From assembly GCA_022791135.1 (NCBI GenBank), contig JAAVYM010000083.1:1-64000 (forward strand): 64,000 nucleotides of DNA, in the 5' to 3' direction. The DNA comes from Oscillibacter sp. (GTDB taxonomy: Bacteria; Bacillota; Clostridia; Oscillospirales; Oscillospiraceae). The position numbers and the translations under genes are program-made. The stretch's first letter is position 1. Each line of letters starts with the position of its first letter. The notes below the pieces were generated by a model, which saw nothing but the letters and a program-made list of their open reading frames with translations, made no database searches and was not told where the DNA came from. Positions 1-64,000 of this stretch are shown here, piece by piece.

Positions 1-981
1 AGCAAAGGAGCCTTTCGTCAGAGTGCCGGTCTTATCGAATACTACTGTTTCCGTGTAGGCCAGCGCCTCTAAGTAGTTGCTGCCCTTCACAAGAACGCCG
101 ATTTTGGACGCGCCGCCGATGCCGCCGAAGAAACTGAGCGGAATGGAGATCACCAGCGCACAGGGGCAGGAAATCACCAGGAAGGTCAGCGCCTGGTAAA
201 TCCAAATACTGAACGCCTGTCCTGTCGCCAGCGGAGGCAGGATTGCCAGAGCGAGGGCGGCGAACACCACTGCTGGCGTGTAATACCGGGCAGAGCGGGT
301 GATGAAGTTTTCCATCCGGCCCTTTTTGCCGCTGGCGTTCTCCACAAGATCGAGGATTTTCGCAAAGGTGGATTCTCCAAATTCCTTGGTGACCTGAATC
401 GTCAGGATACCCGTCTGATTGATGCACCCGCTGATAACCTCCATCCCCGCCTCCACCTCGCGGGGCATGGATTCTCCCGTTAGGGCCGAAGTGTCCAGTG
501 TGGAGCTGCCCTTGATAATTTTGCCGTCCAGCGGGATACGTTCACCGGGTTTTACAATGATCGTGTCACCGATCTGCACATTCTCTGGGTCTACTTGTAC
601 CAGCTTGCCTCCCTGTTCCATATTGGCATGGTCCGGGCGAATGTCCATCAGGCTGGTAATCGAGCGGCGGGACTTCGATACCGCATAGGACTGGAACCAT
701 TCGCCCACCTGATAGAACAGCATAACGGCCACGCCCTCGGAATGTTCTCCCAGGATCAGCGAACCGACTGTTGCGATAGTCATAAGGAAATTCTCGTCGA
801 ACACCTGACCATGCAGGATGTTGGTAGTAGCTTTCCAGACAATATCCCAGCCGATCACTCCGTAGCAGACGAGGTAAACCCCAAGCTTCGCCCAGCCCTC
901 CAAGCGGAGCAGACCACCGGCAGTGAACAGCAACCGCCGCCACGATAATGCGGGCCAACAAATGCCTTTGCTTTTTTGCCA
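1..981 (-). pseudogene. Zn/Cd/Pb-type heavy-metal P-type ATPase, frameshifted, 3' part beyond window edge
   Basis: Reading the minus strand gives a P1B-type ATPase: a short N-terminus, membrane helices, an actuator segment with TGES (in ALTGESMPREVE), the metal-site motif SCPCALV and the phosphorylation motif DKTGTLTKG just before the window edge. The start ATG (979-981) has a good AGGAAGGAG ribosome site. About 16-19 codons in, near 925-935, the frame shifts: MAKKQRHLLARIIVAAVA continues correctly only in another frame (LFTAGGLLRLEGWAKLG). Downstream of that point the frame is open to the edge with every motif intact. The family pumps Zn(II)/Cd(II) out of the cell. The HMA remnant at 1043-1272 lies just upstream on the same strand. 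A sequencing error at one base cannot be excluded, but neighbouring genes are also broken. Confidence 0.75.
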
Positions 982-1000
982 TGTTGATACTCTCCTTCCT

Positions 1001-1038
1001 GTAAAACACCGGCTACCTGACGGCAGCCGGTGTTTTAC
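1001..1038 (-). other. 14-bp perfect inverted repeat between HMA gene and ATPase
   Basis: Arms at 1001-1014 and 1025-1038 are exactly complementary (gtaaaacaccggct and its reverse complement) around a 10-nt loop. It sits between the HMA-domain remnant and the ATPase, immediately upstream of the ATPase ribosome binding site. No U-run follows on the minus strand, so it is not a canonical terminator. An mRNA processing/stability hairpin or a partial attenuator is the likelier reading. Confidence 0.6.
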
Positions 1039-1042
1039 ACAG

Positions 1043-1272
1043 TTACTCTTTGATCGTCACATCCGGCTCGATCTTCTTGATGAGCGCCGTGGCCGTGGCC
1101 AGCACGCTGTCAGACTTCTCGTCCGGGGCCTCCAGCACCATCTTCTGCCCCAAGAAGTTAACGGACACGCTGGTCACACCGTCGATCTTCTGGACAGCCT
1201 TCTGGATTTTCCGGCGCAGTGGCCGCAGTCCAGGTCTATGAGTTTAATCGTTTTGCCTTGCAGTATAGGCAT
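1043..1272 (-). pseudogene. HMA-domain metal-binding protein, frameshifted
   Basis: From ATG 1270-1272 the minus strand reads a beta-strand and then DLDCGHCA, the metal-binding loop of an HMA domain (normally GMxCxxC). The frame then breaks near 1222 and stops early. The other frame carries the rest of the ferredoxin-like fold (KIQKAVQKIDGVTSVSVNF, ...LIKKIEPDVTIKE) to a TAA at 1043-1045. Intact, it would be a stand-alone HMA protein of about 76 residues that hands metal to the ATPase just downstream. A one-base indel is the only visible lesion. Confidence 0.7.
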
Positions 1273-1476
1273 CGCAATGGGATAAGTCAATGGGGCCTGC
1301 ACCAGTATTCCCCCTTGGATTGTAAATGCACCTGATTGGATTTTTCACAGAGCAGAAAGAAATATTTTTTGGATAAAAAGCTTCGAAATGGAGCGGACAG
1401 CGGTGGAGACGACCGTTTATAATAGCCTCTGGTTAGAGCCAGTTCCCCACGAGGGAAGGGTATTGATATAAGCTAT

Positions 1477-2225
1477 ATGAAAGAAGGGATCATTTTGCGT
1501 AAGGAGCAATTTGACATTACGGGTATGACCTGCTCCGCTTGTTTGGCCAGGATGGAAAAGAGTGTTGCCAAGCTCCCCGGCATCCAGGGGGTATCTGTCA
1601 ATCTGTTGAAAACAGTATCGTAGAGTCCTGCGATAAAACCGCGTTTGATACAGGGCAAATCGTCCAAGCAGTGGAAATGGCGGGAAATGGGGCAATTTCC
1701 AAAACCGGGCAGAACAGATCCTCTACTGAACGCGATGCCGCTTTTGTCTCTACGGAGGTACTGGAAACTGCCCATAGCATTGATACTGTGGTGCTGGATA
1801 GGACCAGTACGATCAGCCAGAGCGAGCCGGCTGCAAACCGACTCATGATGAACACAACATCGCAGGCGGCGGACTGTCATGCTCCAGGGAGGCTTTGGCG
1901 GCGGAAGGCAATACGCCGCTGTTCTTTGCCCGTGCCGGGAGACTTATGGGCATAATCACGGTGGCCGGTGTTGTTAAGCCCACCGTCGCCCAGGCTAGCC
2001 GGGGGCTGTCCGGTCTCGGTATGGAGGTGGGCATGCTTACCGGGAACATTGCCAAGACTACCCGGGCCATTCAGCGTCAGGTTGGCGTGAATCGCGTGGC
2101 GGTCAAAGTATTTCCCCAGGGCAAGGAACGCGAAGTTCAGCGCTTGCAGGAGAATGGCAAAAAGGTGGCGATGATAGGAGACGGCATTAATGATGCTCCG
2201 CGCTGGCCAGCGTCCAGAAAACGGC
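1477..2225 (+). pseudogene. copA: CopA-type copper P-type ATPase, internally deleted remnant
   Basis: Pieces of a Cu(I) ATPase occur in order but in different frames. An N-terminal HMA domain with GMTCSAC stops at TAG 1621-1623. The end of that domain follows in the next frame (DTGQIVQAVEMAGNGA). Then, after loss of all membrane and actuator regions, VLETAHSIDTVVLDRTSTISQ appears, where the invariant DKTGT has become DRTST. A third frame holds the P-domain (MGIITVA.VVKPT, a degraded TGDN as TGNI, and intact GDGINDAP). The C-terminal metal helices are gone. No functional pump is possible. The copper assignment rests on the GMTCSAC domain and the csoR-like gene that follows. Confidence 0.8.
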
Positions 2226-2489
2226 GTGAAGGCCAAGCGGAGCGATGTTGTCCACGAACTGAAAATAGCAAGGGGCCAGTTAGACGGTATTCTGCAAATG
2301 ATCGCGAAAGATCGCTACTGCGTAGATATTTCCAATCAGATCATAGGGACCCGAGTTCTGCCCTAAAGTGCCAATCAGCAGATTTTGCAAGTCCATATTC
2401 GTAACTGCGTCCGGGCGGTGTTGCAGAGCGACACCGCAAATCCGAAACTGAAAGAAGCGTTGAAACTGCTGGAAAATGTGGCGCAGTAG
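2226..2489 (+). pseudogene. CsoR/FrmR-family metal-sensing repressor remnant with internal stop
   Basis: A frame from GTG 2226 reads HELKIARGQLDGILQMI..DRYCVDISNQI, the all-helical DUF156 (CsoR/RcnR/FrmR) signature, including the first metal-ligand Cys in YC.DI. An in-frame TAA at 2364-2366 interrupts it. The same frame then continues with the second half (ANQQILQVHIRNCVRAVL, with the usual His and Cys ligands) and ends at TAG 2487-2489. Such repressors bind copper or other metals and derepress the adjacent copA. It is fused directly to the truncated end of the copA relic, so a deletion probably joined them. Confidence 0.7.
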
Positions 2490-2638
2490 CACAAGGAGCA
2501 GAGAGAAATTCATCGGTTCACTACCTTTTCCTACTCCTGTTTGGATTGGAAATACTCCGTTTTGGAGCGGACAACACACCTTGATTTCGCTATACTGACA
2601 GGTGGTTAGATGTGGCTAATTTTCAAGGAGGTGCAATC

Positions 2639-4012
2639 ATGCAACAACCGCTTGATGCAAGAACAAAGCTGCTGGCCAAAAGTCCGTTTCCTCTGATGAT
2701 AGAGCTGGCGATTCCCGCCGTCCTGGGCATGGTGGTCGTGGGACTTTACAATATGATGGACTCCATCTTTGTCGGCCAGATGGTCGGGGACGTGCAGATG
2801 GGGGCTGTTTCCGTGTCCTATCCCTTTACCCTTATCAACGCCGGTTCCGCCGCCATGATTGGTGTCGGCTCAGCCTCGGCGCTGTCCCGCGCCATCGGAA
2901 AGAAAGACCAGGATACCATAAAGAAGATCATGGGCAATCTGGTCGCTGTGGTGCTTTTGATGTCCGTGGTCTACATGGTGATCGGCATGGTGTTTACCCG
3001 GCAGCTCTTGTTCCTGGCCGGGGCCGGCGACAACATCTTGACCTACGCGGAGAAATATCTGCGGATTGTATTCGCTGGCTCTTTGTTTGTGAATTTCTTT
3101 CAAAGTTCCAACATGGTTATTCGCGGAGAGGGTCAGCTCAAAAAGGCGATGACCATTATCGCCAGCGGAGCCGTCCTAAACATGATCCTTGACCCCATTT
3201 TTATCACAGGCCTCAAGCCCTACGGTATGGGCATCGAGGCGGCGGCATACGCCACGATTCTCTCCCAATTTGTCCAGGCCGCTGTAACATTGTGGTACTT
3301 CAAGAAGCAAAGCCCCCATGTGAAGATCGGGCGTATCCGCATGGATGGGACATTGTTGCCGCAAGTCCTCGCAGTTGGTATCTCCGCTCTGCTAATGCAG
3401 GTCTTGACGCTGGTGCAGCAGACCGTGATCTACCGTGTGGCCTCGGTTTATGGCGGTGAAACCTCACAAATTCTGCTGGGGGCTGCTCTGCGGTTCTGGA
3501 ACTTCTCGTTTGTCCCGCTGTGGGGCATCAGCCAAGGTTTCCAGCCCGCCGTTGGCACGAACTATGGAGCGAAAGACTATGACCGGGTGAAGAAACTGAC
3601 GGGCGTATTTATTACTGCCGCTACGGTGCTGGCCCTGTTGTTCTACATTCCGGCAGAACTGTTTCCGGACAAGGTGCTTTCCATATTCATCACAACGCCG
3701 GGTGTGGCAGCTTCGGGATCGGCCAACTTCCGTATCATGTTTAGCACCTACGTTCTGCAAGGCAGCTTCCTGATCGCCGTTACCCTGTTTCAGTCATTGG
3801 GCAAAGCAGGCAAAGCCACTTGGCTGGTGCTGTTCCGGCAGATTATCCTGTTTATTCCCCTGTGCATAGTGCTGCCGATGGTGGGCGGCATGGGTATCCA
3901 GGGGGTTTGGTTGGCGATTGCTCTGACAGATGCGCTTTTGGTCATTGTCACGATTGCTATGATGCTCTCGGAGTTTCGCAAGATGCCTGCGACCTCCGGT
4001 GTGAACAGATAG
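2639..4012 (+). CDS. MATE family efflux transporter
   Basis: A 457-residue polytopic membrane protein with about 12 predicted helices in two related halves, the normal size for the MatE/DinF superfamily. The N-terminus (LAIPAVLGMVVVGLYNMMDSIFVGQ region) and the internal PLWGISQGFQPAVGTNYGAK block are typical of the family. MATE proteins export cationic drugs and metabolites by Na+ or H+ antiport. ATG 2639 is chosen because an AAGGAGGTG ribosome site lies 6 nt upstream; an upstream in-frame ATG at 2612 lacks one. Unlike all its left-hand neighbours the gene is intact. It is probably controlled by, or functionally tied to, the AraC regulator downstream. Substrate unknown. Confidence 0.9.
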   Translation: MQQPLDARTKLLAKSPFPLMIELAIPAVLGMVVVGLYNMMDSIFVGQMVGDVQMGAVSVSYPFTLINAGSAAMIGVGSASALSRAIGKKDQDTIKKIMGNLVAVVLLMSVVYMVIGMVFTRQLLFLAGAGDNILTYAEKYLRIVFAGSLFVNFFQSSNMVIRGEGQLKKAMTIIASGAVLNMILDPIFITGLKPYGMGIEAAAYATILSQFVQAAVTLWYFKKQSPHVKIGRIRMDGTLLPQVLAVGISALLMQVLTLVQQTVIYRVASVYGGETSQILLGAALRFWNFSFVPLWGISQGFQPAVGTNYGAKDYDRVKKLTGVFITAATVLALLFYIPAELFPDKVLSIFITTPGVAASGSANFRIMFSTYVLQGSFLIAVTLFQSLGKAGKATWLVLFRQIILFIPLCIVLPMVGGMGIQGVWLAIALTDALLVIVTIAMMLSEFRKMPATSGVNR

Positions 4013-4655
4013 GGGATGCTACAAAAAAAGTATTACGCCCTCTGGCAATTCTCGCCGCCATTGGCGCCGCCGCGTGGTGGCTGTGGGATCGTGTGATTTG
4101 GGGCAGTAAGTAAGTTGTAGGAGATAAAGCGAGATAAACATTCTTGGCGCGGCCAAAAAACCGATTTTTCTGCTGCTGTGACTACTGCACTCTACTATCC
4201 ATAACGGAACCCGAAAAGCTGGGGACTTATATGTAATCTACACCGGTGGGGAGCCGATAGGGTAGAATGCTGATTGACGGGGTATTTTGCTGGAAAATGC
4301 TATAAGATATAGTGAAGCACACCAGGGCGAAATCCAGTGATCTGCAATCGCCCGTAATCAGTAGACCATCTGTGCAAGAAGTGTGATTTCTACGCGGTCT
4401 GCTGAAAGGAGACGGCAGGATACCTTTTGGAACAGCGGAAAATAGAATGCTGTGACAGTTTTTTGAAATGGGTTGGTGTCCTTTTGGACATCAGCCCATT
4501 CTGTTTGCGATGACGAATCAAATGTTGTATAATTTTATGGAGCAAAAAATCTACCAAATGGAGTGGTCTGCAATGGAGAGAAAATATATAATAAAAGAGT
4601 CAGGAATGCCTTGCCCCATCGGCTTGAAGCCACTGAAACAATGGAGAAAGAGTCT
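4013..4655. other. AT-richer intergenic stretch, no convincing gene
   Basis: Between the MATE and AraC genes. Immediately after the MATE stop another frame reads a short hydrophobic peptide (ATKKVLRPLAILAAIGAAAW...) ending at TAA 4111-4113. It has no ATG start, so it is either a tiny membrane-peptide gene with an unusual start or debris. A strong hairpin at 4467-4500 is listed separately. Nothing else recognisable is visible. Confidence 0.4.
4467..4500 (+). terminator. Hairpin, possible terminator or leader structure upstream of AraC gene
   Basis: A 15-bp stem with two G-U type mismatches (4467-4481 / 4486-4500) and a TTTT loop, followed only by CTGTTTG. The short T-run makes it a weak intrinsic terminator. 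A regulatory leader hairpin for the downstream regulator is equally possible. Confidence 0.4.
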
Positions 4656-5618
4656 ATGAGTGAAAGCCTTATTACAAACGCAAGGGGCCTGTCTGCGGCT
4701 ATCTCAAAGGACAGCGGGGGATACTGCATGGCCCATAAATTGGACTGCTCAAATGGTCTTGGGATGATGACGGTCTATCAGGTCTATCCAGGTATCCAGC
4801 TTATTTACAATGATTTTGAAGCGTCTGGATGTGAATGGGACAGTGTGATCGGAAGCAATGTTTTGGAAATCAACCATTGCCGCGAAGGACGGGTGGGAAG
4901 CCGATTATTAAGCGGTGCTTGCCTATACCTTGGTGAAGGTGATCTATCCATTCACACGATGGATAACTGTGCCCCGGAAATGTCTTTCCCGCTTCGCCGC
5001 TACTGCGGAATTACCGTAGCACTTAACTTAACATTTGTGTCAGAACATCCTCTGGAAATACTCTTGGAAACAGAAATCGATATTTCCTCTTTCAAAGAGA
5101 AATTCTGCTCCAATGGCAGTTGCTTTATTATGCGGGCCAGAGATGAGATTGAGCATATCTTTTCGGAATTGTATTCTGTACCAGATCGTTTACAGAGGCC
5201 ATATTTCAAACTAAAGGTACAGGAACTGCTTTTGTTTCTGAGCATGGTGGATGTGGCCGAGGAAAAACAGCGCGAATACTATACCTCGCCCCAAGTTGAG
5301 ATTGTGAAGGAAATCCATAAGCGGCTTATTTCTAACTTGCAGGAGCGGCCTACAATAGAGGGCCTTTCCAAAGCGTTCCTTATCAATACGTCCACTTTAA
5401 AAAACACTTTCAAGGGCGTCTATGGGCAGCCAATCGGCACATATATGAAAGGGTATCGCATCAAACGGGCGGCATCTTTGCTTCGCCAGACACAAGCTAC
5501 AATTGTGGAGATTGCAAACGAGGTTGGATATGAAAACCAGAGTAAGTTTGCCTCTGCTTTCCGGGATGTAATGAAGATCAGTCCTGCAGAGTACAGAAAA
5601 CAAAATATTAGCGAGTGA
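4656..5618 (+). CDS. AraC family transcriptional regulator
   Basis: About 320 residues. The N-terminal half is an unassigned sensing domain. The last ~100 residues form the double helix-turn-helix of AraC/XylS proteins: the first HTH around TIEGLSKAFLINTSTLKNTFK, the linker GQPIGTYMKGYRIKRAASLL and the second HTH around VEIANEVGYENQSKFASAFR, ending in the usual SPAEYR. ATG 4656 is preferred because GGAG lies 9 nt upstream; ATG 4641 or GTG 4563 in the same frame would lengthen the protein. It probably activates the adjacent MATE transporter in response to a toxic compound, which is inferred from position only. Confidence 0.88.
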   Translation: MSESLITNARGLSAAISKDSGGYCMAHKLDCSNGLGMMTVYQVYPGIQLIYNDFEASGCEWDSVIGSNVLEINHCREGRVGSRLLSGACLYLGEGDLSIHTMDNCAPEMSFPLRRYCGITVALNLTFVSEHPLEILLETEIDISSFKEKFCSNGSCFIMRARDEIEHIFSELYSVPDRLQRPYFKLKVQELLLFLSMVDVAEEKQREYYTSPQVEIVKEIHKRLISNLQERPTIEGLSKAFLINTSTLKNTFKGVYGQPIGTYMKGYRIKRAASLLRQTQATIVEIANEVGYENQSKFASAFRDVMKISPAEYRKQNISE

Positions 5619-5797
5619 ATTTAGCATATGTTTCTACCGAATATTGGGGCCGGAGAGATCGTATCATATTCCCTCTGCCCTCTACGTTTGCTTCAGTACA
5701 CCTTGCTAAAGTCCGCCTCCACGTGCGCCATAGTGCATGTGGAGGTTAATGCCAACCACCGTCCCTGCTTCGGACAAGCCTGGTAAAGTCCGGTGAT

Positions 5798-6020
5798 TTA
5801 CCGGATTTCACACTCCGGACGTTCATCCGCCGGATTGAAGATCGCGTCAAAAGAAGCGCCAAGCACGGGTATGATTGTGTAAAGCACATCGAATAATGGA
5901 TTTGCGTCTCCTTTTTCGATGCCTACAATACGGCGGGTGGAGAGCCTTCGTCAGCTCCGCTGACTGTTCCTGTGTATGGCCCTGCTCTTTTCGGACCGTC
6001 CTTAACCTCGTTCCGCCTCT
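5798..6020 (-). pseudogene. XRE-type helix-turn-helix regulator remnant
   Basis: The minus strand reads LRTVRKEQGHTQEQSAELTK in one frame, the first helices of a Cro/CI HTH. After a frameshift within the recognition helix it continues as RIVGIEKGDANPLFDVLYTI and GASFDAIFNPADE, a typical XRE ending, to TAA 5798-5800. The upstream start cannot be placed. Such small regulators are common cargo of gut integrative elements, which fits the sigma-factor and integrase relics to the right. Confidence 0.65.
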
Positions 6021-6584
6021 TACTAAGACTTCGTCCCGAGTAATTTTTCACCTCAACTGTATTGAATGGTTCAGATAGCGTGATTTGAATTCCTATACGC
6101 TTCTGACTACCATGCAATATAATTCCGGTTCCGATCAGACTGTTCAGGAAACATAGTTTTGGGAGACTGCAAAAAAAGGCAGCACCACAGAACACTTCTG
6201 TGCGCTCAAACACCATAGCCGCCGTTTTGGGAGATGGCTATGGTGTTTTTGTTTTATATGGCGGGCTGTTTTGCCAGTTCTTGATAGGTGATCTGTTAAA
6301 AGAACTTTGCGTGTGGTACGTCTCATTTCACCTATCAACCAGAACGATACCTGCATATAAGCAAGAATTATTATTCTGATACCTGTCCTTCTGCTCTGTG
6401 GAATCTTACGGAAAAAAGTCAGCTCCGGCGGGTGTCGCTCTCTACCTGGTCTCCAGTTCGATTGTCGATGCACAGACTCCTTAAACGAAATGGAGGAATT
6501 TATGTTTGACGTTACAAGCGAATTTGCTTTGAACAAAATTGACCCAGGCGCTATCGCAGCAAGAGCGTCACCAGTTTATATATC
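6021..6584. other. Non-coding/degraded stretch of the eroded element
   Basis: No reading frame here has recognisable family features. It holds the terminator at 6207-6256 and a start-like segment at about 6490-6540 (a ggaggaattt ribosome-site-like sequence followed by ATGTTTGACG) that runs into stops and may be the degraded 5' end of the sigma-factor relic. Confidence 0.4.
6207..6256 (+). terminator. Rho-independent terminator
   Basis: Arms at 6208-6220 and 6236-6248 (aaacaccatagcc / ggctatggtgttt) enclose a 15-nt loop, and T-rich sequence (gtttttgtttt) follows on the plus strand. No intact plus-strand gene ends just before it, so it is probably a relic of the mobile element. Confidence 0.7.
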
Positions 6585-7026
6585 CGATTGACTTGTGCGG
6601 ATTTTGCCAGTGAGAAGGAATTCCTCCACTGGAAGCTCTGGCCCGATGGTGACTACTACGACGATGAAAAGAACAGAGGCAGTTTCTATGACAACAGTAA
6701 CCGTTTGGCCCCTGGTGGACACGCTAGGAGCAGTTCCCTCCATTGAGACGGAAATTCTTTCCATAATGGATGCCGCCGGGGCCAGCGCAGAGCGGAGCAG
6801 ACTCGGAGGACCGTTGCCCTGATCAGACAGCTCAAAAGCTGCCTGACCAAAACGCAGTACCGACATCTGTGGAGGTTCTATGCTTAAAAATAAACGTGAC
6901 CACCATTGCCAGGGCAAAGGGTATTTCAAAAGCGAGTGCATCCAGGTCTATCAGTGCCGCGCTGAAAAATATTTCTGCTTTTCCAGGAAGGAGGCGGAAA
7001 CCGGTGACAAACACCCCTCTTTTTTA
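6585..7026 (+). pseudogene. ICE-type sigma-70-like factor remnant
   Basis: In pieces and different frames the plus strand carries CADFASEKEFLHWKLW plus an acidic spacer, then ALIRQLKSCLTKTQYRHLW and finally TTIARAKGISKASASRSISAAL, a sigma-4-like helix-turn-helix. This arrangement matches the small sigma-factor-like proteins encoded on Tn916/Tn1549-related conjugative elements of gut Firmicutes. At least two frameshifts and internal stops make it non-functional. It supports the view that this region is a dying integrative element. Confidence 0.6.
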
Positions 7027-7639
7027 TAATAGGCGAAAGGTGTGTTTCCCCATCACCTTCAAGAACCTTCAAAATTGAATACACAGTATTGCGGGGACAA
7101 AACCCATATGAACAGAGGCAAAAGGCGCGCCGCCAAGACACCCGCTTTAAGAGGTGAACAGACAAGCTGGCCGAGCGGTCTATGCATGCTTTCAACAGAC
7201 TCTGGCAGGCCGGAACGGGACGGCAGCATGGGGAATGATGATACTTGCTTGCGCTCGTCCACAGATTTGAGATGGAATCCTGCGGCGTGCGTTCAGAACG
7301 GCGCTACGTAATTATGAAAGCTGTACCAACAACGGCCTGTGATATCCCCTCGCCGGGAGTGCGTGGCAAACACGGCATGTTTGAAACGGCCGCGGCTCTC
7401 CGTTATAATGTGACTATCACATTACGGCAGTGACCTTTGCCGTTATCGAACGGAGTAAAGCTTTTATATCGAGGACGTCAACGGCAAGTACAAGCGGAAA
7501 ACCGTCGCCGCCGGCCGTCTGCAAGTTTACGTGGACCGATCGAGCTTCGGCGGCACAAATTATGACGGTATAGCGGTCAAGACTCTGAGTGCTGGATGCA
7601 TCTGCTTGTATGTTGCCATCCATCAAAATTCCTCCCGTT
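7027..7639. other. Degraded element DNA without recognisable gene
   Basis: Only short frames occur. One around 7455-7570 reads YIEDVNGKYKRKTVAAG and could be debris of an element gene, but I cannot assign it. The integrase relic begins to be readable near 7640. Confidence 0.4.
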
Positions 7640-8372
7640 TTGTGGTTTCCCAAGTGCCTGATTACATTCAATCCTATGCAGTATGTGGTCCGCCGGCCCA
7701 AGAACGATTCCACGCTCCTTCCCATCCAGATGCCTATTGCACCGGACTTCGGATTGGCGAAGTCCATGCAATGACGTGGCAGGACATTGATCTGAAAAAA
7801 GTGTTTGCCGGTCCGCCGCAGTATGTACTACAATGGGACAAGGCATAAGCTGGAGGCCGGGGCCACCAAACGAAATAAAATCCGAACCATGGACTTTTGC
7901 AACACGCTGGCTGAAATTCTGCGGCAGGTGAGGCAGGAGCAGGCTCGGAACAGTCTGAAATATGAGGCGCTCTACCGGCTTAATTATTGCAAAGAGGTCA
8001 AGGAAAAGAACCGCACCTATTATGAGATCTATATGCTGCCCAGGGCGTAGGCCACACTGGAGATGAATTTTTGTATGTCCCTATCCTGACGGGGCCATTG
8101 AATCCCCCAGCAATGTCGGCCTGATATGCCGGAGAGCCAAAGAAAAGGTTCCAGGTCTGAAGGACTTCCATTTCCACACGCTGCGTCCCCCCCCCTTCGC
8201 CGGTCGTCTTCTCTCCTATGGCGCGGTTTCCGAAGATGTGCAGGAGCTGTAGGGGTACTCGGATGTTAATGCGACTATGAACGTCTACGCCTACGCCACC
8301 AGAGAGGCAAAGCATTCCAGCGCAAGGCTTCTGGACAAGGTGGTGAACGGCGGCTGGCGATTTTCCCCTTAA
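7640..8372 (+). pseudogene. Tyrosine recombinase (integrase) of an integrative element, multiply broken
   Basis: Fragments in successive frames recapitulate a phage/ICE tyrosine integrase: YCTGLRIGEVHAMTWQDIDL (the TGLRxGE block holding the first catalytic Arg), then RKHKLEAGATKRNKIRTM-type strands (here RHKLEAGATKRNKIRTMDF), DFHFHTLR (the HxLR block), a degraded region where LGHxxxxxT should be (GYSDVNATMNVYA) and the ending HSSARLLDKVVNGG before TAA 8370-8372. The catalytic Tyr region survives as MNVYAYA. Several frameshifts and a stop after VQEL are visible. No intact att repeat or tRNA target is visible nearby. Confidence 0.75.
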
Positions 8373-8586
8373 GTTTTTCATCAGAGAGAAATCAAGGGAA
8401 AAGGACAAGCGAACAAGCCTTAAAGCCCCCTGAAAACACTGGGTTTTCGGGCGATAGCGGCCTTATTGATTGACAATTTCCGATTTAATATTCTGATTAT
8501 AGTGCGGCTATCTCTTCGCTTCAATCTGCGATTCGTGAAATTGCTGGCATAGGAAGTTATAAATATTTCACATGGAGGGATGAAGC

Positions 8587-8991
8587 ATGAAGACAAAAGT
8601 TCCTTTGAAGGAACTGGTGGGGAGGAAAATAATATATGCGGTACTCCTTGTTTGCTATTACTGGATGTGGGCCAGGCGGGATTGGCATGATTACTATGAA
8701 ACCATTCAGAATATGGTTTTCGTTTTTACCGCCGTATTTTTTGCATTGCAGGCAAACCGCATTCACAAGTATAGCAAGGAGGAGAAAGATGAGCTGGCGA
8801 TTCAAAATCTACGCAGGACCGATGCGATTGCCTTGAAGATTATGGTAGCTGCGGTGAGCATGATTGCCATTGCAGACGGTGTGGCATTTATAGACGGAAG
8901 AATGGCGGGCTATGCACTGGTCGGAACGGTCTTTGCATTAGCGGTGATACGATTTATAATATTTTGCGTGATGGACAGCAAGGGAGTCTGA
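8587..8991 (+). CDS. Small membrane protein paired with XRE regulator
   Basis: 134 residues with about four hydrophobic segments (roughly residues 12-30, 40-58, 80-98 and 107-127) and a charged loop (HKYSKEEKDELAIQN) in the middle. It resembles the DUF2178-like membrane proteins commonly encoded next to a tiny XRE regulator in Firmicutes, but the family name is uncertain. ATG 8587 follows a GGAGGGATG-type ribosome site. Its TGA lies one base before the ATG of the regulator, so the two are co-translated. The role is unknown; the pair may sense a membrane-active compound. It is intact at the right edge of the degraded element. Confidence 0.8.
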   Translation: MKTKVPLKELVGRKIIYAVLLVCYYWMWARRDWHDYYETIQNMVFVFTAVFFALQANRIHKYSKEEKDELAIQNLRRTDAIALKIMVAAVSMIAIADGVAFIDGRMAGYALVGTVFALAVIRFIIFCVMDSKGV

Positions 8992-8992
8992 T

Positions 8993-9196
8993 ATGGGCCT
9001 GAAAACGAAGGTCAAGGAATATCGGGAAAGAGCGGGACTAAAGCAAAGCGAATTAGCCGAACTGGTTCATGCAAGGCGTGAAACGATGGTACACCTGGAA
9101 AATGGGAGGTATAATCCATCGCTGAAGCTCGCAATGGATATTGCAAAAGTTTTTCACGTGACGGTGGAAGAACTGTTTGTGTTTACAGATGGATGA
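8993..9196 (+). CDS. Small XRE family transcriptional regulator
   Basis: 67 residues made almost entirely of one Cro/CI helix-turn-helix: VKEYRERAGLKQSELAELV, then ARRETMVHLENGRYNPS as the recognition region and LKLAMDIAKVF, with a short FTDG tail. Such stand-alone HTH proteins (YozG/YgzD-like) usually autoregulate an operon with the upstream membrane protein. It starts one base after that gene's stop. It has no ligand domain, so any sensing would have to come from the partner. Confidence 0.9.
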   Translation: MGLKTKVKEYRERAGLKQSELAELVHARRETMVHLENGRYNPSLKLAMDIAKVFHVTVEELFVFTDG

Positions 9197-9370
9197 TTTC
9201 CCGGAAATCCATATTCGCAAGACCGAAGGGAAATTTATGAAATTTGATAAGCCCTTGGGAGTGGAGGACGGAAACAACTCGTGGATTTAGGGCCTCGGGC
9301 TGTTTCTTCTTTTGCGTATGAATGTGTGGTTTTCCCAGACCGCCGGCAATCAAATTTCCGATTTGTTTGG

Positions 9371-9399
9371 TTGACATTTTCCCCCCAATACCCCATAAT
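9371..9399 (+). promoter_or_regulatory. Sigma-A promoter of pantothenate kinase operon
   Basis: TTGACA at 9371-9376, a 17-bp spacer and CATAAT at 9394-9399. The start codon of the kinase is about 58 bp downstream with a TAGGAGGA ribosome site. Confidence 0.75.
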
Positions 9400-9456
9400 G
9401 GCAATGATAACCTGCCCGCCCAGATCAGGACGGGCCTATTTCTAGGAGGACGCGCC

Positions 9457-10296
9457 ATGAAAACCATCCTCGGCATTGATATCGGCGGGACTACGACAAA
9501 GATCGTGGGGTTAGATCAGGCCGGTAATCTTCTCTCTACCCTCCGGGTCCAGGCGGAGGATCCCATCACCAGCCTTTACGGGGCTTTTGGCAGTTATCTT
9601 TCTGGCAACCGGTTGTCTCTGGCAGATGTGGGCCGGGTTGTGCTCACCGGCGTGGGAGCCTCTCATGTGGAGGGGAATATCTACGGTCTGCCCACCTGTA
9701 AGGTGGACGAGTTTTCCGCCAGCGGGACTGGGGCGCTGGCCATGTCCGGCCAGCATAAGGCCGTAGTTGCCACCATGGGTACCGGAACCGCCTTCCTTTG
9801 GGCAGAGCGGGGAAAGGGCGTGCGTCATCTGTGCGGCAGCGGTATTGGAGGGGGTACCTTGGGGGGCCTGTGCCGGAAGCTGGTGGACATGGAGCGCTTC
9901 GGCCAGATTAAGAAACTGGCGGAGCAGGGTGATCTGAGCAAGGTGGATTTGACCATACAGGACATCACGCCGGATCCCGCCGCTACCCTGGACCCTACCC
10001 TCACCGCAGCCAATTTCGGAAACCTCTCCGAGGACGCGGCCCCCGCAGACCTGGCCGCCGGGGCGGTAAACCTTGTGCTTCAGGCCATCGGAACCATGAC
10101 GGTGCTGGCCTGCCAGTGCTGTGACTGCCAAACAGTGGTTCTCATCGGCTCCGTTACTACCCTGTCGCAGGTAAAGCCCAATTTTGAGAATTTCCAGCGG
10201 CTTTACGGCATTCATTATATTATCCCGGAGTGGGCTACCTTTGCCACAGCCATCGGTGCGGGGCTTTGCAGCCTGGAGCAGAAGGCAGTAGAGTAA
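9457..10296 (+). CDS. coaW: Type II pantothenate kinase
   Basis: 279 residues of the ASKHA fold. ILGIDIGGTTTK at the N-terminus is the phosphate-1 loop, TGVGAS and ATMGTGTAF are glycine-rich nucleotide loops, and GSGIGGGTLGGLCR is the characteristic segment of the type II (eukaryote-like/staphylococcal) enzymes. It phosphorylates pantothenate with ATP, the first step of CoA synthesis, in the cytosol; type II enzymes are typically not feedback-inhibited by CoA. ATG 9457 has TAGGAGGA 6 nt upstream and is preferred over an upstream in-frame start at 9322. Its stop overlaps the start of the next gene (TAATG), so the two are coupled. Confidence 0.88.
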   Translation: MKTILGIDIGGTTTKIVGLDQAGNLLSTLRVQAEDPITSLYGAFGSYLSGNRLSLADVGRVVLTGVGASHVEGNIYGLPTCKVDEFSASGTGALAMSGQHKAVVATMGTGTAFLWAERGKGVRHLCGSGIGGGTLGGLCRKLVDMERFGQIKKLAEQGDLSKVDLTIQDITPDPAATLDPTLTAANFGNLSEDAAPADLAAGAVNLVLQAIGTMTVLACQCCDCQTVVLIGSVTTLSQVKPNFENFQRLYGIHYIIPEWATFATAIGAGLCSLEQKAVE

Positions 10297-10694
10297 TGGC
10301 GGCGGATTTGGAGGCGCTTCGCCTGGCGGAGGCGTTTTTGTCCCGAAAGCCGGCGGCGCTGCCTGCTGCCCGGGCATTCTTGCTGGGGGCGCTGGAGCGC
10401 TGGTCGGAGGCGGAGGTGGTTACCCAGAAGTCCCAGGTGGGCCTCCGGGACCCCCGGCCTTTCTGCGCCTTGACGCTTCCAGGGAAGAGCGTCAAAGGCA
10501 AACCCACCCCTGGGGCGCAGCTGTCGCTGTTTTTGCCCCGGCCCCTGATGACGGAGCGGCTGATTTTGGCAGTGGAGGCCTATCCGGGCCGTTTTACCAA
10601 CCACTTGGCCCTTCCGGAGGACCCGGCGGAACTGGACGAGGACCTCTGGACCTGGACGGCGGAGGCCCGCCGCTTCCGGTGCGGAAAGGGCTGA
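10296..10694 (+). CDS. Hypothetical protein, DUF5655-like
   Basis: 132 residues. The pattern (ALERWSEAEVVTQKSQVGL, then LFLPRPLMTERL, then VEAYPGRFTNHLAL, PAELDEDLWTW and a closing AEARRF) resembles DUF5655-type proteins, in which a Q-K-S/T-Q motif and YPGRxTHH motif recur. The biochemical role is unknown. It overlaps the pantothenate kinase stop codon (TAATG) and is therefore translated from the same mRNA, though the pairing need not mean a link to CoA synthesis. Confidence 0.75.
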   Translation: MAADLEALRLAEAFLSRKPAALPAARAFLLGALERWSEAEVVTQKSQVGLRDPRPFCALTLPGKSVKGKPTPGAQLSLFLPRPLMTERLILAVEAYPGRFTNHLALPEDPAELDEDLWTWTAEARRFRCGKG

Positions 10695-10702
10695 TTCCGC
10701 CG

Positions 10703-10731
10703 TTGCAAAACCGGATGCACTGGGGTATGAT
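10703..10731 (+). promoter_or_regulatory. Sigma-A promoter of nucleotidyltransferase gene
   Basis: TTGCAA at 10703-10708, a 17-bp spacer and TATGAT at 10726-10731, about 85 bp upstream of the nucleotidyltransferase start. Confidence 0.65.
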
Positions 10732-10815
10732 AAAGAAGCTGGCACGAAGGGAAAACCGGACCGGGAAGGCAGAGGGCGCTGCCTTGGCTGGGCGGATACA
10801 AAGGAATAGGAGTCT

Positions 10816-11736
10816 ATGGATATGAAGCTCTCTTTGGTGATTATGGCGGCGGGCCTGGGGGTCCGCTACGGCGGCAACAAGCAGGTGGACGGCATCGGCC
10901 CTCACCGTGAGATTCTCATGGAATATTCGATCCATGATGCTCTTCGGGCGGGATTTGACAAGGTGGTTTTCATCATCAAGCCGGAGATGCGGGAGATGAT
11001 GGAGAAGCTGGTGGGCAGCTACCTGACGCAAAAAACAGCGCTGGACGGCAGTCCCCTGGAGCTGCGTTACGTTTACCAGGATTTTTCCTCCATACCGGGC
11101 TTTTACGCGATCCCAAAGGGGCGGACCCGCCCCTTTGGGACGGTTCATGCGCTCCTCTGTGCGGAAGAGGTGGTGGGGGAACCCTGCTGCGTCATCAACG
11201 CCGACGACTTTTACGGCCTGAGCGCATACCAGGCCATGGCCCGGGAGCTGGCGCGTCTGCCGGAGGAGGGCCAGGCGGCCATGGTGGGCTATCGTTTGAA
11301 AAACACCGCCAGCCTTCACGGCACGGTAACCCGGGGTATCTGCGCCCTGCGGGACGGCTTCCTGGAGAGCGTCCAGGAGACGCGAAACATCCAGCTCTAC
11401 GCGGACGGGACACTCCGGGACGTGGAGGCGGATAGGCCCTTGGATCCGGACGCGGTGGTGTCTATGAATTTTTGGGGCTTCATGCCCTCGATTTTCCCAG
11501 TGCTGCGGCAGTATTTTGAGGGTTTCTTGCGCCGGGCGGGGGATGACCCCCGGGCAGAGTGCCTGCTGCCGGACATGGTGGACCGCTATCTTCAGGAGGG
11601 GAAGCTGCGGGTCTCGGTCCTGCCCAGCGGAGGGCAGTGGTTCGGCATGACCTATCAGGAGGACCGGGAGGCGGTGGCCCAGTCGCTGCGCCGCCTCCAC
11701 GAGCAGAGGGAGTATCCGGCGAGCCTTCGCGATTAG
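10816..11736 (+). CDS. Sugar-phosphate nucleotidyltransferase-like protein
   Basis: 306 residues with a GT-A type nucleotidyltransferase fold. VIMAAGLGVRYGG is the N-terminal nucleotide/pyrophosphate loop (a variant of the usual GxGTR), followed by K21-type QVDGIGPHREILMEYSI, and VINADDFYG carries the metal-binding aspartates (NADD). The C-terminal third has no recognisable hexapeptide repeat. The family makes NDP-sugars from NTP and sugar 1-phosphate, but the substrate cannot be read here, and the related stand-alone proteins are mostly uncharacterised. ATG 10816 follows an AGGAG site. It is monocistronic, with its own promoter. Confidence 0.8.
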   Translation: MDMKLSLVIMAAGLGVRYGGNKQVDGIGPHREILMEYSIHDALRAGFDKVVFIIKPEMREMMEKLVGSYLTQKTALDGSPLELRYVYQDFSSIPGFYAIPKGRTRPFGTVHALLCAEEVVGEPCCVINADDFYGLSAYQAMARELARLPEEGQAAMVGYRLKNTASLHGTVTRGICALRDGFLESVQETRNIQLYADGTLRDVEADRPLDPDAVVSMNFWGFMPSIFPVLRQYFEGFLRRAGDDPRAECLLPDMVDRYLQEGKLRVSVLPSGGQWFGMTYQEDREAVAQSLRRLHEQREYPASLRD

Positions 11737-11820
11737 TCTTTGCTAAAAATTTCCGGCTGATGCAGCGGCGAGGAAAGTTTTTGAACAAGCGGCAATTTGT
11801 CACCAAATTGTAACAAATTG

Positions 11821-11853
11821 TTTCGACTTTTTTCGACTGTTTTCGAGTATAAT
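11821..11853 (+). promoter_or_regulatory. TATAAT box preceded by three TTTCGA repeats in 10-bp phase
   Basis: TTTCGAC, TTTCGAC and TTTCGAG begin at 11821, 11831 and 11841, one helical turn apart, and TATAAT follows at 11848-11853. No good -35 box is present at the right distance, so the repeats may be the binding site of an activator or another DNA-binding protein for the SGNH hydrolase gene. Confidence 0.5.
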
Positions 11854-11928
11854 AATAAAGAGATTTTTTCGGCCTTCGCGGGGGTCCCCGAAGGTCTGAA
11901 GGGCGATAGATGGGAAGGGATTTGGTTT

Positions 11929-12810
11929 ATGGAGGGAAGACGAAAGCGGGGCGTGCATGGCCTCGCGGCGGCTTTGGCGGCGGTGACGCTGCTGCTGACT
12001 ACCGGCGCGTCCAGCGGTGCGGCAGTGAACTCTCCGCTGGAGACGCCGGAGGAACCCCTGCTGATGAAGAGGGCAGCGGAGCTTCCGGTTCTGAAAAAAA
12101 CGGCAGGGGGCGGGGTTGTACTGGCCGCCAGGGAAAAAGCCACGCCGGAGGGGGCCGGAGAGCCGGAGGAGCTTCCCTGCCCCGTGCCGGAGACAGCGGC
12201 GGTAGAGGATACATATTTTGATAAGGCGGTCTTTTTGGGGGATTCCCGCACGGAGGGACTTTTCCTTTACAGCGGCCTGAAAACCGGGCATTTCTACACT
12301 GCCGTAGGCGCGACGGTGGAGTCCGTGTTCTCCAAGAATGCCTGGGAGACCGAGGAGGGCGAAAAGATCCCCCTGCTGGACGCGTTCCAGGATTTGTCCT
12401 GCGACAAGGTCTATATCATGCTGGGGGTTAACGAGCTGGGCTGGAGCAAGACCAAGACCTTCCACGACCAGTACGCCAAGCTCATCGATCGGGTCCGGGA
12501 GGATCACCCGGAGGCGAAGATTGCCCTCCAGTCTCTCCCGCCGGTCAGCGCTAAGCAGGAGGCCAAGAAGAGCTATGTGAACAATGAGCGCATCGCCACG
12601 TACAATGAGATTATCAAGGCGTTGGCGGAGGAGAAGCAGTGCTATTTTCTGGATGTGGCGTCTTGCCTCACTGGGGAGGGTGGCGTGTTGCCGGTGAAGC
12701 AGACCACGGACGGCATTCACTTCAATGTGGCCGGGTGCAAGACCTGGCTGAACTATCTGCGCTACCACAGCTTGGAGGCCGATGCTATCGCGGCAGCGGA
12801 AAAGGGCTGA
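11929..12810 (+). CDS. Exported SGNH/GDSL-type hydrolase
   Basis: 293 residues. Basic residues then a hydrophobic stretch (about residues 9-27) give a signal peptide or membrane anchor, followed by a low-complexity Pro/Glu-rich linker to about residue 90. The catalytic domain begins with AVFLGDSRTEG (block I, nucleophile Ser). MLGVNELGW fits block III (Asn), and TTDGIHFN near the end is block V with Asp and His. These enzymes deacetylate or esterify cell-wall or secreted carbohydrates outside the cell; the precise substrate is unknown. The ATG at 11929 is preferred over an upstream in-frame start (11797) because it places the signal peptide at the N-terminus. Confidence 0.85.
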   Translation: MEGRRKRGVHGLAAALAAVTLLLTTGASSGAAVNSPLETPEEPLLMKRAAELPVLKKTAGGGVVLAAREKATPEGAGEPEELPCPVPETAAVEDTYFDKAVFLGDSRTEGLFLYSGLKTGHFYTAVGATVESVFSKNAWETEEGEKIPLLDAFQDLSCDKVYIMLGVNELGWSKTKTFHDQYAKLIDRVREDHPEAKIALQSLPPVSAKQEAKKSYVNNERIATYNEIIKALAEEKQCYFLDVASCLTGEGGVLPVKQTTDGIHFNVAGCKTWLNYLRYHSLEADAIAAAEKG

Positions 12811-12822
12811 GGGGTGGAAAGC

Positions 12823-12857
12823 AAAAGGCAGAGACGACGAATCGTCTCTGCCTTTTT
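12823..12857. terminator. Bidirectional rho-independent terminator
   Basis: A 15-bp perfect stem (12823-12837 / 12842-12856) with a CGAA tetraloop, A-run on the left and T-run on the right. It lies between the convergent SGNH hydrolase and flavoprotein genes and serves both. Confidence 0.92.
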
Positions 12858-12859
12858 GG

Positions 12860-13441
12860 TTAGGGTAAGGACTTCAGCAGCCCGTGGGCAAAGGAGCGGA
12901 CCCGGGATTCCTTTTCCCCGTCCATAAAAACCGTATCATAGCCCAAGTGCCGCTCTGTGCAGCTTCCTAAGTACCGCAGGCCGGAGTGCCGGCAATAGCG
13001 CCGCACGCCCTCCTCAAAAAGGTCTGAACCCTTTTCCGGGCGGTAGCCGCAGCTCAGCAGCAGGGCCAAGGGCTTTCCCGCCCACAGGGACGGCCCCCTC
13101 GCCGGGCCGTAAAACTTGTTCATGCCGTAGACTAACCGGTCCAGCAAGGCCTTCATAGGCGGTGTGCAGTACCAGGAGTAAATGGGTGTAGCGAGGAGGA
13201 TTAAGCTGCTCTCCAGAATCTTGCCGAACAGCGCCGGAACACCGTCCGATTGGGAACAGCCGAAGGAGGACCAGTCCTCCTGGCAGCGGCGGCAGGCGAT
13301 ACAGGGGCGGATATCCTCGTCATAGAGCCAGACGGACTCCAGCTTCGCGCCCGCCTCCGCAAAGACCTCGCAAAAGGGTTCCAGCAGGGCGGCGGTGTTC
13401 CCATTTTTCCGGGGACTGCCGGCGAGAAGCAGGACCTTCAT
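12860..13441 (-). CDS. NADPH-dependent FMN reductase / iron-sulfur flavoprotein family
   Basis: 193 residues of the flavodoxin-like fold. LLLAGSPRKNGNTAALL at the N-terminus is the FMN phosphate loop, and CIACRRCQEDWSSFGC supplies a Cys cluster (C-x2-C-x2-C spacing varies) as in iron-sulfur flavoproteins. LLATPIYSWYCTPPMKALLDR is the conserved isoalloxazine-side block. It would shuttle electrons through FMN in the cytosol. The gene is last in a three-gene minus-strand operon; its ATG overlaps the stop of the dehydratase-like gene (ATGA). It may feed low-potential electrons to the activase, but this is inference from position. Confidence 0.85.
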   Translation of the reverse strand: MKVLLLAGSPRKNGNTAALLEPFCEVFAEAGAKLESVWLYDEDIRPCIACRRCQEDWSSFGCSQSDGVPALFGKILESSLILLATPIYSWYCTPPMKALLDRLVYGMNKFYGPARGPSLWAGKPLALLLSCGYRPEKGSDLFEEGVRRYCRHSGLRYLGSCTERHLGYDTVFMDGEKESRVRSFAHGLLKSLP

Positions 13442-14766
13442 ACCATGGCCTTGGCCCGGCCGTGGAGGCGCTCCGGAGCGGGACGCTCCGCCGTGGCCCG
13501 GCGGGACGGCTCCTCCGGCGTCTGCTCCGGCAGGCGTTCCCGGGCTACGGCCAGCATCAGCTTGATCCGATTTTCCTGGTTTACCCGGGTGGCGCTGGGG
13601 TCATAGTCGATGGGGGTGATGTTGGCCTGAGGATACAGCTCCCGGATCTTATTGATCATGCCCTTGCCGCAGATATGGTTGGGAAGGCAGCCGAAGGGCT
13701 GGGCGCAGACGATGTTCTCATACCCCGCCCGGACCAGCTCGATCATCTCGGCGGTCAGCAGCCAGCCCTCGCCCATCTTGTCCCCCGTGCCGATCACGCC
13801 ATCCGTGAGCCGGATCAGATCCCGGAAGGGCAGGGGCGCGTGGAAGCCATGGTCCTTCAAGGCACGGAGAACCACGGTTTCCATGCCCTCAATGTATTTC
13901 AGGATCAGGTCGGAAACATGCTTTTCCAGGAAAGTGCCGCCGTAAAGCCGCGCGGTCTGCGAAGGGTTGTAGGCGCAGTATTGCACAAAGCCCATCAGCC
14001 CCGGCAGGTTTACCTCGCAGTCCTGGGAGGCGAGAAATCGCTCCAGGTCATTGTTTCCCAGGGGGGAGTACTTCACGTAAATCTCCCCCACGACCCCCAC
14101 CTTTACCTTGGGGACACGGCGGACGGGAATGGCGGCGAACTCCTGGGCAATCCCGGGCATGACGGCCTTCATTTCCCGGTAGCTATACCCTCTGTCCTCC
14201 CGGACCCAGCCGCAGATGGTGTCCAGCCAGCGATCCTGAAGGGCTTTGGCCGCGCCCTTTTCCACCTCGTAGGGTTCCGTCTGGGCTTTGAGGGCCACCA
14301 GCAGGTCCCCGTAGTAGATGACCGCCAGGAGCTTGCGCAGGAAGGGGATTGTCATGGGGAAGCCCGAGTCCTTCTCCAGGCCGGAGAAGTTCAGGCTGAC
14401 CACCGGGACTTGAGGATAGCCGGCCTTGACCAGGGCCTTGCGCAGAAGGTGGATGTAGTTGGAGGCCCGGCAGCCGCCGCCGGTCTGGGTGATGATAAGG
14501 GCCGTGTAGTCCAGGTCGTACTTCCCGGAGGCCAGGGCGTCCAAAAACTGGCCGATGACCAGCAGGGCGGGGTAGCAGGTGTCGTTGTGGACGTACTTCA
14601 GTCCCAGCTCGCTGACCTGGCTGCCGCAGTTTTCCAGCAGCTCGCAGGTATAGCCTGCCTGTTCCATGACGGCGGCCAGGATACGGAATTGCACCGGGGC
14701 CATATTGGGGATGAGGATCTTGTGGGTCTTCTTCATCTCCGGCGTGAATTTGGGATAGGCTTCCAT
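13438..14766 (-). CDS. 2-hydroxyacyl-CoA dehydratase-like protein (HgdB/C subunit-like)
   Basis: 442 residues. Cys positions expected for a [4Fe-4S] cluster recur: NDTCYPALLVIGQF, TGGGCRASNY and CAQPFGCLPNHICGKG. The fold corresponds to the C-terminal part of the large ~1400-residue acyl-CoA dehydratase activase-related proteins of clostridia, here a separate gene. ATG 14766 has AGGAG 8 nt upstream; a GTG at 14775 overlapping the activase stop (GTGA) is the alternative. In known systems such proteins hold an iron-sulfur cluster reduced by an ATP-driven activase. No acyl-CoA substrate genes are nearby, so the physiological substrate is unknown. Confidence 0.78.
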   Translation of the reverse strand: MEAYPKFTPEMKKTHKILIPNMAPVQFRILAAVMEQAGYTCELLENCGSQVSELGLKYVHNDTCYPALLVIGQFLDALASGKYDLDYTALIITQTGGGCRASNYIHLLRKALVKAGYPQVPVVSLNFSGLEKDSGFPMTIPFLRKLLAVIYYGDLLVALKAQTEPYEVEKGAAKALQDRWLDTICGWVREDRGYSYREMKAVMPGIAQEFAAIPVRRVPKVKVGVVGEIYVKYSPLGNNDLERFLASQDCEVNLPGLMGFVQYCAYNPSQTARLYGGTFLEKHVSDLILKYIEGMETVVLRALKDHGFHAPLPFRDLIRLTDGVIGTGDKMGEGWLLTAEMIELVRAGYENIVCAQPFGCLPNHICGKGMINKIRELYPQANITPIDYDPSATRVNQENRIKLMLAVARERLPEQTPEEPSRRATAERPAPERLHGRAKAMV

Positions 14767-14771
14767 ACGCT

Positions 14772-17675
14772 TCACTCCTGTTCGTCCAGGGCGGCGAAGA
14801 GGCTCCGCAGGCGGATGCGCACCGCGCCTAGGTTGGTGATCTCGTCAATTTTCAGTTCCGTGTAGAGCTTCCCCCCGGCCTGGAGAATGGCCTGGGTCTC
14901 ATCGGTGGTGATGGCGTCCACCCCGCAGCCGAAGCTGACCAGCTGCACCAGATCGCAGTCCCGATGCTCTACGCAATACTTCGCGGCGGCATAGAGCCGG
15001 GAATGGTAGGTCCACTGGTTCAGCACAGTGGTGGGAAATTTGTCCACCAGGCCGGAGACGGAGTCCTCCGTCACCACCGCCGCGCCGAAGCGGGTAATGA
15101 GGGTGTCGATGCCGTGATTGACCTCCGGATCCATGTGGTAGGGCCGGCCCGCCAGGACGATGATCCGCCGGCCCTCGGCCCGGGCCTGGCGGAGGATGCG
15201 CTCCCCTTCTTTGCGGATCTGGGCCATGTGGTGGGCGTACTCGGCGTAGGCGGCGTCCGCAGCCTCCTGGACCTCTCCCCGGCTGATGTCCGGGAAGTGG
15301 CGGCGGAGGATGGCGTGGATCTTCTTGGTGAAGTCCTTGGGCCGGTGAAGGCCCACATAGTCGTAGATGAACCGGGTCTCCCGGGCCTCCGGGCAGTTTC
15401 CGGCGATGACCTCCGGATAGTAGGCGACCACGGGACAGTTGTAGTGATTGTCCCCCAGACCCTCGTCCAGGTTGTAGGTCATGCAGGGGTAGAAGATGGC
15501 GTCCAGGCCCAGCTTGGAGAGGAAGTGGATGTGGCCATGGGCCAGCTTCGCCGGGAAGCAGGCTGTGTCGCTGGGGATGGTGGCCTGGCCCTTGAGGTAG
15601 AGGTCCCGGCTGGAGAGGGGGCTGTGATAGACCGCAAAGCCCAGCATGGTGAAAAATGTGTGCCAGAAGGGCAGCAGCTCCCACATGTTGAGGCAGAGCG
15701 GAAGCCCGATCTTTCCCCGCTTTCCGGGGACGGGCTTATAGCCCAGAATCAGCTTACGCTTATAGGCGCACAGGTTTCGCTCCCCGGTGTCGGCCTTGCC
15801 GGTGACGGGGCGGTCGCAGCGGTTGCCGCTGAGGAAGGTTTCGCCGTTTGCAAAGGTGTTAACGGTGAGCTGGCAGTTATTGCCGCACAGGCCACACTGG
15901 CGGTTCTCCGTCTCCTGGGAGAAGGCCGCCAGGGCCTCCCGTCCCAGCAGGGCACTGGTTTGACCTGGGGCGGCCTTGCCCCGGCCGTAGAGCGCCGCGC
16001 CGAAGGCGCCCATCAGCCCGGCGATGTCTGGGCGGATGACCTCCACGCCCATCTCCTTTTCGAAGGCCCGGAGCACCGCTTCATTATAAAACGTGCCTCC
16101 CTGGACCACCACGTTCCGCCCCAGTTCCTCGGGGCTGGCGGCCCGGATAACCTTGTAAATGGCGTTTTTCACCACGCTGATGGAGAGGCCCGCCGAGATG
16201 TTCTCAATGCTGGCCCCGTCCTTCTGGGCCTGCTTGACGCTGGAATTCATGAAGACGGTGCAGCGGCTTCCCAGGTCCACGGGACGGTCCGCGAAGAGGC
16301 CCAGCCGGGCGAACTCCTTCACGTCGTGGCCCAGGGCCTGGGCGAAGGTCTGGAGAAAGCTGCCGCAGCCGGAGGAACAGGCCTCGTTGAGAAAGATGTT
16401 GCTGATGGCCCCGTCCTCGATTTTGAAGCACTTCATGTCCTGTCCGCCGATGTCGATGATGAAGTCCACGTTGGGTAAAAAGTGCCGGGCGGCGGTGAAG
16501 TGGGCCACGGTTTCCACCACGCCGTAATCCCCGTGGAAGGCGTGCTTCGCCAGATCCTCGCCATAGCCGGTGGTGGTGACGGAGGCCGCGTGAAGGGCGG
16601 GATGTTCGTCATAGAGCCGCTGGAGCACGTCTCGGATCAGGGGCACAGGATTGCCCAGGTTGGGCTGGTAGTCCGTAAAGAGGAGTCGGGCGTCCTGGTC
16701 GATGACGGCCACCTTAACGGTGGTGGAGCCGGAGTCGATGCCAATATGTACCGGGGCGGCGTAGTCCGGGCCGAAGGGGACCCTATCCACCCTTGCCCGG
16801 GCGTGGCGGACCTGAAAGGCCGCGTATTCCTCCTGATTTTGAAACAGGGGCGGCTGGCTGCGGTAGGTCTCGGCGGCGCCCCGCCTGCGGAGGCGGTCCG
16901 CCGTTTCCAGCAGATCGAAAGATTGGTCGGAGTAGAATGCCGCGCCCAGAGCCACGAACAAAAGGCTGTTCTCCGGGCAGGTTCCGACCACGCCCAGGGT
17001 TTTGTCAAAGCTCTCCCGGAGGCACCGGGAGAAGGTCAGCGGCCCGCCCAGGTAGAGGATGCTGCCCTTGATCGGGCGCCCCTGGGCCAGTCCTGCAATG
17101 GTCTGGTTTACCACCGCCTGATAGATGCTGGCGGCGATGTCGTTGGTCTTCGCCCCCTGGTTGATGAGGGGCTGCACGTCGCTTTTGGCAAAGACGCCGC
17201 AGCGGGAGGCAATGGTGTAGGTCTTCTCTGCTGTCTGGGCGGCCTCGTCCATCTCGTCGGCGGTCATTTTCAGGAGCGTGGCCATCTGGTCGATGAAGGC
17301 CCCCGTCCCTCCGGCGCAGGAGCCGTTCATCCGGACCTCCATGCCGCCGGTGAGGAAGAGAATTTTCGCGTCCTCGCCCCCCAGCTCGATGACCACATCG
17401 GTTCCGGGGGCCAGTTTCTGCGTAGCGACGCGGGTGGCAAATACCTCCTGCACGAAGGGAACACCCACGCTCTCCGCCATGCCCATTCCGGCGGAACCGG
17501 AGATGGCCAGCTCCGCCCGGCTGCCGTATTGGCCGGCTACCCGGCGGAGTAGTTCCTCGGATTTTTCCAGGATGTGGCTGAAGTGCCGTTCGTAGGTACT
17601 GTATAAAATGTTGTCCGAGCCGTCCAGCACCACGCATTTGATGGTAGTGGAACCAACGTCAAGGCCAATCTTCAA
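14772..17675 (-). CDS. Acyl-CoA dehydratase activase, BadF/BadG/HgdC ATPase type with duplicated ATPase domain
   Basis: 967 residues. Two ASKHA-type activase domains occur in tandem. The first starts GLDVGSTTIKCVVLD and has GSCAGGTGAFIDQMA; the second starts near residue 310 with GIDSGSTTVKVAVID and has EACSSGCGSFLQTFA, each with the Cys that ligates the bridging [4Fe-4S] cluster. A CGLCGNNCQLTVNTF cysteine motif and a DUF2229-like domain follow. Activases use ATP to push one electron into dehydratase or benzoyl-CoA reductase-type partners. Translation likely starts at TTG 17673-17675, 8 nt after AAAGGAGGGG. The gene heads an operon with the dehydratase-like and flavoprotein genes. Confidence 0.85.
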   Translation of the reverse strand: MKIGLDVGSTTIKCVVLDGSDNILYSTYERHFSHILEKSEELLRRVAGQYGSRAELAISGSAGMGMAESVGVPFVQEVFATRVATQKLAPGTDVVIELGGEDAKILFLTGGMEVRMNGSCAGGTGAFIDQMATLLKMTADEMDEAAQTAEKTYTIASRCGVFAKSDVQPLINQGAKTNDIAASIYQAVVNQTIAGLAQGRPIKGSILYLGGPLTFSRCLRESFDKTLGVVGTCPENSLLFVALGAAFYSDQSFDLLETADRLRRRGAAETYRSQPPLFQNQEEYAAFQVRHARARVDRVPFGPDYAAPVHIGIDSGSTTVKVAVIDQDARLLFTDYQPNLGNPVPLIRDVLQRLYDEHPALHAASVTTTGYGEDLAKHAFHGDYGVVETVAHFTAARHFLPNVDFIIDIGGQDMKCFKIEDGAISNIFLNEACSSGCGSFLQTFAQALGHDVKEFARLGLFADRPVDLGSRCTVFMNSSVKQAQKDGASIENISAGLSISVVKNAIYKVIRAASPEELGRNVVVQGGTFYNEAVLRAFEKEMGVEVIRPDIAGLMGAFGAALYGRGKAAPGQTSALLGREALAAFSQETENRQCGLCGNNCQLTVNTFANGETFLSGNRCDRPVTGKADTGERNLCAYKRKLILGYKPVPGKRGKIGLPLCLNMWELLPFWHTFFTMLGFAVYHSPLSSRDLYLKGQATIPSDTACFPAKLAHGHIHFLSKLGLDAIFYPCMTYNLDEGLGDNHYNCPVVAYYPEVIAGNCPEARETRFIYDYVGLHRPKDFTKKIHAILRRHFPDISRGEVQEAADAAYAEYAHHMAQIRKEGERILRQARAEGRRIIVLAGRPYHMDPEVNHGIDTLITRFGAAVVTEDSVSGLVDKFPTTVLNQWTYHSRLYAAAKYCVEHRDCDLVQLVSFGCGVDAITTDETQAILQAGGKLYTELKIDEITNLGAVRIRLRSLFAALDEQE

Positions 17676-17879
17676 AATATGCCCCTCCTTTGGGAAAACG
17701 ATTACATAAGGGCTTTTGCCTAGTAATCACAGACTATCACATTCTTTGGTATCATACACGCTTTCGACAGATTTTGCAATCAGAAATCCTTTGAAAATAT
17801 GTAAAGAAGCTGTTAAAATTGGCTGGACGCGGCGTGTTTTCCTTACGGGGAGAACGGGAGGCTGTCGCCGGGTCCCCAC

Positions 17880-17908
17880 TTGCCTCCTGCCGTGGGACGT
17901 GCTATACT
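17880..17908 (+). promoter_or_regulatory. Sigma-A promoter of queH
   Basis: TTGCCT at 17880-17885, a 17-bp spacer and TATACT at 17903-17908, about 27 bp upstream of the queH start. Confidence 0.6.
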
Positions 17909-17934
17909 CACTCTATTCAACTGGAAAGCGAGGC

Positions 17935-18507
17935 ATGACCATGGATACCGTTTTGCTCCACTGCTGCTGCGCCCCTTGCTCCCTGAGCTGCATCGATCCT
18001 CTTCGGGGGGAGGGCATCGAGCCGGTGGCCTTTTGGTACAACCCCAATATCCACCCCTGGAAGGAGTATCAGGCCCGGCGGGACTGCCTGTTGGACTACG
18101 CTCCCTCTATCGGCATGGAGGCGCGGGTCCGAGAGGACTATGGACTCCGGGACTTCGTAGGCCATGTGGCGGGGGATATCGATCATCGCTGCACCTACTG
18201 CTATGAGCATCGCCTGGAGGGAGCGGCGGAGTACGCCGCCAGCCACGGCTTTGCCGCCTTTACCTCCACACTGCTGGCCAGTCTTTATCAAGACCACGAA
18301 GCCATCGCCCAGGCGGGACGGCGCTTCGCGGCGCGCTATGGAGTGGAGTTCCTCTACCGGGACTTCCGGCCGAATTTTCGGGAGGGAAACCGCCGGGCCA
18401 GGGAATTGGGTTTTTATATGCAGAAATATTGCGGCTGCGTATTTTCGGAGCAGGAGCGGTATCAAAAGCAGATCGACCGGGACAAGGCCCGCTTTGCAGA
18501 GGGCTGA
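17935..18507 (+). CDS. queH: Epoxyqueuosine reductase QueH
   Basis: 190 residues. HCCCAPC near the N-terminus and YCGCVFSE near the C-terminus are the cysteine motifs of QueH (DUF208), which bind a [4Fe-4S] cluster and a second metal. FWYNPNIHPW, RCTYCYEHRL and FTSTLLASLYQDH are conserved family blocks. QueH reduces epoxyqueuosine to queuosine in tRNA, the last step of wobble-base Q34 synthesis, and replaces QueG. ATG 17935 and ATG 17941 are both possible starts. It stands alone after its promoter and is followed by the potassium-uptake genes. Confidence 0.92.
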   Translation: MTMDTVLLHCCCAPCSLSCIDPLRGEGIEPVAFWYNPNIHPWKEYQARRDCLLDYAPSIGMEARVREDYGLRDFVGHVAGDIDHRCTYCYEHRLEGAAEYAASHGFAAFTSTLLASLYQDHEAIAQAGRRFAARYGVEFLYRDFRPNFREGNRRARELGFYMQKYCGCVFSEQERYQKQIDRDKARFAEG

Positions 18508-18546
18508 GGCCTCGGGACTCCTCCGCGGGTCTTTGGAAGGAGCTGC

Positions 18547-18575
18547 TTGAAAATGCCGGGAAAACCGGTTATAAT
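18547..18575 (+). promoter_or_regulatory. Sigma-A promoter of ktrB-ktrA operon
   Basis: TTGAAA at 18547-18552, a 17-bp spacer and a perfect TATAAT at 18570-18575, 60 bp upstream of the ktrB-like start codon. Confidence 0.8.
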
Positions 18576-18634
18576 AGCGGAAGAAATTCCGCATGCCATT
18601 ATTTTTTGAAGACTGTAAGTCAGGAGGCCCTATT

Positions 18635-19954
18635 ATGCGCCGTCCCAACGCCGTGCAGACCCTCGCTCTGGGTTTCGCCCTGCTGATTTTAGCGGGAGCC
18701 TGCCTGCTGGTTTTGCCCGTCTCCTCCCGCAGCGGGGAGTCTATTCCCTGGACCAACGCCGTGTTCACAGCCGCCTCTGCATCCTGCGTCACGGGGCTGA
18801 CGGTCTACGATACCGCTACCCAGTTCAGTCCATTTGGCCAGGCAGTGCTGCTGGTGCTGATCCAGATAGGGGGTCTTGGATTTGTGACCGCGTCCCTCCC
18901 GGCGGTGCTGCTGGTGCGGCGGCGGGTGGGGCTGCGGCAGCGGGGGCTGCTGCGGGACAGTGTGGGCGCCTTGCAGATCGGCGGCGTCGTGCGGCTGGCC
19001 CGGCGGGCGCTGCTGGTCTCCTTGCTGTGCGAGGGAGCCGGCGCGGCGTTGCTGGCGCTGTGGTTCTGCCCCCGATACGGCCTGGGGCGAGGGCTGTGGA
19101 TGGCGGTGTTTCACGCAGTCTCCGCCTTTTGCAACGCGGGCTTCGACCTTTTGGGCACCGGTACCTCCATCACCTCCGCGGCAAAGGAGCCGCTGCTGAA
19201 CGTCGTGCTGATGGCGCTGATTATCTGCGGGGGCCTGGGCTTTCTGGTCTGGGACGACGTACTGACTCATGGGCGGCACTTCCGCCGCTGGCGGCTCCAT
19301 TCTAAGATGGCCTTCACGGCCACCATGATCCTCTTTGCAGCCGGAGCGGTAGCTTTCTGGTTCCTGGAGGCGGAGCACGCCTTCGCCGGAGCGGATGGCC
19401 CCTCCCGGGCGCTGATGGCTGCCTTCCAGTCGGTGACGGCCCGGACGGCGGGCTTTGCCTCGGTAGACCAGGCGTCTTTGAGTCAGGGGGGCGTGCTGCT
19501 GATGCTGGTTTTGATGTTTGTGGGCGCGGCTTCTGGCTCCACGGGAGGTGGTGTAAAGGTAAACACCTTTGCGGTGCTGGCCCTGGGCGTTCGGGCCAGG
19601 ATCCGGCGGCAGGACGACGTGAACGTCTTCCGCCGCCGCCTGGATGAGGAGGATATCCATAAGGCGTATTCTACGGCCAGCCTCTACCTGTTCGGGGTGC
19701 TGGCGGGATGTATGGTGCTGTGCGTCCAGGGCGCGGAGCTGACGGACGCGCTGTATGAGACCTTCTCCGCCATGAGCACCGTGGGCCTGAGCCGGAACCT
19801 GACGGCGTCGTTGCCGCTGGTGTCCAAGTGGACCGTGATTTTAATGATGTTTGCCGGGCGGGTTGGCAGCATGTCCGTTGCCATGGCGGTGACAAAGGGG
19901 CAGGACGCCCGGAACGGGCTTCGCTATGTGCCGGAGAAAATTTTGATTGGGTGA
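18635..19954 (+). CDS. ktrB: TrkH/KtrB-family potassium uptake channel subunit
   Basis: 439 residues with the four-fold M1-P-M2 architecture of the Trk/Ktr family. Selectivity-filter loops can be seen as ASCVTGLTVYDT (pore 1), SAFCNAGFDL (pore 2), TARTAGFASVD (pore 3) and SAMSTVGLSRNL (pore 4), each with the key Gly. It imports K+ driven by the membrane potential or Na+. ATG 18635 is preceded by AGGAGG; an upstream in-frame start (18593) lacks a ribosome site. It is followed 16 nt later by its cytosolic gating subunit. Confidence 0.92.
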   Translation: MRRPNAVQTLALGFALLILAGACLLVLPVSSRSGESIPWTNAVFTAASASCVTGLTVYDTATQFSPFGQAVLLVLIQIGGLGFVTASLPAVLLVRRRVGLRQRGLLRDSVGALQIGGVVRLARRALLVSLLCEGAGAALLALWFCPRYGLGRGLWMAVFHAVSAFCNAGFDLLGTGTSITSAAKEPLLNVVLMALIICGGLGFLVWDDVLTHGRHFRRWRLHSKMAFTATMILFAAGAVAFWFLEAEHAFAGADGPSRALMAAFQSVTARTAGFASVDQASLSQGGVLLMLVLMFVGAASGSTGGGVKVNTFAVLALGVRARIRRQDDVNVFRRRLDEEDIHKAYSTASLYLFGVLAGCMVLCVQGAELTDALYETFSAMSTVGLSRNLTASLPLVSKWTVILMMFAGRVGSMSVAMAVTKGQDARNGLRYVPEKILIG

Positions 19955-19970
19955 GACGGGGAGGACGGGA

Positions 19971-20621
19971 ATGAAATCCTTTTTAGTCATCGGTTTGGGC
20001 CGCTTTGGGCGGCATTTGACCAACTACCTCCTGGAGTTGGGGAACGAGGTCATGGTTTTAGACAAGGACGAGGACAAAGTGGCCAAGGTGGCGGAGTCCG
20101 CCACCGCCGCCTGCGTAGGGGACTGCCAGGACGAGCGGGTGCTGGAGTCCCTGGGCGTGCGGAATTTCGACGTTTGCTTCGTCTGTGTGCGGGACGATTT
20201 TCAATGTTCTCTGGAAGCCACCGCTGCTCTGAAGGAGCTGGGGGCCAGGTTTGTGGTGGCCCGGGCGGACCAGGAGCGGCAAATCAAATTCCTGCGTAAG
20301 ATTGGGGCGGACTTTGTGGTGCACACCGAGATGGACATGGCCCGCCGGGCGGCGACCCGCTTTTCCGCGGAGAATGTCTTTGACTATTTCGAGCTGACAC
20401 CAAAGTTCGCCATTTTCGAGCTGGAGGTTCCCCAGGAGTGGGAAGGGAAGACCGTCATGGAGCTGGAGGTCCGGCGCCGCTATAATGTGAACATTTTGGG
20501 TGTGAAGAGCGGGGATGTGGTAGTGCCTCTGGTGGACCCGAACTATCGCTTCCGGGAGGACGCTCACCTGATTGTCGCTGGGGACAAGGAAGCGGGTATC
20601 CGGCTGATGAATTTACATTAA
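19971..20621 (+). CDS. ktrA: TrkA/KtrA-family potassium channel gating subunit
   Basis: 216 residues. An RCK_N (Rossmann) domain starts with FLVIGLGRFGRHLTNYL, the nucleotide loop, and has D-K-D-E after strand 2 as in ATP/NAD-binding RCK domains. A C-terminal RCK_C (TrkA_C) domain follows from about residue 135 (TVMELEVRRRYNVNILGV). Octameric rings of this protein sit under the membrane channel and gate it in response to ATP/ADP or c-di-AMP. ATG 19971 has a GGGGAGGA site. Translated from the same mRNA as ktrB. Confidence 0.92.
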   Translation: MKSFLVIGLGRFGRHLTNYLLELGNEVMVLDKDEDKVAKVAESATAACVGDCQDERVLESLGVRNFDVCFVCVRDDFQCSLEATAALKELGARFVVARADQERQIKFLRKIGADFVVHTEMDMARRAATRFSAENVFDYFELTPKFAIFELEVPQEWEGKTVMELEVRRRYNVNILGVKSGDVVVPLVDPNYRFREDAHLIVAGDKEAGIRLMNLH

Positions 20622-20664
20622 CTTCCGACATAAAGCACCTCATTTTGCGCACACTGAGTCCGGG

Positions 20665-20856
20665 GTGATGAGGATGCCTGCGGACAAACGAGCGAAAAAC
20701 TGTCTGGACGACGAGAAGCCGTTTCTCCGGCTGGAGCCGGAAAAACGGATGTGCCCAATCTTCGATCCGGTTACCATCGCGAAGTTTCCGGTGGGAGAGC
20801 CGGACGAGATGGGGTTCCGGGTGCTGGATAATTTCTGCGAGGAGCACATTGAGTGA
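20665..20856 (+). CDS. Small hypothetical protein
   Basis: At most 63 residues, charged, without a signal peptide or known motif (KPFLRLEPEKRMCPIFDP... then FPVGEPDEMGFRVLDNFCEEHIE). Starts at GTG 20665, ATG 20668 or ATG 20674 are possible and no strong ribosome site decides. The composition and third-position bias fit the host, so it may be real, co-transcribed after ktrA. No function can be given. Confidence 0.4.
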   Translation: MMRMPADKRAKNCLDDEKPFLRLEPEKRMCPIFDPVTIAKFPVGEPDEMGFRVLDNFCEEHIE

Positions 20857-20863
20857 TCGAAAA

Positions 20864-20892
20864 CACCCCCTCCGGCCTGGCCGGAGGGGGTG
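20864..20892 (-). terminator. Terminator of the threonine aldolase gene
   Basis: A 14-bp GC-rich palindrome (20864-20877 / 20879-20892). On the minus strand it is followed by TGTTTTC, suiting the threonine aldolase transcript; it may also stop plus-strand readthrough from the small ORF. Confidence 0.75.
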
Positions 20893-20907
20893 GAGTGCGG
20901 TTTAAGT

Positions 20908-21939
20908 TTAGGTGGCCTCCCGGCCTGCGCAGGCGGAGAGATCCCGGAGGAAGTCCTCCACGGCCTGCTCCGGCGTGGCCCAGCTGGTGACCAGGCGGAT
21001 CTGGGTGTGGCCGGCATCTATGGCGTGGTCTGTCTCGAACTCGTAGCCCATGTTCCGCAGCTGATCCACCACCTCGTTGGGGAAGATGGGGAACTGTTGG
21101 TTGGAGGGAGACTCCACCGGCATGGGGAAACCCAGGGCGGCGACGCCGTCCCGGAGGCGCAGGGCCAGGGCGTTGGCGTGGCGGGCGGCGTCTAGATAGG
21201 TGCCGTCCTCCAGCAGGGCCTGGAACTGAACGCCCAGGAGGCGGCCCTTGGCCAGCATACCGCCCCGGCGCTTCATGTACCAGCGGAAGTCCTCCCGGGG
21301 CCTGGGCAGGACCAGGGCTTCTCCGAAGAGAGCGCCGTTCTTCGTGCCGCCGATGTAGAACGCGTCGGTGAGGGCGGCCAGATCCGGGAAGGTGACGTCC
21401 CCGCAGGCCATGGCAGAACCCAGCCGCGCCCCGTCCAGGAAGAGGAGAAGGCCCAGCCGGTCGCAGCAGCGGCGCAGGGCCTGCAGCTCCGCCACGGAGT
21501 AGACTGTGCCGATCTCGGTGGTGTTGGAGATGTAGACCATGGCGGGCTTAACCATGTGCTCGTCCCCGTTCAGCTCCGCCACGGACTCCACCATGGCGGG
21601 GGTGACCTTCCCATCGGGGCTGGGGACGGCAATGACCTTGCGGCCCGTGCCCTCGATGGCGCCGGTCTCGTGGACGTTGATATGGCCCGTATGGGCGGCG
21701 ATGGCCGCCTCATAGGGCTTCAGCAGCGCCTCGATGGTCACGAGGTTCGCCTGGGTGCCGCCGATGAGAAAGTGAACGTCCGCCTCCGGCGCGGCGCAGA
21801 GCTTGCGGATCAAATCCGCTGCCGCCTGGCAGCGAGGGTCCAGGCCGTAGCCTCGGGTTTGCTCAAAGTTGGTCTCGGTAAGGGCCTTCAGCACCTTGGG
21901 GTGAGCGCCCTCACTGTAGTCGTTGCGGAAACTGTACAT
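20908..21939 (-). CDS. ltaA: Low-specificity L-threonine aldolase (PLP enzyme)
   Basis: 343 residues of the fold-type I PLP family (beta-eliminating lyase domain). N-terminal FRNDYSEGAHP, a central DGARLGSAM block with the PLP-ring Asp, and IGGTKNGALFGE with the Schiff-base Lys are diagnostic. It splits L-threonine or L-allo-threonine to glycine and acetaldehyde in the cytosol. ATG 21939 has a TGGAGG site. It is monocistronic with its own promoter (22008-22036) and terminator, divergent from the lipoprotein operon. Confidence 0.88.
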   Translation of the reverse strand: MYSFRNDYSEGAHPKVLKALTETNFEQTRGYGLDPRCQAAADLIRKLCAAPEADVHFLIGGTQANLVTIEALLKPYEAAIAAHTGHINVHETGAIEGTGRKVIAVPSPDGKVTPAMVESVAELNGDEHMVKPAMVYISNTTEIGTVYSVAELQALRRCCDRLGLLLFLDGARLGSAMACGDVTFPDLAALTDAFYIGGTKNGALFGEALVLPRPREDFRWYMKRRGGMLAKGRLLGVQFQALLEDGTYLDAARHANALALRLRDGVAALGFPMPVESPSNQQFPIFPNEVVDQLRNMGYEFETDHAIDAGHTQIRLVTSWATPEQAVEDFLRDLSACAGREAT

Positions 21940-22007
21940 GGCAACCTCCAGAAAGGTAACAAACGAACAGCGGAACTGTTACGGAATGTTACAGATTTGA
22001 TGTTGAA

Positions 22008-22036
22008 ATTATAGCGCGGATCTTGTATAAAAGCAA
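22008..22036 (-). promoter_or_regulatory. Sigma-A promoter of threonine aldolase gene
   Basis: On the minus strand TTGCTT (22031-22036), a 17-bp spacer and TATAAT (22008-22013). Downstream, towards the gene, a direct repeat TGTTAC occurs twice around 21978-21992 and could be an operator. Confidence 0.65.
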
Positions 22037-22097
22037 GGAAGAAACGAAGATTTTCCCGGCGGCGGTGCCGCCTGAGAGCGGGGGGGGGGAGCATGGG

Positions 22098-22589
22098 ATG
22101 AAACGGATCGCGGGTTGGATGCTGGCGGCGGTACTGCTGCTGAGCGCCGGGTGTGGTGCTCAGCGGAACGGCGGGGGGGCCGAAACGGCAGAGGTGGCCC
22201 TGGGGACCCTCTATGCCGCCATGGCCGAAAGCTGCGGCTGGGACGAGGACTATATGACAGACGTGGAGGGGGACTTACTGGAGGACTATTACCCCGGCTT
22301 GGGAGCGATTCCTGCTGAGCAGCTTCTCGCCAAGATCCCTGCCATGAGTTCCGACGTGAACGAGATCGTGCTCATCCAGTGCGGGACGGGGGAGGACGCA
22401 AAGAGCGCCGCAGATATCCTCCAAGCCCGGATTGACAGCCAGGTGGAGGGCGGAGCCTGGTATCCGGAAACGCTGGAAGCGTGGGAAAACGCCAAGGTGC
22501 TCCGCCAGGGAGAGACGTATGTAGCCCTGATTGCTTCCGGAGCGTTCCAGGAGGAGTTGGAGGAACAGTTCCAGATGCAGTTCTCCTGA
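22098..22589 (+). CDS. DUF4358-like lipoprotein
   Basis: 163 residues. The signal peptide MKRIAGWMLAAVLLLSAGCG ends in a lipobox (LSAGC), so the mature protein is lipid-anchored outside the membrane. The rest resembles DUF4358, a Firmicute lipoprotein family typically found beside MBOAT acyltransferases, as here. A role in surface polymer acylation is inferred from the two genes that follow. A run of ten G residues (22080-22089) precedes the start. Alternative start ATG 22093 is in another frame and is ignored. Confidence 0.8.
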   Translation: MKRIAGWMLAAVLLLSAGCGAQRNGGGAETAEVALGTLYAAMAESCGWDEDYMTDVEGDLLEDYYPGLGAIPAEQLLAKIPAMSSDVNEIVLIQCGTGEDAKSAADILQARIDSQVEGGAWYPETLEAWENAKVLRQGETYVALIASGAFQEELEEQFQMQFS

Positions 22590-22629
22590 CGTCTCTGCCG
22601 CGCCGGTTCCAGGATACAGGAGGACGCCT

Positions 22630-24024
22630 ATGGTTTTCAGCAGCCTGACATTTCTATTTGGATACCTGCCGCTGACGCTGGCACTCTATTTTATTACGCC
22701 GCTTCGGCGGCGTAATTTTGTGCTGCTTTTGGCCAGCCTCTTTTTTTATGGCTGGGGAGAGCCGGTGTATGTGGGCGTCATGCTCTTGTCCATTTTCATC
22801 GACTATACCCACGGCCTGCTGGTGGAGCGGTTTCGTGGCCGGGACCGGCTGGCCCGGTGGTTTGTGGGGCAGTCGGTGGTGTTCAACCTGCTGCTTCTGG
22901 GTTTTTTCAAATATTGGGATTTCCTGGCGGTGAACCTGTCCCTGCTCCCCGGGGTCTCCATCCCGGAGCTGGGACTGCCCCTGCCCCTGGGCATCTCCTT
23001 TTTCACGTTCCAGACCATGAGCTACACCATCGATGTTTACCGCCAGGACGCGCCGGTCCAGCGCAATGCCATTGCCTTCGGGGCCTATGTCACCTTGTTT
23101 CCCCAGCTCATTGCCGGACCCATCGTGAAGTACAAGACCGTGGCAAAGGAGCTGGTGAAGCGCACCGTCACCTCGGAGGACTTCGCCCAGGGGGTCTGCC
23201 GGTTCACCGTGGGCCTTGGGAAGAAGGTGCTGCTGGCCAACGCCGCCGGGGAGCTTTGGGAAAGCTGCCTGGGGACTCAGGCGGCGGGTACGCTGACCAC
23301 CGCCGGCGGCTGGACGGGGCTGCTGGCCTTCGGGTTTCAGATTTACTTCGACTTCTCCGGCTATTCCGATATGGCCATCGGCCTGGGGCGCATGCTGGGC
23401 TTCCGGTTTGACGAGAACTTTGATCACCCGTATCTCTCCGCCTCTGTGGGGGAGTTCTGGCGGCGGTGGCATATGTCGCTGACCTCCTGGTTCCGGGAGT
23501 ATCTCTATATCCCCCTGGGAGGAAACCGGGGCGGGACCGCCCGGACGCTGCGGAACCTGCTGATTGTCTGGTTTTGCACCGGCTTTTGGCACGGGGCCAG
23601 CTGGAACTTCATTCTCTGGGGATTGTACTTCGCCCTGTGGATCATTCTGGAGCGTTTTGCGCTCCGGGACCTGCTGACCCGGACGCCGGTTTGGATCCGG
23701 CGGGGGTATACGCTGGCGGTGGTGTTTGTGGGCTGGGGCATCTTTGCCATGGAGGAGCTGGGAGCCTGCGGGCGGTATCTGGCCGTGTGCTTTGGCGGCG
23801 GGCCGCTTTGGAGCGCTTTGGACACTTACCGCCTGAGGAGCTATGCGGCAACGCTGCTGCTCCTGGCCCTGGGGTCTACCACCCTGGCGGCGGACCTTTG
23901 GCGGCGGATCCCGGAACGGGGACGCCGGATGCTGGCGCCGGTGCTGATGGGCGCGGTGCTGGCGCTGTCCACGGCTTACCTGGTGGACGGCAGCTACAAC
24001 CCGTTCTTGTATTTCCGCTTTTGA
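22630..24024 (+). CDS. MBOAT family O-acyltransferase (AlgI/DltB-like)
   Basis: 464 residues and about ten membrane helices. LGISFFTFQTMSYTIDVYRQ and the block FCTGFWHGASWNFILWG, which carries the catalytic His, identify the MBOAT family. EFWRRWHMSLTSWFREYLYIPLGG is the other signature block. AlgI/PatA/DltB-type members move acyl groups across the membrane onto exopolysaccharides, peptidoglycan or teichoic acids. An AGGAGGAC site lies upstream of ATG 22630. The next gene encodes the exported partner that would attach the acyl group to the polymer. Confidence 0.92.
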   Translation: MVFSSLTFLFGYLPLTLALYFITPLRRRNFVLLLASLFFYGWGEPVYVGVMLLSIFIDYTHGLLVERFRGRDRLARWFVGQSVVFNLLLLGFFKYWDFLAVNLSLLPGVSIPELGLPLPLGISFFTFQTMSYTIDVYRQDAPVQRNAIAFGAYVTLFPQLIAGPIVKYKTVAKELVKRTVTSEDFAQGVCRFTVGLGKKVLLANAAGELWESCLGTQAAGTLTTAGGWTGLLAFGFQIYFDFSGYSDMAIGLGRMLGFRFDENFDHPYLSASVGEFWRRWHMSLTSWFREYLYIPLGGNRGGTARTLRNLLIVWFCTGFWHGASWNFILWGLYFALWIILERFALRDLLTRTPVWIRRGYTLAVVFVGWGIFAMEELGACGRYLAVCFGGGPLWSALDTYRLRSYAATLLLLALGSTTLAADLWRRIPERGRRMLAPVLMGAVLALSTAYLVDGSYNPFLYFRF

Positions 24025-24037
24025 AGGAGGCCGGGGA

Positions 24038-25162
24038 ATGACGACGAGATACAGCTGTTTTCTGGCGGCGCTATTCGGCGTATTTTTGGGCGGGCTTCTG
24101 GTGTGGCATATTTTGCTGCCGGACCGGGCGCGTTCCGAGGTAGAAAACCGGACCCTGGCCCAATTCCCGGACTTTTCCTGGGAAAGCCTTCGGGACGGGA
24201 GCTTTACCAAGGGGGTGGAGGATTACTTTGCGGACCAGTTCCCCCTCCGGGATGACTGGACGGGCCTGAAAGCCCGGACGGAACAGCTCCTGGGCAAGCG
24301 GGAGTTTAAGGGGGTCTACCTCTGCGGAGAGACCCTGATCGCCAAGGTGGAGCCGCCCCGGGACGGCCTGGAGGAGAAGAATTTGAGCCGCGTGGCCCGG
24401 CTGGCTGAGCGGGCGGAGGTTCCGGTGTATCTGGGACTCATCCCCTCCGCGGCGGAGATCTGGCAGGACCGCCTGCCAAAGGGGGCGGAGAGCTGGGACC
24501 AGGCGGCCTTCATCGCCCGGGTGGCGGAGGTGAAGGGCGTGGAACCTGTGGACTTCCTGGCGGCGCTCCGAGACCGGGCCGGGGAGGCCGTCTTCTACCG
24601 CACCGACCACCACTGGACCACCCTGGGGGCCTATTACGGTTATGCCGCCCTGATGGAAGCCCTGGGCCGGGGGGAAGAAGTGTTGGGGCCGGATGCGTTC
24701 AAGCCCCGGGTCTCGCCGCACGCCGGTGAGTTTCAGGGGACGCTGTACTCCCAGTCTGGCGTGCATTGGCTTGCGCCGGATGCCATCGAGTTCTGGGCGG
24801 AGGCGGAGGGGCTGTCCGTCACCTCCTGGCGCGGCGGCACGCCGGAGGAAGCGGAGCTGTATGATTTTTCGCATCTCCTGGGCAAAGACAAATACTCGGC
24901 CTTTCTCGGCGGCAATCAGCCGCTATGCGTCATCAAGAACCCAGAGGGAACCGGGAAGCTGCTGCTGATCCGGGACTCCTACTCCGACGCCCTGGCCCCC
25001 TTCCTGGCCCTGCACTTCGAAGAAGTCCACCTGCTGGACCTCCGCTATTACCGCTACTCCGCCGCCGGGTACGCCGGTGAGAACGGCATGGATCAAATCG
25101 CGGTCGTCTACAGCGTGCCCAACTTCATCACGGACCGGAACCTGGCGCTGCTGGCCCGGTGA
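24038..25162 (+). CDS. DHHW-family exported protein, AlgJ/AlgX-like partner of MBOAT
   Basis: 374 residues. One N-terminal membrane anchor (about residues 6-27), then ENRTLAQFPDF and a domain of the SGNH-like AlgJ/DltE type. YRTDHHWTTLGAYYGY carries the name-giving DHHW motif (Asp-His catalytic pair), and LLIRDSYSDALAPFL contains the conserved catalytic Ser segment. It presumably receives acyl groups from the MBOAT protein and transfers them to a surface polysaccharide. ATG 24038 follows GGAGG, 13 nt after the MBOAT stop. Confidence 0.88.
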   Translation: MTTRYSCFLAALFGVFLGGLLVWHILLPDRARSEVENRTLAQFPDFSWESLRDGSFTKGVEDYFADQFPLRDDWTGLKARTEQLLGKREFKGVYLCGETLIAKVEPPRDGLEEKNLSRVARLAERAEVPVYLGLIPSAAEIWQDRLPKGAESWDQAAFIARVAEVKGVEPVDFLAALRDRAGEAVFYRTDHHWTTLGAYYGYAALMEALGRGEEVLGPDAFKPRVSPHAGEFQGTLYSQSGVHWLAPDAIEFWAEAEGLSVTSWRGGTPEEAELYDFSHLLGKDKYSAFLGGNQPLCVIKNPEGTGKLLLIRDSYSDALAPFLALHFEEVHLLDLRYYRYSAAGYAGENGMDQIAVVYSVPNFITDRNLALLAR

Positions 25163-25167
25163 CCGGA

Positions 25168-25204
25168 AAGCCCGCCGAAAAGTGCCTTCGGCGGGCTTGC
25201 TTTT
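25168..25204 (+). terminator. Rho-independent terminator of the MBOAT operon
   Basis: A 12-bp perfect stem (25168-25179 / 25187-25198) with a 7-nt loop, followed by GCTTTT. The -35 box of the fumC promoter overlaps its tail. Confidence 0.85.
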
Positions 25205-25225
25205 GGGGCGGTTCGCCGTTATAAT
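25197..25225 (+). promoter_or_regulatory. Sigma-A promoter of fumC
   Basis: TTGCTT at 25197-25202, a 17-bp spacer and TATAAT at 25220-25225, about 33 bp upstream of the fumC start. It overlaps the preceding terminator. Confidence 0.7.
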
Positions 25226-25257
25226 AGACGCCATGAAAAAAGAAAAGGGGAATTGCC

Positions 25258-26619
25258 ATGAATACCACCCGCATGGAACACGACACCATGGGCGAGATCG
25301 CCGTCCCGGCGGACCGGCACTGGGGCGCGCAGACCCAGCGAAGTCTGGAGAACTTTAAAATCGGCGGCCAGCGCCAGCCCCGGGAGATTATCACCGCCTT
25401 TGCGTATTTGAAGGAGGCGTGCGCCCGGGCCAACGCCGCCGCCGGCAAGCTGACGCCGGACCAGGCGGAGGCTATCGCCGCGGCCTGCCGGGAGATCCGG
25501 GAGGGGCGGTGGGACCAGGAGTTCCCCCTGGTGGTTTGGCAGACCGGCAGCGGCACGCAGACCAATATGAACGTCAACGAGGTCATCGCCCACCTGGCGG
25601 CGAACCGGGGCGTCCGGCTCCACCCAAACGACCACGTCAACGCCTCCCAGTCCAGCAACGACACCTATCCCTCCGCCCTGCATATCGCGGCGGCGCTGAG
25701 CGTGGCCAATGAGGTGATTCCGGCGGCGGAGCGGCTGGCGGGGGCCTTCGGGACGCTGGAGGCGGCCTATCCGGACCTGATCCGCATCGGCCGGACCCAC
25801 CTCCAGGACGCGACGCCCCTGCGCTTTGCTCAGGAGGTCTCCGGCTGGCGGGAGCTGACGGAGGCTCCCTGCCGGATGCTCCGGGCGGCGATGGAGGAGC
25901 TTTGCAGGCTTGCCATCGGCGGCACTGCCGTGGGTACCGGGCTGAACGCGCCCAAAGGCTATGACGAGATGGTGTGTCGGGAGCTGCGGGAGCTGACGGG
26001 GCTGGATTTTCAGCCGGACCAGAACAAATTCCACGCCCTTACCAGCAAGGACGCCCTGGTATTTGCCCACGGGGCGCTGAAGGCCCTGGCGGCAAACCTG
26101 ATGAAAATTGCCAACGACATCCGCTGGCAGGCCAGCGGCCCCCGCTGCGGCATGGGGGAGCTTTATATTCCGGAGAACGAGCCGGGCAGCTCCATCATGC
26201 CCGGCAAGGTGAACCCTACCCAGTGCGAGGCCGTCACCATGGCGGCGGTGCAGGTGATGGGGAATGACGCCGCCATCGGCTTCGCCGCCTCCCAGGGGAA
26301 TTTCCAGCTGAACGTCTTTTTGCCGGTGTCGGCCTATAACTTCCAGCTCTCCGCCCGGCTGCTGGCGGACGTGTGTGACTCTTTCCGGGTCCGATGCGTG
26401 GAGGGAATTACCCCCCATGTGGAGAAGATGGAGGAGAACCTGCACCATTCGCTGATGCTGGTAACCTGCCTGACGCCGAAAATCGGCTATGAGCGGGCGG
26501 CGGAGTGCGCCAAGAAGGCCCTCCGGGACGGCACGACGCTGAAGGAGGCGGCACTGGCCCTGGGACTGCTGACGGCGGAGGAGTTTGACGAGGCGGTGCG
26601 GCCGGAGAAAATGGTCTGA
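25258..26619 (+). CDS. fumC: Class II fumarate hydratase
   Basis: 453 residues, the standard length of the tetrameric aspartase/fumarase superfamily enzyme. [29 protein letters not shown] and the signature [16 protein letters not shown] are all present, the last being the SS-loop with the catalytic Ser. [10 protein letters not shown] fits fumarase more than aspartase. It interconverts fumarate and L-malate in the cytosol. The start ATG 25258 follows AAAGGGGAA. It is monocistronic. Confidence 0.92.
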
Positions 26620-26749
26620 GGGCGGGGTCCCCTGTCCGGTGCGCTGCCGCGGAGCCAGGGGCGCCCCTGCAAAAATGGTTGAATTTGCGGCGGTTCGGTG
26701 CGGCGTGTTTGTGAAAATCGGAGAATTTATCATATCATCGAATTAGTGC

Positions 26750-26778
26750 TTTACTGCGCTAAAAAATCGGTGTATACT
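26750..26778 (+). promoter_or_regulatory. Promoter of the histidine operon
   Basis: TTTACT at 26750-26755, a 17-bp spacer and TATACT at 26773-26778. A short GC-rich hairpin (about 26789-26803) lies in the leader before the CAAGGAGG ribosome site. No His-codon leader peptide or T-box motif is visible. Confidence 0.6.
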
Positions 26779-26822
26779 AGGTCCAGCAATGGGGCGCGGC
26801 CCCACAAGGAGGATGGAACCCC

Positions 26823-28394
26823 ATGGAATTGGATTTGAGCATTCTGCGGCCCCAGGAGCGGTTGTCCCTCCAGCTCCGTCTGCTCTATGAGGAGGCGGGC
26901 TTCCGGCAATACCGCATGGGCCGTTTTGAAGAATACGGACTCTACCAAAAAAACCGCCGGTTTCTGGCCAGTGACCAGGTAATTACCTTTACAGACCTGG
27001 ATGGGCGCCTGCTGGCTTTGAAGCCGGACGTCACCCTCTCCATTGCGAAAAACGCCCAGGTGGAGGAGGGGGAGTGTGGGCGGTTCTATTACGCGGAGAA
27101 CGTCTACCGCCCCAGCCAAGAGAGCCATACCTTCCAGGAGATAAGCCAGATGGGCCTGGAGTGCATCGGCGCGGTGGACGACGCCGTCACGGCCCAGGCG
27201 GCGTCCTTGGCCTGGCAGAGCCTGGCCCTGACGGGGCGGGACTTCGTGCTGGAGGCCAGCCATATGGGCTTTGTGGCGGGGCTGCTGGACGCCGTGGGCG
27301 CGCCGGAGGCCTTCCGGGGCTGGCTGCTGTCGTGCATCCGGAACCGAAACCGCCATGAGCTGCGGACTGCCGCCGCCGAGGCGGGCCTGTCCCCCCAGGG
27401 GACCGGTGTCCTCTGCCGCCTGGACGCCTTGGCAGGGGAGTGGAGGGCAGTGCTGGCGGAGGCGGAACCCATCGCCCTCAATGCCGCCATGGGCGCGGCC
27501 CTGGCGGAACTGCGGACCCTCTGCGAGGCCCTGGAGGCTCAGGGCCAGCAGCTGCGGCTGGATCTGTCGCTGGTCAACGACATGGATTATTATAACGGCC
27601 TGGTCTTGCAGGGCTACGTGGCGGGCTTGCCCCGGGTGGTGCTCAAGGGCGGGCGGTATGACCCCCTGGCGGACCAGTTCCGTCCCGGAGCCAGGGCCGT
27701 GGGCTTCGCGCTGTACCTGGATGAGCTGGAGCGGCTGGGCGAGACCTCCCCGGAAGCGGAGATGCCGGGCATGCTGAACATCGCCCTGCCCAAGGGGCGG
27801 CTGGGCGATAAGGTCTATGGCTTGCTGGCCGGGGCGGGCTGCGGCTGCCCGGAGGATTACAGCGACAGCCGGAAGCTGGTGGTGGAGAACCCCGCCGCCG
27901 GCATCCGGTATTTCCTGGTGAAGCCCAGCGATGTGGCGATCTATGTGGAGCACGGCGCGGCGGATGTGGGCATCGTGGGAAAGGACGTTCTGGAGGAGTC
28001 CGGGGCCGATATATATGAGCTGCTGGACACCGGGCTGGGCCGGTGCCGCATGTGCGTGGCTGGGCCGGAGGGCTTCCGGGATGACCCTGGCCGTTCCCTT
28101 CGGGTGGCGACGAAGTTCGTTGGCATCGCCAAGGCGTATTATGCCGCCCAGGGCCGGGATATCGACATCATCAAGCTGAACGGCTCCATTGAGCTGGCCC
28201 CGATTTTGGGCCTGAGCGACGTGATCGTGGATATTGTGGAGACTGGTACGACCCTGCGGGAGAATCATTTGAAAGTCCTGACGGAGTTTATGCCCATCTC
28301 GGCGAGGTTTGTGGCCAACCGGGCCAGTTTCCAGTTTAAGCGCCGGGAGATTGAGATCTTGCTGGGCAAGCTGGCGGAGGTGACAGGCGCGTGA
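26823..28394 (+). CDS. hisZG: HisZ-HisG fusion: ATP phosphoribosyltransferase regulatory plus catalytic subunit
   Basis: 523 residues. Residues 1 to about 312 are a class II aminoacyl-tRNA-synthetase-like HisZ domain: LLYEEAGFRQYRM, the DLDGRLLALKPDVTLSIAK block and VNDMDYYNGLVLQGYV. From residue 317 a short-form HisG follows: MLNIALPKGRLGDKVY, VVENPAAGIRYFLVKPSDVAIYV, ADVGIVGKDVLEES and IVDIVETGTTLREN. HisG condenses ATP and PRPP, the first histidine step, and HisZ gives feedback regulation. Normally they are two proteins forming an octamer. In-frame ATG 27771, with GGAG 9 nt before it, could also yield free HisG. No stop or frameshift separates the domains. First gene of the operon. Confidence 0.9.
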   Translation: MELDLSILRPQERLSLQLRLLYEEAGFRQYRMGRFEEYGLYQKNRRFLASDQVITFTDLDGRLLALKPDVTLSIAKNAQVEEGECGRFYYAENVYRPSQESHTFQEISQMGLECIGAVDDAVTAQAASLAWQSLALTGRDFVLEASHMGFVAGLLDAVGAPEAFRGWLLSCIRNRNRHELRTAAAEAGLSPQGTGVLCRLDALAGEWRAVLAEAEPIALNAAMGAALAELRTLCEALEAQGQQLRLDLSLVNDMDYYNGLVLQGYVAGLPRVVLKGGRYDPLADQFRPGARAVGFALYLDELERLGETSPEAEMPGMLNIALPKGRLGDKVYGLLAGAGCGCPEDYSDSRKLVVENPAAGIRYFLVKPSDVAIYVEHGAADVGIVGKDVLEESGADIYELLDTGLGRCRMCVAGPEGFRDDPGRSLRVATKFVGIAKAYYAAQGRDIDIIKLNGSIELAPILGLSDVIVDIVETGTTLRENHLKVLTEFMPISARFVANRASFQFKRREIEILLGKLAEVTGA

Positions 28395-29668
28395 TCAAGG
28401 TTTTAGATTTTGACGGGCTTGCCCCGGAGATGTTTTTGAACCGGGATATTCGGGCAGAGGAGGACGTCTGCGCCGCTGTGGACGCCGTCATCGCGGAGGT
28501 TCGGGCGGGGGGCGACGCCGCTCTTCGCGCCTGCACGCGGCGGTTCGACGGTGTGGAGACCGACGCGCTGCAAGTGACGGAGGCGGAGCTGGACGCGGCC
28601 ATGAGCCGTGTCAGCCGGTCCTTTTTGGAGACGCTGGGGGAGGCGGCGGAGAACATCCGGCGCTTCCATGCGCGCCAGCGGCACGGGGATTTCATCCTGG
28701 CGGACCGCCCCGGCGTGGTCATGGGCCAGCGGTGGACGCCCATTGAGAAGGTGGGAGTCTGCGTTCCTCGGAGTCCGGAGGCGTTCCCCTCCACGGTTTT
28801 GATGAACGTTATCCCGGCGCGGATTGCGGGAGTGGAGCGGGTCTTCCTGGCGACGCCGCCTGGAAAGGACGGCGGCATCAGCCCGGAGGCCCTCGCCGCG
28901 GCGCGGATTGCCGGGGCGGACGCGGTGTTCAAAATCGGCGGCGCTCAAGCGGTGGCGGCGCTGGCCTATGGCACGGAGAGCGTACCCCGGGTGGATAAGA
29001 TCGTGGGTCCCGGCGGTGTCTTCGTGGCCACGGCAAAGCGGAGGGTTTTCGGCCAGGTGGACATTGACATGATCGCCGGCCCCAGCGAGATCCTGGTGCT
29101 GGCGGATGAGAAGTCGGACCCCGGATGGGTGGCGGCGGACCTTTTGAGTCAGGCGGAGCATGATGTGCTGGCCTCGCCGGTGCTGGTGACGGACAGCCGG
29201 GAGCTGGCGGAGTCCGTCCAGAGAGAGCTGGAGCGCCAGCTGGAGAGCCTCCCCCGGAGGGACGTGGCCCACAGGGCCGTGGAGGATAACGGGAAGATCC
29301 TCGTCACAGACAGCCTGGACAAGGCGGTGGAGGCGGTGAACCGCATCGCCCCGGAGCATCTGGAGCTGTGCGTGGACGACCCCTTTGCCCTGCTGCCCCG
29401 GATCCGGAACGCCGGGAGCGTCTTTTTGGGCCGCTCCACGCCGGAGGCCCTGGGGGACTACTTCGCCGGGCCGAATCATACCCTGCCCACCTCCGGCACC
29501 GCCCGGTTCTCCAGCCCCCTTGGGGTGGACGATTTTATGAAGCGCTCCAGCTTCCTCTACTATAACCGGCCGGCGCTGAGCGCCTGCGCAGATAAAATTG
29601 CGGACTTTGCCCGGCGGGAGGGCCTGGAGGCCCACGCCCGGTCGGCCCTGAGCCGGAAAGAGGGCTGA
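28391..29668 (+). CDS. hisD: Histidinol dehydrogenase
   Basis: 425 residues of the expected length. EKVGVCVPRSPEAFPSTVLM, KIVGPGGVFVATAKR, MIAGPSEILVLADE and SQAEHDVLASPVL (Zn-ligand Gln and His) mark the family. GDYFAGPNHTLPTSGTARF supplies the remaining Zn/substrate residues. It oxidises L-histidinol to histidine with two NAD+. The start is GTG 28391, overlapping the hisZG stop (GTGA), so translation is coupled. A 152-bp gap follows before hisC. Confidence 0.93.
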   Translation: MIKVLDFDGLAPEMFLNRDIRAEEDVCAAVDAVIAEVRAGGDAALRACTRRFDGVETDALQVTEAELDAAMSRVSRSFLETLGEAAENIRRFHARQRHGDFILADRPGVVMGQRWTPIEKVGVCVPRSPEAFPSTVLMNVIPARIAGVERVFLATPPGKDGGISPEALAAARIAGADAVFKIGGAQAVAALAYGTESVPRVDKIVGPGGVFVATAKRRVFGQVDIDMIAGPSEILVLADEKSDPGWVAADLLSQAEHDVLASPVLVTDSRELAESVQRELERQLESLPRRDVAHRAVEDNGKILVTDSLDKAVEAVNRIAPEHLELCVDDPFALLPRIRNAGSVFLGRSTPEALGDYFAGPNHTLPTSGTARFSSPLGVDDFMKRSSFLYYNRPALSACADKIADFARREGLEAHARSALSRKEG

Positions 29669-29820
29669 GCGCGGTAAAACTCCGGTAGAGTACGAGAGGC
29701 AGACGTCTTTCTTGCCGGAGACGAGCGAATACAGAACCTGACAGACCGGATGGCGGGGTCTGGCTTTCCGCGCAGTGTTGGGAGGCGGACAGCGCCGAGA
29801 AAACGAAAGCGAGGTGCTTT

Positions 29821-30885
29821 ATGAGCAAGTTTTTGTCCCCCGAGGCGGCGCGGTTGGCCCCCTATACCCCTGGCGAACAGCCCCGGGACCAGCAGTATAT
29901 TAAATTGAACACCAATGAAAGCCCGTTCCCGCCCTCGCCCAGGGTATTGGAGGCCGTCAGCCGTGAGGAGGTGGAGCGGCTGTACCTCTACTCCGATCCC
30001 ACCTGCGCTGGCCTCAACGCCGCTATCGCCCGGCGCTATGGGCTGACCTCCGAAAATGTCATCACCGGCAATGGCTCCGACGAGATCCTTGCCTTTGCCT
30101 TCCGGGCCTTCTGTGGGGAGGGGAAGGGAGCGGCGTTTGCCGACATTACTTACGGCTTCTACGAGGCTCAGGCGGCCCTCTTCGGGCTGGAGGCCCGGCG
30201 TGTTCCCCTGCGGGAGGATTTTTCCTTGCAGGTGGAGGATTACCGGGATTTCCCCGGGACCGTGGTTATTGCCAATCCCAATGCCCCCACGGGAATGGCG
30301 GTTCCCGTGTCTGATATCCGGTGGCTGCTGGAGGAGAACCCGGAGCGGGTTGTCATCGTGGACGAGGCGTATGTGGACTTTGGGGCGGAGAGCTGCGTGC
30401 CGCTGCTGGCGGAGCACGGGAACCTCCTGGTGACCCAGACCATGTCCAAGAGCCGCTCCCTGGCCGGAGGACGAATCGGCTTCGCCCTGGGTTCCCGGGA
30501 GCTGATTGCCGATTTGAACCGGGTGAAGTACAGCTTCAACCCCTACAATGTGAACCGGCTCAGCCTGCTGGCCGGGGCCGCCGCCATGGAGGACGAGAAT
30601 TACTTCCGCTCCTGCTGCCGGGCCATTCGGGAAAACCGGGCCTGGACTGTGGAGGCGCTGGAGAAGCGGGGCTTCGCGGTGTTGCCCTCCTCGGCCAATT
30701 TCATCTTTACTAAATCCGGCCGGCTCCCCGGCGGAGAGCTGTACCGCCGGTTGAAGGAGCAGGGCATCCTGGTCCGCTGGTTCGGCAAGGACCGGATCCG
30801 GGACTACGTCCGGATCACCATCGGTTCCAGGGAACAGATGGAGGCGCTGGCAGAGACGGTGGACCGGCTGCTGGCCGGAGCGTAA
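29821..30885 (+). CDS. hisC: Histidinol-phosphate aminotransferase
   Basis: 354 residues, fold-type I PLP aminotransferase. KLNTNESPFPPSP at the N-terminus, NGSDEILAFAFR, ANPNAPTGMA (conserved Asn), VDEAYVDFG and TMSKSRSLAGGRIGFALG with the Schiff-base Lys, plus VRITIGSREQMEAL near the end, identify it. It transaminates imidazole-acetol phosphate to histidinol phosphate. ATG 29821 follows GCGAGGTGCTTT; the ribosome site is modest. It sits 14 nt before hisB. Confidence 0.92.
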   Translation: MSKFLSPEAARLAPYTPGEQPRDQQYIKLNTNESPFPPSPRVLEAVSREEVERLYLYSDPTCAGLNAAIARRYGLTSENVITGNGSDEILAFAFRAFCGEGKGAAFADITYGFYEAQAALFGLEARRVPLREDFSLQVEDYRDFPGTVVIANPNAPTGMAVPVSDIRWLLEENPERVVIVDEAYVDFGAESCVPLLAEHGNLLVTQTMSKSRSLAGGRIGFALGSRELIADLNRVKYSFNPYNVNRLSLLAGAAAMEDENYFRSCCRAIRENRAWTVEALEKRGFAVLPSSANFIFTKSGRLPGGELYRRLKEQGILVRWFGKDRIRDYVRITIGSREQMEALAETVDRLLAGA

Positions 30886-30899
30886 AGGGGGAGAGTGCC

Positions 30900-31487
30900 A
30901 TGCGTACTGCGTCAATTCAGCGGGACACAAAGGAAACCCGGATTCAGCTGACGTTAAATCTGGACGGGAGCGGAAGGGCGGAGATTTCCACCGGCTGCGG
31001 CTTTTTGGACCATATGCTGGAGCTGTTTGCCCGGCATGGGGATTTCAATCTGTCCGTTGCCTGCCAGGGAGATGTCCAGGTGGATTACCACCACTCTGTG
31101 GAGGATATCGGCATCTGCCTGGGCAAAGCCTTCCAGCAGGCCCTGGGGGATAAGCGGGGCATTGTCCGTTATGGGCAGTTCCTGCTGCCCATGGATGAGA
31201 CGTTGGTCCTCTGCGCCGCGGACCTGTCGGGTCGGAATTACTTAGGCTGGGCGGTGGAGCTGCCTACGGCGAAGGTGGGGGACTTCGACACAGAGCTGGC
31301 ACAGGAATTCTGGCTGGGCTTCGTGCGGAACTGCCCCGGCTCCATTCATATCCGGAAGGTGGCCGGGGAGAATACGCATCACATTCTGGAGGCCGTTTTC
31401 AAGGGCATGGGCCGGACGCTGAAGGCTGCTGTGGCCTTTGATCCCAAGCACCGGAATGAGATCCCCAGTACGAAGGGAGTGCTGTAG
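30900..31487 (+). CDS. hisB: Imidazoleglycerol-phosphate dehydratase
   Basis: 195 residues, the monofunctional form. FLDHMLELFARHGDF, DYHHSVEDIGICLGKAF and the C-terminal HHILEAVFKGMGRTLKAA carry the His/Glu manganese ligands. It dehydrates imidazoleglycerol phosphate. The phosphatase half seen in enteric HisB is absent; a separate PHP phosphatase closes the operon. ATG 30900 has GGGGGAG upstream. The next gene starts directly at its stop. Confidence 0.94.
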   Translation: MRTASIQRDTKETRIQLTLNLDGSGRAEISTGCGFLDHMLELFARHGDFNLSVACQGDVQVDYHHSVEDIGICLGKAFQQALGDKRGIVRYGQFLLPMDETLVLCAADLSGRNYLGWAVELPTAKVGDFDTELAQEFWLGFVRNCPGSIHIRKVAGENTHHILEAVFKGMGRTLKAAVAFDPKHRNEIPSTKGVL

Positions 31488-32099
31488 ATGATCGCCATTG
31501 TAGATTACGGCGTGGGGAACCTGTTTTCTCTGACGTCCAGTCTCCGCGCCCTGGGCCTGGAGACGGAGGTCACCAGGCAGGCGGAGCGCCTCCGGGCGGC
31601 GGAGCGGATCATCCTCCCCGGGGTAGGGGCTTTCGGCGATGCCAGGGCCAAACTGGACGCCGCCGGGCTGGTTCCTGTGCTGCTGGAGGAGGCAGGGCGA
31701 AAGCCCCTCCTGGGCATCTGCCTGGGGATGCAGCTGCTGTTTGAGCGAAGCTTTGAGTATGGGGAGCATCCCGGCCTGGGTTTAATTCCCGGCGAGGTGG
31801 CGTTTTTGGGGGAGGATCTGAAGGATCAGGCGCTGAAGGTCCCCCATATGGGCTGGAACAGCCTGGAGGTGCTGCGGGACGACCCGCTGTTTCGCCATTT
31901 CCGGAGCGGGGAGTACGTGTATTATGTCCACAGTTTTTACGCCAGAAAATGCGGAGAAAGCACCCTGGGCACGTCTCAATATGGCAGCGTCGCCGTGACT
32001 GGTGTGGTCCGCCGGGGAAATGTCTGGGGAATGCAGTTCCATCCGGAGAAGTCCGGGGATGCGGGCCTGCGGTTGCTGCGGGCCTTTGCAGAAGTTTGA
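31488..32099 (+). CDS. hisH: Imidazole glycerol phosphate synthase, glutaminase subunit
   Basis: 203 residues, class I glutamine amidotransferase fold. IAIVDYGVGNLFSL at the N-terminus, LPGVGAFGDA (oxyanion region), LGICLGMQLLFERS with the nucleophile Cys and MQFHPEKSGD with the catalytic His/Glu. It supplies ammonia to HisF for closing the imidazole ring. It begins immediately after the hisB stop codon. Confidence 0.94.
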   Translation: MIAIVDYGVGNLFSLTSSLRALGLETEVTRQAERLRAAERIILPGVGAFGDARAKLDAAGLVPVLLEEAGRKPLLGICLGMQLLFERSFEYGEHPGLGLIPGEVAFLGEDLKDQALKVPHMGWNSLEVLRDDPLFRHFRSGEYVYYVHSFYARKCGESTLGTSQYGSVAVTGVVRRGNVWGMQFHPEKSGDAGLRLLRAFAEV

Positions 32100-32113
32100 A
32101 AGGAGAGAGGATC

Positions 32114-32584
32114 ATGAGAAGAAACGACCGTGCGGTGACGGACCCGGCGAGGATTCGTGAGATCATTGACAGCTGTACCTGCTGCCGCCTAGGGCTGTGC
32201 GATGAGGGAAGGGCCTATATCGTCCCTCTGGACTTCGGTTATGCGGAGCAAGATGGGCGCTATACCTTCTATTTCCATGGCGCCGCCGAGGGCCGGAAGA
32301 TCGATTTGATCCGAAAAAACGGCTGGGCCGCTTTCGAGATGGATACCGGGCACGAGCTAATTCGGGGGCCGGCGGCCTGCAATCACTCCGCCCGATATCA
32401 GTGCGTCATGGGCGGAGGCCCGGTGACACTGCTGGAGGGCCGGGAGGAGAAAAAGGCGGGCCTGACCGCTATCATGACTCACATTGCCGGCCAGGGTCCG
32501 TGGGAATTTGACGAGGCGGCCGTGGATAAGACCCAGGTCATCCGCCTGGAAGCAGAGGAGCTGACCTGCAAGGTCAGGGCCTGA
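32114..32584 (+). CDS. Pyridoxamine 5'-phosphate oxidase-like (Nim-type) flavoprotein
   Basis: 156 residues, FMN-binding split barrel. IREIIDSCTCCRLGLCDEGRAYIVPLDFGY followed by YTFYFHGAAEGRKIDLIRKN is the N-terminal pattern of NimA-type proteins (PNPOx family), and VTQ-like TQVIRLEAEELTCK closes it. Members bind FMN or heme and some reduce nitroimidazoles; the physiological substrate is unknown. AAAGGAGAGAGG precedes ATG 32114. It is embedded between hisH and hisA in the same direction with close spacing, so it is expressed with histidine genes. A role in the pathway is not established. Confidence 0.85.
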   Translation: MRRNDRAVTDPARIREIIDSCTCCRLGLCDEGRAYIVPLDFGYAEQDGRYTFYFHGAAEGRKIDLIRKNGWAAFEMDTGHELIRGPAACNHSARYQCVMGGGPVTLLEGREEKKAGLTAIMTHIAGQGPWEFDEAAVDKTQVIRLEAEELTCKVRA

Positions 32585-32600
32585 GGAGGAGAGTGGTGCC

Positions 32601-33320
32601 ATGCAGATTTTCCCAGCCATAGACCTGCGGGGTGGAAAAGTGGTCCGCCTCTATCAAGGCGATTACGGCCAGGAGACCGTCTATGGGATGGACCCTGCGG
32701 TCCAGGCCAGGGAGTTTCTCTCCGCCGGGGCGCAGTATCTCCACCTGGTGGATTTGGACGGCGCCCGGGACGGCGCGCCGGCGAACCTTGACAGCATCGC
32801 CGCCATCGCCCGGCAGGGGGGACTTTTTATCGAGGTGGGCGGCGGCATCCGCACGGAGAGGCGTATTCAGGAGTATCTGGACCTGGGGGTACAGCGGTGT
32901 ATTTTGGGCACGGTGGCAGTAAAGGATTTTGCCTTTACTGTCCGTATGGCCCAAAAGTATGGAGAGCAGATTGCCGTGGGCGTGGACGCCCGGGACGGCT
33001 ATGTGGCTGTCAACGGCTGGAAGGAGCTGTCCCAAGAGCGGGGGCTTGATTTCTGCTACCGCCTCCGGGACGCGGGGGTGAAGACTGTTATCTACACCGA
33101 CATCAGCCGGGACGGTGCGGGGCAGGGGACAAACCTGGATCTCTATGCGGAACTGGTCCAAATCGAGGGATTGGACATCGTCGCCTCTGGCGGTGTGAGC
33201 ACCCTGGAAGAGCTGCGGCTGCTGGAGCGCATGGATGTCCGGGGAGCGATCCTGGGCAAAGCTCTCTACACCGGCCGTCTGGATCTGAAGGCCGTTTTGG
33301 AGGAGGTGGGGGCATGCTAG
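32601..33320 (+). CDS. hisA: ProFAR isomerase (phosphoribosylformimino-AICAR-P isomerase)
   Basis: 239 residues, TIM barrel. FPAIDLRGGKVVRL with the catalytic Asp at the end of strand 1, VDLDGARDG, VGGGIRTERRI (phosphate loop) and YTDISRDGAGQGTN with the second Asp are as expected. It performs the Amadori rearrangement of ProFAR to PRFAR. It overlaps hisF by 7 bp. Confidence 0.94.
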   Translation: MQIFPAIDLRGGKVVRLYQGDYGQETVYGMDPAVQAREFLSAGAQYLHLVDLDGARDGAPANLDSIAAIARQGGLFIEVGGGIRTERRIQEYLDLGVQRCILGTVAVKDFAFTVRMAQKYGEQIAVGVDARDGYVAVNGWKELSQERGLDFCYRLRDAGVKTVIYTDISRDGAGQGTNLDLYAELVQIEGLDIVASGGVSTLEELRLLERMDVRGAILGKALYTGRLDLKAVLEEVGAC

Positions 33321-34069
33321 CCAAGCGGATCATCCCCTGTCTGGATGTGAGGGACGGCCGGGTGGTGAAAGGCACGAACTTCGAAGGCCTCCGGGACATG
33401 GCGGACCCGGTGGAGCTGGCCCGGTACTACAACGAGTCCGGGGCCGATGAACTGGTCTTCTATGACATCACTGCCTCCGCCGAAGGGCGGGGGCTGTTCA
33501 CGGATATTCTTCGCCAGGTGGCCTCCGAGATTTTCATTCCCCTGACGGTGGGCGGCGGCATCCGGACCCTGGAGGACTTCGACCGGGTGCTGAAATGCGG
33601 CGCGGACAAGGTCAGCGTCAATTCCGGCGCCATTGCGAACCCCTCTATCATTGCCGCAGCGGCGAAGCGCTATGGGGATCAGTGCGTGGTTTTGAGTATG
33701 GATGTCAAGCGAGTGGAGGGGCAATTCCGCCTCTTCGCCAAGGGCGGCCGGGTGGACACCGGCATCGACGCCATGGAGTGGGCGGTCCGGGGCGTGGGGG
33801 ACGGCGCGGGAGAGATTGTGCTGAACTCCATCGACACCGACGGAGTGAAAAACGGTTTTGATCTGGAAATGCTGGATGCTCTGGCGGGCAGAGTGCATGT
33901 TCCCATTATCGCCAGCGGCGGCGCGGGAAGCCGGGAGCACTTCGCCCAGCTGTTCACCCACCCCGGTGTTGACGCGGGGCTTGCGGCGTCGATTTTTCAC
34001 ACTAGACAGGTCGATATCAAGGAGCTGAAGCGATATCTTCGCAGTCAGGGCATGGAAATGCGTATTTAA
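33314..34069 (+). CDS. hisF: Imidazole glycerol phosphate synthase, cyclase subunit
   Basis: 251 residues, TIM barrel homologous to HisA. IIPCLDVRDGRVVKGTNF with the catalytic Asp, DITASAEGRG, VGGGIRTLEDF, SVNSGAI and LNSIDTDGVKNGFD with the second Asp are all present. Together with HisH it makes imidazoleglycerol phosphate and AICAR. The start ATG 33314 lies inside the hisA 3' end. Confidence 0.95.
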   Translation: MLAKRIIPCLDVRDGRVVKGTNFEGLRDMADPVELARYYNESGADELVFYDITASAEGRGLFTDILRQVASEIFIPLTVGGGIRTLEDFDRVLKCGADKVSVNSGAIANPSIIAAAAKRYGDQCVVLSMDVKRVEGQFRLFAKGGRVDTGIDAMEWAVRGVGDGAGEIVLNSIDTDGVKNGFDLEMLDALAGRVHVPIIASGGAGSREHFAQLFTHPGVDAGLAASIFHTRQVDIKELKRYLRSQGMEMRI

Positions 34070-34088
34070 GGGAAGAAAGGAGTTCGGA

Positions 34089-34550
34089 ATGGATCACGAA
34101 ATTTGCTGGTGGTTTACGGGATTTGAAAAGGGATTGGCGACCCTGCAGGAAGAGGAACGAAGTTCGCTGCTCCACAGCTGCGCGGAGAATTGCCTTCAGA
34201 TGGGGATGATGGATTTCTACCGTGGCGTGTATGAACGGGCTAATGGGGAGATCGACGGCTTTTTTCAGTTTTTGGGCCAGATGGGGGGCCTGGAAACCCA
34301 GATCGTCCACCCGGGGGAGGAATATTGGCTGGTGTTCCACCAGTGCACCTGTGCCATGCACACGCAGGGGTATATTAACAGCAGCCTGCTGTGCGAATGC
34401 TCTCGGCAAAGCGTACTGTGCATTCTGGGAGAGTTTTGGCCAGGCCGGTCCTTTGATGTGACGCCGGAGAGCACAATCCTGGAAGGGGCGCAGAGCTGCC
34501 GCTTCCATATTTCCGCGAGGAAGGAAGCTGAAGATGGATCTGAAATTTGA
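34089..34550 (+). CDS. Cys-rich protein of unknown function inside the his operon
   Basis: 153 residues; AGGAG precedes ATG 34089. No known enzyme motif is recognised. Conserved-looking features: [14 protein letters not shown] at the start, a Cys-rich segment [28 protein letters not shown] and a C-terminal [28 protein letters not shown]. The last element resembles the small-molecule/metal-binding folds of V4R or ATC-hydrolase-like proteins (inference only). Its end overlaps the hisIE start by 17 bp, so it is translated within the his mRNA. It could be a metal- or iron-sulfur-dependent helper, but function is unknown. Confidence 0.75.
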
Positions 34551-35169
34551 CGAAAAGGGTCTGATTCCTGCCGTTGTACAGGACCACTATACAAAAGAGG
34601 TCCTGACTTTGGCCTATATGAACGAGGAGAGCTTAGCCATTACCATTGATGAACGGCAGACCTGCTTTTGGAGCCGCAGCCGCCAGGAGCTTTGGCGGAA
34701 GGGGGAGACCAGCGGAAACCGCCAGCATGTGGTCTCCATTACCGCCGACTGCGACGGGGATGCTTTGGTAGTGGAGGTGGTCAAGGACGGACCGGCTTGC
34801 CATACCGGGGCGGAGAGCTGCTTTTTCCAGGAGCTTTTCCTCTCCGACGAGCTGAAGAAATTCAGCTATGAGGGACTTTACCGGCTCATTGCTGGGCGGA
34901 AGACCAGCCCCAAGGAGGGCAGCTATACCACCTACCTCTTCGAAAAAGGGCTGGACAAGATTCTCAAGAAGGTGGGTGAGGAGTGCACGGAGGTGATCAT
35001 CGCCGGCCGGAAAGAAGACCGGGAGGAGACGGTCTATGAGATCGCGGACTTGTGCTACCATGTGATGGTGCTGATGGTCCAAATGGGCATCACCGTGGAG
35101 GATGTTACCCGGGAGCTGGAAAAGCGCCATGTGGTGGACCACAAGGTCAAGCAGGAGCGGATGCAATGA
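34534..35169 (+). CDS. hisIE: Bifunctional phosphoribosyl-AMP cyclohydrolase / phosphoribosyl-ATP pyrophosphatase
   Basis: 211 residues. HisI domain: [43 protein letters not shown] and [11 protein letters not shown] with the Zn and Mg ligands, then [10 protein letters not shown]. HisE domain from about residue 115: [20 protein letters not shown] and [16 protein letters not shown] with EExxE-type ligands. It hydrolyses PR-ATP to PR-AMP and opens the ring. It starts inside the preceding Cys-rich gene and its stop overlaps the phosphatase start (ATGA). Confidence 0.95.
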
Positions 35170-35990
35170 GGAGTTTCTGCTCGGTACACACCCACTCCAC
35201 CATGTGCGACGGGAAGAACACCCTGGCGGAGATGGCCCGGGCGGCGTGGGCGGCTGGAGCGGCTTCCTTCGGTGCGTCAGGCCACAGCCACACGCCGATA
35301 GCCGAGGACGCAGGCGGCGTATTGCCGGTGGATATGACGGCGTATCGGGAGGAGGTTCTGCGGCTGCGGGCGGAGTACGCCGGGAAAATGGATGTCCTGC
35401 TGGGCATCGAACTGGACAACTGCGCCGACGTGACGGCAGAGGGCTTCGACTATTGGATCGGAAGCGTCCACCGGGTGCGGGGAAACGATGGAAAAAGTTG
35501 CACCGTGGACTGGTCTGCAGAATTGCTGGCCCGGGGATGCCGGGAGCAGTTCGAGGGTAATTCTCTGATGATGGCAGAGTATTATTATGATGAAGTCCGG
35601 CGGATGGCAGCGCGACGGCCCACCATTCTGGGGCACATCGATTTAATCACGAAATTCAATGAGAAGCTCCCCCTCTTTGACGAAGAGGACCCCCGCTACC
35701 GTGCCGCCGCCCTGGATGCGCTCCATGAGGCTGACCCTGCGGAAACGCTGCTGGAGATCAACACCGGGGCGATGTCCCGGGGCTACCGGCGGATGCCGTA
35801 CCCAAACCTGTTTTTGCTGCGGGAGTGGAGGAGCATGGGGGGCAGAATCATCTTGACAGCCGACGCCCACAGCGCAGACGCCATTGTCTACGGTTACGCG
35901 CAGGCGTCGGCGCTGGCCCGTGAGGCTGGTTATGATCGCTCTGCCGTGCTGATCCTTACGGGATGGGAGGAGCGTCCACTGCCATTTTAA
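35166..35990 (+). CDS. hisK: PHP-family histidinol phosphatase
   Basis: 274 residues with a polymerase-and-histidinol-phosphatase TIM-like barrel. [14 protein letters not shown] near the start, [31 protein letters not shown] and [11 protein letters not shown] supply the expected trinuclear metal ligands. It hydrolyses histidinol phosphate, complementing the monofunctional HisB. ATG 35166 overlaps the hisIE stop (ATGA). It is the last gene before a strong terminator. The symbol follows the HisK/HisJ-type convention. Confidence 0.88.
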
Positions 35991-35998
35991 AGCGTGAT

Positions 35999-36041
35999 AA
36001 AAGACGCGAAAGCTGCCAAATCAGCAGTTTTCGCGTCTTTT
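35999..36041 (+). terminator. Terminator of the histidine operon
   Basis: An 18-bp stem with G-U pairs (35999-36016 / 36024-36041) around CAAATCA, A-rich before and ending in TTTT, just after the hisK-like stop. Confidence 0.9.
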
Positions 36042-36062
36042 CCCTTGTTCGAAGGTGGCTTC

Positions 36063-36096
36063 CCATTCCCGCCGTCTTCCACCACGGCGGGAATGG
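36063..36096. other. 12-bp perfect hairpin downstream of abrB-like gene
   Basis: Arms 36063-36074 and 36085-36096 with a 10-nt loop, no T-run on either side. It lies between the his terminator and the end of the convergent AbrB-type gene; it could stabilise or end that transcript. Confidence 0.45.
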
Positions 36097-36203
36097 GGCC
36101 ACTTGCATCATGCGAGGGTGTGAAAGATCAGCCCGCGCATCCCCGATGGGAGGAGCCGAGGCACCGGCCAAGACTCCTGTCCGCTTCGCAGGGCGCCGCC
36201 GCC

Positions 36204-36455
36204 TTAAGAGGCATGCACACGGGACAGCTCTTTCATACATTTCGGACAAACGCTCTTGCCTTTGAAGAGCGTAATGTCCTTGGTGGCGTCGCAGAAAATA
36301 CAGCTGGGCTTATACTTCTTGAGAATAACGGACGAACCTTCCACATAGATTTCCAATGCATCGCGCTCAGCAATATCCAAGGTGCGCCGCATTTCGATGG
36401 GAAGCACAATCCTGCCCAACTCATCCACCTTTCTGACGATTCCGGTCGATTTCAC
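36204..36455 (-). CDS. AbrB/SpoVT-type transcriptional regulator with zinc-ribbon tail
   Basis: 83 residues. The N-terminal SpoVT-AbrB swapped-hairpin domain reads STGIVRKVDELGRIVLPIEMRR and ALEIYVEGSSVILKKY. The C-terminal 30 residues hold two CxxC knuckles, CIFCDATKD and CPKCMKEL, a likely zinc ribbon. Such proteins control transition-state and sporulation genes in clostridia and bacilli. Translation starts at GTG 36455 behind AAAGGAGAG. It is divergent from spmA-spmB, so it may autoregulate or control that operon. TTGACA is seen on the minus strand around 36527-36532 with weak -10 candidates. Confidence 0.9.
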   Translation of the reverse strand: MKSTGIVRKVDELGRIVLPIEMRRTLDIAERDALEIYVEGSSVILKKYKPSCIFCDATKDITLFKGKSVCPKCMKELSRVHAS

Positions 36456-36600
36456 AGCTCTCTCCTTTCCCTATGTCCGCGGTTTCTTCCAACAGGTGAC
36501 TGTAACTTATCACAATGGATTATGATTTGTCAACTCTTTTGGTAAAATTTAAGAAGATATTCACAAATTGGTGAAAAAAGTAAAAAGGAGGCGGAATTTT

Positions 36601-37182
36601 ATGGAAATTACGTGGATATGGACAGGAATGGTCACACTGTCTTTGCTATTTGGAATCGCCACAGGGAATCTGGATGCGGTGGCAAACGGCGCGTTGGAAG
36701 GCGCCCGCTCCGCCATTGAGTTGAGCCTATCCATGGCCGGGATTTTGTGCCTTTGGAGCGGTGTGATGGAGGTGATGAACGCCTGCGGGATATCGGCGGG
36801 ATTGGCGCGACTGTTCCGCCCGATTCTGCGGCGGCTTCTGCCGGATGCCTGCCGGGATGAGGAAGCCTTGGCAGCGGTGTCGGCCAATGTGTCCGCCAAT
36901 CTTCTGGGCCTGGGGAACGCCGCTACGCCCTTGGGCATCCGGGCGGCAAGGAGAATGGCCCGAGGCTGCGGCGGCGTGGCCAGCAATGAGCTGTGCCTCC
37001 TGGTGGTGCTGAATACCGCCTCCATTCAGTTGCTGCCTGCCACCATCGCCTCAGTCCGCGCCGCAGCGGGGTGCCAGACGCCGTTCGATATCCTGCCGGC
37101 GGTGTGGATGGCGTCAGCGATGTCGGTAACGGCAGGTCTGCTGGCGGCGTGGCTGCTGTCCCACAGGAGGGCGGGACGATGA
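36601..37182 (+). CDS. spmA: Spore maturation protein A
   Basis: 193 residues with several hydrophobic helices and a nucleoside-recognition (Gate) domain: GALEGARSAIELSLSMAGIL and NLLGLGNAATPLGIRA are hallmark motifs, and VVLNTASIQLLPATIA is the second half. In bacilli SpmA and SpmB are needed for spore core dehydration and heat resistance. AAAAGGAGG precedes ATG 36601. It overlaps spmB by ATGA. Presence supports a spore former. Confidence 0.9.
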   Translation: MEITWIWTGMVTLSLLFGIATGNLDAVANGALEGARSAIELSLSMAGILCLWSGVMEVMNACGISAGLARLFRPILRRLLPDACRDEEALAAVSANVSANLLGLGNAATPLGIRAARRMARGCGGVASNELCLLVVLNTASIQLLPATIASVRAAAGCQTPFDILPAVWMASAMSVTAGLLAAWLLSHRRAGR

Positions 37183-37703
37183 ATCTCAGCTCTTTGGTGA
37201 TTCCGGTGCTGCTTTCTGCGGTGGCGGTCTATGGCCTGGGGAAGCGGGTGAATGTCTATGCTGCCTTGACCCACGGGGCGGAGGAAGGGCTGACAGTTCT
37301 GTTGCGCATTGTTCCGGCGCTGGTTGGGCTGCTGACGGCGGTGACGATGTTCCGGGCCTCCGGGGCGATGGAGTGGCTGTCTGGAGTTTTTGCCCCGGTG
37401 CTGGAGCTGCTGGGCATTCCTCCGGAGGCAGCGCCGCTGCTGCTGGTGCGCCCTGTGTCCGGAAACGGCGCGCTGGCCGTGGCCAGCGATTTGATTGCCG
37501 CCCACGGGCCGGACAGTTACGTGGGCCGGGTGGCGGCGGTGATGCTGGGGAGCACGGAGACGACCTTTTATACCATTGCCGTTTACTTCGGCTCCGCCGG
37601 AATCACGAAGACCCGTCATACCGTTCCTGCGGCCCTGGCGGCGGATTTAACAGGCTTTGCAGCGGCGGCGCTGGCCGTAAGGCTGTTTTTTGGTGCGGGA
37701 TAG
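37179..37703 (+). CDS. spmB: Spore maturation protein B
   Basis: 174 residues, membrane protein of the nucleoside-recognition family. GAEEGLTVLLRIVPALVGLLTAVTM, RPVSGNGALAVASDLI and MLGSTETTFYTIAVYFGS are characteristic SpmB motifs. It acts with SpmA in spore maturation. ATG 37179 overlaps the spmA stop (ATGA), and AGGAGG lies about 9 nt upstream within spmA. Confidence 0.92.
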   Translation: MNLSSLVIPVLLSAVAVYGLGKRVNVYAALTHGAEEGLTVLLRIVPALVGLLTAVTMFRASGAMEWLSGVFAPVLELLGIPPEAAPLLLVRPVSGNGALAVASDLIAAHGPDSYVGRVAAVMLGSTETTFYTIAVYFGSAGITKTRHTVPAALAADLTGFAAAALAVRLFFGAG

Positions 37704-37990
37704 GTAAAAAGGTGTTTTGCTTTACATAAATTGCGCGGCTGTCGTTACGGCTGTCGCTTCCAGGGCCGGCGGGGAACCTGCCAGGGTGCGGTCCTGAGGC
37801 GCCTTTTTCGTCGGGACTGCGCTGTCTGGGCTTGGGATCCGCCAAGATTTCCGCGTCCAATGGCCTTGCCCGGCGAAAAGCCCCGCCTCAATCCGGCGTT
37901 TCCCCCGTTTTCAGGCAGATTTCGGGGAAAGACCGCCTCTTGCCCCAAAAAAAGAGGGGGAACCGCTGAAAAAAGCCTTACAGAACGTAT
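37704..37990. other. Intergenic GC-rich stretch without recognised feature
   Basis: Between spmB and the minus-strand XRE gene. Contains several GC-rich local repeats but no ORF of convincing quality. I looked for SRP, 6S or RNase P-like signatures and did not find any. Confidence 0.35.
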
Positions 37991-38023
37991 AAAAACGGCA
38001 GGGAATGACTCCCTGTCGTTTTT
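37991..38023. terminator. Bidirectional terminator overlapping the end of the XRE gene
   Basis: A 14-bp stem with one G-U type pair (37991-38004 / 38010-38023), flanked by A5 and T5 runs. The TAA stop of the minus-strand XRE gene is formed at its right edge. Confidence 0.88.
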
Positions 38024-38348
38024 AAAGGTCCTGCTCGGAGAGCCAAGCCAAAAACTTTTTCGCTAAATCCAGCTTCCGTCCATTCATATTCAGCAAATAT
38101 TGGGCGGCGGACTTCCACTCCTCACCCCCGGCGCGGGACGTGCCTACCAGGAATTCATCCGGCGTGGTGTCCAGTGCCTGGGCTAGGCGCATAATCACCT
38201 CGGTAGAAGGGATCGATACGGCCCGTTCAATGCTGGACATGTAGGTGTTGCTGATGTCGGCCAGTTCACTGACCTCTGCCTGCTTTAGCCCCAACATCCT
38301 ACGGCGGGCCGCAATCCGCTTTCCGATTTTTGTATAGTCGAGTTCCAT
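38022..38348 (-). CDS. XRE family transcriptional regulator
   Basis: 108 residues. An N-terminal Cro/CI HTH: IGKRIAARRRMLGLKQAEVSELADISNTYMSSIERAVSIPS..., then VIMRLAQALDTTPDEFL. The C-terminal 40 residues (EEWKSAAQYLLNMNGRKLDLAKKFLAWL) form a short helical tail that may bind a partner or dimerise. Targets unknown; a long regulatory gap separates it from the divergent small ORF. The stop codon lies inside the terminator. Confidence 0.9.
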   Translation of the reverse strand: MELDYTKIGKRIAARRRMLGLKQAEVSELADISNTYMSSIERAVSIPSTEVIMRLAQALDTTPDEFLVGTSRAGGEEWKSAAQYLLNMNGRKLDLAKKFLAWLSEQDL

Positions 38349-38557
38349 GCTGCACCCCCAGCTTGTGTCCTTATCATACCAAGATTCCAGACAAATAAAA
38401 CAATTTACAAGAGGAATATTACTCTTGACAGACTCTATTTTTGCTTTTATAATTGATTAATCGACTGGAAGTATGGGTTTTGCAGGAGCGAGAGCTGGGA
38501 CTTCGCGCCGGATTCCAAGGATACAAACAAAAGTCGAAACGGTGCGGGAGAAAGCAA

Positions 38558-38707
38558 ATGGAGAAAAAACGGAAGGTTGTTTGCCTTTGCGGGGAGCGGC
38601 TGCTCCGAGTAGCCGCCGGCAGCGGCGTGAAAGAATGTCCCTGCTGTGGAAAGAGGGTCCACTTTATGGTGGCGGAGGGAAAGGTCCGGATTTGGTTCCG
38701 CAAATAG
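38558..38707 (+). CDS. Tiny zinc-ribbon protein upstream of thrS
   Basis: 49 residues from ATG 38558, preceded by GGGAGAAAGC. VCLCGERLLRVAAGSGVKECPCCGKRV gives a CxC ... CPCC pattern that fits a single zinc ribbon; the basic rest (MEKKRKV and RIWFRK) could bind nucleic acid. The frame is open upstream to 38453, but that part has no ribosome site. It ends 25 bp before the thrS promoter. Function unknown; it may be real given its compact ribbon. Confidence 0.55.
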   Translation: MEKKRKVVCLCGERLLRVAAGSGVKECPCCGKRVHFMVAEGKVRIWFRK

Positions 38708-38732
38708 GCGCCGGAAAATGCCGGCTCCCCCC

Positions 38733-38761
38733 TTGACAGATTTGCCGGGCAGTGCTAAACT
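38733..38761 (+). promoter_or_regulatory. Sigma-A promoter of T-box-thrS
   Basis: TTGACA at 38733-38738, a 17-bp spacer and TAAACT at 38756-38761. Transcription should start near 38768. Confidence 0.8.
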
Positions 38762-38767
38762 ATTTTA

Positions 38768-39008
38768 TGTTAAAGTGGCGATGACGGAGAAGAACCGCCT
38801 GCTTCCCGCCTCAGAGAGGGGCGCGCTTGCTGAAAGCGCCCCGCGGAAACGGCGGCTGTACCACTTCCGAGCCGCCCGGGATGACCGGGCCGGGTCCTCC
38901 CGTTACAGAGGATGCGAGCGGCGGCCCGCAGGGCCGCAAGCAGGGTGGAACCGTGGAATACGATGTTCGTATCCCACCCCTGATGACCATCAGGGGTGGG
39001 ATTTTTTG
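38768..39008 (+). promoter_or_regulatory. Threonine T-box riboswitch with terminator
   Basis: The leader has the T-box order. Stem I carries TCAGAGAGG and GCTGAAAGCG (AGAGA and GNUG elements). The specifier is most likely ACC at 38860-38862 (Thr codon, in CTGTACCACTTCCGAG). The conserved T-box sequence AGGGTGGAACCGTGG lies near 38942-38956. A strong terminator follows (38972-38983 / 38990-39001, then T6). Uncharged tRNA-Thr would pair with the specifier and stabilise the antiterminator, switching on thrS. Confidence 0.9.
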
Positions 39009-39038
39009 CCGCCCCTCACAATACAAGGAGGATTTTTT

Positions 39039-40799
39039 ATGAGTGAAGAAAGCAGCCTGTATACCTTTGAAAATGAGGAATACCGCAAAACCTATTGGCA
39101 TACGTGCTCCCACATCCTGGCCCAGGCGGTGAAGCGCCTGTATCCGGAGGTCAAGCTGGCCATCGGTCCCTCCATCGACGAGGGCTTCTATTATGATATG
39201 GATTCTCCCTTCCCCTTCACTCCTGAGATCATGGAGAAAATCGAGGAGGAGATGCGGAAGATCTGCAAAGAAAAGCTGAAGCTGGAGCGCTTTGAGCTGC
39301 CCCGCGAAGAGGCTGTAAAGTTTATGGAGGAGAAGGGCGAACCTTATAAGGTGGAGCTGATCAACGACCTGCCCGCCGGCGCCGCCATCAGCTTCTACAA
39401 GCAGGGGGAGTTCACCGACCTGTGCGCCGGTCCCCACCTGGACTCCACTGGCCGGGTCAAGGGCAACGCCATTAAGCTCACCGCCTGCAACGCCGCCTAT
39501 TGGCGGGGGGATTCCAATCGGGAGACCCTCCAGCGGATTTATGGCATCGCCTTCCCCAAAAAGGACGAGCTGGATGCCTACCTCCAGCGGATTGAAGAGG
39601 CCAAGCGCCGGGATCACCGGAAGCTGGGCAAGGAGCTGGGGCTGTTTATGCTGATGGACGAAGGCCCCGGATTCCCCTTCTTCCTGCCCAAGGGCATGGT
39701 GCTGCGCAATACGCTGCTGGACTACTGGCGGCAGGTTCATAAAAAATACGGCTACGTGGAGATCTCCACCCCCATCATCCTGAACCGCCAGCTGTGGGAG
39801 CGTTCCGGCCACTGGGATCACTATAAGAAGAATATGTACACTACCCTCATTGACGAGGAGGACTATGCCATCAAGCCGATGAACTGCCCCGGCGGGATGC
39901 TGGTTTACGCCAGCGAACCCCACTCCTATCGGGATTTGCCCCTGCGGGTGGGCGAGATCGGCCTGGTCCACCGGCACGAGCTGTCCGGCGCCCTCCATGG
40001 CTTGTTCCGGGTGCGCTGCTTCAACCAGGATGACGCCCACGTCTTCATGACCCGGGAGCAGATGAAGGACGTCATTCAGGAGACGGTCCGTCTGTTTGAC
40101 GAAGTGTACTCCACCTTTGGCCTGAGCTACACGATTGAGCTGTCCACCATGCCGGAGGACCATATCGGCACCGTGGAGGAGTGGGAGCGCAACCAGGACA
40201 TCCTGAAAGACGCCATCACTGATATGGGCAAGGATTTCATCATCAACGAGGGCGACGGCGCGTTCTACGGCCCGAAGCTGGACTTCCACCTGTCGGACTC
40301 CCTGGGCCGGACCTGGCAGTGCGGCACGATTCAGCTGGACAGCCAGCTGCCGGAGCGCTTTGAGCTGGAGTACGTGGGAGAAGACGGCGCGAAGCACCGC
40401 CCCGTCATGATCCACCGTGTGGTTCTGGGTTCCATCGAGCGCTTCATCGGCGTCATTACCGAGCACTTCGCCGGGGCGTTCCCCCTGTGGCTGAGTCCGG
40501 TGCAGGTAAAGGTCCTGACCGTCACAGAGCGGGCGGACGGCTACGCTGCGGAGATCGCCGCCGCACTGGACCAGCAGGGCTTCCGTGTGGAGACCGATAC
40601 CCGCAATGAGAAGATCGGCAAGAAAATCCGGGAGGCTACGATGGAGAAAGTCCCCTATATGTTGGTTGTAGGCGATCGGGACGTAGAGAACAAAACGGTT
40701 TCCGTCCGTACCCGCTCCGGCGAGGATTTGGGTGCGATGAGTCTGGATACCTTTGCCGCAAAGCTGAAAGAGGAAGTTCAATCCAAGGTGATTATGTAA
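39039..40799 (+). CDS. thrS: Threonyl-tRNA synthetase, short form without TGS domain
   Basis: 586 residues instead of the usual ~640. The N-terminal TGS domain is absent and the protein begins directly at the editing (N2) domain with HTCSHILAQAVKRLYP (HxxxH metal site) and later CAGPH. The catalytic class II core follows: motif 2 HRHELSGALHGLFRVRCFNQDDAH, the Zn-ligand motif NCPGGMLVY and motif 3 RPVMIHRVVLGSIERFIG. An anticodon-binding domain ends the protein. AAGGAGG lies upstream of ATG 39039. Regulated by the preceding T-box. Confidence 0.95.
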   Translation: MSEESSLYTFENEEYRKTYWHTCSHILAQAVKRLYPEVKLAIGPSIDEGFYYDMDSPFPFTPEIMEKIEEEMRKICKEKLKLERFELPREEAVKFMEEKGEPYKVELINDLPAGAAISFYKQGEFTDLCAGPHLDSTGRVKGNAIKLTACNAAYWRGDSNRETLQRIYGIAFPKKDELDAYLQRIEEAKRRDHRKLGKELGLFMLMDEGPGFPFFLPKGMVLRNTLLDYWRQVHKKYGYVEISTPIILNRQLWERSGHWDHYKKNMYTTLIDEEDYAIKPMNCPGGMLVYASEPHSYRDLPLRVGEIGLVHRHELSGALHGLFRVRCFNQDDAHVFMTREQMKDVIQETVRLFDEVYSTFGLSYTIELSTMPEDHIGTVEEWERNQDILKDAITDMGKDFIINEGDGAFYGPKLDFHLSDSLGRTWQCGTIQLDSQLPERFELEYVGEDGAKHRPVMIHRVVLGSIERFIGVITEHFAGAFPLWLSPVQVKVLTVTERADGYAAEIAAALDQQGFRVETDTRNEKIGKKIREATMEKVPYMLVVGDRDVENKTVSVRTRSGEDLGAMSLDTFAAKLKEEVQSKVIM

Positions 40800-40862
40800 T
40801 TCGTCCATTGGGAGCGGGGGCGTAAAGAGGAGACTCGATAAGAGAATTTAATAGCAAAGAGG

Positions 40863-40901
40863 CAGCCGCATGACGCCAAAGCGTCATGCGGCTGTTTTTT
40901 T
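40863..40901 (+). terminator. Rho-independent terminator of thrS
   Basis: A perfect 14-bp stem (40863-40876 / 40881-40894) with a CAAA tetraloop, followed by seven T. Confidence 0.95.
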
Positions 40902-41058
40902 GAAGGCAGAAAACTACCCGTTAGGCGAGCGGCAAAAAACTAACGGCGATGATGGAGACAAGAAAACTCCCATGCTTTGAATGGAGATATACCCTGGCAA
41001 CTGCACCCAATAAAGCAAGGGGGTATCCACAGTGAATGATTGAAAAAGTTTATCATAC

Positions 41059-41443
41059 ATGAAATGGAATTGCAAATACGGCATTGTATTTGCATTGAAA
41101 TATCGCGGGAACGTGTTTTATGGAAAACGGAAGTGGGAGATAGGAGAAATTCTGAGGACGCTGTGTGAGTGGAGGGGAATCAAAATCATAGGGGCAGAAG
41201 AGTGCCCGGACTATATCTACATGCTTGTGGAGATTTCGCTGAAAGTGACGGTGTCAAGCTTTACGGGCTACCTGAAGGGAACGAGCAGCTTGTTAAGGCA
41301 TAAGTTACCGGAACCGGGAATTCCGGAAAGGTGGGTACTATATGGAGGCAGCAGGAAAGAGTGCGAAAAAGATCGCGGAGTACATCAAGCACCAACTGGA
41401 TAAGGATAAGGCCGTAGAACAACGGATGATAGGAGATTTCTAA
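41059..41443 (+). pseudogene. IS200-like transposase (TnpA, HUH family) remnant
   Basis: An open frame from ATG 41059 reads CKYGIVFALKYRGNVFYGKRKWEIGEILRTLCEW, CPDYIYMLVEISLK and GYLKGTSSLL, the N-terminal two-thirds of an IS200/IS605 TnpA. The HUH motif (normally xDHxHM) is DYIYM, so the metal-binding histidines are lost. The C-terminal helix with the catalytic-Tyr segment (YYMEAAGKSAKKIAEYIKHQL) is in another frame after a deletion, ending at TAA 41441-41443. It is a dead insertion sequence. No intact TnpB is nearby. Confidence 0.7.
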
Positions 41444-42481
41444 GCCCGTTTACGGACTGCAAGCAGTAGATCTTTCGCGGCTGCCGGACTGTATTTGCGC
41501 GATAAGACGCGCTTGCTGAGGACAAAGGGCATTGCCTGTTTATAAAGAACTTCCGGGCTTTGTTGAGGGGGTTTATTAAAAAAGCGCCTGAATCGATGCG
41601 AATTCAAACGCCTATCGTCAGACAAATGGAAGAGAAATCTGTTGGATTCTTTTCCGCTTTGCGGCGAGGATTTGCCGTATTTTAAATGAAAATCGCCAAT
41701 TTCATGCCGGGAAATACGGTTTCTGGGATGGTTTGAGGCAAGCGGATTTGCCGCGCAAAGGGGATCGTACGAGTGTGCTTTGAGAATTCGCTTGATCTGG
41801 ACCAATAGCTCCCCGGTTTTTTCGTCCAGAGTTCGGATCATACCGAAAAAGTAATGGAGGAGGGAAAGATTGCTCTCTACACCGTGGCCAAGGCTGGCGG
41901 CATTCTGCGCTCTAGCCAGCAGCTTGCCGCAGGCCCTTTCTGTTGCCGCACGACCACGTCAGTGAAGGTGGAAATTGCAAGAATCCATTTATCCCTGTAC
42001 GCTACTAGGATTCGTTCCAGGGAGGTATATTTCTTCAACCGTTTTAAGGAGGCTACGCTAGTTACTTTGGAAAAATCTAGAGGTGCTGCGGGAAAATTTG
42101 ACGAAGCTGTACCTTCAGCCAGTTAACGTATCATGTTCACACTCTCTGGAAGTTAAAATATTTCTCGATAGGTTGCAGATATTCAACCAGATTATTTGGA
42201 ATAACGGGCGGTATCAAATCTGGATTCAAGCGCAGATGGGCACCCTTTTGCAAATCCAGCTTATCATGGTGAACCTTGCAGATATTAATGTTCTATTTGA
42301 CGTGGGTAATAAGGGGATTGAGAACAAAACTTGTACTCCAATTCTTTGAAATAATACTAAAGCGGATTGTGTTAGATCCCGCGGATTCCAGAAACATCTT
42401 CGCATGCGGAACTTTCCGGCGTTCTGCCGCCGGAATCCGCTCTAGCGTTCCTCGCAGGGACTGTGGTTTCTATGGATCGGC
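41444..42481. other. AT-richer degraded stretch without assigned gene
   Basis: A 133-residue frame lies on the minus strand (41440-41841) starting MIRTLDEKTGELLVQIKRI. Its composition is basic, it shows no family motif and it overlaps the transposase relic, so I do not count it as a gene. A small GC-rich hairpin is visible around 42411-42433. Nothing else is recognised. Confidence 0.35.
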
Positions 42482-42592
42482 TTATAAGGTTTTTCCCAAC
42501 AGATTATAGTTTGGCAGTGCAATAGACAGTTCGCTGAAGTCTGCACCCACATCAATGTCAAGGGAAATGAACGGCGTTCTTTCTTTTTTCAT
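42482..42592 (-). pseudogene. Possible N-terminal remnant of an IS110-type transposase
   Basis: A 36-codon frame on the minus strand starting MKKERTPFISLDIDVGADFSE and running LSIALPNYNLLGKTL then stop. The opening I-D-V-G-A-D-F pattern recalls the DEDD-type N-terminus of IS110 transposases. The rest of the gene is missing. The assignment is weak. Confidence 0.35.
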
Positions 42593-43381
42593 AGTTATTC
42601 CCTGCTTTCTTATGTTACTGGGATAGGAACAGGGTTTCTTTTTCCAACCAGCGACGAGACATCCTAACCTATGGTTCGGGAATGGCCAACAGGCTCCCAA
42701 CCATCTAAATCGTCTCGTATCGTTGAAAGGAAAAACTGACTTTGCTACAGACATTCGGTCTTATAGACTGACTGGCCCAAGGGTGCGCTTCATGGGCCGG
42801 CGAACTCGCTGGCCCAGACCAATCCTACACGGTACACAAAAATGAATCTCCATCCTTGATGTGTGCGCAGGGGCGGAACATTGGGAGAATTCAAAAAATT
42901 TAAAATTGTATAATTGCGGCGATCGGCTTACCGGAAACGGAATCGATAGTATTATACCATGCATGCAGCTCTTCTTTTGCAAACCACACGCCATGATTTT
43001 AACCAGCGCCACTTCTTCCTTCAAGCAATAATCTTGGAGTTTATCATATGGCACTTTTTATAGTTTTGCATAAAAAGTGCCATAAGTTGATCATGTCCGA
43101 GTTTTCAAAAGATTAGAGTTGAGAGAATGGATGATGGCATTATGTCAATGGTGCAGGAAAGTGCCGACAGCCAGAATGTTGGAGGGTTTCCTGGTAAAAA
43201 CCTGGACATATAGTATTTGGACGGTGTGCAATTGACGAACAGCTTCCCGGAATGAAAAGCCCTGCTGTGGCACATGAAGAAGCAGCGCAATATTGTGGAC
43301 CCTGCTGTGCCGCCCCGGCTCCTTTGTAAGTGCCATTGAAAATTTTTAGAAAATTGCCGGTTCAAAGAGAATAACGATTTT
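42593..43381. other. Degraded AT-richer stretch, nothing assigned
   Basis: Only short overlapping frames on both strands; none shows a family motif. A minus-strand frame at 43145-43336 (MALTKEPGRHSRVHNI...) is in convincing order but unassignable. Probably remnants of mobile DNA. Confidence 0.35.
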
Positions 43382-43785
43382 CGAAAAAGCTATCAGGAAC
43401 TCTTCAAAAGGAGCATGCAGCTTGGCAGGATTGACACCTCTGTCTATTCCACAGAGGATGTTTTTGACGTCCGTGTAGAACAGTTCCGGCGGCTGTACAA
43501 ATTCTACTTTAACCTCTTTTGGCAACGACCTACGGAAAGTTGGTACACAGCGCACTGCCTGGAATCCGACCGGGGGAGGAGGTGTCTAATCCGGTCTCCG
43601 ATTATTTTTTATTGCCCGGTTTACATACACCAGGATTACGCACCCTGCTTTTCGCGGCGGAGCCGAAAAAGCTCCCCCTCTTTCAGGCCGCCCAAGTCTA
43701 TGTGGGAGAACGGGTGCAGGCTTCGAAAGTGCATGTGGAGGTCGATCCCGCATCAAATCCGGTTGTAGGTGATATCTGGGGATAG
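43382..43785 (+). pseudogene. Frameshifted hypothetical protein of unknown family
   Basis: The first frame reads KSYQELFKRSMQLGRIDTS and YKFYFNLFWQRPTESWYTA. After a shift near 43545-43560 the next frame continues smoothly as LPGIRPGEEVSNPVSDYFLLPG, TPGLRTLLFAAEPKKLPLFQ and VGERVQASKVHVEVDPASN to TAG 43783-43785. The composition of the joined product looks like a real cytosolic protein of about 130 residues, but I do not recognise it. Confidence 0.45.
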
Positions 43786-44080
43786 GCCAATTCCTCTATC
43801 ACCCATCTCAATTAACCGGAAGTTTTCGGAAAAGCTATCCTTATTTATTTCGTTCCCGTGCTCATAGCAGTAAAAAAAGCCGGTCAGATACCATAAATTT
43901 CCATTCTACCGTATATGTTCTTCGTTTTCATCCATCGTAGTGTAAACATCCAATTTGTATGACATTTCGATGGGGGAAATTTGGGTGAAAGTGCGTGGAC
44001 AAGGCATAGTTGCCTTTTGTGTCCGAAAGAAGACAGAAGGCCGGGAGGCTATAGAATCGGAATCCTGCGCAAACCGCATA

Positions 44081-44125
44081 AAAATAGCTGGACTGAAATG
44101 AAGTAGGCTTCATTTCAGTCCAGCT
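44081..44125 (-). terminator. Terminator of the deoR-type gene
   Basis: A 17-bp perfect stem (about 44087-44103 / 44109-44125) with loop TAGGC; on the minus strand it is followed by TATTTTTATG. Confidence 0.88.
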
Positions 44126-44182
44126 TCCTATTTGCAGGTTCAGGTAGGTACTCCGTCTGTCTGTTTCTTCAGGGCACGACGC

Positions 44183-44968
44183 CTATTCGGTGGCCTCCAA
44201 CTCGGCGGGACAGCCGGGATAGAGCAGACGGATATGGTTCTTTTGAATTACCGGGAGGAATTCATCGGGGGGACACTCGTCCGTAACGATGCCGCTGAGA
44301 CGTTCAAAGGGAAAGAAGGAGCGCACGCCGACAAGCCCGAACTTACTGTGGTCCGCCATCAGAATCACCTGAGAGCAGCTGCTGGTGACGCTTTGTTTGA
44401 TTTCCGCCTCCTGAAACGAGTAGTTGCTTAGCCCATGGTGAACCGAAACACAGGTAGCGGATATAAAGATAGTGTGAATATTGAGCTGGGAGAGTTCATC
44501 AATCACAGTATGCCCAGAAAAGGACTGCGTGCTGTGGTTGAAGAACCCACCCAATCCGATAATATTCAAAGAGGGATATTTTGCCGCCTCGCAGAGGACG
44601 GAAAGGCTGTATGTGATGACGGTAATATTTTGTTTGAAGGACAGGCTTTCCAGGATGTGGGGGGTGGTGGAACCAGAATCCAGAAAAATGACGGTGTTGT
44701 CCTCTACCAGCGTGGCGGCCAGCGACCCAATGGACTGTTTCTCCTGGAAGTGCACAGACTTCCGCTGGGTGTAGGGTGCGGCCGAAAGTTCCTCCTCCAC
44801 CGCGATGCCGCCGTATACTTTTTTGAAGCCGCCTTTGCCAATTAAAATGGCGATATCCCGTCGGGTGGTATTGGTAGAGATGTGAAAGTTTTCGGAGATA
44901 TCCGCAATGGTTGCACTGCCTTTGTCCTGGACATACTGTTCCAAAAGCCGTAATCTCTCAATTCTCAT
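44183..44968 (-). CDS. DeoR/GlpR family transcriptional regulator of the catabolic island
   Basis: 261 residues. The N-terminal DeoR HTH: RIERLRLLEQYVQDKGSATIADISENFHISTNTTRRDIAIL. The C-terminal DeoRC sensor domain (TTPHILESL, LSLNIIGLGGFF-type region, then GL.N.SFQEAEIKQ and MADHSKFGLVGVRSF) binds a sugar phosphate; the ADHSKFG motif is diagnostic. It faces away from the ABC transporter operon and most likely represses it until a phosphorylated intermediate appears. TTTATG/CATAAA inverted halves (44968-44973, 44990-44995) lie at its own start and could be an operator. Confidence 0.9.
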   Translation of the reverse strand: MRIERLRLLEQYVQDKGSATIADISENFHISTNTTRRDIAILIGKGGFKKVYGGIAVEEELSAAPYTQRKSVHFQEKQSIGSLAATLVEDNTVIFLDSGSTTPHILESLSFKQNITVITYSLSVLCEAAKYPSLNIIGLGGFFNHSTQSFSGHTVIDELSQLNIHTIFISATCVSVHHGLSNYSFQEAEIKQSVTSSCSQVILMADHSKFGLVGVRSFFPFERLSGIVTDECPPDEFLPVIQKNHIRLLYPGCPAELEATE

Positions 44969-45224
44969 TTATGATATGTCCACCTTTTCCATAAAAGTTC
45001 TTATTATTCTATCAAGTTGGGTTTTGGATGTCAACGGCAAGGACTGTCTGAAAGACGTTCAAGAATCGACATAAAACGGAGAAAAAGTCCAGATGTTTTC
45101 AGAGTGTGCGGCCCATTCCCATCGTATCAGGGGAAATTGGCACAGAGGGTATGCTTTTCGGGAACCGTTTGCAGAAAACGGGCAACGTTCTGCGTGGGAC
45201 GGAGAATGCCGTCCCAAAGTCTGT

Positions 45225-45629
45225 CTACCCGGCTGCGTCAGAAGGTGCGGGGGAATTTTCGGAGAAGTCAATCAGCACGCGGAGGACCGTTTTGTCATCC
45301 CGGGCGCGGAGAAAAGCGCTCATGCTGTCTTCCACCGGGTAGATAGCGGAGACCAGCTTTTCCAACTGGGTGTTCAGCACTCCGGAGTTTATGAGCTTTG
45401 CCGCGGTCTGCATGCTGGACATTGTGTGGTGCCGGTCCCCCGGAGTTCTATCTCACCGTAAATGATTTTGTCAATGTCGATGGAAAACCGCGTTCCCTTG
45501 GACGGCATGCCGGTCTGGACCATCACACCACCTTTTTTAGCTGCTCCAGGCAGGTTTCGAACCCTGCCTGAAGAGAGGTGCCTCTTGAATTTCGACCTTG
45601 CCGGAGTTGGTGAGTACAAGCTTTTTCAT
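45225..45629 (-). pseudogene. Zn-dependent MDR alcohol/polyol dehydrogenase, internally deleted
   Basis: From ATG 45629 (with CCAGGAGG upstream) a medium-chain dehydrogenase begins MKKLVLTNSGKVEIQEAPL. The catalytic and most Rossmann regions are then missing, and the text jumps to the C-terminal ETCLEQLKKGGVMVQTGMPSKG... DKIIYGEIELRGTG in a second frame and MQTAAKLINSGVLNTQLEKLV ... LRVLIDFSE in a third, ending at TAG 45225-45227. It is not functional. It is related in type to the three intact MDR genes at 56.7-59.9 kb. Confidence 0.7.
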
Positions 45630-45829
45630 AATTGGATCCTCCTGGTGTTTCGGGCGCAGGCGATGATGGCAAACAGGTGAATTCTTCCAGTACCTCACCG
45701 ACCCGGGAGGGAGTCGGAACCGCTCCCGTGAAAAGCTGTTCTGCCTGGAAGAGGCGGGCTGGGACAAGAGTCGTGACGCCTATGGCAAACCACGCCTGCT
45801 TGACGGACCATCCATTTCCAGTAGGGAGG

Positions 45830-46130
45830 CTATGTGAAAAATAGAAGTGAACAGTTCTTTGCGGGTGCCAGTCTTCCGAAATTCGGTCCGGTAATCCCAG
45901 GCGGGGAAGGGGGCAAAATGATCTCAGTGACCATTTCGTCCGGCTCCAGGACGGTCTTGCGGAGCAAGGAAGAAATTAGTCAGCGGTATTTCCTGGGTAT
46001 CCCGGATGCTGGTGAGGCGTACATGGGTGTCCGGTGCCAGGAGAGGGGGTGTCGGCGCTAGGGGTGTCTGTGCAGAGATTGCCGGCCAGGGTAACCACGT
46101 CCCGAATCTGCGGGAATGCGACCCAGCCAG
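45830..46130 (-). pseudogene. Xanthine dehydrogenase-type FAD-binding subunit (XdhB/CoxM) remnant
   Basis: The minus strand reads QIRDVVTLAGNLCTDTPSADTPSP, which matches the IRN.AT.GGN.....SAD..P block of FAD subunits of molybdenum hydroxylases. In another frame follows LTSIRDTQEIPLTNFFLAP, then KTVLEPDEMVTEIILPP in a third, ending at TAG (45830-45832 on plus). At least two frameshifts. Both ends of the gene are lost. No companion molybdenum or iron-sulfur subunit is in the window. Confidence 0.55.
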
Positions 46131-46577
46131 CGGCCCGCTGAAGAAAGCGGTGAGGGTTGCTTATTTAATAAAGAACTCTACTGGACGTTGGTGAGCGCTG
46201 CCAGCGCAGTGCCGCGCTCTGCCAAAAGAGCCAAAGCCTGGTCATGAGACTGGAGACAGGAACACTCTTTGACTCTCATCGCTTTTGACCAGTCTATTTG
46301 GTCGGCCTAACGCTCTTTTCCTTATTGAAGCAGGAAGTGTGCAGCAATAATTTTGGTTAAGTGATGATGTATTTTTGAGATAAATTGGGAAAAAATCGCA
46401 GAAATGGCGTGACGGACACACGAGCTTATCAAAAGTATACCAATTTAATTTTGGATTGTCAATCAAAAGATTAGAAATAGGAAAATTTTATGGTAATTAA
46501 TGAGTATTTTGTGAGATTCTTAAAAGTCTGCACAAAAAAATTGGGCATATTATGCGCGAAAACAAGCAGGAGACTTC
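46131..46577. other. AT-rich regulatory stretch upstream of the ABC operon
   Basis: No coding frame of quality. The base composition is strikingly AT-rich compared with both flanks. It leads into the two promoter-like elements at 46578 and 46686 and may hold operator or curvature elements; none is identified with confidence. Confidence 0.4.
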
Positions 46578-46606
46578 TTGACTTTCCCAATGAAAGGTGA
46601 TATTTT
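46578..46606 (+). promoter_or_regulatory. Distal promoter candidate of the catabolic operon
   Basis: TTGACT at 46578-46583, a 17-bp spacer and TATTTT at 46601-46606, 220 bp upstream of the binding protein gene. Confidence 0.45.
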
Positions 46607-46685
46607 AAACACAGAAAGTCAATTCTACGACATGTTTTTTGCGAGAGTGACCTATTTCTACTGTTTTTAAAATTTGCGACAAGAA

Positions 46686-46714
46686 TTGACGTATTTTTTA
46701 CCTTTGTCATAAAT
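46686..46714 (+). promoter_or_regulatory. Proximal promoter candidate of the catabolic operon
   Basis: TTGACG at 46686-46691, a 17-bp spacer and ATAAAT at 46709-46714. The CATAAA half-site also seen in the deoR-type promoter overlaps the -10 region (46708-46713), consistent with repression by that regulator. Confidence 0.55.
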
Positions 46715-46825
46715 TGATTGGGTAAAAAATGGTTATATTATGGAAGATTTGGAGGAAAGAGCCAGATTTCCGTATATTTCCATCTCGCCCGCAATTCATG
46801 AAATATTCGAAATGGAGGAAGACTG

Positions 46826-48010
46826 ATGAAAAAGATTTGGAGTGTGCTGCTTTGCCTGACCATGATCCTCTCTCTGGCCGCCTGCGGAAATGGAAAGTCG
46901 ACTGAGGGGACAAATAACCCGCCTCAGACCGACCAGTCTGGAGAACCCGCGCAGTCTGACGACGCAAACGCCCCCAAGACCAGCGGATTGAAAATTGCCT
47001 ATTCCGTGGGCTATGTGGGCAACGCTTGGCGCAGCCAGCATGTGGCCAGCCTGGAGGAGGCCGCCGAAGCCTATAAGGCCGACGGCACCATCGCCGAATT
47101 CCAGGTGGTCTCCGCCGACAACGACAGTACGACCCAGATCAGCCAGTGCAACGCCATGCTGGCGGAGGGCCTGGACGCCCTGCTGATCTGCGCGGTTTCT
47201 CCTACGACGCTGACCTCGGTTGTTGAAACCGCCAAGGAAATGGGAACGCTGGTCGTCATCGCCAATGACCCTGCCGTTTACGAGGGAACCTACTGCGTGG
47301 TCAACAACGCTTATAAGTATTCCATGCTGTACAACCGCTGGTTTGCTACCCAGGTGGACGAGGGAGCCGGCGTGGTTTATATCAGCGGCAACCCCGGAAA
47401 CGGCACAGACATGATCCGCGACCAGGCCGTGTATGACGCCATTGAGCAGTACAAGTGGAACCTGCTGGCGGAGGCCCCCGGCAAGCGGAACCAGGCCGAG
47501 GCGCAGACCGTTATGACCACGTTCCTCTCCGCGTATCCCAATATCGAGGGCGTTCTCTGCCAGAACGTTACCACGGAGGGCATCATCAACGCCTACAAGA
47601 CCGTCGGTAAGGATCTGCCTCCTGTCTGCGGTGACAACGTTCTGAGCACGGTCCGCATGTGGGGCGAGCTGGGCGACTATGAGACCATCGGCGTGACAAA
47701 CTCGCCTGCCGTTTCTGCCGCCGCACTGCACTTCGCTGTGCTGATGCTGCAGGGCTATGAGCTGAAGGACGATGCGCTGACTGCCAATCCCCTGGACGAC
47801 TCCCTTATCAATGCGGTCCAGGTGGATCCCCCGGTGGCGATCACCCTGGACGGCACCCTGCCCGACGACATTATGGCGGACTATCCTCTGTTGACCGTCC
47901 TGTCCCGGGACGAGGCTCTGGAGATGTATAAGGATGAGGCGGACACCTATACGCCGGACAACGCCATGTCCCGTGAGGATGTCCTGAACACCTGGTTCAA
48001 AGCGTCATAA
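46826..48010 (+). CDS. Sugar ABC transporter substrate-binding lipoprotein
   Basis: 394 residues. The signal peptide ends in a lipobox (LSLAACG), followed by a Thr/Pro/Gln-rich linker. The mature part is a periplasmic-binding-protein type I (ribose/galactose class) fold: LKIAYSVGYVGNAWRSQH, FQVVSADNDSTTQISQC, GLDALLICAVSP, VYISGNPGNGTD and YPNIEGVLCQNVTTEGI. It captures a monosaccharide, polyol or sugar acid and feeds the ATPase and permeases encoded next. GGAGGAAG precedes ATG 46826. Ligand unknown. Confidence 0.9.
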   Translation: MKKIWSVLLCLTMILSLAACGNGKSTEGTNNPPQTDQSGEPAQSDDANAPKTSGLKIAYSVGYVGNAWRSQHVASLEEAAEAYKADGTIAEFQVVSADNDSTTQISQCNAMLAEGLDALLICAVSPTTLTSVVETAKEMGTLVVIANDPAVYEGTYCVVNNAYKYSMLYNRWFATQVDEGAGVVYISGNPGNGTDMIRDQAVYDAIEQYKWNLLAEAPGKRNQAEAQTVMTTFLSAYPNIEGVLCQNVTTEGIINAYKTVGKDLPPVCGDNVLSTVRMWGELGDYETIGVTNSPAVSAAALHFAVLMLQGYELKDDALTANPLDDSLINAVQVDPPVAITLDGTLPDDIMADYPLLTVLSRDEALEMYKDEADTYTPDNAMSREDVLNTWFKAS

Positions 48011-48144
48011 CCGGGCTGTCATGGATGGAGTCCCCCAAATAGGCAAGCTATAGTACTGCCGGCCCGGAGTTTGTATAAAAAACGAGGCTTTGACGCTTTT
48101 TGTACGGACTCTGGGGGCTGGCGGCAACGGTAGATGGTTCCGTT

Positions 48145-48430
48145 ATGAAGAGACTGCTCTGAACAGTATTGTGTGCTCTTCTGGTGTTATCCCTGGCCGC
48201 GTGCGGCAGTGAAAGACAGAACTCCCAGACAGAGGAGCCGGATTTCAGTGCGACTGCGCCGTCCGAAGGAGCAGGGAACGAGGCCAAGGCCAGCAGTCTG
48301 AAGATTGCGTGTTCCATCGGCTATGTGGGCAACGCATAGCGCAGCCAGCTGGTATTACGCGAGGACACCTATATCCCGGATGGCCCATGTCCCGGGAGGA
48401 GGCCATCAAGACCAGGTTTAAAGAGAAGTA
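48145..48430 (+). pseudogene. Truncated second copy of the substrate-binding protein
   Basis: From ATG 48145 a signal peptide (with an in-frame TGA at 48160), lipobox LSLAACG, an acidic linker and then SSLKIACSIGYVGNA-stop-RSQL parallel the first copy at 46826. The text then jumps to REDTYIPDGPMSREEAIKTRFKEK in another frame, which corresponds to the C-terminal YTPDNAMSREDVLNTWFK of the first copy. The middle of the gene is deleted. Two Trp-like codons have become stops (TGA, TAG). A tandem paralog that decayed. Confidence 0.8.
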
Positions 48431-48496
48431 CCGTTGCGGATCTGCGCTGGACCTTCCCAGAAGAGCGGGGGAGCGTTTCACAGGAGGGAGCCGCAA

Positions 48497-48537
48497 AGCC
48501 GCCGGCCTCTGCGGTATGTGCCGCGGGGCCGGCGGCT
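48497..48537 (+). other. Strong hairpin between binding-protein and ATPase genes
   Basis: An 11-bp perfect outer stem (48497-48507 / 48527-48537) with an inner CTGCGG/CCGCGG-type stem. No T-run follows. Its place between the lipoprotein gene and the ATPase suggests partial attenuation or an mRNA end stabiliser that lets the binding protein be made in excess, as in other ABC operons. Confidence 0.6.
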
Positions 48538-48630
48538 GACGGAACGAACGAACGCTCTCGCGCCGCCCCGGAATCGCTGCCGCAGATGGGTGAGGCTTAC
48601 GGGCGGCAAAGCATGTAAGGAGTCAAACTT

Positions 48631-50130
48631 ATGAGTTTACGCTGTGAATCGATCAGCAAGCACTACGGTTCGGTCATTGCGCTGGAAGATGCCTCCATTG
48701 AAGTGGAAAGAGGGGAGATCCGCGCTTTGCTGGGCGGAAACGGCTCCGGAAAAAGTACATTGGCAAAGGTGATCGGCGGTATTATCACCAAGAATTCCGG
48801 AAAGGTGGAGCTGGATGGGACGGAGGTCCACTTCGAATCGCCCCTGGAGGCAAAGAAGCATGGCGTTGTGGTGGCATCCCAAGAACTCAGCCTGTTTCAC
48901 AATCTGACCGTAGAGGAAAATATCTGTGCCTGTTCCCTGCCTAAGAAATTCGGCGCAACGCTTGATCGCAAGAAAATGCGCCAGATGACGCTGGATGTGC
49001 TGGACAAGTTAGAGCTGCGCAGCATCATTGATGTGCCGATGCGGGACCTCCCCGCGAACCAGAAATACATGGTGGAGTTTGCGAAAACGCTGGTCCAGCA
49101 GCCACGTGTGCTGATTCTCGACGAGATCACCTCGCCGCTTTATAAGGAAGACGTCCAAATCATAAAGCGCGTGATGTACGAGCTGCGGGACGCGGGTTGT
49201 ATCATTCTCTTCATCTCCCACCGGATGCACGAGCTGTTTGACATCTGCGATTCCGTTACGGTTATGAAAAACGGCGTCACGCTGTCTACCCACCGGATTC
49301 ATGAGACAAATGAATATCAGCTGCTCTCGCAGATGACGGGAATCAGCGAGGAGGAGCTGGAGCGCCGGAACCATGCGCTGAAAATGGGCGTTGAGGAGAC
49401 AGGGAAGGAACGGGACGACCGGACAATACTGTTGGACGTGCAGGGGATGAGGCTGAAGACTTTTGACACGGAAGTGAGCTTCACAGTCCGGGAGGGCGAC
49501 TTCGTGGGTCTGGCGGGCCTTCAGGGTCATGGCCAGTCCGACCTAATCCGTCAACTCTACGGCCTGAACGGCCATACCTCCTACGCGTTCCGAGGTAAGA
49601 CATTCGAGTGTGCTTCCGCACAGAAGGCGGTAAAGAGCGACATGGCCTTCCTCTCCGGGGACCGCACTGGCGAGGGAATTTATCCGGACCGCTCCATTGC
49701 CGAAAATCTAAAAAGCGTCGGAAATCTGGTGGTAAAAAAACCGATTAAGAAGGCCACAGATGTTTTGACCGCTTATGGGGTGAAGTACAACGGTCTGCCA
49801 AACCTGAAGATTACGTCCCTATCCGGAGGCAATCAGCAAAAAGTCGTGGTGGCCCGGTGGCTGGCGACGGATCCGAAGCTACTGCTGGCGGACGACCCCA
49901 CAAAGGGCATCGACGTTCAGGCGCGCTACGACCTGCACCGCTCCTTTATTGATTTGGCAAACCGGGGTTCCGGCGTTGTGATGGTGTCCAGCGACGACGA
50001 GGAACTGGTGGAACTGTGCCGTATGACCCCAAATTCCCGCGTCATTATCATGTATGAAGGTCATATTTCCAAGGTTTTGACCGGTGATGACATCACGGTT
50101 GAAAATATCATCGCCTATTCGTTTAACTAG
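48631..50130 (+). CDS. Sugar ABC transporter ATP-binding protein, RbsA/MglA type (two NBDs)
   Basis: 499 residues, two nucleotide-binding domains. NBD1: LLGGNGSGKSTLAKVIGGI (Walker A), VASQELSLFHNLTVEENI, an unusually weak signature (DLPANQKYMVEFAKTL) and LILDEITSPLY (Walker B). NBD2: degenerate Walker A (GLAGLQGHGQSDLIRQLYG), LSGGNQQKVVVARWLA signature and LLLADDPTKGIDV. Asymmetry of this sort is normal in monosaccharide importers. It energises import through the two permeases. TAAGGAG lies upstream of ATG 48631. Confidence 0.92.
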   Translation: MSLRCESISKHYGSVIALEDASIEVERGEIRALLGGNGSGKSTLAKVIGGIITKNSGKVELDGTEVHFESPLEAKKHGVVVASQELSLFHNLTVEENICACSLPKKFGATLDRKKMRQMTLDVLDKLELRSIIDVPMRDLPANQKYMVEFAKTLVQQPRVLILDEITSPLYKEDVQIIKRVMYELRDAGCIILFISHRMHELFDICDSVTVMKNGVTLSTHRIHETNEYQLLSQMTGISEEELERRNHALKMGVEETGKERDDRTILLDVQGMRLKTFDTEVSFTVREGDFVGLAGLQGHGQSDLIRQLYGLNGHTSYAFRGKTFECASAQKAVKSDMAFLSGDRTGEGIYPDRSIAENLKSVGNLVVKKPIKKATDVLTAYGVKYNGLPNLKITSLSGGNQQKVVVARWLATDPKLLLADDPTKGIDVQARYDLHRSFIDLANRGSGVVMVSSDDEELVELCRMTPNSRVIIMYEGHISKVLTGDDITVENIIAYSFN

Positions 50131-50146
50131 CGCGGGGAGGAACGGA

Positions 50147-51145
50147 ATGAAAGATAAAATTAAAAAAATCGGAAAATGGTCGTCTCTTCCGGCGATTGTG
50201 CTGTTGGCGGTGCTGTTTGCATACAACGGCATTTTGAACCCCGGGTTTTTCAAAAAAACCACATTTTTTACTTTCCTGCTCTCCAGTACGCCCATGGTGT
50301 GCATTGTGATCGGCGTGTGCACGTGTAAGATTGTCGGCGGTATTGACATTTCACTTGGAAACCTGCTGAGCCTGATCAATGTCACCATGGCTTACCTGTT
50401 CAGCAGCACCGATATGGCGGCGCCGCTGATTATCCTGATTGGCCTGTTGATTGGCCTGGGCGGCGGTTTGCTGAATGGCATTTGTATCGGTGTGCTGCGG
50501 GTGAATCCTCTGCTGGCGACATTTGCCACCAGCTCTGTTTACTGGGGGCTGGCACTGTGGATTATGCCGACGCCCGGAGGATACGGCGTCCCGCGGGAGC
50601 TGATCTCCTTCGTTAACCGGACCCATTTCGGCATTTTGCCCACGGCGGTGATTGCCTTGGCAATCCTGGTGATTCTCTGGCTGGTATACATGAAGAGCAT
50701 CTACGGCATCTCGATTTACGGAATTGGCGGCAATGAGCAAAGCGCCTATGTCTCCGGCATGAACGTCGCCCAGGGCAAGGTTTTGGCCCACGTGTTTGGT
50801 GGCTTCTGCGCTTTTGTGGGCGGGTTGGTGGCTACCGGTTTGATTGCCTCCGGCGACCCCAATATCGGCACCGAGTTCAGCCTGAAGGCTGTGACGGCGG
50901 TTGTAATCGGCGGCGTGGCGCTGAGCGGCGGAGAGGGCGACGTCTGGGGCGCACTGGCTGGCGGCTTCTTCCTGAGCACGATTTTGATCGCGATCATCAG
51001 CTCCAAGGTTCCCACATTCGCGCAGAATTTCGCAAACTATTCCATCATGCTCTGCGGCTTGGTTCTGGCGGTGGTGATCAAACTCGGCGCAGAGTACTAT
51101 CGGACCCGCGCCAAAAGAAAGCAGTCCGAGGAGGTGCGGCCATGA
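50147..51145 (+). CDS. Sugar ABC transporter permease 1 (RbsC/XylH type)
   Basis: 332 residues and about ten helices. The BPD_transp_2 fold is recognised by GGIDISLGNLLSLINV near residue 65, LRVNPLLATFATSSVYWGL, GISIYGIGGNEQSAYVSGMNV (cytosolic coupling segment) and VIGGVALSGGEGDVWGALAGG. It forms half of the membrane channel together with the next gene. GGGGAGGA precedes ATG 50147. Its stop overlaps the start of permease 2 (ATGA). Confidence 0.92.
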   Translation: MKDKIKKIGKWSSLPAIVLLAVLFAYNGILNPGFFKKTTFFTFLLSSTPMVCIVIGVCTCKIVGGIDISLGNLLSLINVTMAYLFSSTDMAAPLIILIGLLIGLGGGLLNGICIGVLRVNPLLATFATSSVYWGLALWIMPTPGGYGVPRELISFVNRTHFGILPTAVIALAILVILWLVYMKSIYGISIYGIGGNEQSAYVSGMNVAQGKVLAHVFGGFCAFVGGLVATGLIASGDPNIGTEFSLKAVTAVVIGGVALSGGEGDVWGALAGGFFLSTILIAIISSKVPTFAQNFANYSIMLCGLVLAVVIKLGAEYYRTRAKRKQSEEVRP

Positions 51146-52110
51146 ACAAGCAGGCCTTGGCGAAAAGCGTCTATTCCAAGTTCAAAGACTACATTCCGGC
51201 AGCGGGTGCCATTGTGGCTCTGGGACTGATCAGCACCATCTTGATTGATGGTTTTATGAACGCAAACAACATTGGCGCCATTTTGCTGCGGGCCAGCGTC
51301 CTCGCCATTGTCGCCATGGGTGTGACTTTTGTCGTCACGGCGGGAGATAGCGGCCTGGACCTCTCCACCGGATCGCTGATGGTGGTCGGCGCTATGGTGG
51401 GGCCGAACCTGCGCTTCGGCGGGCAGGAGTCTCTGATCTTGAGCTTTCTTGTGGTTATGGTGATCGGCATGCTGATCGGATGTGTCAACGGCGTTGGGAT
51501 CTACTACCTGAAGATTCCCGCGCTGGTGATGACCATGGCTATGAATGGCCTTGTAACAGGCTTTTGTATCCTGCTGACCAGATCGCAGCTGACTGTGAAT
51601 CTGCCTGCAAAATTGGTGGCGTTGAACGACGTGGTGGTGGAACCTTTCCGGAAGATGACGCTGCTGGTGGCGGTGGTGATGATCCTGCTGCAGCTGATGC
51701 TGACAAAGAGCAAATTTGGCCAGATGCTGCAGCTGACCGGCAACAACCGTCAGGCGGCTCGCCTAAACGGAATCCCTGTGGCGGCCATTGCCGTGGGCGT
51801 TTACGGCATCAGCTCCGCCATGGCGGCGGTGGGCGGCGTGCTACTGGCCGGGTACACAGGACTTGTCCACATCGACATGACCGCCGAGTATCCCATGCAG
51901 GCCATGGCAGCTGTGATCATCGGCGGCACCCATGCCGCCGGCGGCGTGGGGAGCTTCGTGGGCAGCGTCATGGGTGCGATTGTGCTGACGCTTCTCAACA
52001 GCGTGCTTTTGGCGTTCAACATGCCCGCCGGGGCGAGAACTTTTATACAGGGTCTGGTGCTCCTGGGGGTGCTGATTATCAATAACCGCTCGGCAAAGCT
52101 TCGCCAGTGA
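51142..52110 (+). CDS. Sugar ABC transporter permease 2 (RbsC/XylH type)
   Basis: 322 residues, BPD_transp_2 fold. VTAGDSGLDLSTGSLMVVGAM, LKIPALVMTMAMNGLVTGF, GQMLQLTGNNRQAARLNGIPV and AAVIIGGTHAAGGVGSFVGSV are the usual motifs. Two different permease genes here imply a heterodimeric channel. ATG 51142 overlaps the permease 1 stop. Confidence 0.92.
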   Translation: MNKQALAKSVYSKFKDYIPAAGAIVALGLISTILIDGFMNANNIGAILLRASVLAIVAMGVTFVVTAGDSGLDLSTGSLMVVGAMVGPNLRFGGQESLILSFLVVMVIGMLIGCVNGVGIYYLKIPALVMTMAMNGLVTGFCILLTRSQLTVNLPAKLVALNDVVVEPFRKMTLLVAVVMILLQLMLTKSKFGQMLQLTGNNRQAARLNGIPVAAIAVGVYGISSAMAAVGGVLLAGYTGLVHIDMTAEYPMQAMAAVIIGGTHAAGGVGSFVGSVMGAIVLTLLNSVLLAFNMPAGARTFIQGLVLLGVLIINNRSAKLRQ

Positions 52111-52149
52111 CACCCCGGCAGTGTATTTCGGGAAGAAGGAGCGTCATTT

Positions 52150-53136
52150 ATGCTCATAATTGATGCGCACAGCCACTTTTTGCCGGATACAGTGATCGAT
52201 CACATCCGCAAGCACAAGGACCGCTTCCGCTCGGCAATCGTGGTAAAAGATGGGCGGGAGTTTGTGTGGGATTACGCCGGCGCCCTGTATCCACTTTATC
52301 GCGAGTATTACGATGCTGGCGCGAAGATTGCCGATTTGGACAAAATGGGCATTGATATGGCGGGGCTGCCCCTGGTGCCGAACGCGTATTACTACTGGAT
52401 CGAGCCGGAGGCGGCCTTGGAAATCCACCGGATGAGCAACGATTGGGTGTCGGACTTCTGCGCGGCGCGCCCTGGGCGCTTTCGGGGAATGATCAGCGTT
52501 CCCATGCAGGATCCCGGTTTGGCCCTGCAGGAGCTGCGCCGGGGCCATGAGGCCCTGGGCATGAACGCGCTGGCCATCGCGCCCATGATCAACGAGACCC
52601 ATCTGGACGCGGAGGCGTTTTACCCCATCTACGAATACTGTGCCGACCACGGCGTCCTGCTGCACCTGCACCCATGCTTTCCCAGGTGCAAGGAGGAGCT
52701 AACCTCGTATTACAACATAAACCTGGTGGGAAATGTTTACCAGACCAGCCTGGGACTCAACCACTTGATCTTCGGCGGTATTTTTGAGAAATACCCCGGC
52801 CTGCAAGTCTTTGCCTCCCACGGCGGCGGGTACTTCCCCTATCAGATGGGACGGCTGCGGCATGGATATTCCGTCCGAGAAGAGCCGCATGCCCACATTT
52901 CAAAATCCCCGGAGCAGTACGCGGGCCACCTTTATTTCGACACGATTACCCATTGGACCGCGGCGCTTCAATTCCTGACGGATCAGTTCGGAAGCGACCA
53001 CGTGATGATCGGTACGGACTACCCCTTTGACATGGGGGACTACCAGCCGGTGGAGCATGTAGAGGCGCTGAGGCTGACCGCCCAGGAGCGAAAGAATATC
53101 TTTGGTGAAAATGCGGCGAAGCTGTTCCGGATTTGA
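52150..53136 (+). CDS. Amidohydrolase (COG2159, TIM-barrel metal hydrolase) of unknown substrate
   Basis: 328 residues. IIDAHSHFLPDTVID supplies the N-terminal HxH-type metal site, VLLHLHPCF a second His, VFASHGGGYFPYQMGRLRHGY a third and MIGTDYPFDMG the catalytic Asp. This is the amidohydrolase_2/ACMSD-like family: decarboxylases and lactonases. In a sugar island it most likely hydrolyses a lactone or C-C bond; no substrate is proven. AAGAAGGAG precedes ATG 52150. The kinase starts within its last codons (TTGA). Confidence 0.85.
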   Translation: MLIIDAHSHFLPDTVIDHIRKHKDRFRSAIVVKDGREFVWDYAGALYPLYREYYDAGAKIADLDKMGIDMAGLPLVPNAYYYWIEPEAALEIHRMSNDWVSDFCAARPGRFRGMISVPMQDPGLALQELRRGHEALGMNALAIAPMINETHLDAEAFYPIYEYCADHGVLLHLHPCFPRCKEELTSYYNINLVGNVYQTSLGLNHLIFGGIFEKYPGLQVFASHGGGYFPYQMGRLRHGYSVREEPHAHISKSPEQYAGHLYFDTITHWTAALQFLTDQFGSDHVMIGTDYPFDMGDYQPVEHVEALRLTAQERKNIFGENAAKLFRI

Positions 53137-54134
53137 ACCCGGAGGGCAGGCTGAAGCAGCAAAAACGGGAGGTGCTGAGACTGAGCATTTTGTGTGTGGG
53201 GGAGATGGTGGCCGATATCGTGGTCAGGCCGGTCCCCGCCATGGATACGTTGCCGGACAGCGTGACCGTGGAACAGATTGACATTGTAAACGGCGGCGAC
53301 GCGCTGAACACAGCGGTTGGTCTTGGACGGATGGGCTGCGAGGTTTCTTTTATCGGACGGGCCGGGAACGACGAGTTTGGGCGGAAGATCATAGAGACCG
53401 CCCGGTCGGCTGGCGTCTGTATGGACCACGTCCGCTATTCCTCAAGGCGGGCCAGCTCCAAAGTTATCGCCCTGATCCGGGAAGACGGCGCACGGAATTT
53501 CCTGCACTGCCCGGGTTCCAACGAGGAGTTCTGCCTGGACGACATCCCCGAGGCCGTACTGCGGGAGCACCGGCACTTTCACATCGGCGGAACCTTCCAT
53601 CTTCCGGCGTTCGACGGCTTTGGAGCCGCAGAGGCCCTGCGGCGGGCGAAAGCCCTGGGCCTTACCACCAGCATGGATGTGGCCTTTGACCACAGTGGCC
53701 GCTGGCTGGAGACCATTCGATGCTGCATGCCTTTTCTGGATTATTTCCTGCCCAGTCTGGGGGAGGCGGAGTGCATGCTGCACACAAGCGCCCCCAGGGA
53801 AATTGCAGCGGCGCTGAAAGAGCTGGGCGCAAAAAATATTATCCTCAAAATGGGAGAGGGAGGTTCCTACTGCAGTCCGGAGACCGGAGGGGCGTTTGCC
53901 TGCGGATGCTACCATGTGGACACGGTGGATACCACCGGGGCGGGAGACGCCTTTGTAGGCGGCTTTATCGGTGCACTGGACCGGGGGGAGCCACTGAGGG
54001 AATGCGTTGTTTGGGGCACGGCCGCCGCCGCCTTCACGGTGCGGTCGGTGGGCGCCTCTACCGGAATCCCAGATTATAAGACCCTTCTTCACTTTATCAA
54101 TTCTACAGAACGGTTGGCGATTGAATTTGAATAA
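53133..54134 (+). CDS. PfkB-family carbohydrate kinase
   Basis: 333 residues from TTG 53133. The ribokinase fold: ILCVGEMVADIVVRP, NGGDALNTAVGLGRMGCEVSFIG and the C-terminal signature DTTGAGDAFVGGF with the catalytic Asp. The start is uncertain: TTG 53133 overlaps the amidohydrolase stop (TTGA) without a clear ribosome site, and GGGAGGTG at 53167-53174 would suit a shorter protein beginning near LSILCVGEM at a rare CTG/TTG codon. It probably phosphorylates a keto-sugar or sugar acid produced by the dehydrogenases, preparing it for the aldolase. Confidence 0.88.
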   Translation: MNPEGRLKQQKREVLRLSILCVGEMVADIVVRPVPAMDTLPDSVTVEQIDIVNGGDALNTAVGLGRMGCEVSFIGRAGNDEFGRKIIETARSAGVCMDHVRYSSRRASSKVIALIREDGARNFLHCPGSNEEFCLDDIPEAVLREHRHFHIGGTFHLPAFDGFGAAEALRRAKALGLTTSMDVAFDHSGRWLETIRCCMPFLDYFLPSLGEAECMLHTSAPREIAAALKELGAKNIILKMGEGGSYCSPETGGAFACGCYHVDTVDTTGAGDAFVGGFIGALDRGEPLRECVVWGTAAAAFTVRSVGASTGIPDYKTLLHFINSTERLAIEFE

Positions 54135-54978
54135 TACATACCGGGACATGCTGCGGGAAGCGCGGCAGGGGGGTTATGCGATCCCCGCGTTTAATTACAC
54201 GGACAGTTGGGAGTTTTTGGCGGTCATGGAGGCGGCGGAAGAGCTGGACGCGCCGGTCTACGCCGCGTCGGCTAGGAACACCGTAGATATCATGGGCGTG
54301 GACACATGCGGAATCCTGGGCACCCTCGCTTACAAAAGGACCCAGGGGAACTTGCTGAATCACTTGGATCACTGCGCCAGTGTCCAGCGCTGCAAGGCGG
54401 CGGTGGACGCAGGTTACCACTCCGTGATGTACGACGGGTCCGCACTTCCCCTGGATGAAAATGTCCAAAACAGCCGGATGGTTTCCTCCTATGCCAAGGA
54501 GCGGGGTGCGTTCATGGAGGGCGAGGTAGGACAGATCCTGGGCCGGACAGAGGAGGGCCGCTATTCCGGCGGCGCCTATATCGCCCGTATCGAAGACTGC
54601 ATCCGCATGGTGGAAGAGGGAGGCGTGACCTCCCTGGCGATTGGAATCGGAAACCGGCACGGCTTCTATAAAACGACGCCGAAGCTGAACATCCCGCTTT
54701 TGGCGCAGGCGTCCGCCGTGCTGGATATTCCCCTGGTTTTGCACGGGAGCAGCGGCCTGGACCCGGAGGTGATCCGGGCGTGCATCCAAAACGGCATCAG
54801 CAAGGTAAATGTGGGGACGGAGCTGCACTACACCTATAAGAGCAAGGTGCAGGAGGTCATCGGGAAGAATCCGGAGGACTACGCGATTACCAGCTTCGCC
54901 CTTCCGGCCAAGGAGGCCATGAAGGAAGTGGCGCGCCGCTGGATCAAACTGTGCGGCGCGGAAGGAAAACGGCATTGA
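54127..54978 (+). CDS. Class II ketose-bisphosphate aldolase family (Zn-dependent)
   Basis: 283 residues from TTG 54127 (TTG 54121 and ATG 54148 are in the same frame). Class II features: GGYAIPAFNYTDSWEF, HLDHCASVQRCKAAVDAGYHSVMYDGSALPLDENV (catalytic Asp-His region), EVGQILGRTEEG, IGNRHGFYKTTPKLNI, LVLHGSSGLDPEVIRACIQNGISKVNVGTEL with Zn ligands and phosphate-binding residues. It cleaves a phosphorylated ketose to DHAP (or similar) and an aldehyde. It overlaps the kinase by 8 bp, pointing to stepwise action. Confidence 0.9.
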   Translation: MNNTYRDMLREARQGGYAIPAFNYTDSWEFLAVMEAAEELDAPVYAASARNTVDIMGVDTCGILGTLAYKRTQGNLLNHLDHCASVQRCKAAVDAGYHSVMYDGSALPLDENVQNSRMVSSYAKERGAFMEGEVGQILGRTEEGRYSGGAYIARIEDCIRMVEEGGVTSLAIGIGNRHGFYKTTPKLNIPLLAQASAVLDIPLVLHGSSGLDPEVIRACIQNGISKVNVGTELHYTYKSKVQEVIGKNPEDYAITSFALPAKEAMKEVARRWIKLCGAEGKRH

Positions 54979-55031
54979 CACAATGTAATCTCGCGGAATT
55001 TCCGTGAAATAAAAATGGAGGTATTTGATTT

Positions 55032-55859
55032 ATGAGTGCGATTGGAGTTGGCAAGTGGAAGGTTACCACCATCGACTGTGGCTGGCATATTGGAAATAAG
55101 GTCAATTTGACGCCCGGCAAGGACGACGCCCCGGTGAAACTGCCCTATCTTGCGTTTTTGCTGCAGGACGGCGAGAAGAATATCCTGATTGACAACGGCA
55201 TCAACGAGCGCTTCCTCATCGACGGAAAGGCCTGGGGCGGCGCGCCTGCCGAGTGCGGTGAGAAGGACGTGGTGAATTCCCTGGCAAAGGTTGGATTGAA
55301 GCCCTCCGACATCGACGTGATGCTGTACACGCACCTGCACAATGACCACGCGGGCAACGCGCAGCTGTTCATGAACACACGCTCCTATGCCCAGTTTGAC
55401 GACTTTGACAACCTGCTGAACCCCTGCTACGGCGAGACGGTCCGCCGGGATCATGACCCGGAGGTAATTCCGTTCTTGCGCCAGAATCCCAATCTGGTTT
55501 TGATCGAGGGCGACATGGACCTGATGGAGGGCATCCGCCTCATCAAGACGCCCGGGCACACCCGCGGCTCTCAGAGTATTGTGGTCAACACCACCAAGGG
55601 CCTGCGGATCTTCGTGGGCGATCTGTTCCACCTGCGGTGCATGGCCTTCCCCACGATGACCGAGATGAAGGACTACGACGGAAAGACCGTGAAGATCACG
55701 CCCTATGACGCGGGCGTGCCCTGTGTGGCGTCCACGCTGATCTACGACCACTATGCCCTGTACAAGAGCTATGACAAGGTCCGCGCCTATTGCCCCGAGT
55801 GGAAGCCGGAGTACCTCATCTGCGGCCATGAGTCTGCGCACCTGTACGGTGAAATCTGA
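55032..55859 (+). CDS. MBL-fold metallo-hydrolase (AttM/AhlB-like lactonase type)
   Basis: 275 residues. YTHLHNDHAGNAQLF is the HxHxDH zinc motif, FDNLLNP and PGHTRGSQSIVV (third His), VGDLFH and the C-terminal ICGHESAHLYGEI add further ligands. Its closest look is the quorum-quenching lactonase group that hydrolyses gamma-butyrolactone-type rings. In this operon a role in opening an oxidised sugar lactone is plausible, in parallel to or instead of the amidohydrolase. AATGGAGG lies upstream of ATG 55032. Confidence 0.85.
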   Translation: MSAIGVGKWKVTTIDCGWHIGNKVNLTPGKDDAPVKLPYLAFLLQDGEKNILIDNGINERFLIDGKAWGGAPAECGEKDVVNSLAKVGLKPSDIDVMLYTHLHNDHAGNAQLFMNTRSYAQFDDFDNLLNPCYGETVRRDHDPEVIPFLRQNPNLVLIEGDMDLMEGIRLIKTPGHTRGSQSIVVNTTKGLRIFVGDLFHLRCMAFPTMTEMKDYDGKTVKITPYDAGVPCVASTLIYDHYALYKSYDKVRAYCPEWKPEYLICGHESAHLYGEI

Positions 55860-55888
55860 CGCCCGGGCGGCAGTGGGGAAGTGAAGGT

Positions 55889-56686
55889 ATGATTGAGAAA
55901 TTTGGAACGGCCTCCAGCATTTTCAGCGTAGAGGGGAAAAAGGCGCTGATTACCGGCGGGTCCAAGGGCCTTGGCCGCGCCATGGCGCTGTGCCTGCTGG
56001 AAAACGGCTGCGACGTGTTTTTGACCAGCCGCAATGTGGAAAGCTGCAAGGAGATCGCGGAGTATGCCGTGTCTTTGGGGAGGGCGTGCTTCTATAAATC
56101 CTGCGACGTGACCCTGACGGAGCAGGTGATCGAGATGGTGGAGCAGGCGAACCGGGACATGGGCCGGATCGACATCCTGATCAACTCTGCCGGCGGCTGC
56201 ATCCTCAAATTCCTGCCGGAGATGGATGACGACAGCTGGGACAAGGTCATCAATATGAACCTGCGCTCGACGTTCATCGTGACCAGGGAGGTCTGCAACC
56301 GGGCGATGATCCCCCAGCACTACGGCAAGATCATCAACCTGTCCTCCATGAAGAGCGTCCTGGGCACCGCCCTCACCGGGCATTCCGCCTACGCAGCGTC
56401 CAAGGGCGCCGTCAGCATGCTGACCAAGCAGCTGGCATGCGAGCTGGCCCAGTACGGCATTACCGTCAGCGCCCTGGGTCCCACGTTCATCAAGACAGAC
56501 ATCAACGCCAAGCTTCTGGAGGATCCGGGCTTCCGCGATCCCCTGGTTCGCCGCATCCCCATTGGGAGAATCGGCGAGTTCAAGGATCTGATGGGCCTGA
56601 TGCTCCTGTGTGCCTCGGACGCCTCGGAGTTCCTTACGGGGCAGACGTATTTGGTGGATGGCGGCATCGCGTCCCGACAGGAATAA
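55889..56686 (+). CDS. SDR family oxidoreductase (gluconate 5-dehydrogenase-like)
   Basis: 265 residues. ALITGGSKGLGRAMAL is the TGxxxGxG coenzyme loop, LINSAGGCILK the NNAG-like loop, NLSSMKSVLG with catalytic Ser, and SAYAASKGAV with the YxxxK pair (Y-A-A-S-K). ALGPTFIKTD is typical of the classical SDR subfamily acting on sugar acids. Likely NAD(P)-dependent oxidation or reduction of a keto-acid/polyol in the pathway. A GGAAGTGAAGG-type site precedes ATG 55889. Confidence 0.9.
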   Translation: MIEKFGTASSIFSVEGKKALITGGSKGLGRAMALCLLENGCDVFLTSRNVESCKEIAEYAVSLGRACFYKSCDVTLTEQVIEMVEQANRDMGRIDILINSAGGCILKFLPEMDDDSWDKVINMNLRSTFIVTREVCNRAMIPQHYGKIINLSSMKSVLGTALTGHSAYAASKGAVSMLTKQLACELAQYGITVSALGPTFIKTDINAKLLEDPGFRDPLVRRIPIGRIGEFKDLMGLMLLCASDASEFLTGQTYLVDGGIASRQE

Positions 56687-56740
56687 TGGAACTGCTTCGC
56701 CTGCTGCGCATAGCAGGCGAAGCTTCTGTGGAGGAAAGTC

Positions 56741-57805
56741 ATGAAGAGTCAGATGATGAAAGCCGCCGTTCTCTACGGGGACGAGGACATTCGCTATGAA
56801 GATGCGCCCATGCCGGAGCTGAGGCCCGGAGAGGTCAAGGTCCGGGTGCGGGCGGCGGGAATCTGCGGGTCCGATATTCCCCGGGTGTTTCAGTCCGGCG
56901 CGTTTTATTACCCCATTATTTTGGGGCATGAGTTTTCCGGCGAGATTGTGGAGACCTGCGGCGAGGTAAACGGCCTGAGGACCGGCGGCTGCGTGGTGGG
57001 GGCGCCGCTTGTGCCGTGCATGAAGTGCGGCGACTGTCAGAAGGGAAACTACGCCTCCTGTAAGCAGTACAGCTTTTTCGGCTCCAAGCGGCAGGGGGCA
57101 TTTTGCGACTATGTTGTCATGCCGGCGATTCACGCCGTTCCCTTTGACCGGGAACGGATATCCTTCCAGCAGGCCGCCATGTTTGAGCCGGCCACCGTGG
57201 GGCTTCACGGCCTGTTCTGCGGAGATTACCAGGGCGGCGGCGAGGTTGCGATCCTGGGCGGCGGGACCATCGGCCTGTTTACCATGCAGTGGGCCAGGAT
57301 TTTTGGGGCGAAGCACATCACGGTGTTTGACATTGACGATCAGCGCCTGGAATTCCTGAGGGGCTATGGGGCGGATTACACGGTCAATACCCGCCGGGAG
57401 TCGTTTATGGAGGAGGCGTTGGCGGTGACCGGCGGCGCGGGCTTCGATTATGTATTTGAAACGGCGGGGCAGAGCGCCACCATGAACATCGCCTTTCAAA
57501 TTGCGGCCGTGAAGTCCCGGCTCTGCTTTATCGGAAACCCCCATAAGGATGTCGTATTTCCCCCGGCCACCTGGGAGCTGATGAACCGCAAGGAATTCCG
57601 GCTGACTGCGTCGTGGATGTCGTACTCCCCGCCATATCCGGGGCGGGAGTGGTCCCTGACCGCCCATTTTTTGCGGGAGGGGCAGCTGAAGATTACGGAC
57701 GATCTGATTTATAAGACCTATCCCATGAGCCAGGCGAAGGAGGCGTTCTTAAATTTCAAATCCGGCCCGGTCCCGGGAAAGGTGCTGCTGCTGAATGAGG
57801 ATTGA
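56741..57805 (+). CDS. Zn-dependent MDR dehydrogenase 1 (galactitol-phosphate/sorbitol dehydrogenase-like)
   Basis: 354 residues. Catalytic Zn ligands in GICGSDIPRVF and GHEFSGEIVE; structural Zn lobe complete, CMKCGDCQKGNYASC (four Cys). The Rossmann loop is ILGGGTIGLFTMQW. GAKHITVFDIDDQRLE has an Asp after strand 2, suggesting NAD(H). The ordering matches galactitol-1-phosphate 5-dehydrogenase-like enzymes, but the substrate is not deducible. GTGGAGGAAAG precedes ATG 56741. Confidence 0.9.
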   Translation: MKSQMMKAAVLYGDEDIRYEDAPMPELRPGEVKVRVRAAGICGSDIPRVFQSGAFYYPIILGHEFSGEIVETCGEVNGLRTGGCVVGAPLVPCMKCGDCQKGNYASCKQYSFFGSKRQGAFCDYVVMPAIHAVPFDRERISFQQAAMFEPATVGLHGLFCGDYQGGGEVAILGGGTIGLFTMQWARIFGAKHITVFDIDDQRLEFLRGYGADYTVNTRRESFMEEALAVTGGAGFDYVFETAGQSATMNIAFQIAAVKSRLCFIGNPHKDVVFPPATWELMNRKEFRLTASWMSYSPPYPGREWSLTAHFLREGQLKITDDLIYKTYPMSQAKEAFLNFKSGPVPGKVLLLNED

Positions 57806-57808
57806 CAA

Positions 57809-58861
57809 ATGGAACGGTTTATGAGATCAGTGGCTGTTTTGGCGGCGGGCCGCGCGCAGATAGTGAAGGACGTCCCGGTTCCGAAACCGGAGGGCTATGA
57901 GGCGCTGGTCAGGGTTCATGCCTGCGGGTTTTGCAACGGAACGGATTTTCAGATCATCAAGGGCACGCTGCCATCCCATGAGGGCATGCAGCCCTTTCCC
58001 ACACTCCTGGGACACGAAGGGGCAGGGGAGGTGGTGGAGCTGGGTCCCAAGGCGCGGCATATCCGGCTGGGGGACCGCTTTCTCCACCCAAATCTTCGAA
58101 GCGCTCCGGGAAACGGCTACAGCAAGACCTATGGAGGTATGTCCGAGTACGGCCTGGTGGTGGACTATCAGGCCATGCGGGAGGACGGATATGAAGGTCC
58201 GCTTCCCTTTTCGGGAAAATGCGCGAGGGTTCCCCGGACGTGGGAGTACACCGATATCGCCATGCTCTTGTCTCTGAGCGAGAGCCTGAGCGCTGCGAAA
58301 AATTTCGGGGTTGGCCCCGGGAGCCGGGCCTTGGTGTATGGGGTCGGACCCATGGGGCTGGCGCTGATGAAGTACATGCGGATACTTGGGGCAAAGGAGA
58401 TTGTAGCAGTAGACCGGCTGGACGACCGTCTGGAGCGGGCTGGCCGGATCTGCGGCATCGATCAGGCTGTCAACACGGCCCGGGAGGACATCCATGCGGC
58501 GCTTGGTGAGCGGCAGTTTGACGTGGCGGTGGACGCGGTGGGGGCGTCGGGTATTCTGTTGGAGGCGTCTTCTTTCTTAAAGTCCGGAGGCAGGGTTGGC
58601 TCCATGGGGGTTTTGCGCCAGGGAGACACTTGCGTCGATATCACGCGGCTGAAAAACAATACGATGATTCAGCTGCTGAATCTTCCCTGTGGGGAATATG
58701 CCGTCATGGAGGAGAATATCCGAATGATCGAGGAAGGGCGGATCGACCCCAGGCAGTTCTACTCCCACGTCCTGCCCCTGGAGGAAATCGAGACCTGCCT
58801 GGAGCTGGTGCGGCGGAAAGAGGCGCTGAAGGTCATTTTGACGATGCGGCCATCCGTGTAG
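57809..58861 (+). CDS. MDR dehydrogenase 2, lacking the structural zinc lobe
   Basis: 350 residues. Catalytic ligands FCNGTDFQII and LGHEGAGEVVEL are present, but the four-Cys structural lobe is replaced by HPNLRSAPGNGYSKTYGG with no cysteines. The coenzyme loop is VYGVGPMGLALMKYMR, followed by VAVDRLDDRLERA (Asp: NAD). The C-terminus has INMLE-like IRMIEEGRIDPRQFYSHVLPLEE. It starts 3 nt after the first MDR gene. Substrate unknown; it is clearly a distinct subfamily from its two neighbours. Confidence 0.88.
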   Translation: MERFMRSVAVLAAGRAQIVKDVPVPKPEGYEALVRVHACGFCNGTDFQIIKGTLPSHEGMQPFPTLLGHEGAGEVVELGPKARHIRLGDRFLHPNLRSAPGNGYSKTYGGMSEYGLVVDYQAMREDGYEGPLPFSGKCARVPRTWEYTDIAMLLSLSESLSAAKNFGVGPGSRALVYGVGPMGLALMKYMRILGAKEIVAVDRLDDRLERAGRICGIDQAVNTAREDIHAALGERQFDVAVDAVGASGILLEASSFLKSGGRVGSMGVLRQGDTCVDITRLKNNTMIQLLNLPCGEYAVMEENIRMIEEGRIDPRQFYSHVLPLEEIETCLELVRRKEALKVILTMRPSV

Positions 58862-58891
58862 CCCGATGCGCAAAGAGATGGAGGAATGAAC

Positions 58892-59941
58892 ATGAAAGCC
58901 TTGGTCAAAATCAAGCACGGCCCGGACTGTACGCGGTACATGGACGTACCGGAGCCGGTCCCGGGGGATGACGATATTAAGGTAAAGGTCTACGCCTGCG
59001 GGATTTGCGGGACGGACCTCCACCTGATGCTGGATGAGTATCCCAGCGATCCTCCCCGCATCACGGGGCATGAGTTCTCCGGCGTCGTAGTGGAGGCGGG
59101 GAAAAACGTCCGAAAGTTCAAGGCCGGAGATCGCGTCGTCACGCTGACGGCCGTGGACACCTGTGAGGACTGTTTGTGGTGCAGCCTGGGCCTGCGGATG
59201 CTTTGCAATGAAAGAAAAAGCGTTGGCAGCGGCTGCGACGGCGGCTTTGCGGAGTATGTGGTTATTCCGGCGAAGCACGCGTTTTTGATTCCGGAGGGGG
59301 TGTCCCTGCAGACGGCGGCGCTTTGCGAGCCGTTGGCATGCGTCTGCCGGGGCGTGTGTGAGCGCACGTCCATCAAGGCTGGAGACTATATACTTGTGGC
59401 GGGAGCGGGCATCATGGGCCAGCTGACGGCGCAGGTTGCCATGGCCAACGGCGGCATCGTGATCATGACGGGCCTAGAGAGCGACGAGGAACGGTTTGCG
59501 CTGGCCCGAAAACTGGGCGTTTATGCCACGGTCCGCGTCGACGAGGGAGACCCGCTGGCCCGCATCCTGGAGCTGACGGAGGGGCTGGGGGCGCACACGG
59601 CCTTTGAGTGCTCCGGGGCGGCGGCATCCGCCGAGTTCTGCCTACAGGCGCTCAGGAAGACCGGAAATTACACACAAATTGCCATTCCCGGTAAACCCAT
59701 TCCCTATAATATGGACCTGGCGCTATATAAGGAGATCACGATTTCCAACAGCTACGCGTCGGAGCGGACTTCCTGGCTGATTGCGCTGCGTCTTCTGGAA
59801 AAGAAGCTGATTCACATTGAGGATATGATCAGCGCGGTTATGCCGCTGGAGGAGTGGGAAAAGGGCTTTCAGCAGACGATGGAGAAGCGGGCGTTCAAGG
59901 TGCTGCTGGCTCCCCATGCTCTGGAGGAGTGGCAGGAGTAA
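58892..59941 (+). CDS. Zn-dependent MDR dehydrogenase 3 (polyol dehydrogenase-like)
   Basis: 349 residues from ATG 58892, which has AGATGGAGG 7 nt upstream; ATG 58886 is too close to it. Catalytic: GICGTDLHLML and TGHEFSGVVVEAG; structural lobe CEDCLWCSLGLRMLC (four Cys). Coenzyme loop VAGAGIMGQLTAQVA. Sorbitol/threonine-dehydrogenase-like family. Last gene of the catabolic island, no terminator is obvious until 60.2 kb. Confidence 0.9.
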   Translation: MKALVKIKHGPDCTRYMDVPEPVPGDDDIKVKVYACGICGTDLHLMLDEYPSDPPRITGHEFSGVVVEAGKNVRKFKAGDRVVTLTAVDTCEDCLWCSLGLRMLCNERKSVGSGCDGGFAEYVVIPAKHAFLIPEGVSLQTAALCEPLACVCRGVCERTSIKAGDYILVAGAGIMGQLTAQVAMANGGIVIMTGLESDEERFALARKLGVYATVRVDEGDPLARILELTEGLGAHTAFECSGAAASAEFCLQALRKTGNYTQIAIPGKPIPYNMDLALYKEITISNSYASERTSWLIALRLLEKKLIHIEDMISAVMPLEEWEKGFQQTMEKRAFKVLLAPHALEEWQE

Positions 59942-60223
59942 AAAGAGGATAAAGCCGCCGGCAGGAAGCAACGCTCTCCAGCACGCTATCGGCCCTACCT
60001 CGGAAACGGGGCAAAGCTGCTGATTCTTATCGGTGTGGATACCGTGCAGCTGGAGGGAAATATTTTACCGCCTTCGTCAAGGAAGGCGTCCGGGTAACGG
60101 CGGGCCGTTGACCCCGCTATCAGAAGAAATTCTTCGGCTGGTATAAGCGGGTCATCCTCTCCGGCGGTAAGGATTCAAAGTTGCAAATATCGCAATCAAA
60201 GAGAGTATCCGAGTAAACCATGG

Positions 60224-60270
60224 CGCCTCCGGCGAGCCAGTTACAGGCTTGCCGGAGGCGATTGTTTTGA
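60224..60270 (+). terminator. Intrinsic terminator downstream of the catabolic island
   Basis: A 10-bp stem (60224-60233 / 60251-60260, cgcctccggc) around a 17-nt loop, followed by ATTGTTTTGA. Confidence 0.7.
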
Positions 60271-60477
60271 ATTTATTCTGGTGTTTTCCTCTCCGGCCGG
60301 AAGGCATCTCCCGAGTTCGGAGAGATACCGCCAGAGACCGGGGAGGTGACAACGCAATCCATTCCCCTGAAGAAAATCTTCTCTCAGGGGAACGGACCTG
60401 AGTTGCGTTCCATAGGCGAAGAAATATGGTAAAATAGAGACTATAGACCCGGAAAAACCGTATAGGAAAATCAAAAT

Positions 60478-60640
60478 ATGCTTTTCAAAGCAGAGGAAAC
60501 CGGCGAAGAGGTATTTGCTTGTTTGCAGCGGTTGGGGATTATCCAAATCCAAGTAAATGGTGTGAGCCTGGATTCCACTTGTATCAAAGTGTATCCAGAT
60601 GGTATGAGCGCTTTGAAAAATGCGGCGGTACGCCGGAGGG
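60478..60640 (+). pseudogene. Possible IS5-like transposase fragment
   Basis: A frame reading EEVFACLQRLGIIQIQVNGVSLDSTCIKVYPDGMSALKN resembles the catalytic-Asp region (LDST.IKVHPDG) of IS5-type DDE transposases. Both flanks are unrelated debris. Weak call. Confidence 0.35.
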
Positions 60641-61401
60641 CCGCTTCCTTTTGCGGTAGCCCGGCCCAATTAAGCGTATGGTTTGCCTTCTGATGAATCG
60701 GACCAATAAAGGGGACGAGATGCAGGTTTTGCCGGTGGAACTTGGCTATATACCTGCGGTTTCCTCGAAGGGCAATCGTAAAATTCTTGGAACTCTGATA
60801 AGCAAATCATAGTACAAACAGCGCAATTAGGTTGAGGGGTTTTTCGCCGTCTCAAGGGATTTCGTCTATGTGGATAAAACTGTGGTCTGACGGCAGTTTA
60901 TCGTTAAACTGCTGGAGAATGCTCCGATGATCCCGGCATCAGAGTCGGCAAGCCTTCTGAGCATGACAAAGAAGACTGTCCGAAAGTACCTTGCTGCCCT
61001 GGAAGAGGGGGCGTGGTTTGACAGTGGGCAGTCCCGCCCTGGCAGACCGGCTTGCCTGCCTTTCTCTGCTTTTATACAGAGATTTATTTAGCAAAGAGGG
61101 CAAGCCGCAGATTGCCAAGGCCGTCTGCGGCCTGATTGAGGAGGGGAATTCCCATGTGCTGGAGGGCCGCCTCCTTCCAGAATTCCATGGATAATTATGC
61201 GTCCGATAAACAAGATGGATGGAGGTTGCCTGACCACACTACCGATTTGATGCCGGTGTTGCCGTGAAAAGTATGTGAGGGAGGACCCAGGATGCGGCCT
61301 TACAGCCTAAGCGGTAGCATAGGGCTGCTAAGCCGCTTTTTCTGTCGGTTTGCATTTCCGGCAGATAGCGGCGCCGCTGCCGGTAAAATTTTAAAACGCT
61401 A

Positions 61402-61430
61402 TTGCCGTCATTCGGAATTTGGAATATAAT
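61402..61430 (+). promoter_or_regulatory. Sigma-A promoter of the trmB fusion gene
   Basis: TTGCCG at 61402-61407, a 17-bp spacer and a perfect TATAAT at 61425-61430; a 5' leader of about 175 nt follows. Confidence 0.65.
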
Positions 61431-61612
61431 AGGTCCATGCGCTGGGAGAAACCACCGGGAATAAAAGGTGCCCCTGCGCGCCGAAAAGGGGCTGGACAAA
61501 CCGGCTGAATACGGCAGATTTGCCGCCCGTTGAAGCGGCGCCGTTTCCGGTACGGCCTGCTCCGTCGAAAGTAACGCCCCAAAACCGAACACTGTCAGGA
61601 GGACGCCGTCCT

Positions 61613-62668
61613 ATGCGAATGCGGAAAAAGAAAAACCTCATCCCCCGGATGGAGCGCTGCGGCGACCGTCTGATCCGGGACCCCTATGAGCATCCCGGCC
61701 GATGGCGGGAACTGATGCCCCAGGCCCGGGAAATTCACTTGGAGCTGGGATGCGGCAAGGGCCGCTTCACCGCCGGAACCGCTGCCGCACAGCCGGACGT
61801 GCTGTTTTTGGCGGTAGAGGTGGTGCCGGATGCCATGGTGGTGGCTATGGAGCGCTGTGCCGGCGCAGGCCTGAGCAACGTCTGGTTCATCAGCGCCAAT
61901 GCGGATCAGATTCCCTATTTTTTCGTCCCTGGAGAGGTAGACCGAATCTACATCAACTTCTGCGACCCCTGGCCCAGTGGCCGCCACGCCAAGCGCCGGC
62001 TGACCCACGGGAACTTCTTGAAGCTATACCGTCAGGTTCTGAAAATGGGTGGGCAGATTCATTTTAAGACGGACAACCAGCCTCTCTTTGAGTTTTCTGT
62101 GGAGGAATTGCCCCGGTTTGGTTTCCAGCTGTCGGAAGTAACCCGGAACCTGCATGAAAACGGCCCCGTGGGGGTTATGACAGATTACGAGGCCAAGTTT
62201 TACGGCCTGGGCCAGCCCATTAACCGCTGTGTCGGGACCATGACGGAATGGGAGGAACCCTTCCCTGCCACGTTCCGGGAGGTGAAGCGCCGGTGGTTGG
62301 ATGCCTTTGCTGGGGACGTATGCGAAGCGGACCTGGGAAAGCGTGTGCTGGCGGAGGGAAATTATCTTTGGCATATTTTTTCCTGGGAACTGGTCCCCTG
62401 CCTGAAGGGGAATGCAGCCCGGGAGGCATTGGCGGCCCTGCCCGCCGGGAAGGCTTACCTCTTTTACGAGGGCAAATGGCAGGACCTGCCTTATGTAAAG
62501 TTGGCAGAGCTGCCCCTGGCTGGGGACTTCTTCGATGACCTCTGGGACGTTTATCTGGTGGACAAGGACTTCACGTGGACCTATGTCAAGACCCACGAGG
62601 ATGCTTGCGGCCCCTATTTCTGCCGAATAAAGGTGGACCCGGATCATGACAAAATGCAACCGGTGTGA
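61613..62668 (+). CDS. trmB: TrmB fused to a DUF4275-like domain: tRNA (guanine-N7)-methyltransferase
   Basis: 351 residues. Residues 1 to about 215 are TrmB: EIHLELGCGKGRFTAGTA (SAM loop), FLAVEVVPDAMVVAMER, NFCDPWPSGRHAKRRL and FKTDNQPLFEFSVEEL, and TDYEAKFYGLGQPI near its end. It makes m7G46 in tRNA. From about residue 220 a second domain follows (RWLDAFAGDVCE..., NYLWHIFSWELVPCL, AYLFYEGKWQDL, DVYLVDKDFTWTYVKTHED.CGPYF) that looks like DUF4275, usually a separate protein. TCAGGAGG lies upstream of ATG 61613. No stop or frameshift is visible at the join. Confidence 0.88.
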   Translation: MRMRKKKNLIPRMERCGDRLIRDPYEHPGRWRELMPQAREIHLELGCGKGRFTAGTAAAQPDVLFLAVEVVPDAMVVAMERCAGAGLSNVWFISANADQIPYFFVPGEVDRIYINFCDPWPSGRHAKRRLTHGNFLKLYRQVLKMGGQIHFKTDNQPLFEFSVEELPRFGFQLSEVTRNLHENGPVGVMTDYEAKFYGLGQPINRCVGTMTEWEEPFPATFREVKRRWLDAFAGDVCEADLGKRVLAEGNYLWHIFSWELVPCLKGNAAREALAALPAGKAYLFYEGKWQDLPYVKLAELPLAGDFFDDLWDVYLVDKDFTWTYVKTHEDACGPYFCRIKVDPDHDKMQPV

Positions 62669-63015
62669 TTTGGAAATGCTGAGAGATTTGGATATCCGGA
62701 TTTCCATAGACAGTTCCTTGCTGAGAGCGACCAGACCGAAAACGTCGGGAATACTGCTGAGGAACGACTTTGGAGACGGGGAAGTTGCGGTTTTCCTTTA
62801 TGCAGGTATATAGAAATTTATCAGAGAGGTATCCTTACAGCCAGAAACACAAAATCGAATATGAAGAAGGCTGCCCTGTAAGGGGCAGCCTTCTTGCCAT
62901 TGCCAGGCGGACACATGTAATTTCCATATGCATCCGCCGGTTTATGTCGCCGGAGTTTGTCGAAAGCGGCAGGGAATCTTCAAAAAGGCCGGGGATTTTT
63001 CACAAAATGACAGCA
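62669..63015. other. Intergenic stretch downstream of trmB
   Basis: A hairpin at about 62864-62895 (aagaaggctgccc-type stem, loop of about 6 nt, tail with few T) may end the trmB mRNA. Otherwise no feature is recognised. Confidence 0.5.
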
Positions 63016-63053
63016 TCCAAAAAAGGACCCCAGAATCTCTTCTGGAGTCCTTT
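63016..63053 (-). terminator. Terminator of infC-rpmI-rplT
   Basis: Stem 63022-63035 / 63040-63053 with one mismatch and loop TCTC. On the minus strand it is followed by TTTTTTGG, just after the rplT stop. Confidence 0.85.
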
Positions 63054-63074
63054 ATTGTGGTTTTCAAAAAACTG

Positions 63075-63425
63075 TCACGCCTTTTTGGCGATCTCGGTGA
63101 GCTGGGTGAACGCGGCGGCATCGCTGACGGCCAGCTCCGCCAGCATCTTGCGGTTGATCTCCACGCCGGCGACCTTCAGGCCGTGCATAAAGGTGGAGTA
63201 GTTCATCCCGTTCATTTTGCAGGCGGCGGAGATGCGGGTGATCCACAGCGAACGGAAGTCGCGCTTTTTCAGCTTGCGGCCGGTGTAAGCATAGCTCAGG
63301 GACTTCATCACGGCCTGATTGGCCACGCGGAAATGCTTGGACTTGGAACCCCAATAGCCCTTCGCCAGCTTCATGATCTTATTTCTTCTCTTGCGCGTCA
63401 TCAGCGCGCCTTTGACTCTAGCCAT
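63075..63425 (-). CDS. rplT: 50S ribosomal protein L20
   Basis: 116 residues, the standard length. [32 protein letters not shown], then [32 protein letters not shown] and MLAELAVSD are invariant-type motifs. It binds 23S rRNA early in 50S assembly. It lies third after infC and rpmI; in Bacillus this operon is controlled by an L20-binding leader upstream of infC, which would be outside the window. Confidence 0.97.
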
Positions 63426-63447
63426 TCTAAAAGCCTCCTATTCGAAC

Positions 63448-63645
63448 TTACTTATAAGGGATCATCTTGCGGATGGCGTCCACATTGGTGGCGTCGGCAT
63501 AGCCGCCGGTGCGCAGGCGGCGGGTCCGCTTGGTGTCCTTTTTGGTCAGGATATGACTTTTGTAGGCTTTGGCGCGCTTGACCTTGCCGGTCTTGGTGAG
63601 GTTGAATCTCTTCTTAGCGCCGCTGTGGGTCTTCAGTTTCGGCAT
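63448..63645 (-). CDS. rpmI: 50S ribosomal protein L35
   Basis: 65 residues: [36 protein letters not shown]..., the classic L35 sequence. The frame is open further upstream, but ATG 63645 gives the family's exact N-terminus and has GAAGGAG-type ribosome site upstream. Confidence 0.97.
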
Positions 63646-63701
63646 AACGATTGACTCCTTCCGTGTTGTTGAAAATCTTTTGCTCCGGGCGAATTCGCCC
63701 G

Positions 63702-64000
63702 TCACTTACCGGCCTTGGGAGAGAGGAAGATGGACATCATCCGTCCCTCCAGCTTTGCGGGCCGGTCCAAATTGGCAATATCGGTGCACTGCGCGGCAAA
63801 ACGGGTGAGAAGGTCCCGCCCGATGTCGGTATGCGCCATTTCGCGTCCGCGGAAACGAACAGAGACCTTGACCCGGTTGCCGTCGGCGATGAACTTCTGG
63901 GCATTCCGGAGCTTCGTATTGAAATCCCCGATATCAATGCCCGGAGACATCCGAATCTCCTTGATCTCCACCACATGCTGGTTCTTTCTGGCCTCTTTTT
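63702..64000 (-). CDS. infC: Translation initiation factor IF-3, C-terminal part (5' end beyond window)
   Basis: The visible C-terminal half reads [54 protein letters not shown] and [15 protein letters not shown], diagnostic of IF-3. The reading frame continues through the window edge at 64000. It heads the infC-rpmI-rplT operon. IF-3 keeps 30S subunits free and checks start-codon pairing. Confidence 0.96.

Follow-up and report, generated by a model that had tools for sequence, protein, structure and literature searches.

A rare DeoR-linked catabolic operon of Oscillibacter and its possible role in the breakdown of an uncommon sugar acid or lactone

Judged by homology, the ydj cluster of Escherichia coli K-12 (ydjE-L), itself incompletely understood, offers a precedent for the locus described here. 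One report describes its kinase YdjH and aldolase YdjI as preferring long monosaccharides with a carboxylate end, and says of the best YdjI substrate known so far that it has no natural abundance (PMC9602453). NCBI names the two proteins octuluronate kinase and aldolase. Within the window, the whole 64,000-nucleotide stretch of Oscillibacter sp. DNA that was analysed, thirteen genes at 44183-59941 comprise a DeoR-family regulator (44183-44968, reverse strand), a CUT2-type importer (46826-52110) and enzymes up to 59941, and a Pfam scan and ORF check of the window returned the same families, strands and positions as the initial annotation. The accompanying statement that the combination matches nothing known was too strong, since E. 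coli ydjF, ydjH, ydjI, ydjJ and ydjL are homologous to the regulator, kinase, aldolase and MDR dehydrogenases.

Shared with ydjE-L are the DeoR protein (25%), the PfkB kinase (29% to YdjH), the class II aldolase (30% to YdjI) and dehydrogenases of the MDR type (29% to YdjJ, 29% to YdjL). In place of the annotated E. coli transporters YdjE and YdjK there is an ABC importer here, and in place of the methylglyoxal reductase YdjG an SDR enzyme; neither a YdjG-type reductase nor YdjE/YdjK transporters occur among the thirteen genes. The E. coli cluster in turn has no MBL-fold gene, no ACMSD-family gene and no binding protein, and the aldolase and first MDR enzyme (MDR1) here are closer to other E. 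coli families than to ydj members. A GatD-like MDR1 and a KbaY/GatY-like aldolase are shared with the galactitol (gat) operon, whose PTS and GatZ are absent from the thirteen genes. The L-idonate (idn) pathway shares an IdnO-like SDR with this locus and an IdnD-like dehydrogenase (MDR4) with a relative, but an IdnK-type kinase is absent here and an aldolase route stands in its place.

Conserved enzyme arm and decayed divergent arm

The regulator, the importer and the DNA between them contain the following features.

44183-44968, reverse strand: DeoR-family regulator (Pfam DeoRC and HTH_DeoR)
45006-45034, reverse strand: promoter-like site upstream of DeoR, TTGACA-17-TAGAAT (11 of 12 in a pattern scan; consensus match only)
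45252-45662, reverse strand: MDR4, remains of a fifth dehydrogenase broken over three frames (tblastn pieces, 74-88% to the MDR4 part in locus L135)
45679-46282, reverse strand: broken remains of an XdhB-type molybdenum hydroxylase FAD subunit (pieces 37-74% to L017:2324-3205)
46434-46462, reverse strand: promoter-like site of the lost divergent arm, TTGACA-17-TATACT (pattern scan)
46578-46606, forward strand: promoter-like site of the importer-enzyme operon, TTGACT-17-TATTTT (pattern scan, 9 of 12)
46826-48010, forward strand: substrate-binding lipoprotein SBP1 (Pfam Peripla_BP_4; 92% to L017)
48133-48428, forward strand: what is left of SBP2, another substrate-binding gene that has lost most of its middle (tblastn to L017 SBP2)
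48631-50130, forward strand: CUT2-type ATPase with two ABC domains (Pfam; best NCBIfam match AraG, 343 bits, cut-off 689)
50147-51145, forward strand: permease 1 (Pfam BPD_transp_2)
51142-52110, forward strand: permease 2 (Pfam BPD_transp_2)

An uncultured Oscillibacter MAG carries 12 of the 13 genes in the same order on a single contig, with DeoR on a separate contig and protein identities to the window of 82-97%. Between the two, dN/dS is 0.023-0.133 in 12 of the 13 genes; the MBL gene was left out, its reading frame in the relative being broken close to the start. Gene order and low dN/dS, each conserved in 12 of 13 genes, are more than chance would give. The genes had been described as overlapping or close, and from 48631 onward neighbours indeed overlap or lie no more than 54 bases apart. 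The operon is real and rare, and the locus has lost some of its original content to decay. The term island, used initially, holds for rarity only: GC content (58.3% against 57.4% for the window) offers no contrast, and the reading as a recent foreign island was rejected on that ground.

The regulator does face the importer, as first noted, but broken genes fill the 1.9 kb between them, namely the remains of the fifth dehydrogenase and of the FAD subunit. The former match the end of contig C6 of genome G365, which codes for ~100 N-terminal residues of an MDR, as DNA (81% at 45259-45584) and in translation (45549-45662); MDR4 of the relative has L-idonate 5-dehydrogenase as its nearest NCBIfam model. 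Some pieces of the XdhB-type remains carry stops, and 45686-46195 matches at 72% as DNA. In the relative a molybdenum hydroxylase lies divergent to the enzyme arm; in the window genome this divergent arm has decayed and the enzyme arm is preserved. Both hexamers of the lost arm's promoter-like site are preserved in L017, where the surroundings of the importer's promoter-like site are also mostly preserved, and the site ahead of DeoR falls within the stretch aligned to contig C136 of G365, which holds a 91% homologue of DeoR (dN/dS 0.046). Among a chosen panel of 26 E. coli proteins DeoR matches YdjF (105 bits) by a small margin over AgaR (91). An inverted repeat of 9 bases without mismatch (46618-46626 and 46682-46690) was rejected as a DeoR operator: it is missing from the relative's aligned stretch, and 10 of 100 window shuffles gave at least two matches.

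The two-ABC-domain ATPase, BPD_transp_2 permeases and Peripla_BP_4 binding protein (Pfam) place the importer in the CUT2 type. The SBP2 remains cover residues 5-78 (61%) and 382-399 (72%) of L017 SBP2.

Enzyme families and a proposed route

Downstream of the importer lie the following features.

52150-53136, forward strand: ACMSD-family amidohydrolase (Pfam Amidohydro_2; PDB ACMSD, 182 bits)
53181-54134, forward strand: PfkB kinase, YdjH-like (start codon uncertain)
54121-54978, forward strand: class II (DHAP type) aldolase (Pfam F_bP_aldolase; start codon uncertain; overlaps the kinase gene)
55032-55859, forward strand: MBL-fold hydrolase, lactonase-like (Pfam Lactamase_B)
55889-56686, forward strand: SDR dehydrogenase, gluconate 5-dehydrogenase-like (NCBIfam PRK08213, 234 bits, cut-off 279)
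56741-57805, forward strand: MDR1, GatD-like (PDB GatD, 242 bits)
57809-58861, forward strand: MDR2, a distant zinc dehydrogenase common to related loci (top panel match just 92 bits)
58886-59941, forward strand: MDR3, YdjL/Tdh-like (panel YdjL 171 and Tdh 144 bits, a small margin among 26 chosen proteins)
60224-60260, forward strand: terminator-like stem-loop of 15 pairs, downstream of MDR3, the last enzyme gene (terminator-like sites in the whole region number 22, little above the 16.9 +/- 4.4 of shuffles)

The kinase belongs to the YdjH family, YdjH being its top match by a wide margin both in the PDB (141 bits, next 86) and in the E. coli panel (150 bits, next 76). The aldolase is homologous to YdjI (122 bits in the panel) but is not of YdjI type, KbaY/AgaY (157-160 bits) and GatY (147 bits) being nearer; the GatY NCBIfam model gives 221 of a cut-off of 383 bits, and the 30 of 82 plasmid records listed for it are tagatose- or fructose-bisphosphate aldolases where annotated. 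At E 1e-40 the same plasmid collection holds no match to MDR2, the kinase or the MBL protein.

The four dehydrogenases initially counted are present by Pfam, as one SDR and three MDR genes. The SDR matches IdnO (152 bits), the sole SDR among the 26 panel proteins. MDR1 matches GatD at 235 bits in the panel (next 129) and the GatD NCBIfam model at 286 bits, below its cut-off of 550, and MDR2 favours YdjJ by only a small margin among the 26 chosen proteins (92 against 83 bits).

Two lactonase-like hydrolases had also been proposed, of which one stands. The nearest relatives of the MBL protein are lactonases: against AiiA (64 bits) the HxHxDH motif and the following His align (thlhndhag with shlhfdhag, then pgh with pgh), the AHL lactonase (AiiA) NCBIfam model gives 87 of 375 bits, below its cut-off, and 4-pyridoxolactonase matches at 66 bits. 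For the amidohydrolase the ACMSD family match rules out a lactonase; it is likely a decarboxylase or C-C hydrolase, to judge from its family. No NCBIfam model matches it at E 0.001. Full-length rows free of stops came from 47 of 77 amidohydrolase loci (48 rows, two of them from L026), and the other 30 loci gave none; the query was added to these rows, and alignment A3 takes in 29 of the 48. H7, H9, H174, H224, R235 and D290, which we take to correspond to the metal ligands and catalytic His of ACMSD, are present in 49 of 49 sequences and align with ACMSD, the motif DYPFDMGD that includes D290 being conserved partly because it served as search pattern. Arg47 of ACMSD (human numbering), a site of functional role, is not matched: Pro stands there when the human protein is aligned and Tyr when the bacterial one is; among ACMSD structures, 4ign has Ala there and 4igm Arg. 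The gene is under purifying selection (dN/dS 0.13). A plasmid collection holds 488 records with the amidohydrolase (the 20 listed at 29.7-37.1% identity; the surroundings of two among those listed are unlike the cluster), and viral contigs one fragment.

These assignments give roughly even odds that the DeoR-linked operon breaks down an uncommon sugar acid or lactone, or a sugar first converted to one. We infer substrate, reactions and step order alike. The CUT2 importer would take up the sugar acid or lactone, MDR/SDR enzymes would oxidise it to a keto form, and the MBL protein would open the lactone to leave a carboxylate. The YdjH-like kinase would then phosphorylate the CH2OH adjoining the ketone, the class II aldolase would cleave the phosphorylated compound to DHAP plus an aldehyde acid, and a remaining dehydrogenase would reduce or oxidise the latter; the ACMSD-family enzyme might remove CO2 from a beta-keto acid that arises as by-product or isomer. 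The route first suggested, which runs from uptake through oxidation, opening of a ring or lactone and phosphorylation to aldol cleavage, agrees with the enzyme families and also with related loci in the genus, and its substrate list of polyol, deoxy sugar or sugar acid narrows, by inference only, towards the sugar acid or lactone. This reading draws on the kinase being closest to YdjH, given the carboxylate-ended sugars reported for YdjH/YdjI, on the gluconate 5-dehydrogenase model nearest the SDR and the L-idonate 5-dehydrogenase nearest MDR4, and on the lactonases nearest the MBL protein. Counting against it, no enzyme scanned reaches its NCBIfam curated cut-off (DeoR and permeases lay outside that scan), and the ACMSD-family enzyme and lost molybdenum hydroxylase are poorly explained.

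Recurrence of the module in related genomes

MDR2 is 89% identical in the full relative and 45-51% elsewhere. Its homologue occurs in 5 of 86 genus genomes, all five combining it with a CUT2 importer, class II aldolase, kinase, and MBL or cyclase hydrolase, which argues for the sugar-acid or lactone route. The loci of G334 (L101/L148), G369 (L102) and G337 (L104), with MDR2 homologues at 50-51%, share these parts with the window but differ in detail. The G334 kinase is FGGY and that of G337 a PfkB not close to YdjH (RbsK 70, YihV 67, YdjH 52 bits in the panel), which counts against the reading, and the hydrolase of G369 and G337 is a PF04199 cyclase instead of MBL. The examined stretches of these loci hold no ACMSD-family gene, MDR1 or MDR3 at E 1e-5. 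G334 also has the nearest other binding protein among the 86 genomes, in an importer of the same gene order (SBP 34%, ATPase 48%, permeases 35 and 42%) with an MBL gene next; D-threonate-kinase-like and didehydro-deoxy-rhamnonate-hydrolase-like genes within ~10 kb favour a sugar acid. Outside the genus, G402 has an MDR2 homologue (45%) on an 11.7 kb contig that lacks all of the partners, which also counts against the reading. MBL homologues in G233 and G032 (34-46% identity) lack the enzyme partners directly beside them; loci L009 and L013 have ABC ATPase genes, L013 also an SDR ~6 kb off, and L012 a second MBL gene. In some genomes only part of the first-look candidates (up to 5, or up to 6) were scored, so absences there are weak.

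Alternative substrates and significance

Rather less probable is a polyol or plain ketose, made into a ketose by the GatD-like dehydrogenase, phosphorylated and split by the KbaY/GatY-like aldolase with the hydrolases as accessories. CUT2 importers often carry pentoses and polyols, and the affinities of MDR1 to GatD and of the aldolase to KbaY/AgaY and GatY, which weigh against a sugar acid, would fit such a substrate as well. However, the MBL and ACMSD-family enzymes would have no task, the latter despite its purifying selection, and the kinase is nearest YdjH, with tagatose kinase at 95 of 420 and fructokinase at 78 of 450 bits.

A cyclitol route is similarly doubtful. In the Thermotoga IolM/IolN pathway a ring is oxidised twice and the diketone hydrolysed at a C-C bond; here the two oxidations of an inositol-like ring would fall to MDRs and the cleavage of the diketone to either the amidohydrolase or the MBL protein, and the keto-acid would pass to kinase and aldolase. 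The IolM (scyllo-inosose 3-dehydrogenase) model ranks second, first and third in NCBIfam for MDR1, MDR2 and MDR3, the 5-dehydro-2-deoxygluconokinase (IolC) model second for the kinase, and solved structures matching the amidohydrolase include a meta-cleavage C-C hydrolase, which we take to be LigY. Yet IolM reaches 100-175 of its 450-bit cut-off and the kinase model 118 of 300, a generic MDR of L153 is likewise topped by IolM, and a Gfo/Idh-type inositol dehydrogenase, dehydratase and isomerase are absent from the thirteen genes.

Least likely is a sugar joined to a heterocycle or aromatic ring, with the ancestral molybdenum hydroxylase and ACMSD-family decarboxylase acting on the ring and kinase and aldolase on the sugar: it would fit the relative's divergent hydroxylase (a large-subunit piece is nearest nicotinate dehydrogenase among solved structures), the 4-pyridoxolactonase match and L018, where an ACMSD-family gene (50%) precedes a molybdenum-hydroxylase-type FAD subunit and follows CUT2 ATPase and permease genes with one unknown gene between, but the hydroxylase is broken here beside a preserved enzyme arm, its large-subunit pieces are nearest xanthine dehydrogenase and 4-hydroxybenzoyl-CoA reductase NCBIfam models (all far below cut-off), and 14 of the 77 loci have hydroxylase subunits close to the amidohydrolase, besides L017 and L018 at only 29-48% identity, so the link may be loose.

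Returning to the sugar acid or lactone, a bolder extension that we consider improbable is that the complete locus, as suggested by the Oscillibacter MAG, codes for a pathway not yet described that acts on a sugar derivative with a lactone or ring. Molybdenum hydroxylase, five dehydrogenases, lactonase and ACMSD-type decarboxylase would yield a carboxylated ketose, which YdjH-like kinase and class II aldolase would convert to DHAP plus an aldehyde acid; this scheme with swapped parts (MBL or cyclase; PfkB or FGGY) might serve several substrates in the genus and give the orphan YdjH/YdjI chemistry a natural setting.

Should the substrate be a common polyol, the interest would be small. With a YdjH-related kinase, dedicated importer, lactonase-like enzyme and several dehydrogenases in one operon, the natural substrate class is approachable through the binding protein, and a sugar acid, if that reading is true, would mean an extra sugar-acid route for Oscillospiraceae.

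Gene content, layout and selection

The window lies on contig C12 of a 2.55 Mb genome (119 contigs, 84.5% complete). All thirteen genes of the initial annotation were found where it had placed them (44183..59941), and Pfam agrees with its family readings: DeoR, Peripla_BP_4, ABC_tran and two BPD_transp_2 proteins for regulator and importer, and Amidohydro_2, PfkB, F_bP_aldolase, Lactamase_B, adh_short and, in three proteins (MDR1-3), ADH_N/ADH_zinc_N for the enzymes. The close or overlapping arrangement it described also holds, as from 48631 (ATPase gene) to 59941 (end of MDR3) adjacent genes overlap or lie at most 54 bases apart. Candidate signals around the cluster are as follows.

45034, promoter-like site upstream of DeoR (pattern scan)
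46578, promoter-like site upstream of the importer (pattern scan)
60224 (start), terminator-like stem-loop of 15 pairs, downstream of MDR3

The scan gives 15 promoter-like sites where shuffles yield 7.7 +/- 3.4, and any one of them is therefore weak evidence.

Among the genomes searched, the whole gene set occurs in one further genome only, an uncultured Oscillibacter MAG (G365; locus L017, CAMXNV010000006.1), hereafter the relative. L017 and contig C6 of this MAG appear to be the same contig, their matches to the window being identical. Twelve of the thirteen genes are collinear with the window at 82-97% protein identity, and DeoR (91%) lies on a separate contig, C136. Between window and relative, dN/dS (Nei-Gojobori) is 0.023-0.133 in 12/13 genes including DeoR, which at the level of sequence indicates that the genes are maintained by selection; the MBL-fold gene stands outside this comparison, the relative's frame being broken near its start. 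No description of the cluster was found among the openly licensed papers searched, judged by titles and the starts of abstracts.

A decayed divergent arm

In the relative, a divergent arm opposite the importer encodes a xanthine-dehydrogenase-family hydroxylase, with FAD and iron-sulphur subunits as whole open frames and the molybdenum subunit only as pieces in different frames. This split could reflect MAG frame errors or real decay and, since both fit, the hydroxylase cannot be called intact. The frame changes on this contig (L017/L136), in the molybdenum subunit gene and at the MBL gene start, are alike attributable to MAG error or decay. Past the hydroxylase genes, C6 ends within an MDR gene, of which it encodes the first ~100 residues, and C136 opens with the remainder of an MDR followed by DeoR. 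We infer that these parts are one gene, a fifth dehydrogenase (MDR4), and that the two contigs adjoin, as supported by the order of the remains in the window.

45252-45662, MDR4 remains in three frames, between DeoR and importer
45679-46282, FAD subunit remains in broken pieces, between DeoR and importer
48133-48428, two short pieces left of a second binding-protein gene (SBP2)

The window's DeoR is whole, unlike the neighbouring FAD-subunit and MDR4 remains, and the fact that it persisted alongside the enzyme arm when the other arm was lost suggests that DeoR controls the enzyme arm. The lost arm's promoter-like site (46434-46462) still matches the consensus at 11/12. SBP2 is a whole gene in the relative, with 72% identity to the window's SBP1.

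Rarity and a recurring module

All counts include the window's own genome. Family and class sets are samples of larger groups and their counts do not establish absence elsewhere: the amidohydrolase was found in 1/200 family genomes, the kinase in 2/250, the aldolase in 1/300, the MBL protein in 3/300 and the binding protein in 1/300 (up to six candidates per genome scored), and MDR2 in 3/391 class genomes (E 1e-60; up to five candidates per genome scored). Within the genus, MDR2 occurs in 5 and the binding protein in 3 of 86 genomes (both E 1e-50), G334 being the sole binding-protein match besides the full relative. Across 77 loci of other genomes with amidohydrolase relatives, the remainder of the cluster is present in L017 only.

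In all five genus genomes with an MDR2 homologue, the same locus combines CUT2 importer genes with those for a class II aldolase, a sugar kinase and a hydrolase.

Kinase and hydrolase families at the MDR2 loci
Window genome and G365: PfkB kinase, MBL-fold hydrolase
G334: FGGY kinase, MBL-fold hydrolase
G369 and G337: PfkB kinase, PF04199 cyclase

Judged by similarity, the five genomes probably represent about three lineages. Module kinases other than those of the window and G365 are not YdjH-like; that of G334 is FGGY and that of G337 scores 70 bits with RbsK, 67 with YihV and 52 with YdjH. Outside the genus, an MDR2 homologue in G402 (45%; locus L105, with one internal TAA) has none of the module partners on its 11.7 kb contig, and one in G435 lies on a 3.2 kb contig too short to show partners. 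A YdjH-like kinase (31%) occurs with aldolase and CUT2 genes in G224, where MDR2 is absent within the 20 kb seen.

Enzyme relationships and candidate substrate

Against a panel of 26 author-chosen E. coli proteins, the kinase matches YdjH best (150 bits, next 76); by small margins, DeoR matches YdjF best (105, next 91) and MDR3 matches YdjL best (171, next 144). GatD is the top match of MDR1 (235, next 129) and KbaY that of the aldolase (160; YdjI 122), and MDR2 is without a close panel match (YdjJ 92). NCBI names YdjH L-glycero-L-galacto-octuluronate kinase and YdjI its 1-phosphate aldolase. One paper reports that YdjH and YdjI favour long-chain monosaccharides with carboxylate ends and that the best YdjI substrate is without natural abundance (PMC9602453); a review names DHAP and L-arabinuronate as reactants of the aldolase reaction (PMC11194214).

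The MBL protein has an HxHxDH motif aligned with that of AHL lactonases, with scores far under their model cut-offs. G032 carries four such lactonase-like MBL-fold paralogues at separate sites (L010-L013; 34-44% to the window MBL). The amidohydrolase belongs to the ACMSD family, and the His and Asp residues expected there are present in 49/49 sequences; as arginine is missing at the position of human Arg47, it is probably not ACMSD itself. At L018 (115-6110; MAG Oscillospiraceae bacterium TD116_bin26), where CUT2, ACMSD-family and molybdenum hydroxylase subunit genes stand in a row, the ACMSD-family gene (50%) is preceded by a CUT2 ATPase and permease, with one gene between that, at the limits applied, matches neither Pfam nor NCBIfam, and is directly followed by a hydroxylase FAD subunit.

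Locus L153 of G334 (822-16449), a separate sugar-acid-like locus, has the order of the window's importer type, SBP, ATPase and two permeases (34, 48, 35 and 42% identity) and then an MBL-fold gene. Its other flank holds within ~10 kb, by NCBIfam scores all under cut-off, a fumarylacetoacetate-hydrolase-family gene (HpaG and 2,4-didehydro-3-deoxy-L-rhamnonate hydrolase models near-equal best) and D-threonate-kinase-like, HpcH/HpaI, DHDPS-family and divergent MDR genes. Sugar acids are the substrates of several such families, which hints that the importer type may take acids or lactones.

IolC and IolJ, like YdjH and YdjI, act on substrates in which a ketone adjoins a CH2OH and the opposite end is a carboxylate, yielding DHAP and an aldehyde acid. 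From genes of established family, order and selection, we infer the substrates, reactions and step order of a candidate route. A cyclitol, a polyol or a ring-linked sugar are less likely alternatives as substrate; a sugar acid or lactone is favoured by analogy, because a lactonase and C5-type dehydrogenases would fit a YdjH/YdjI-type substrate. The lactonase would free the carboxylate and the dehydrogenases would create the ketone, such that a sugar acid or lactone may be converted to a keto-acid, phosphorylated and split.
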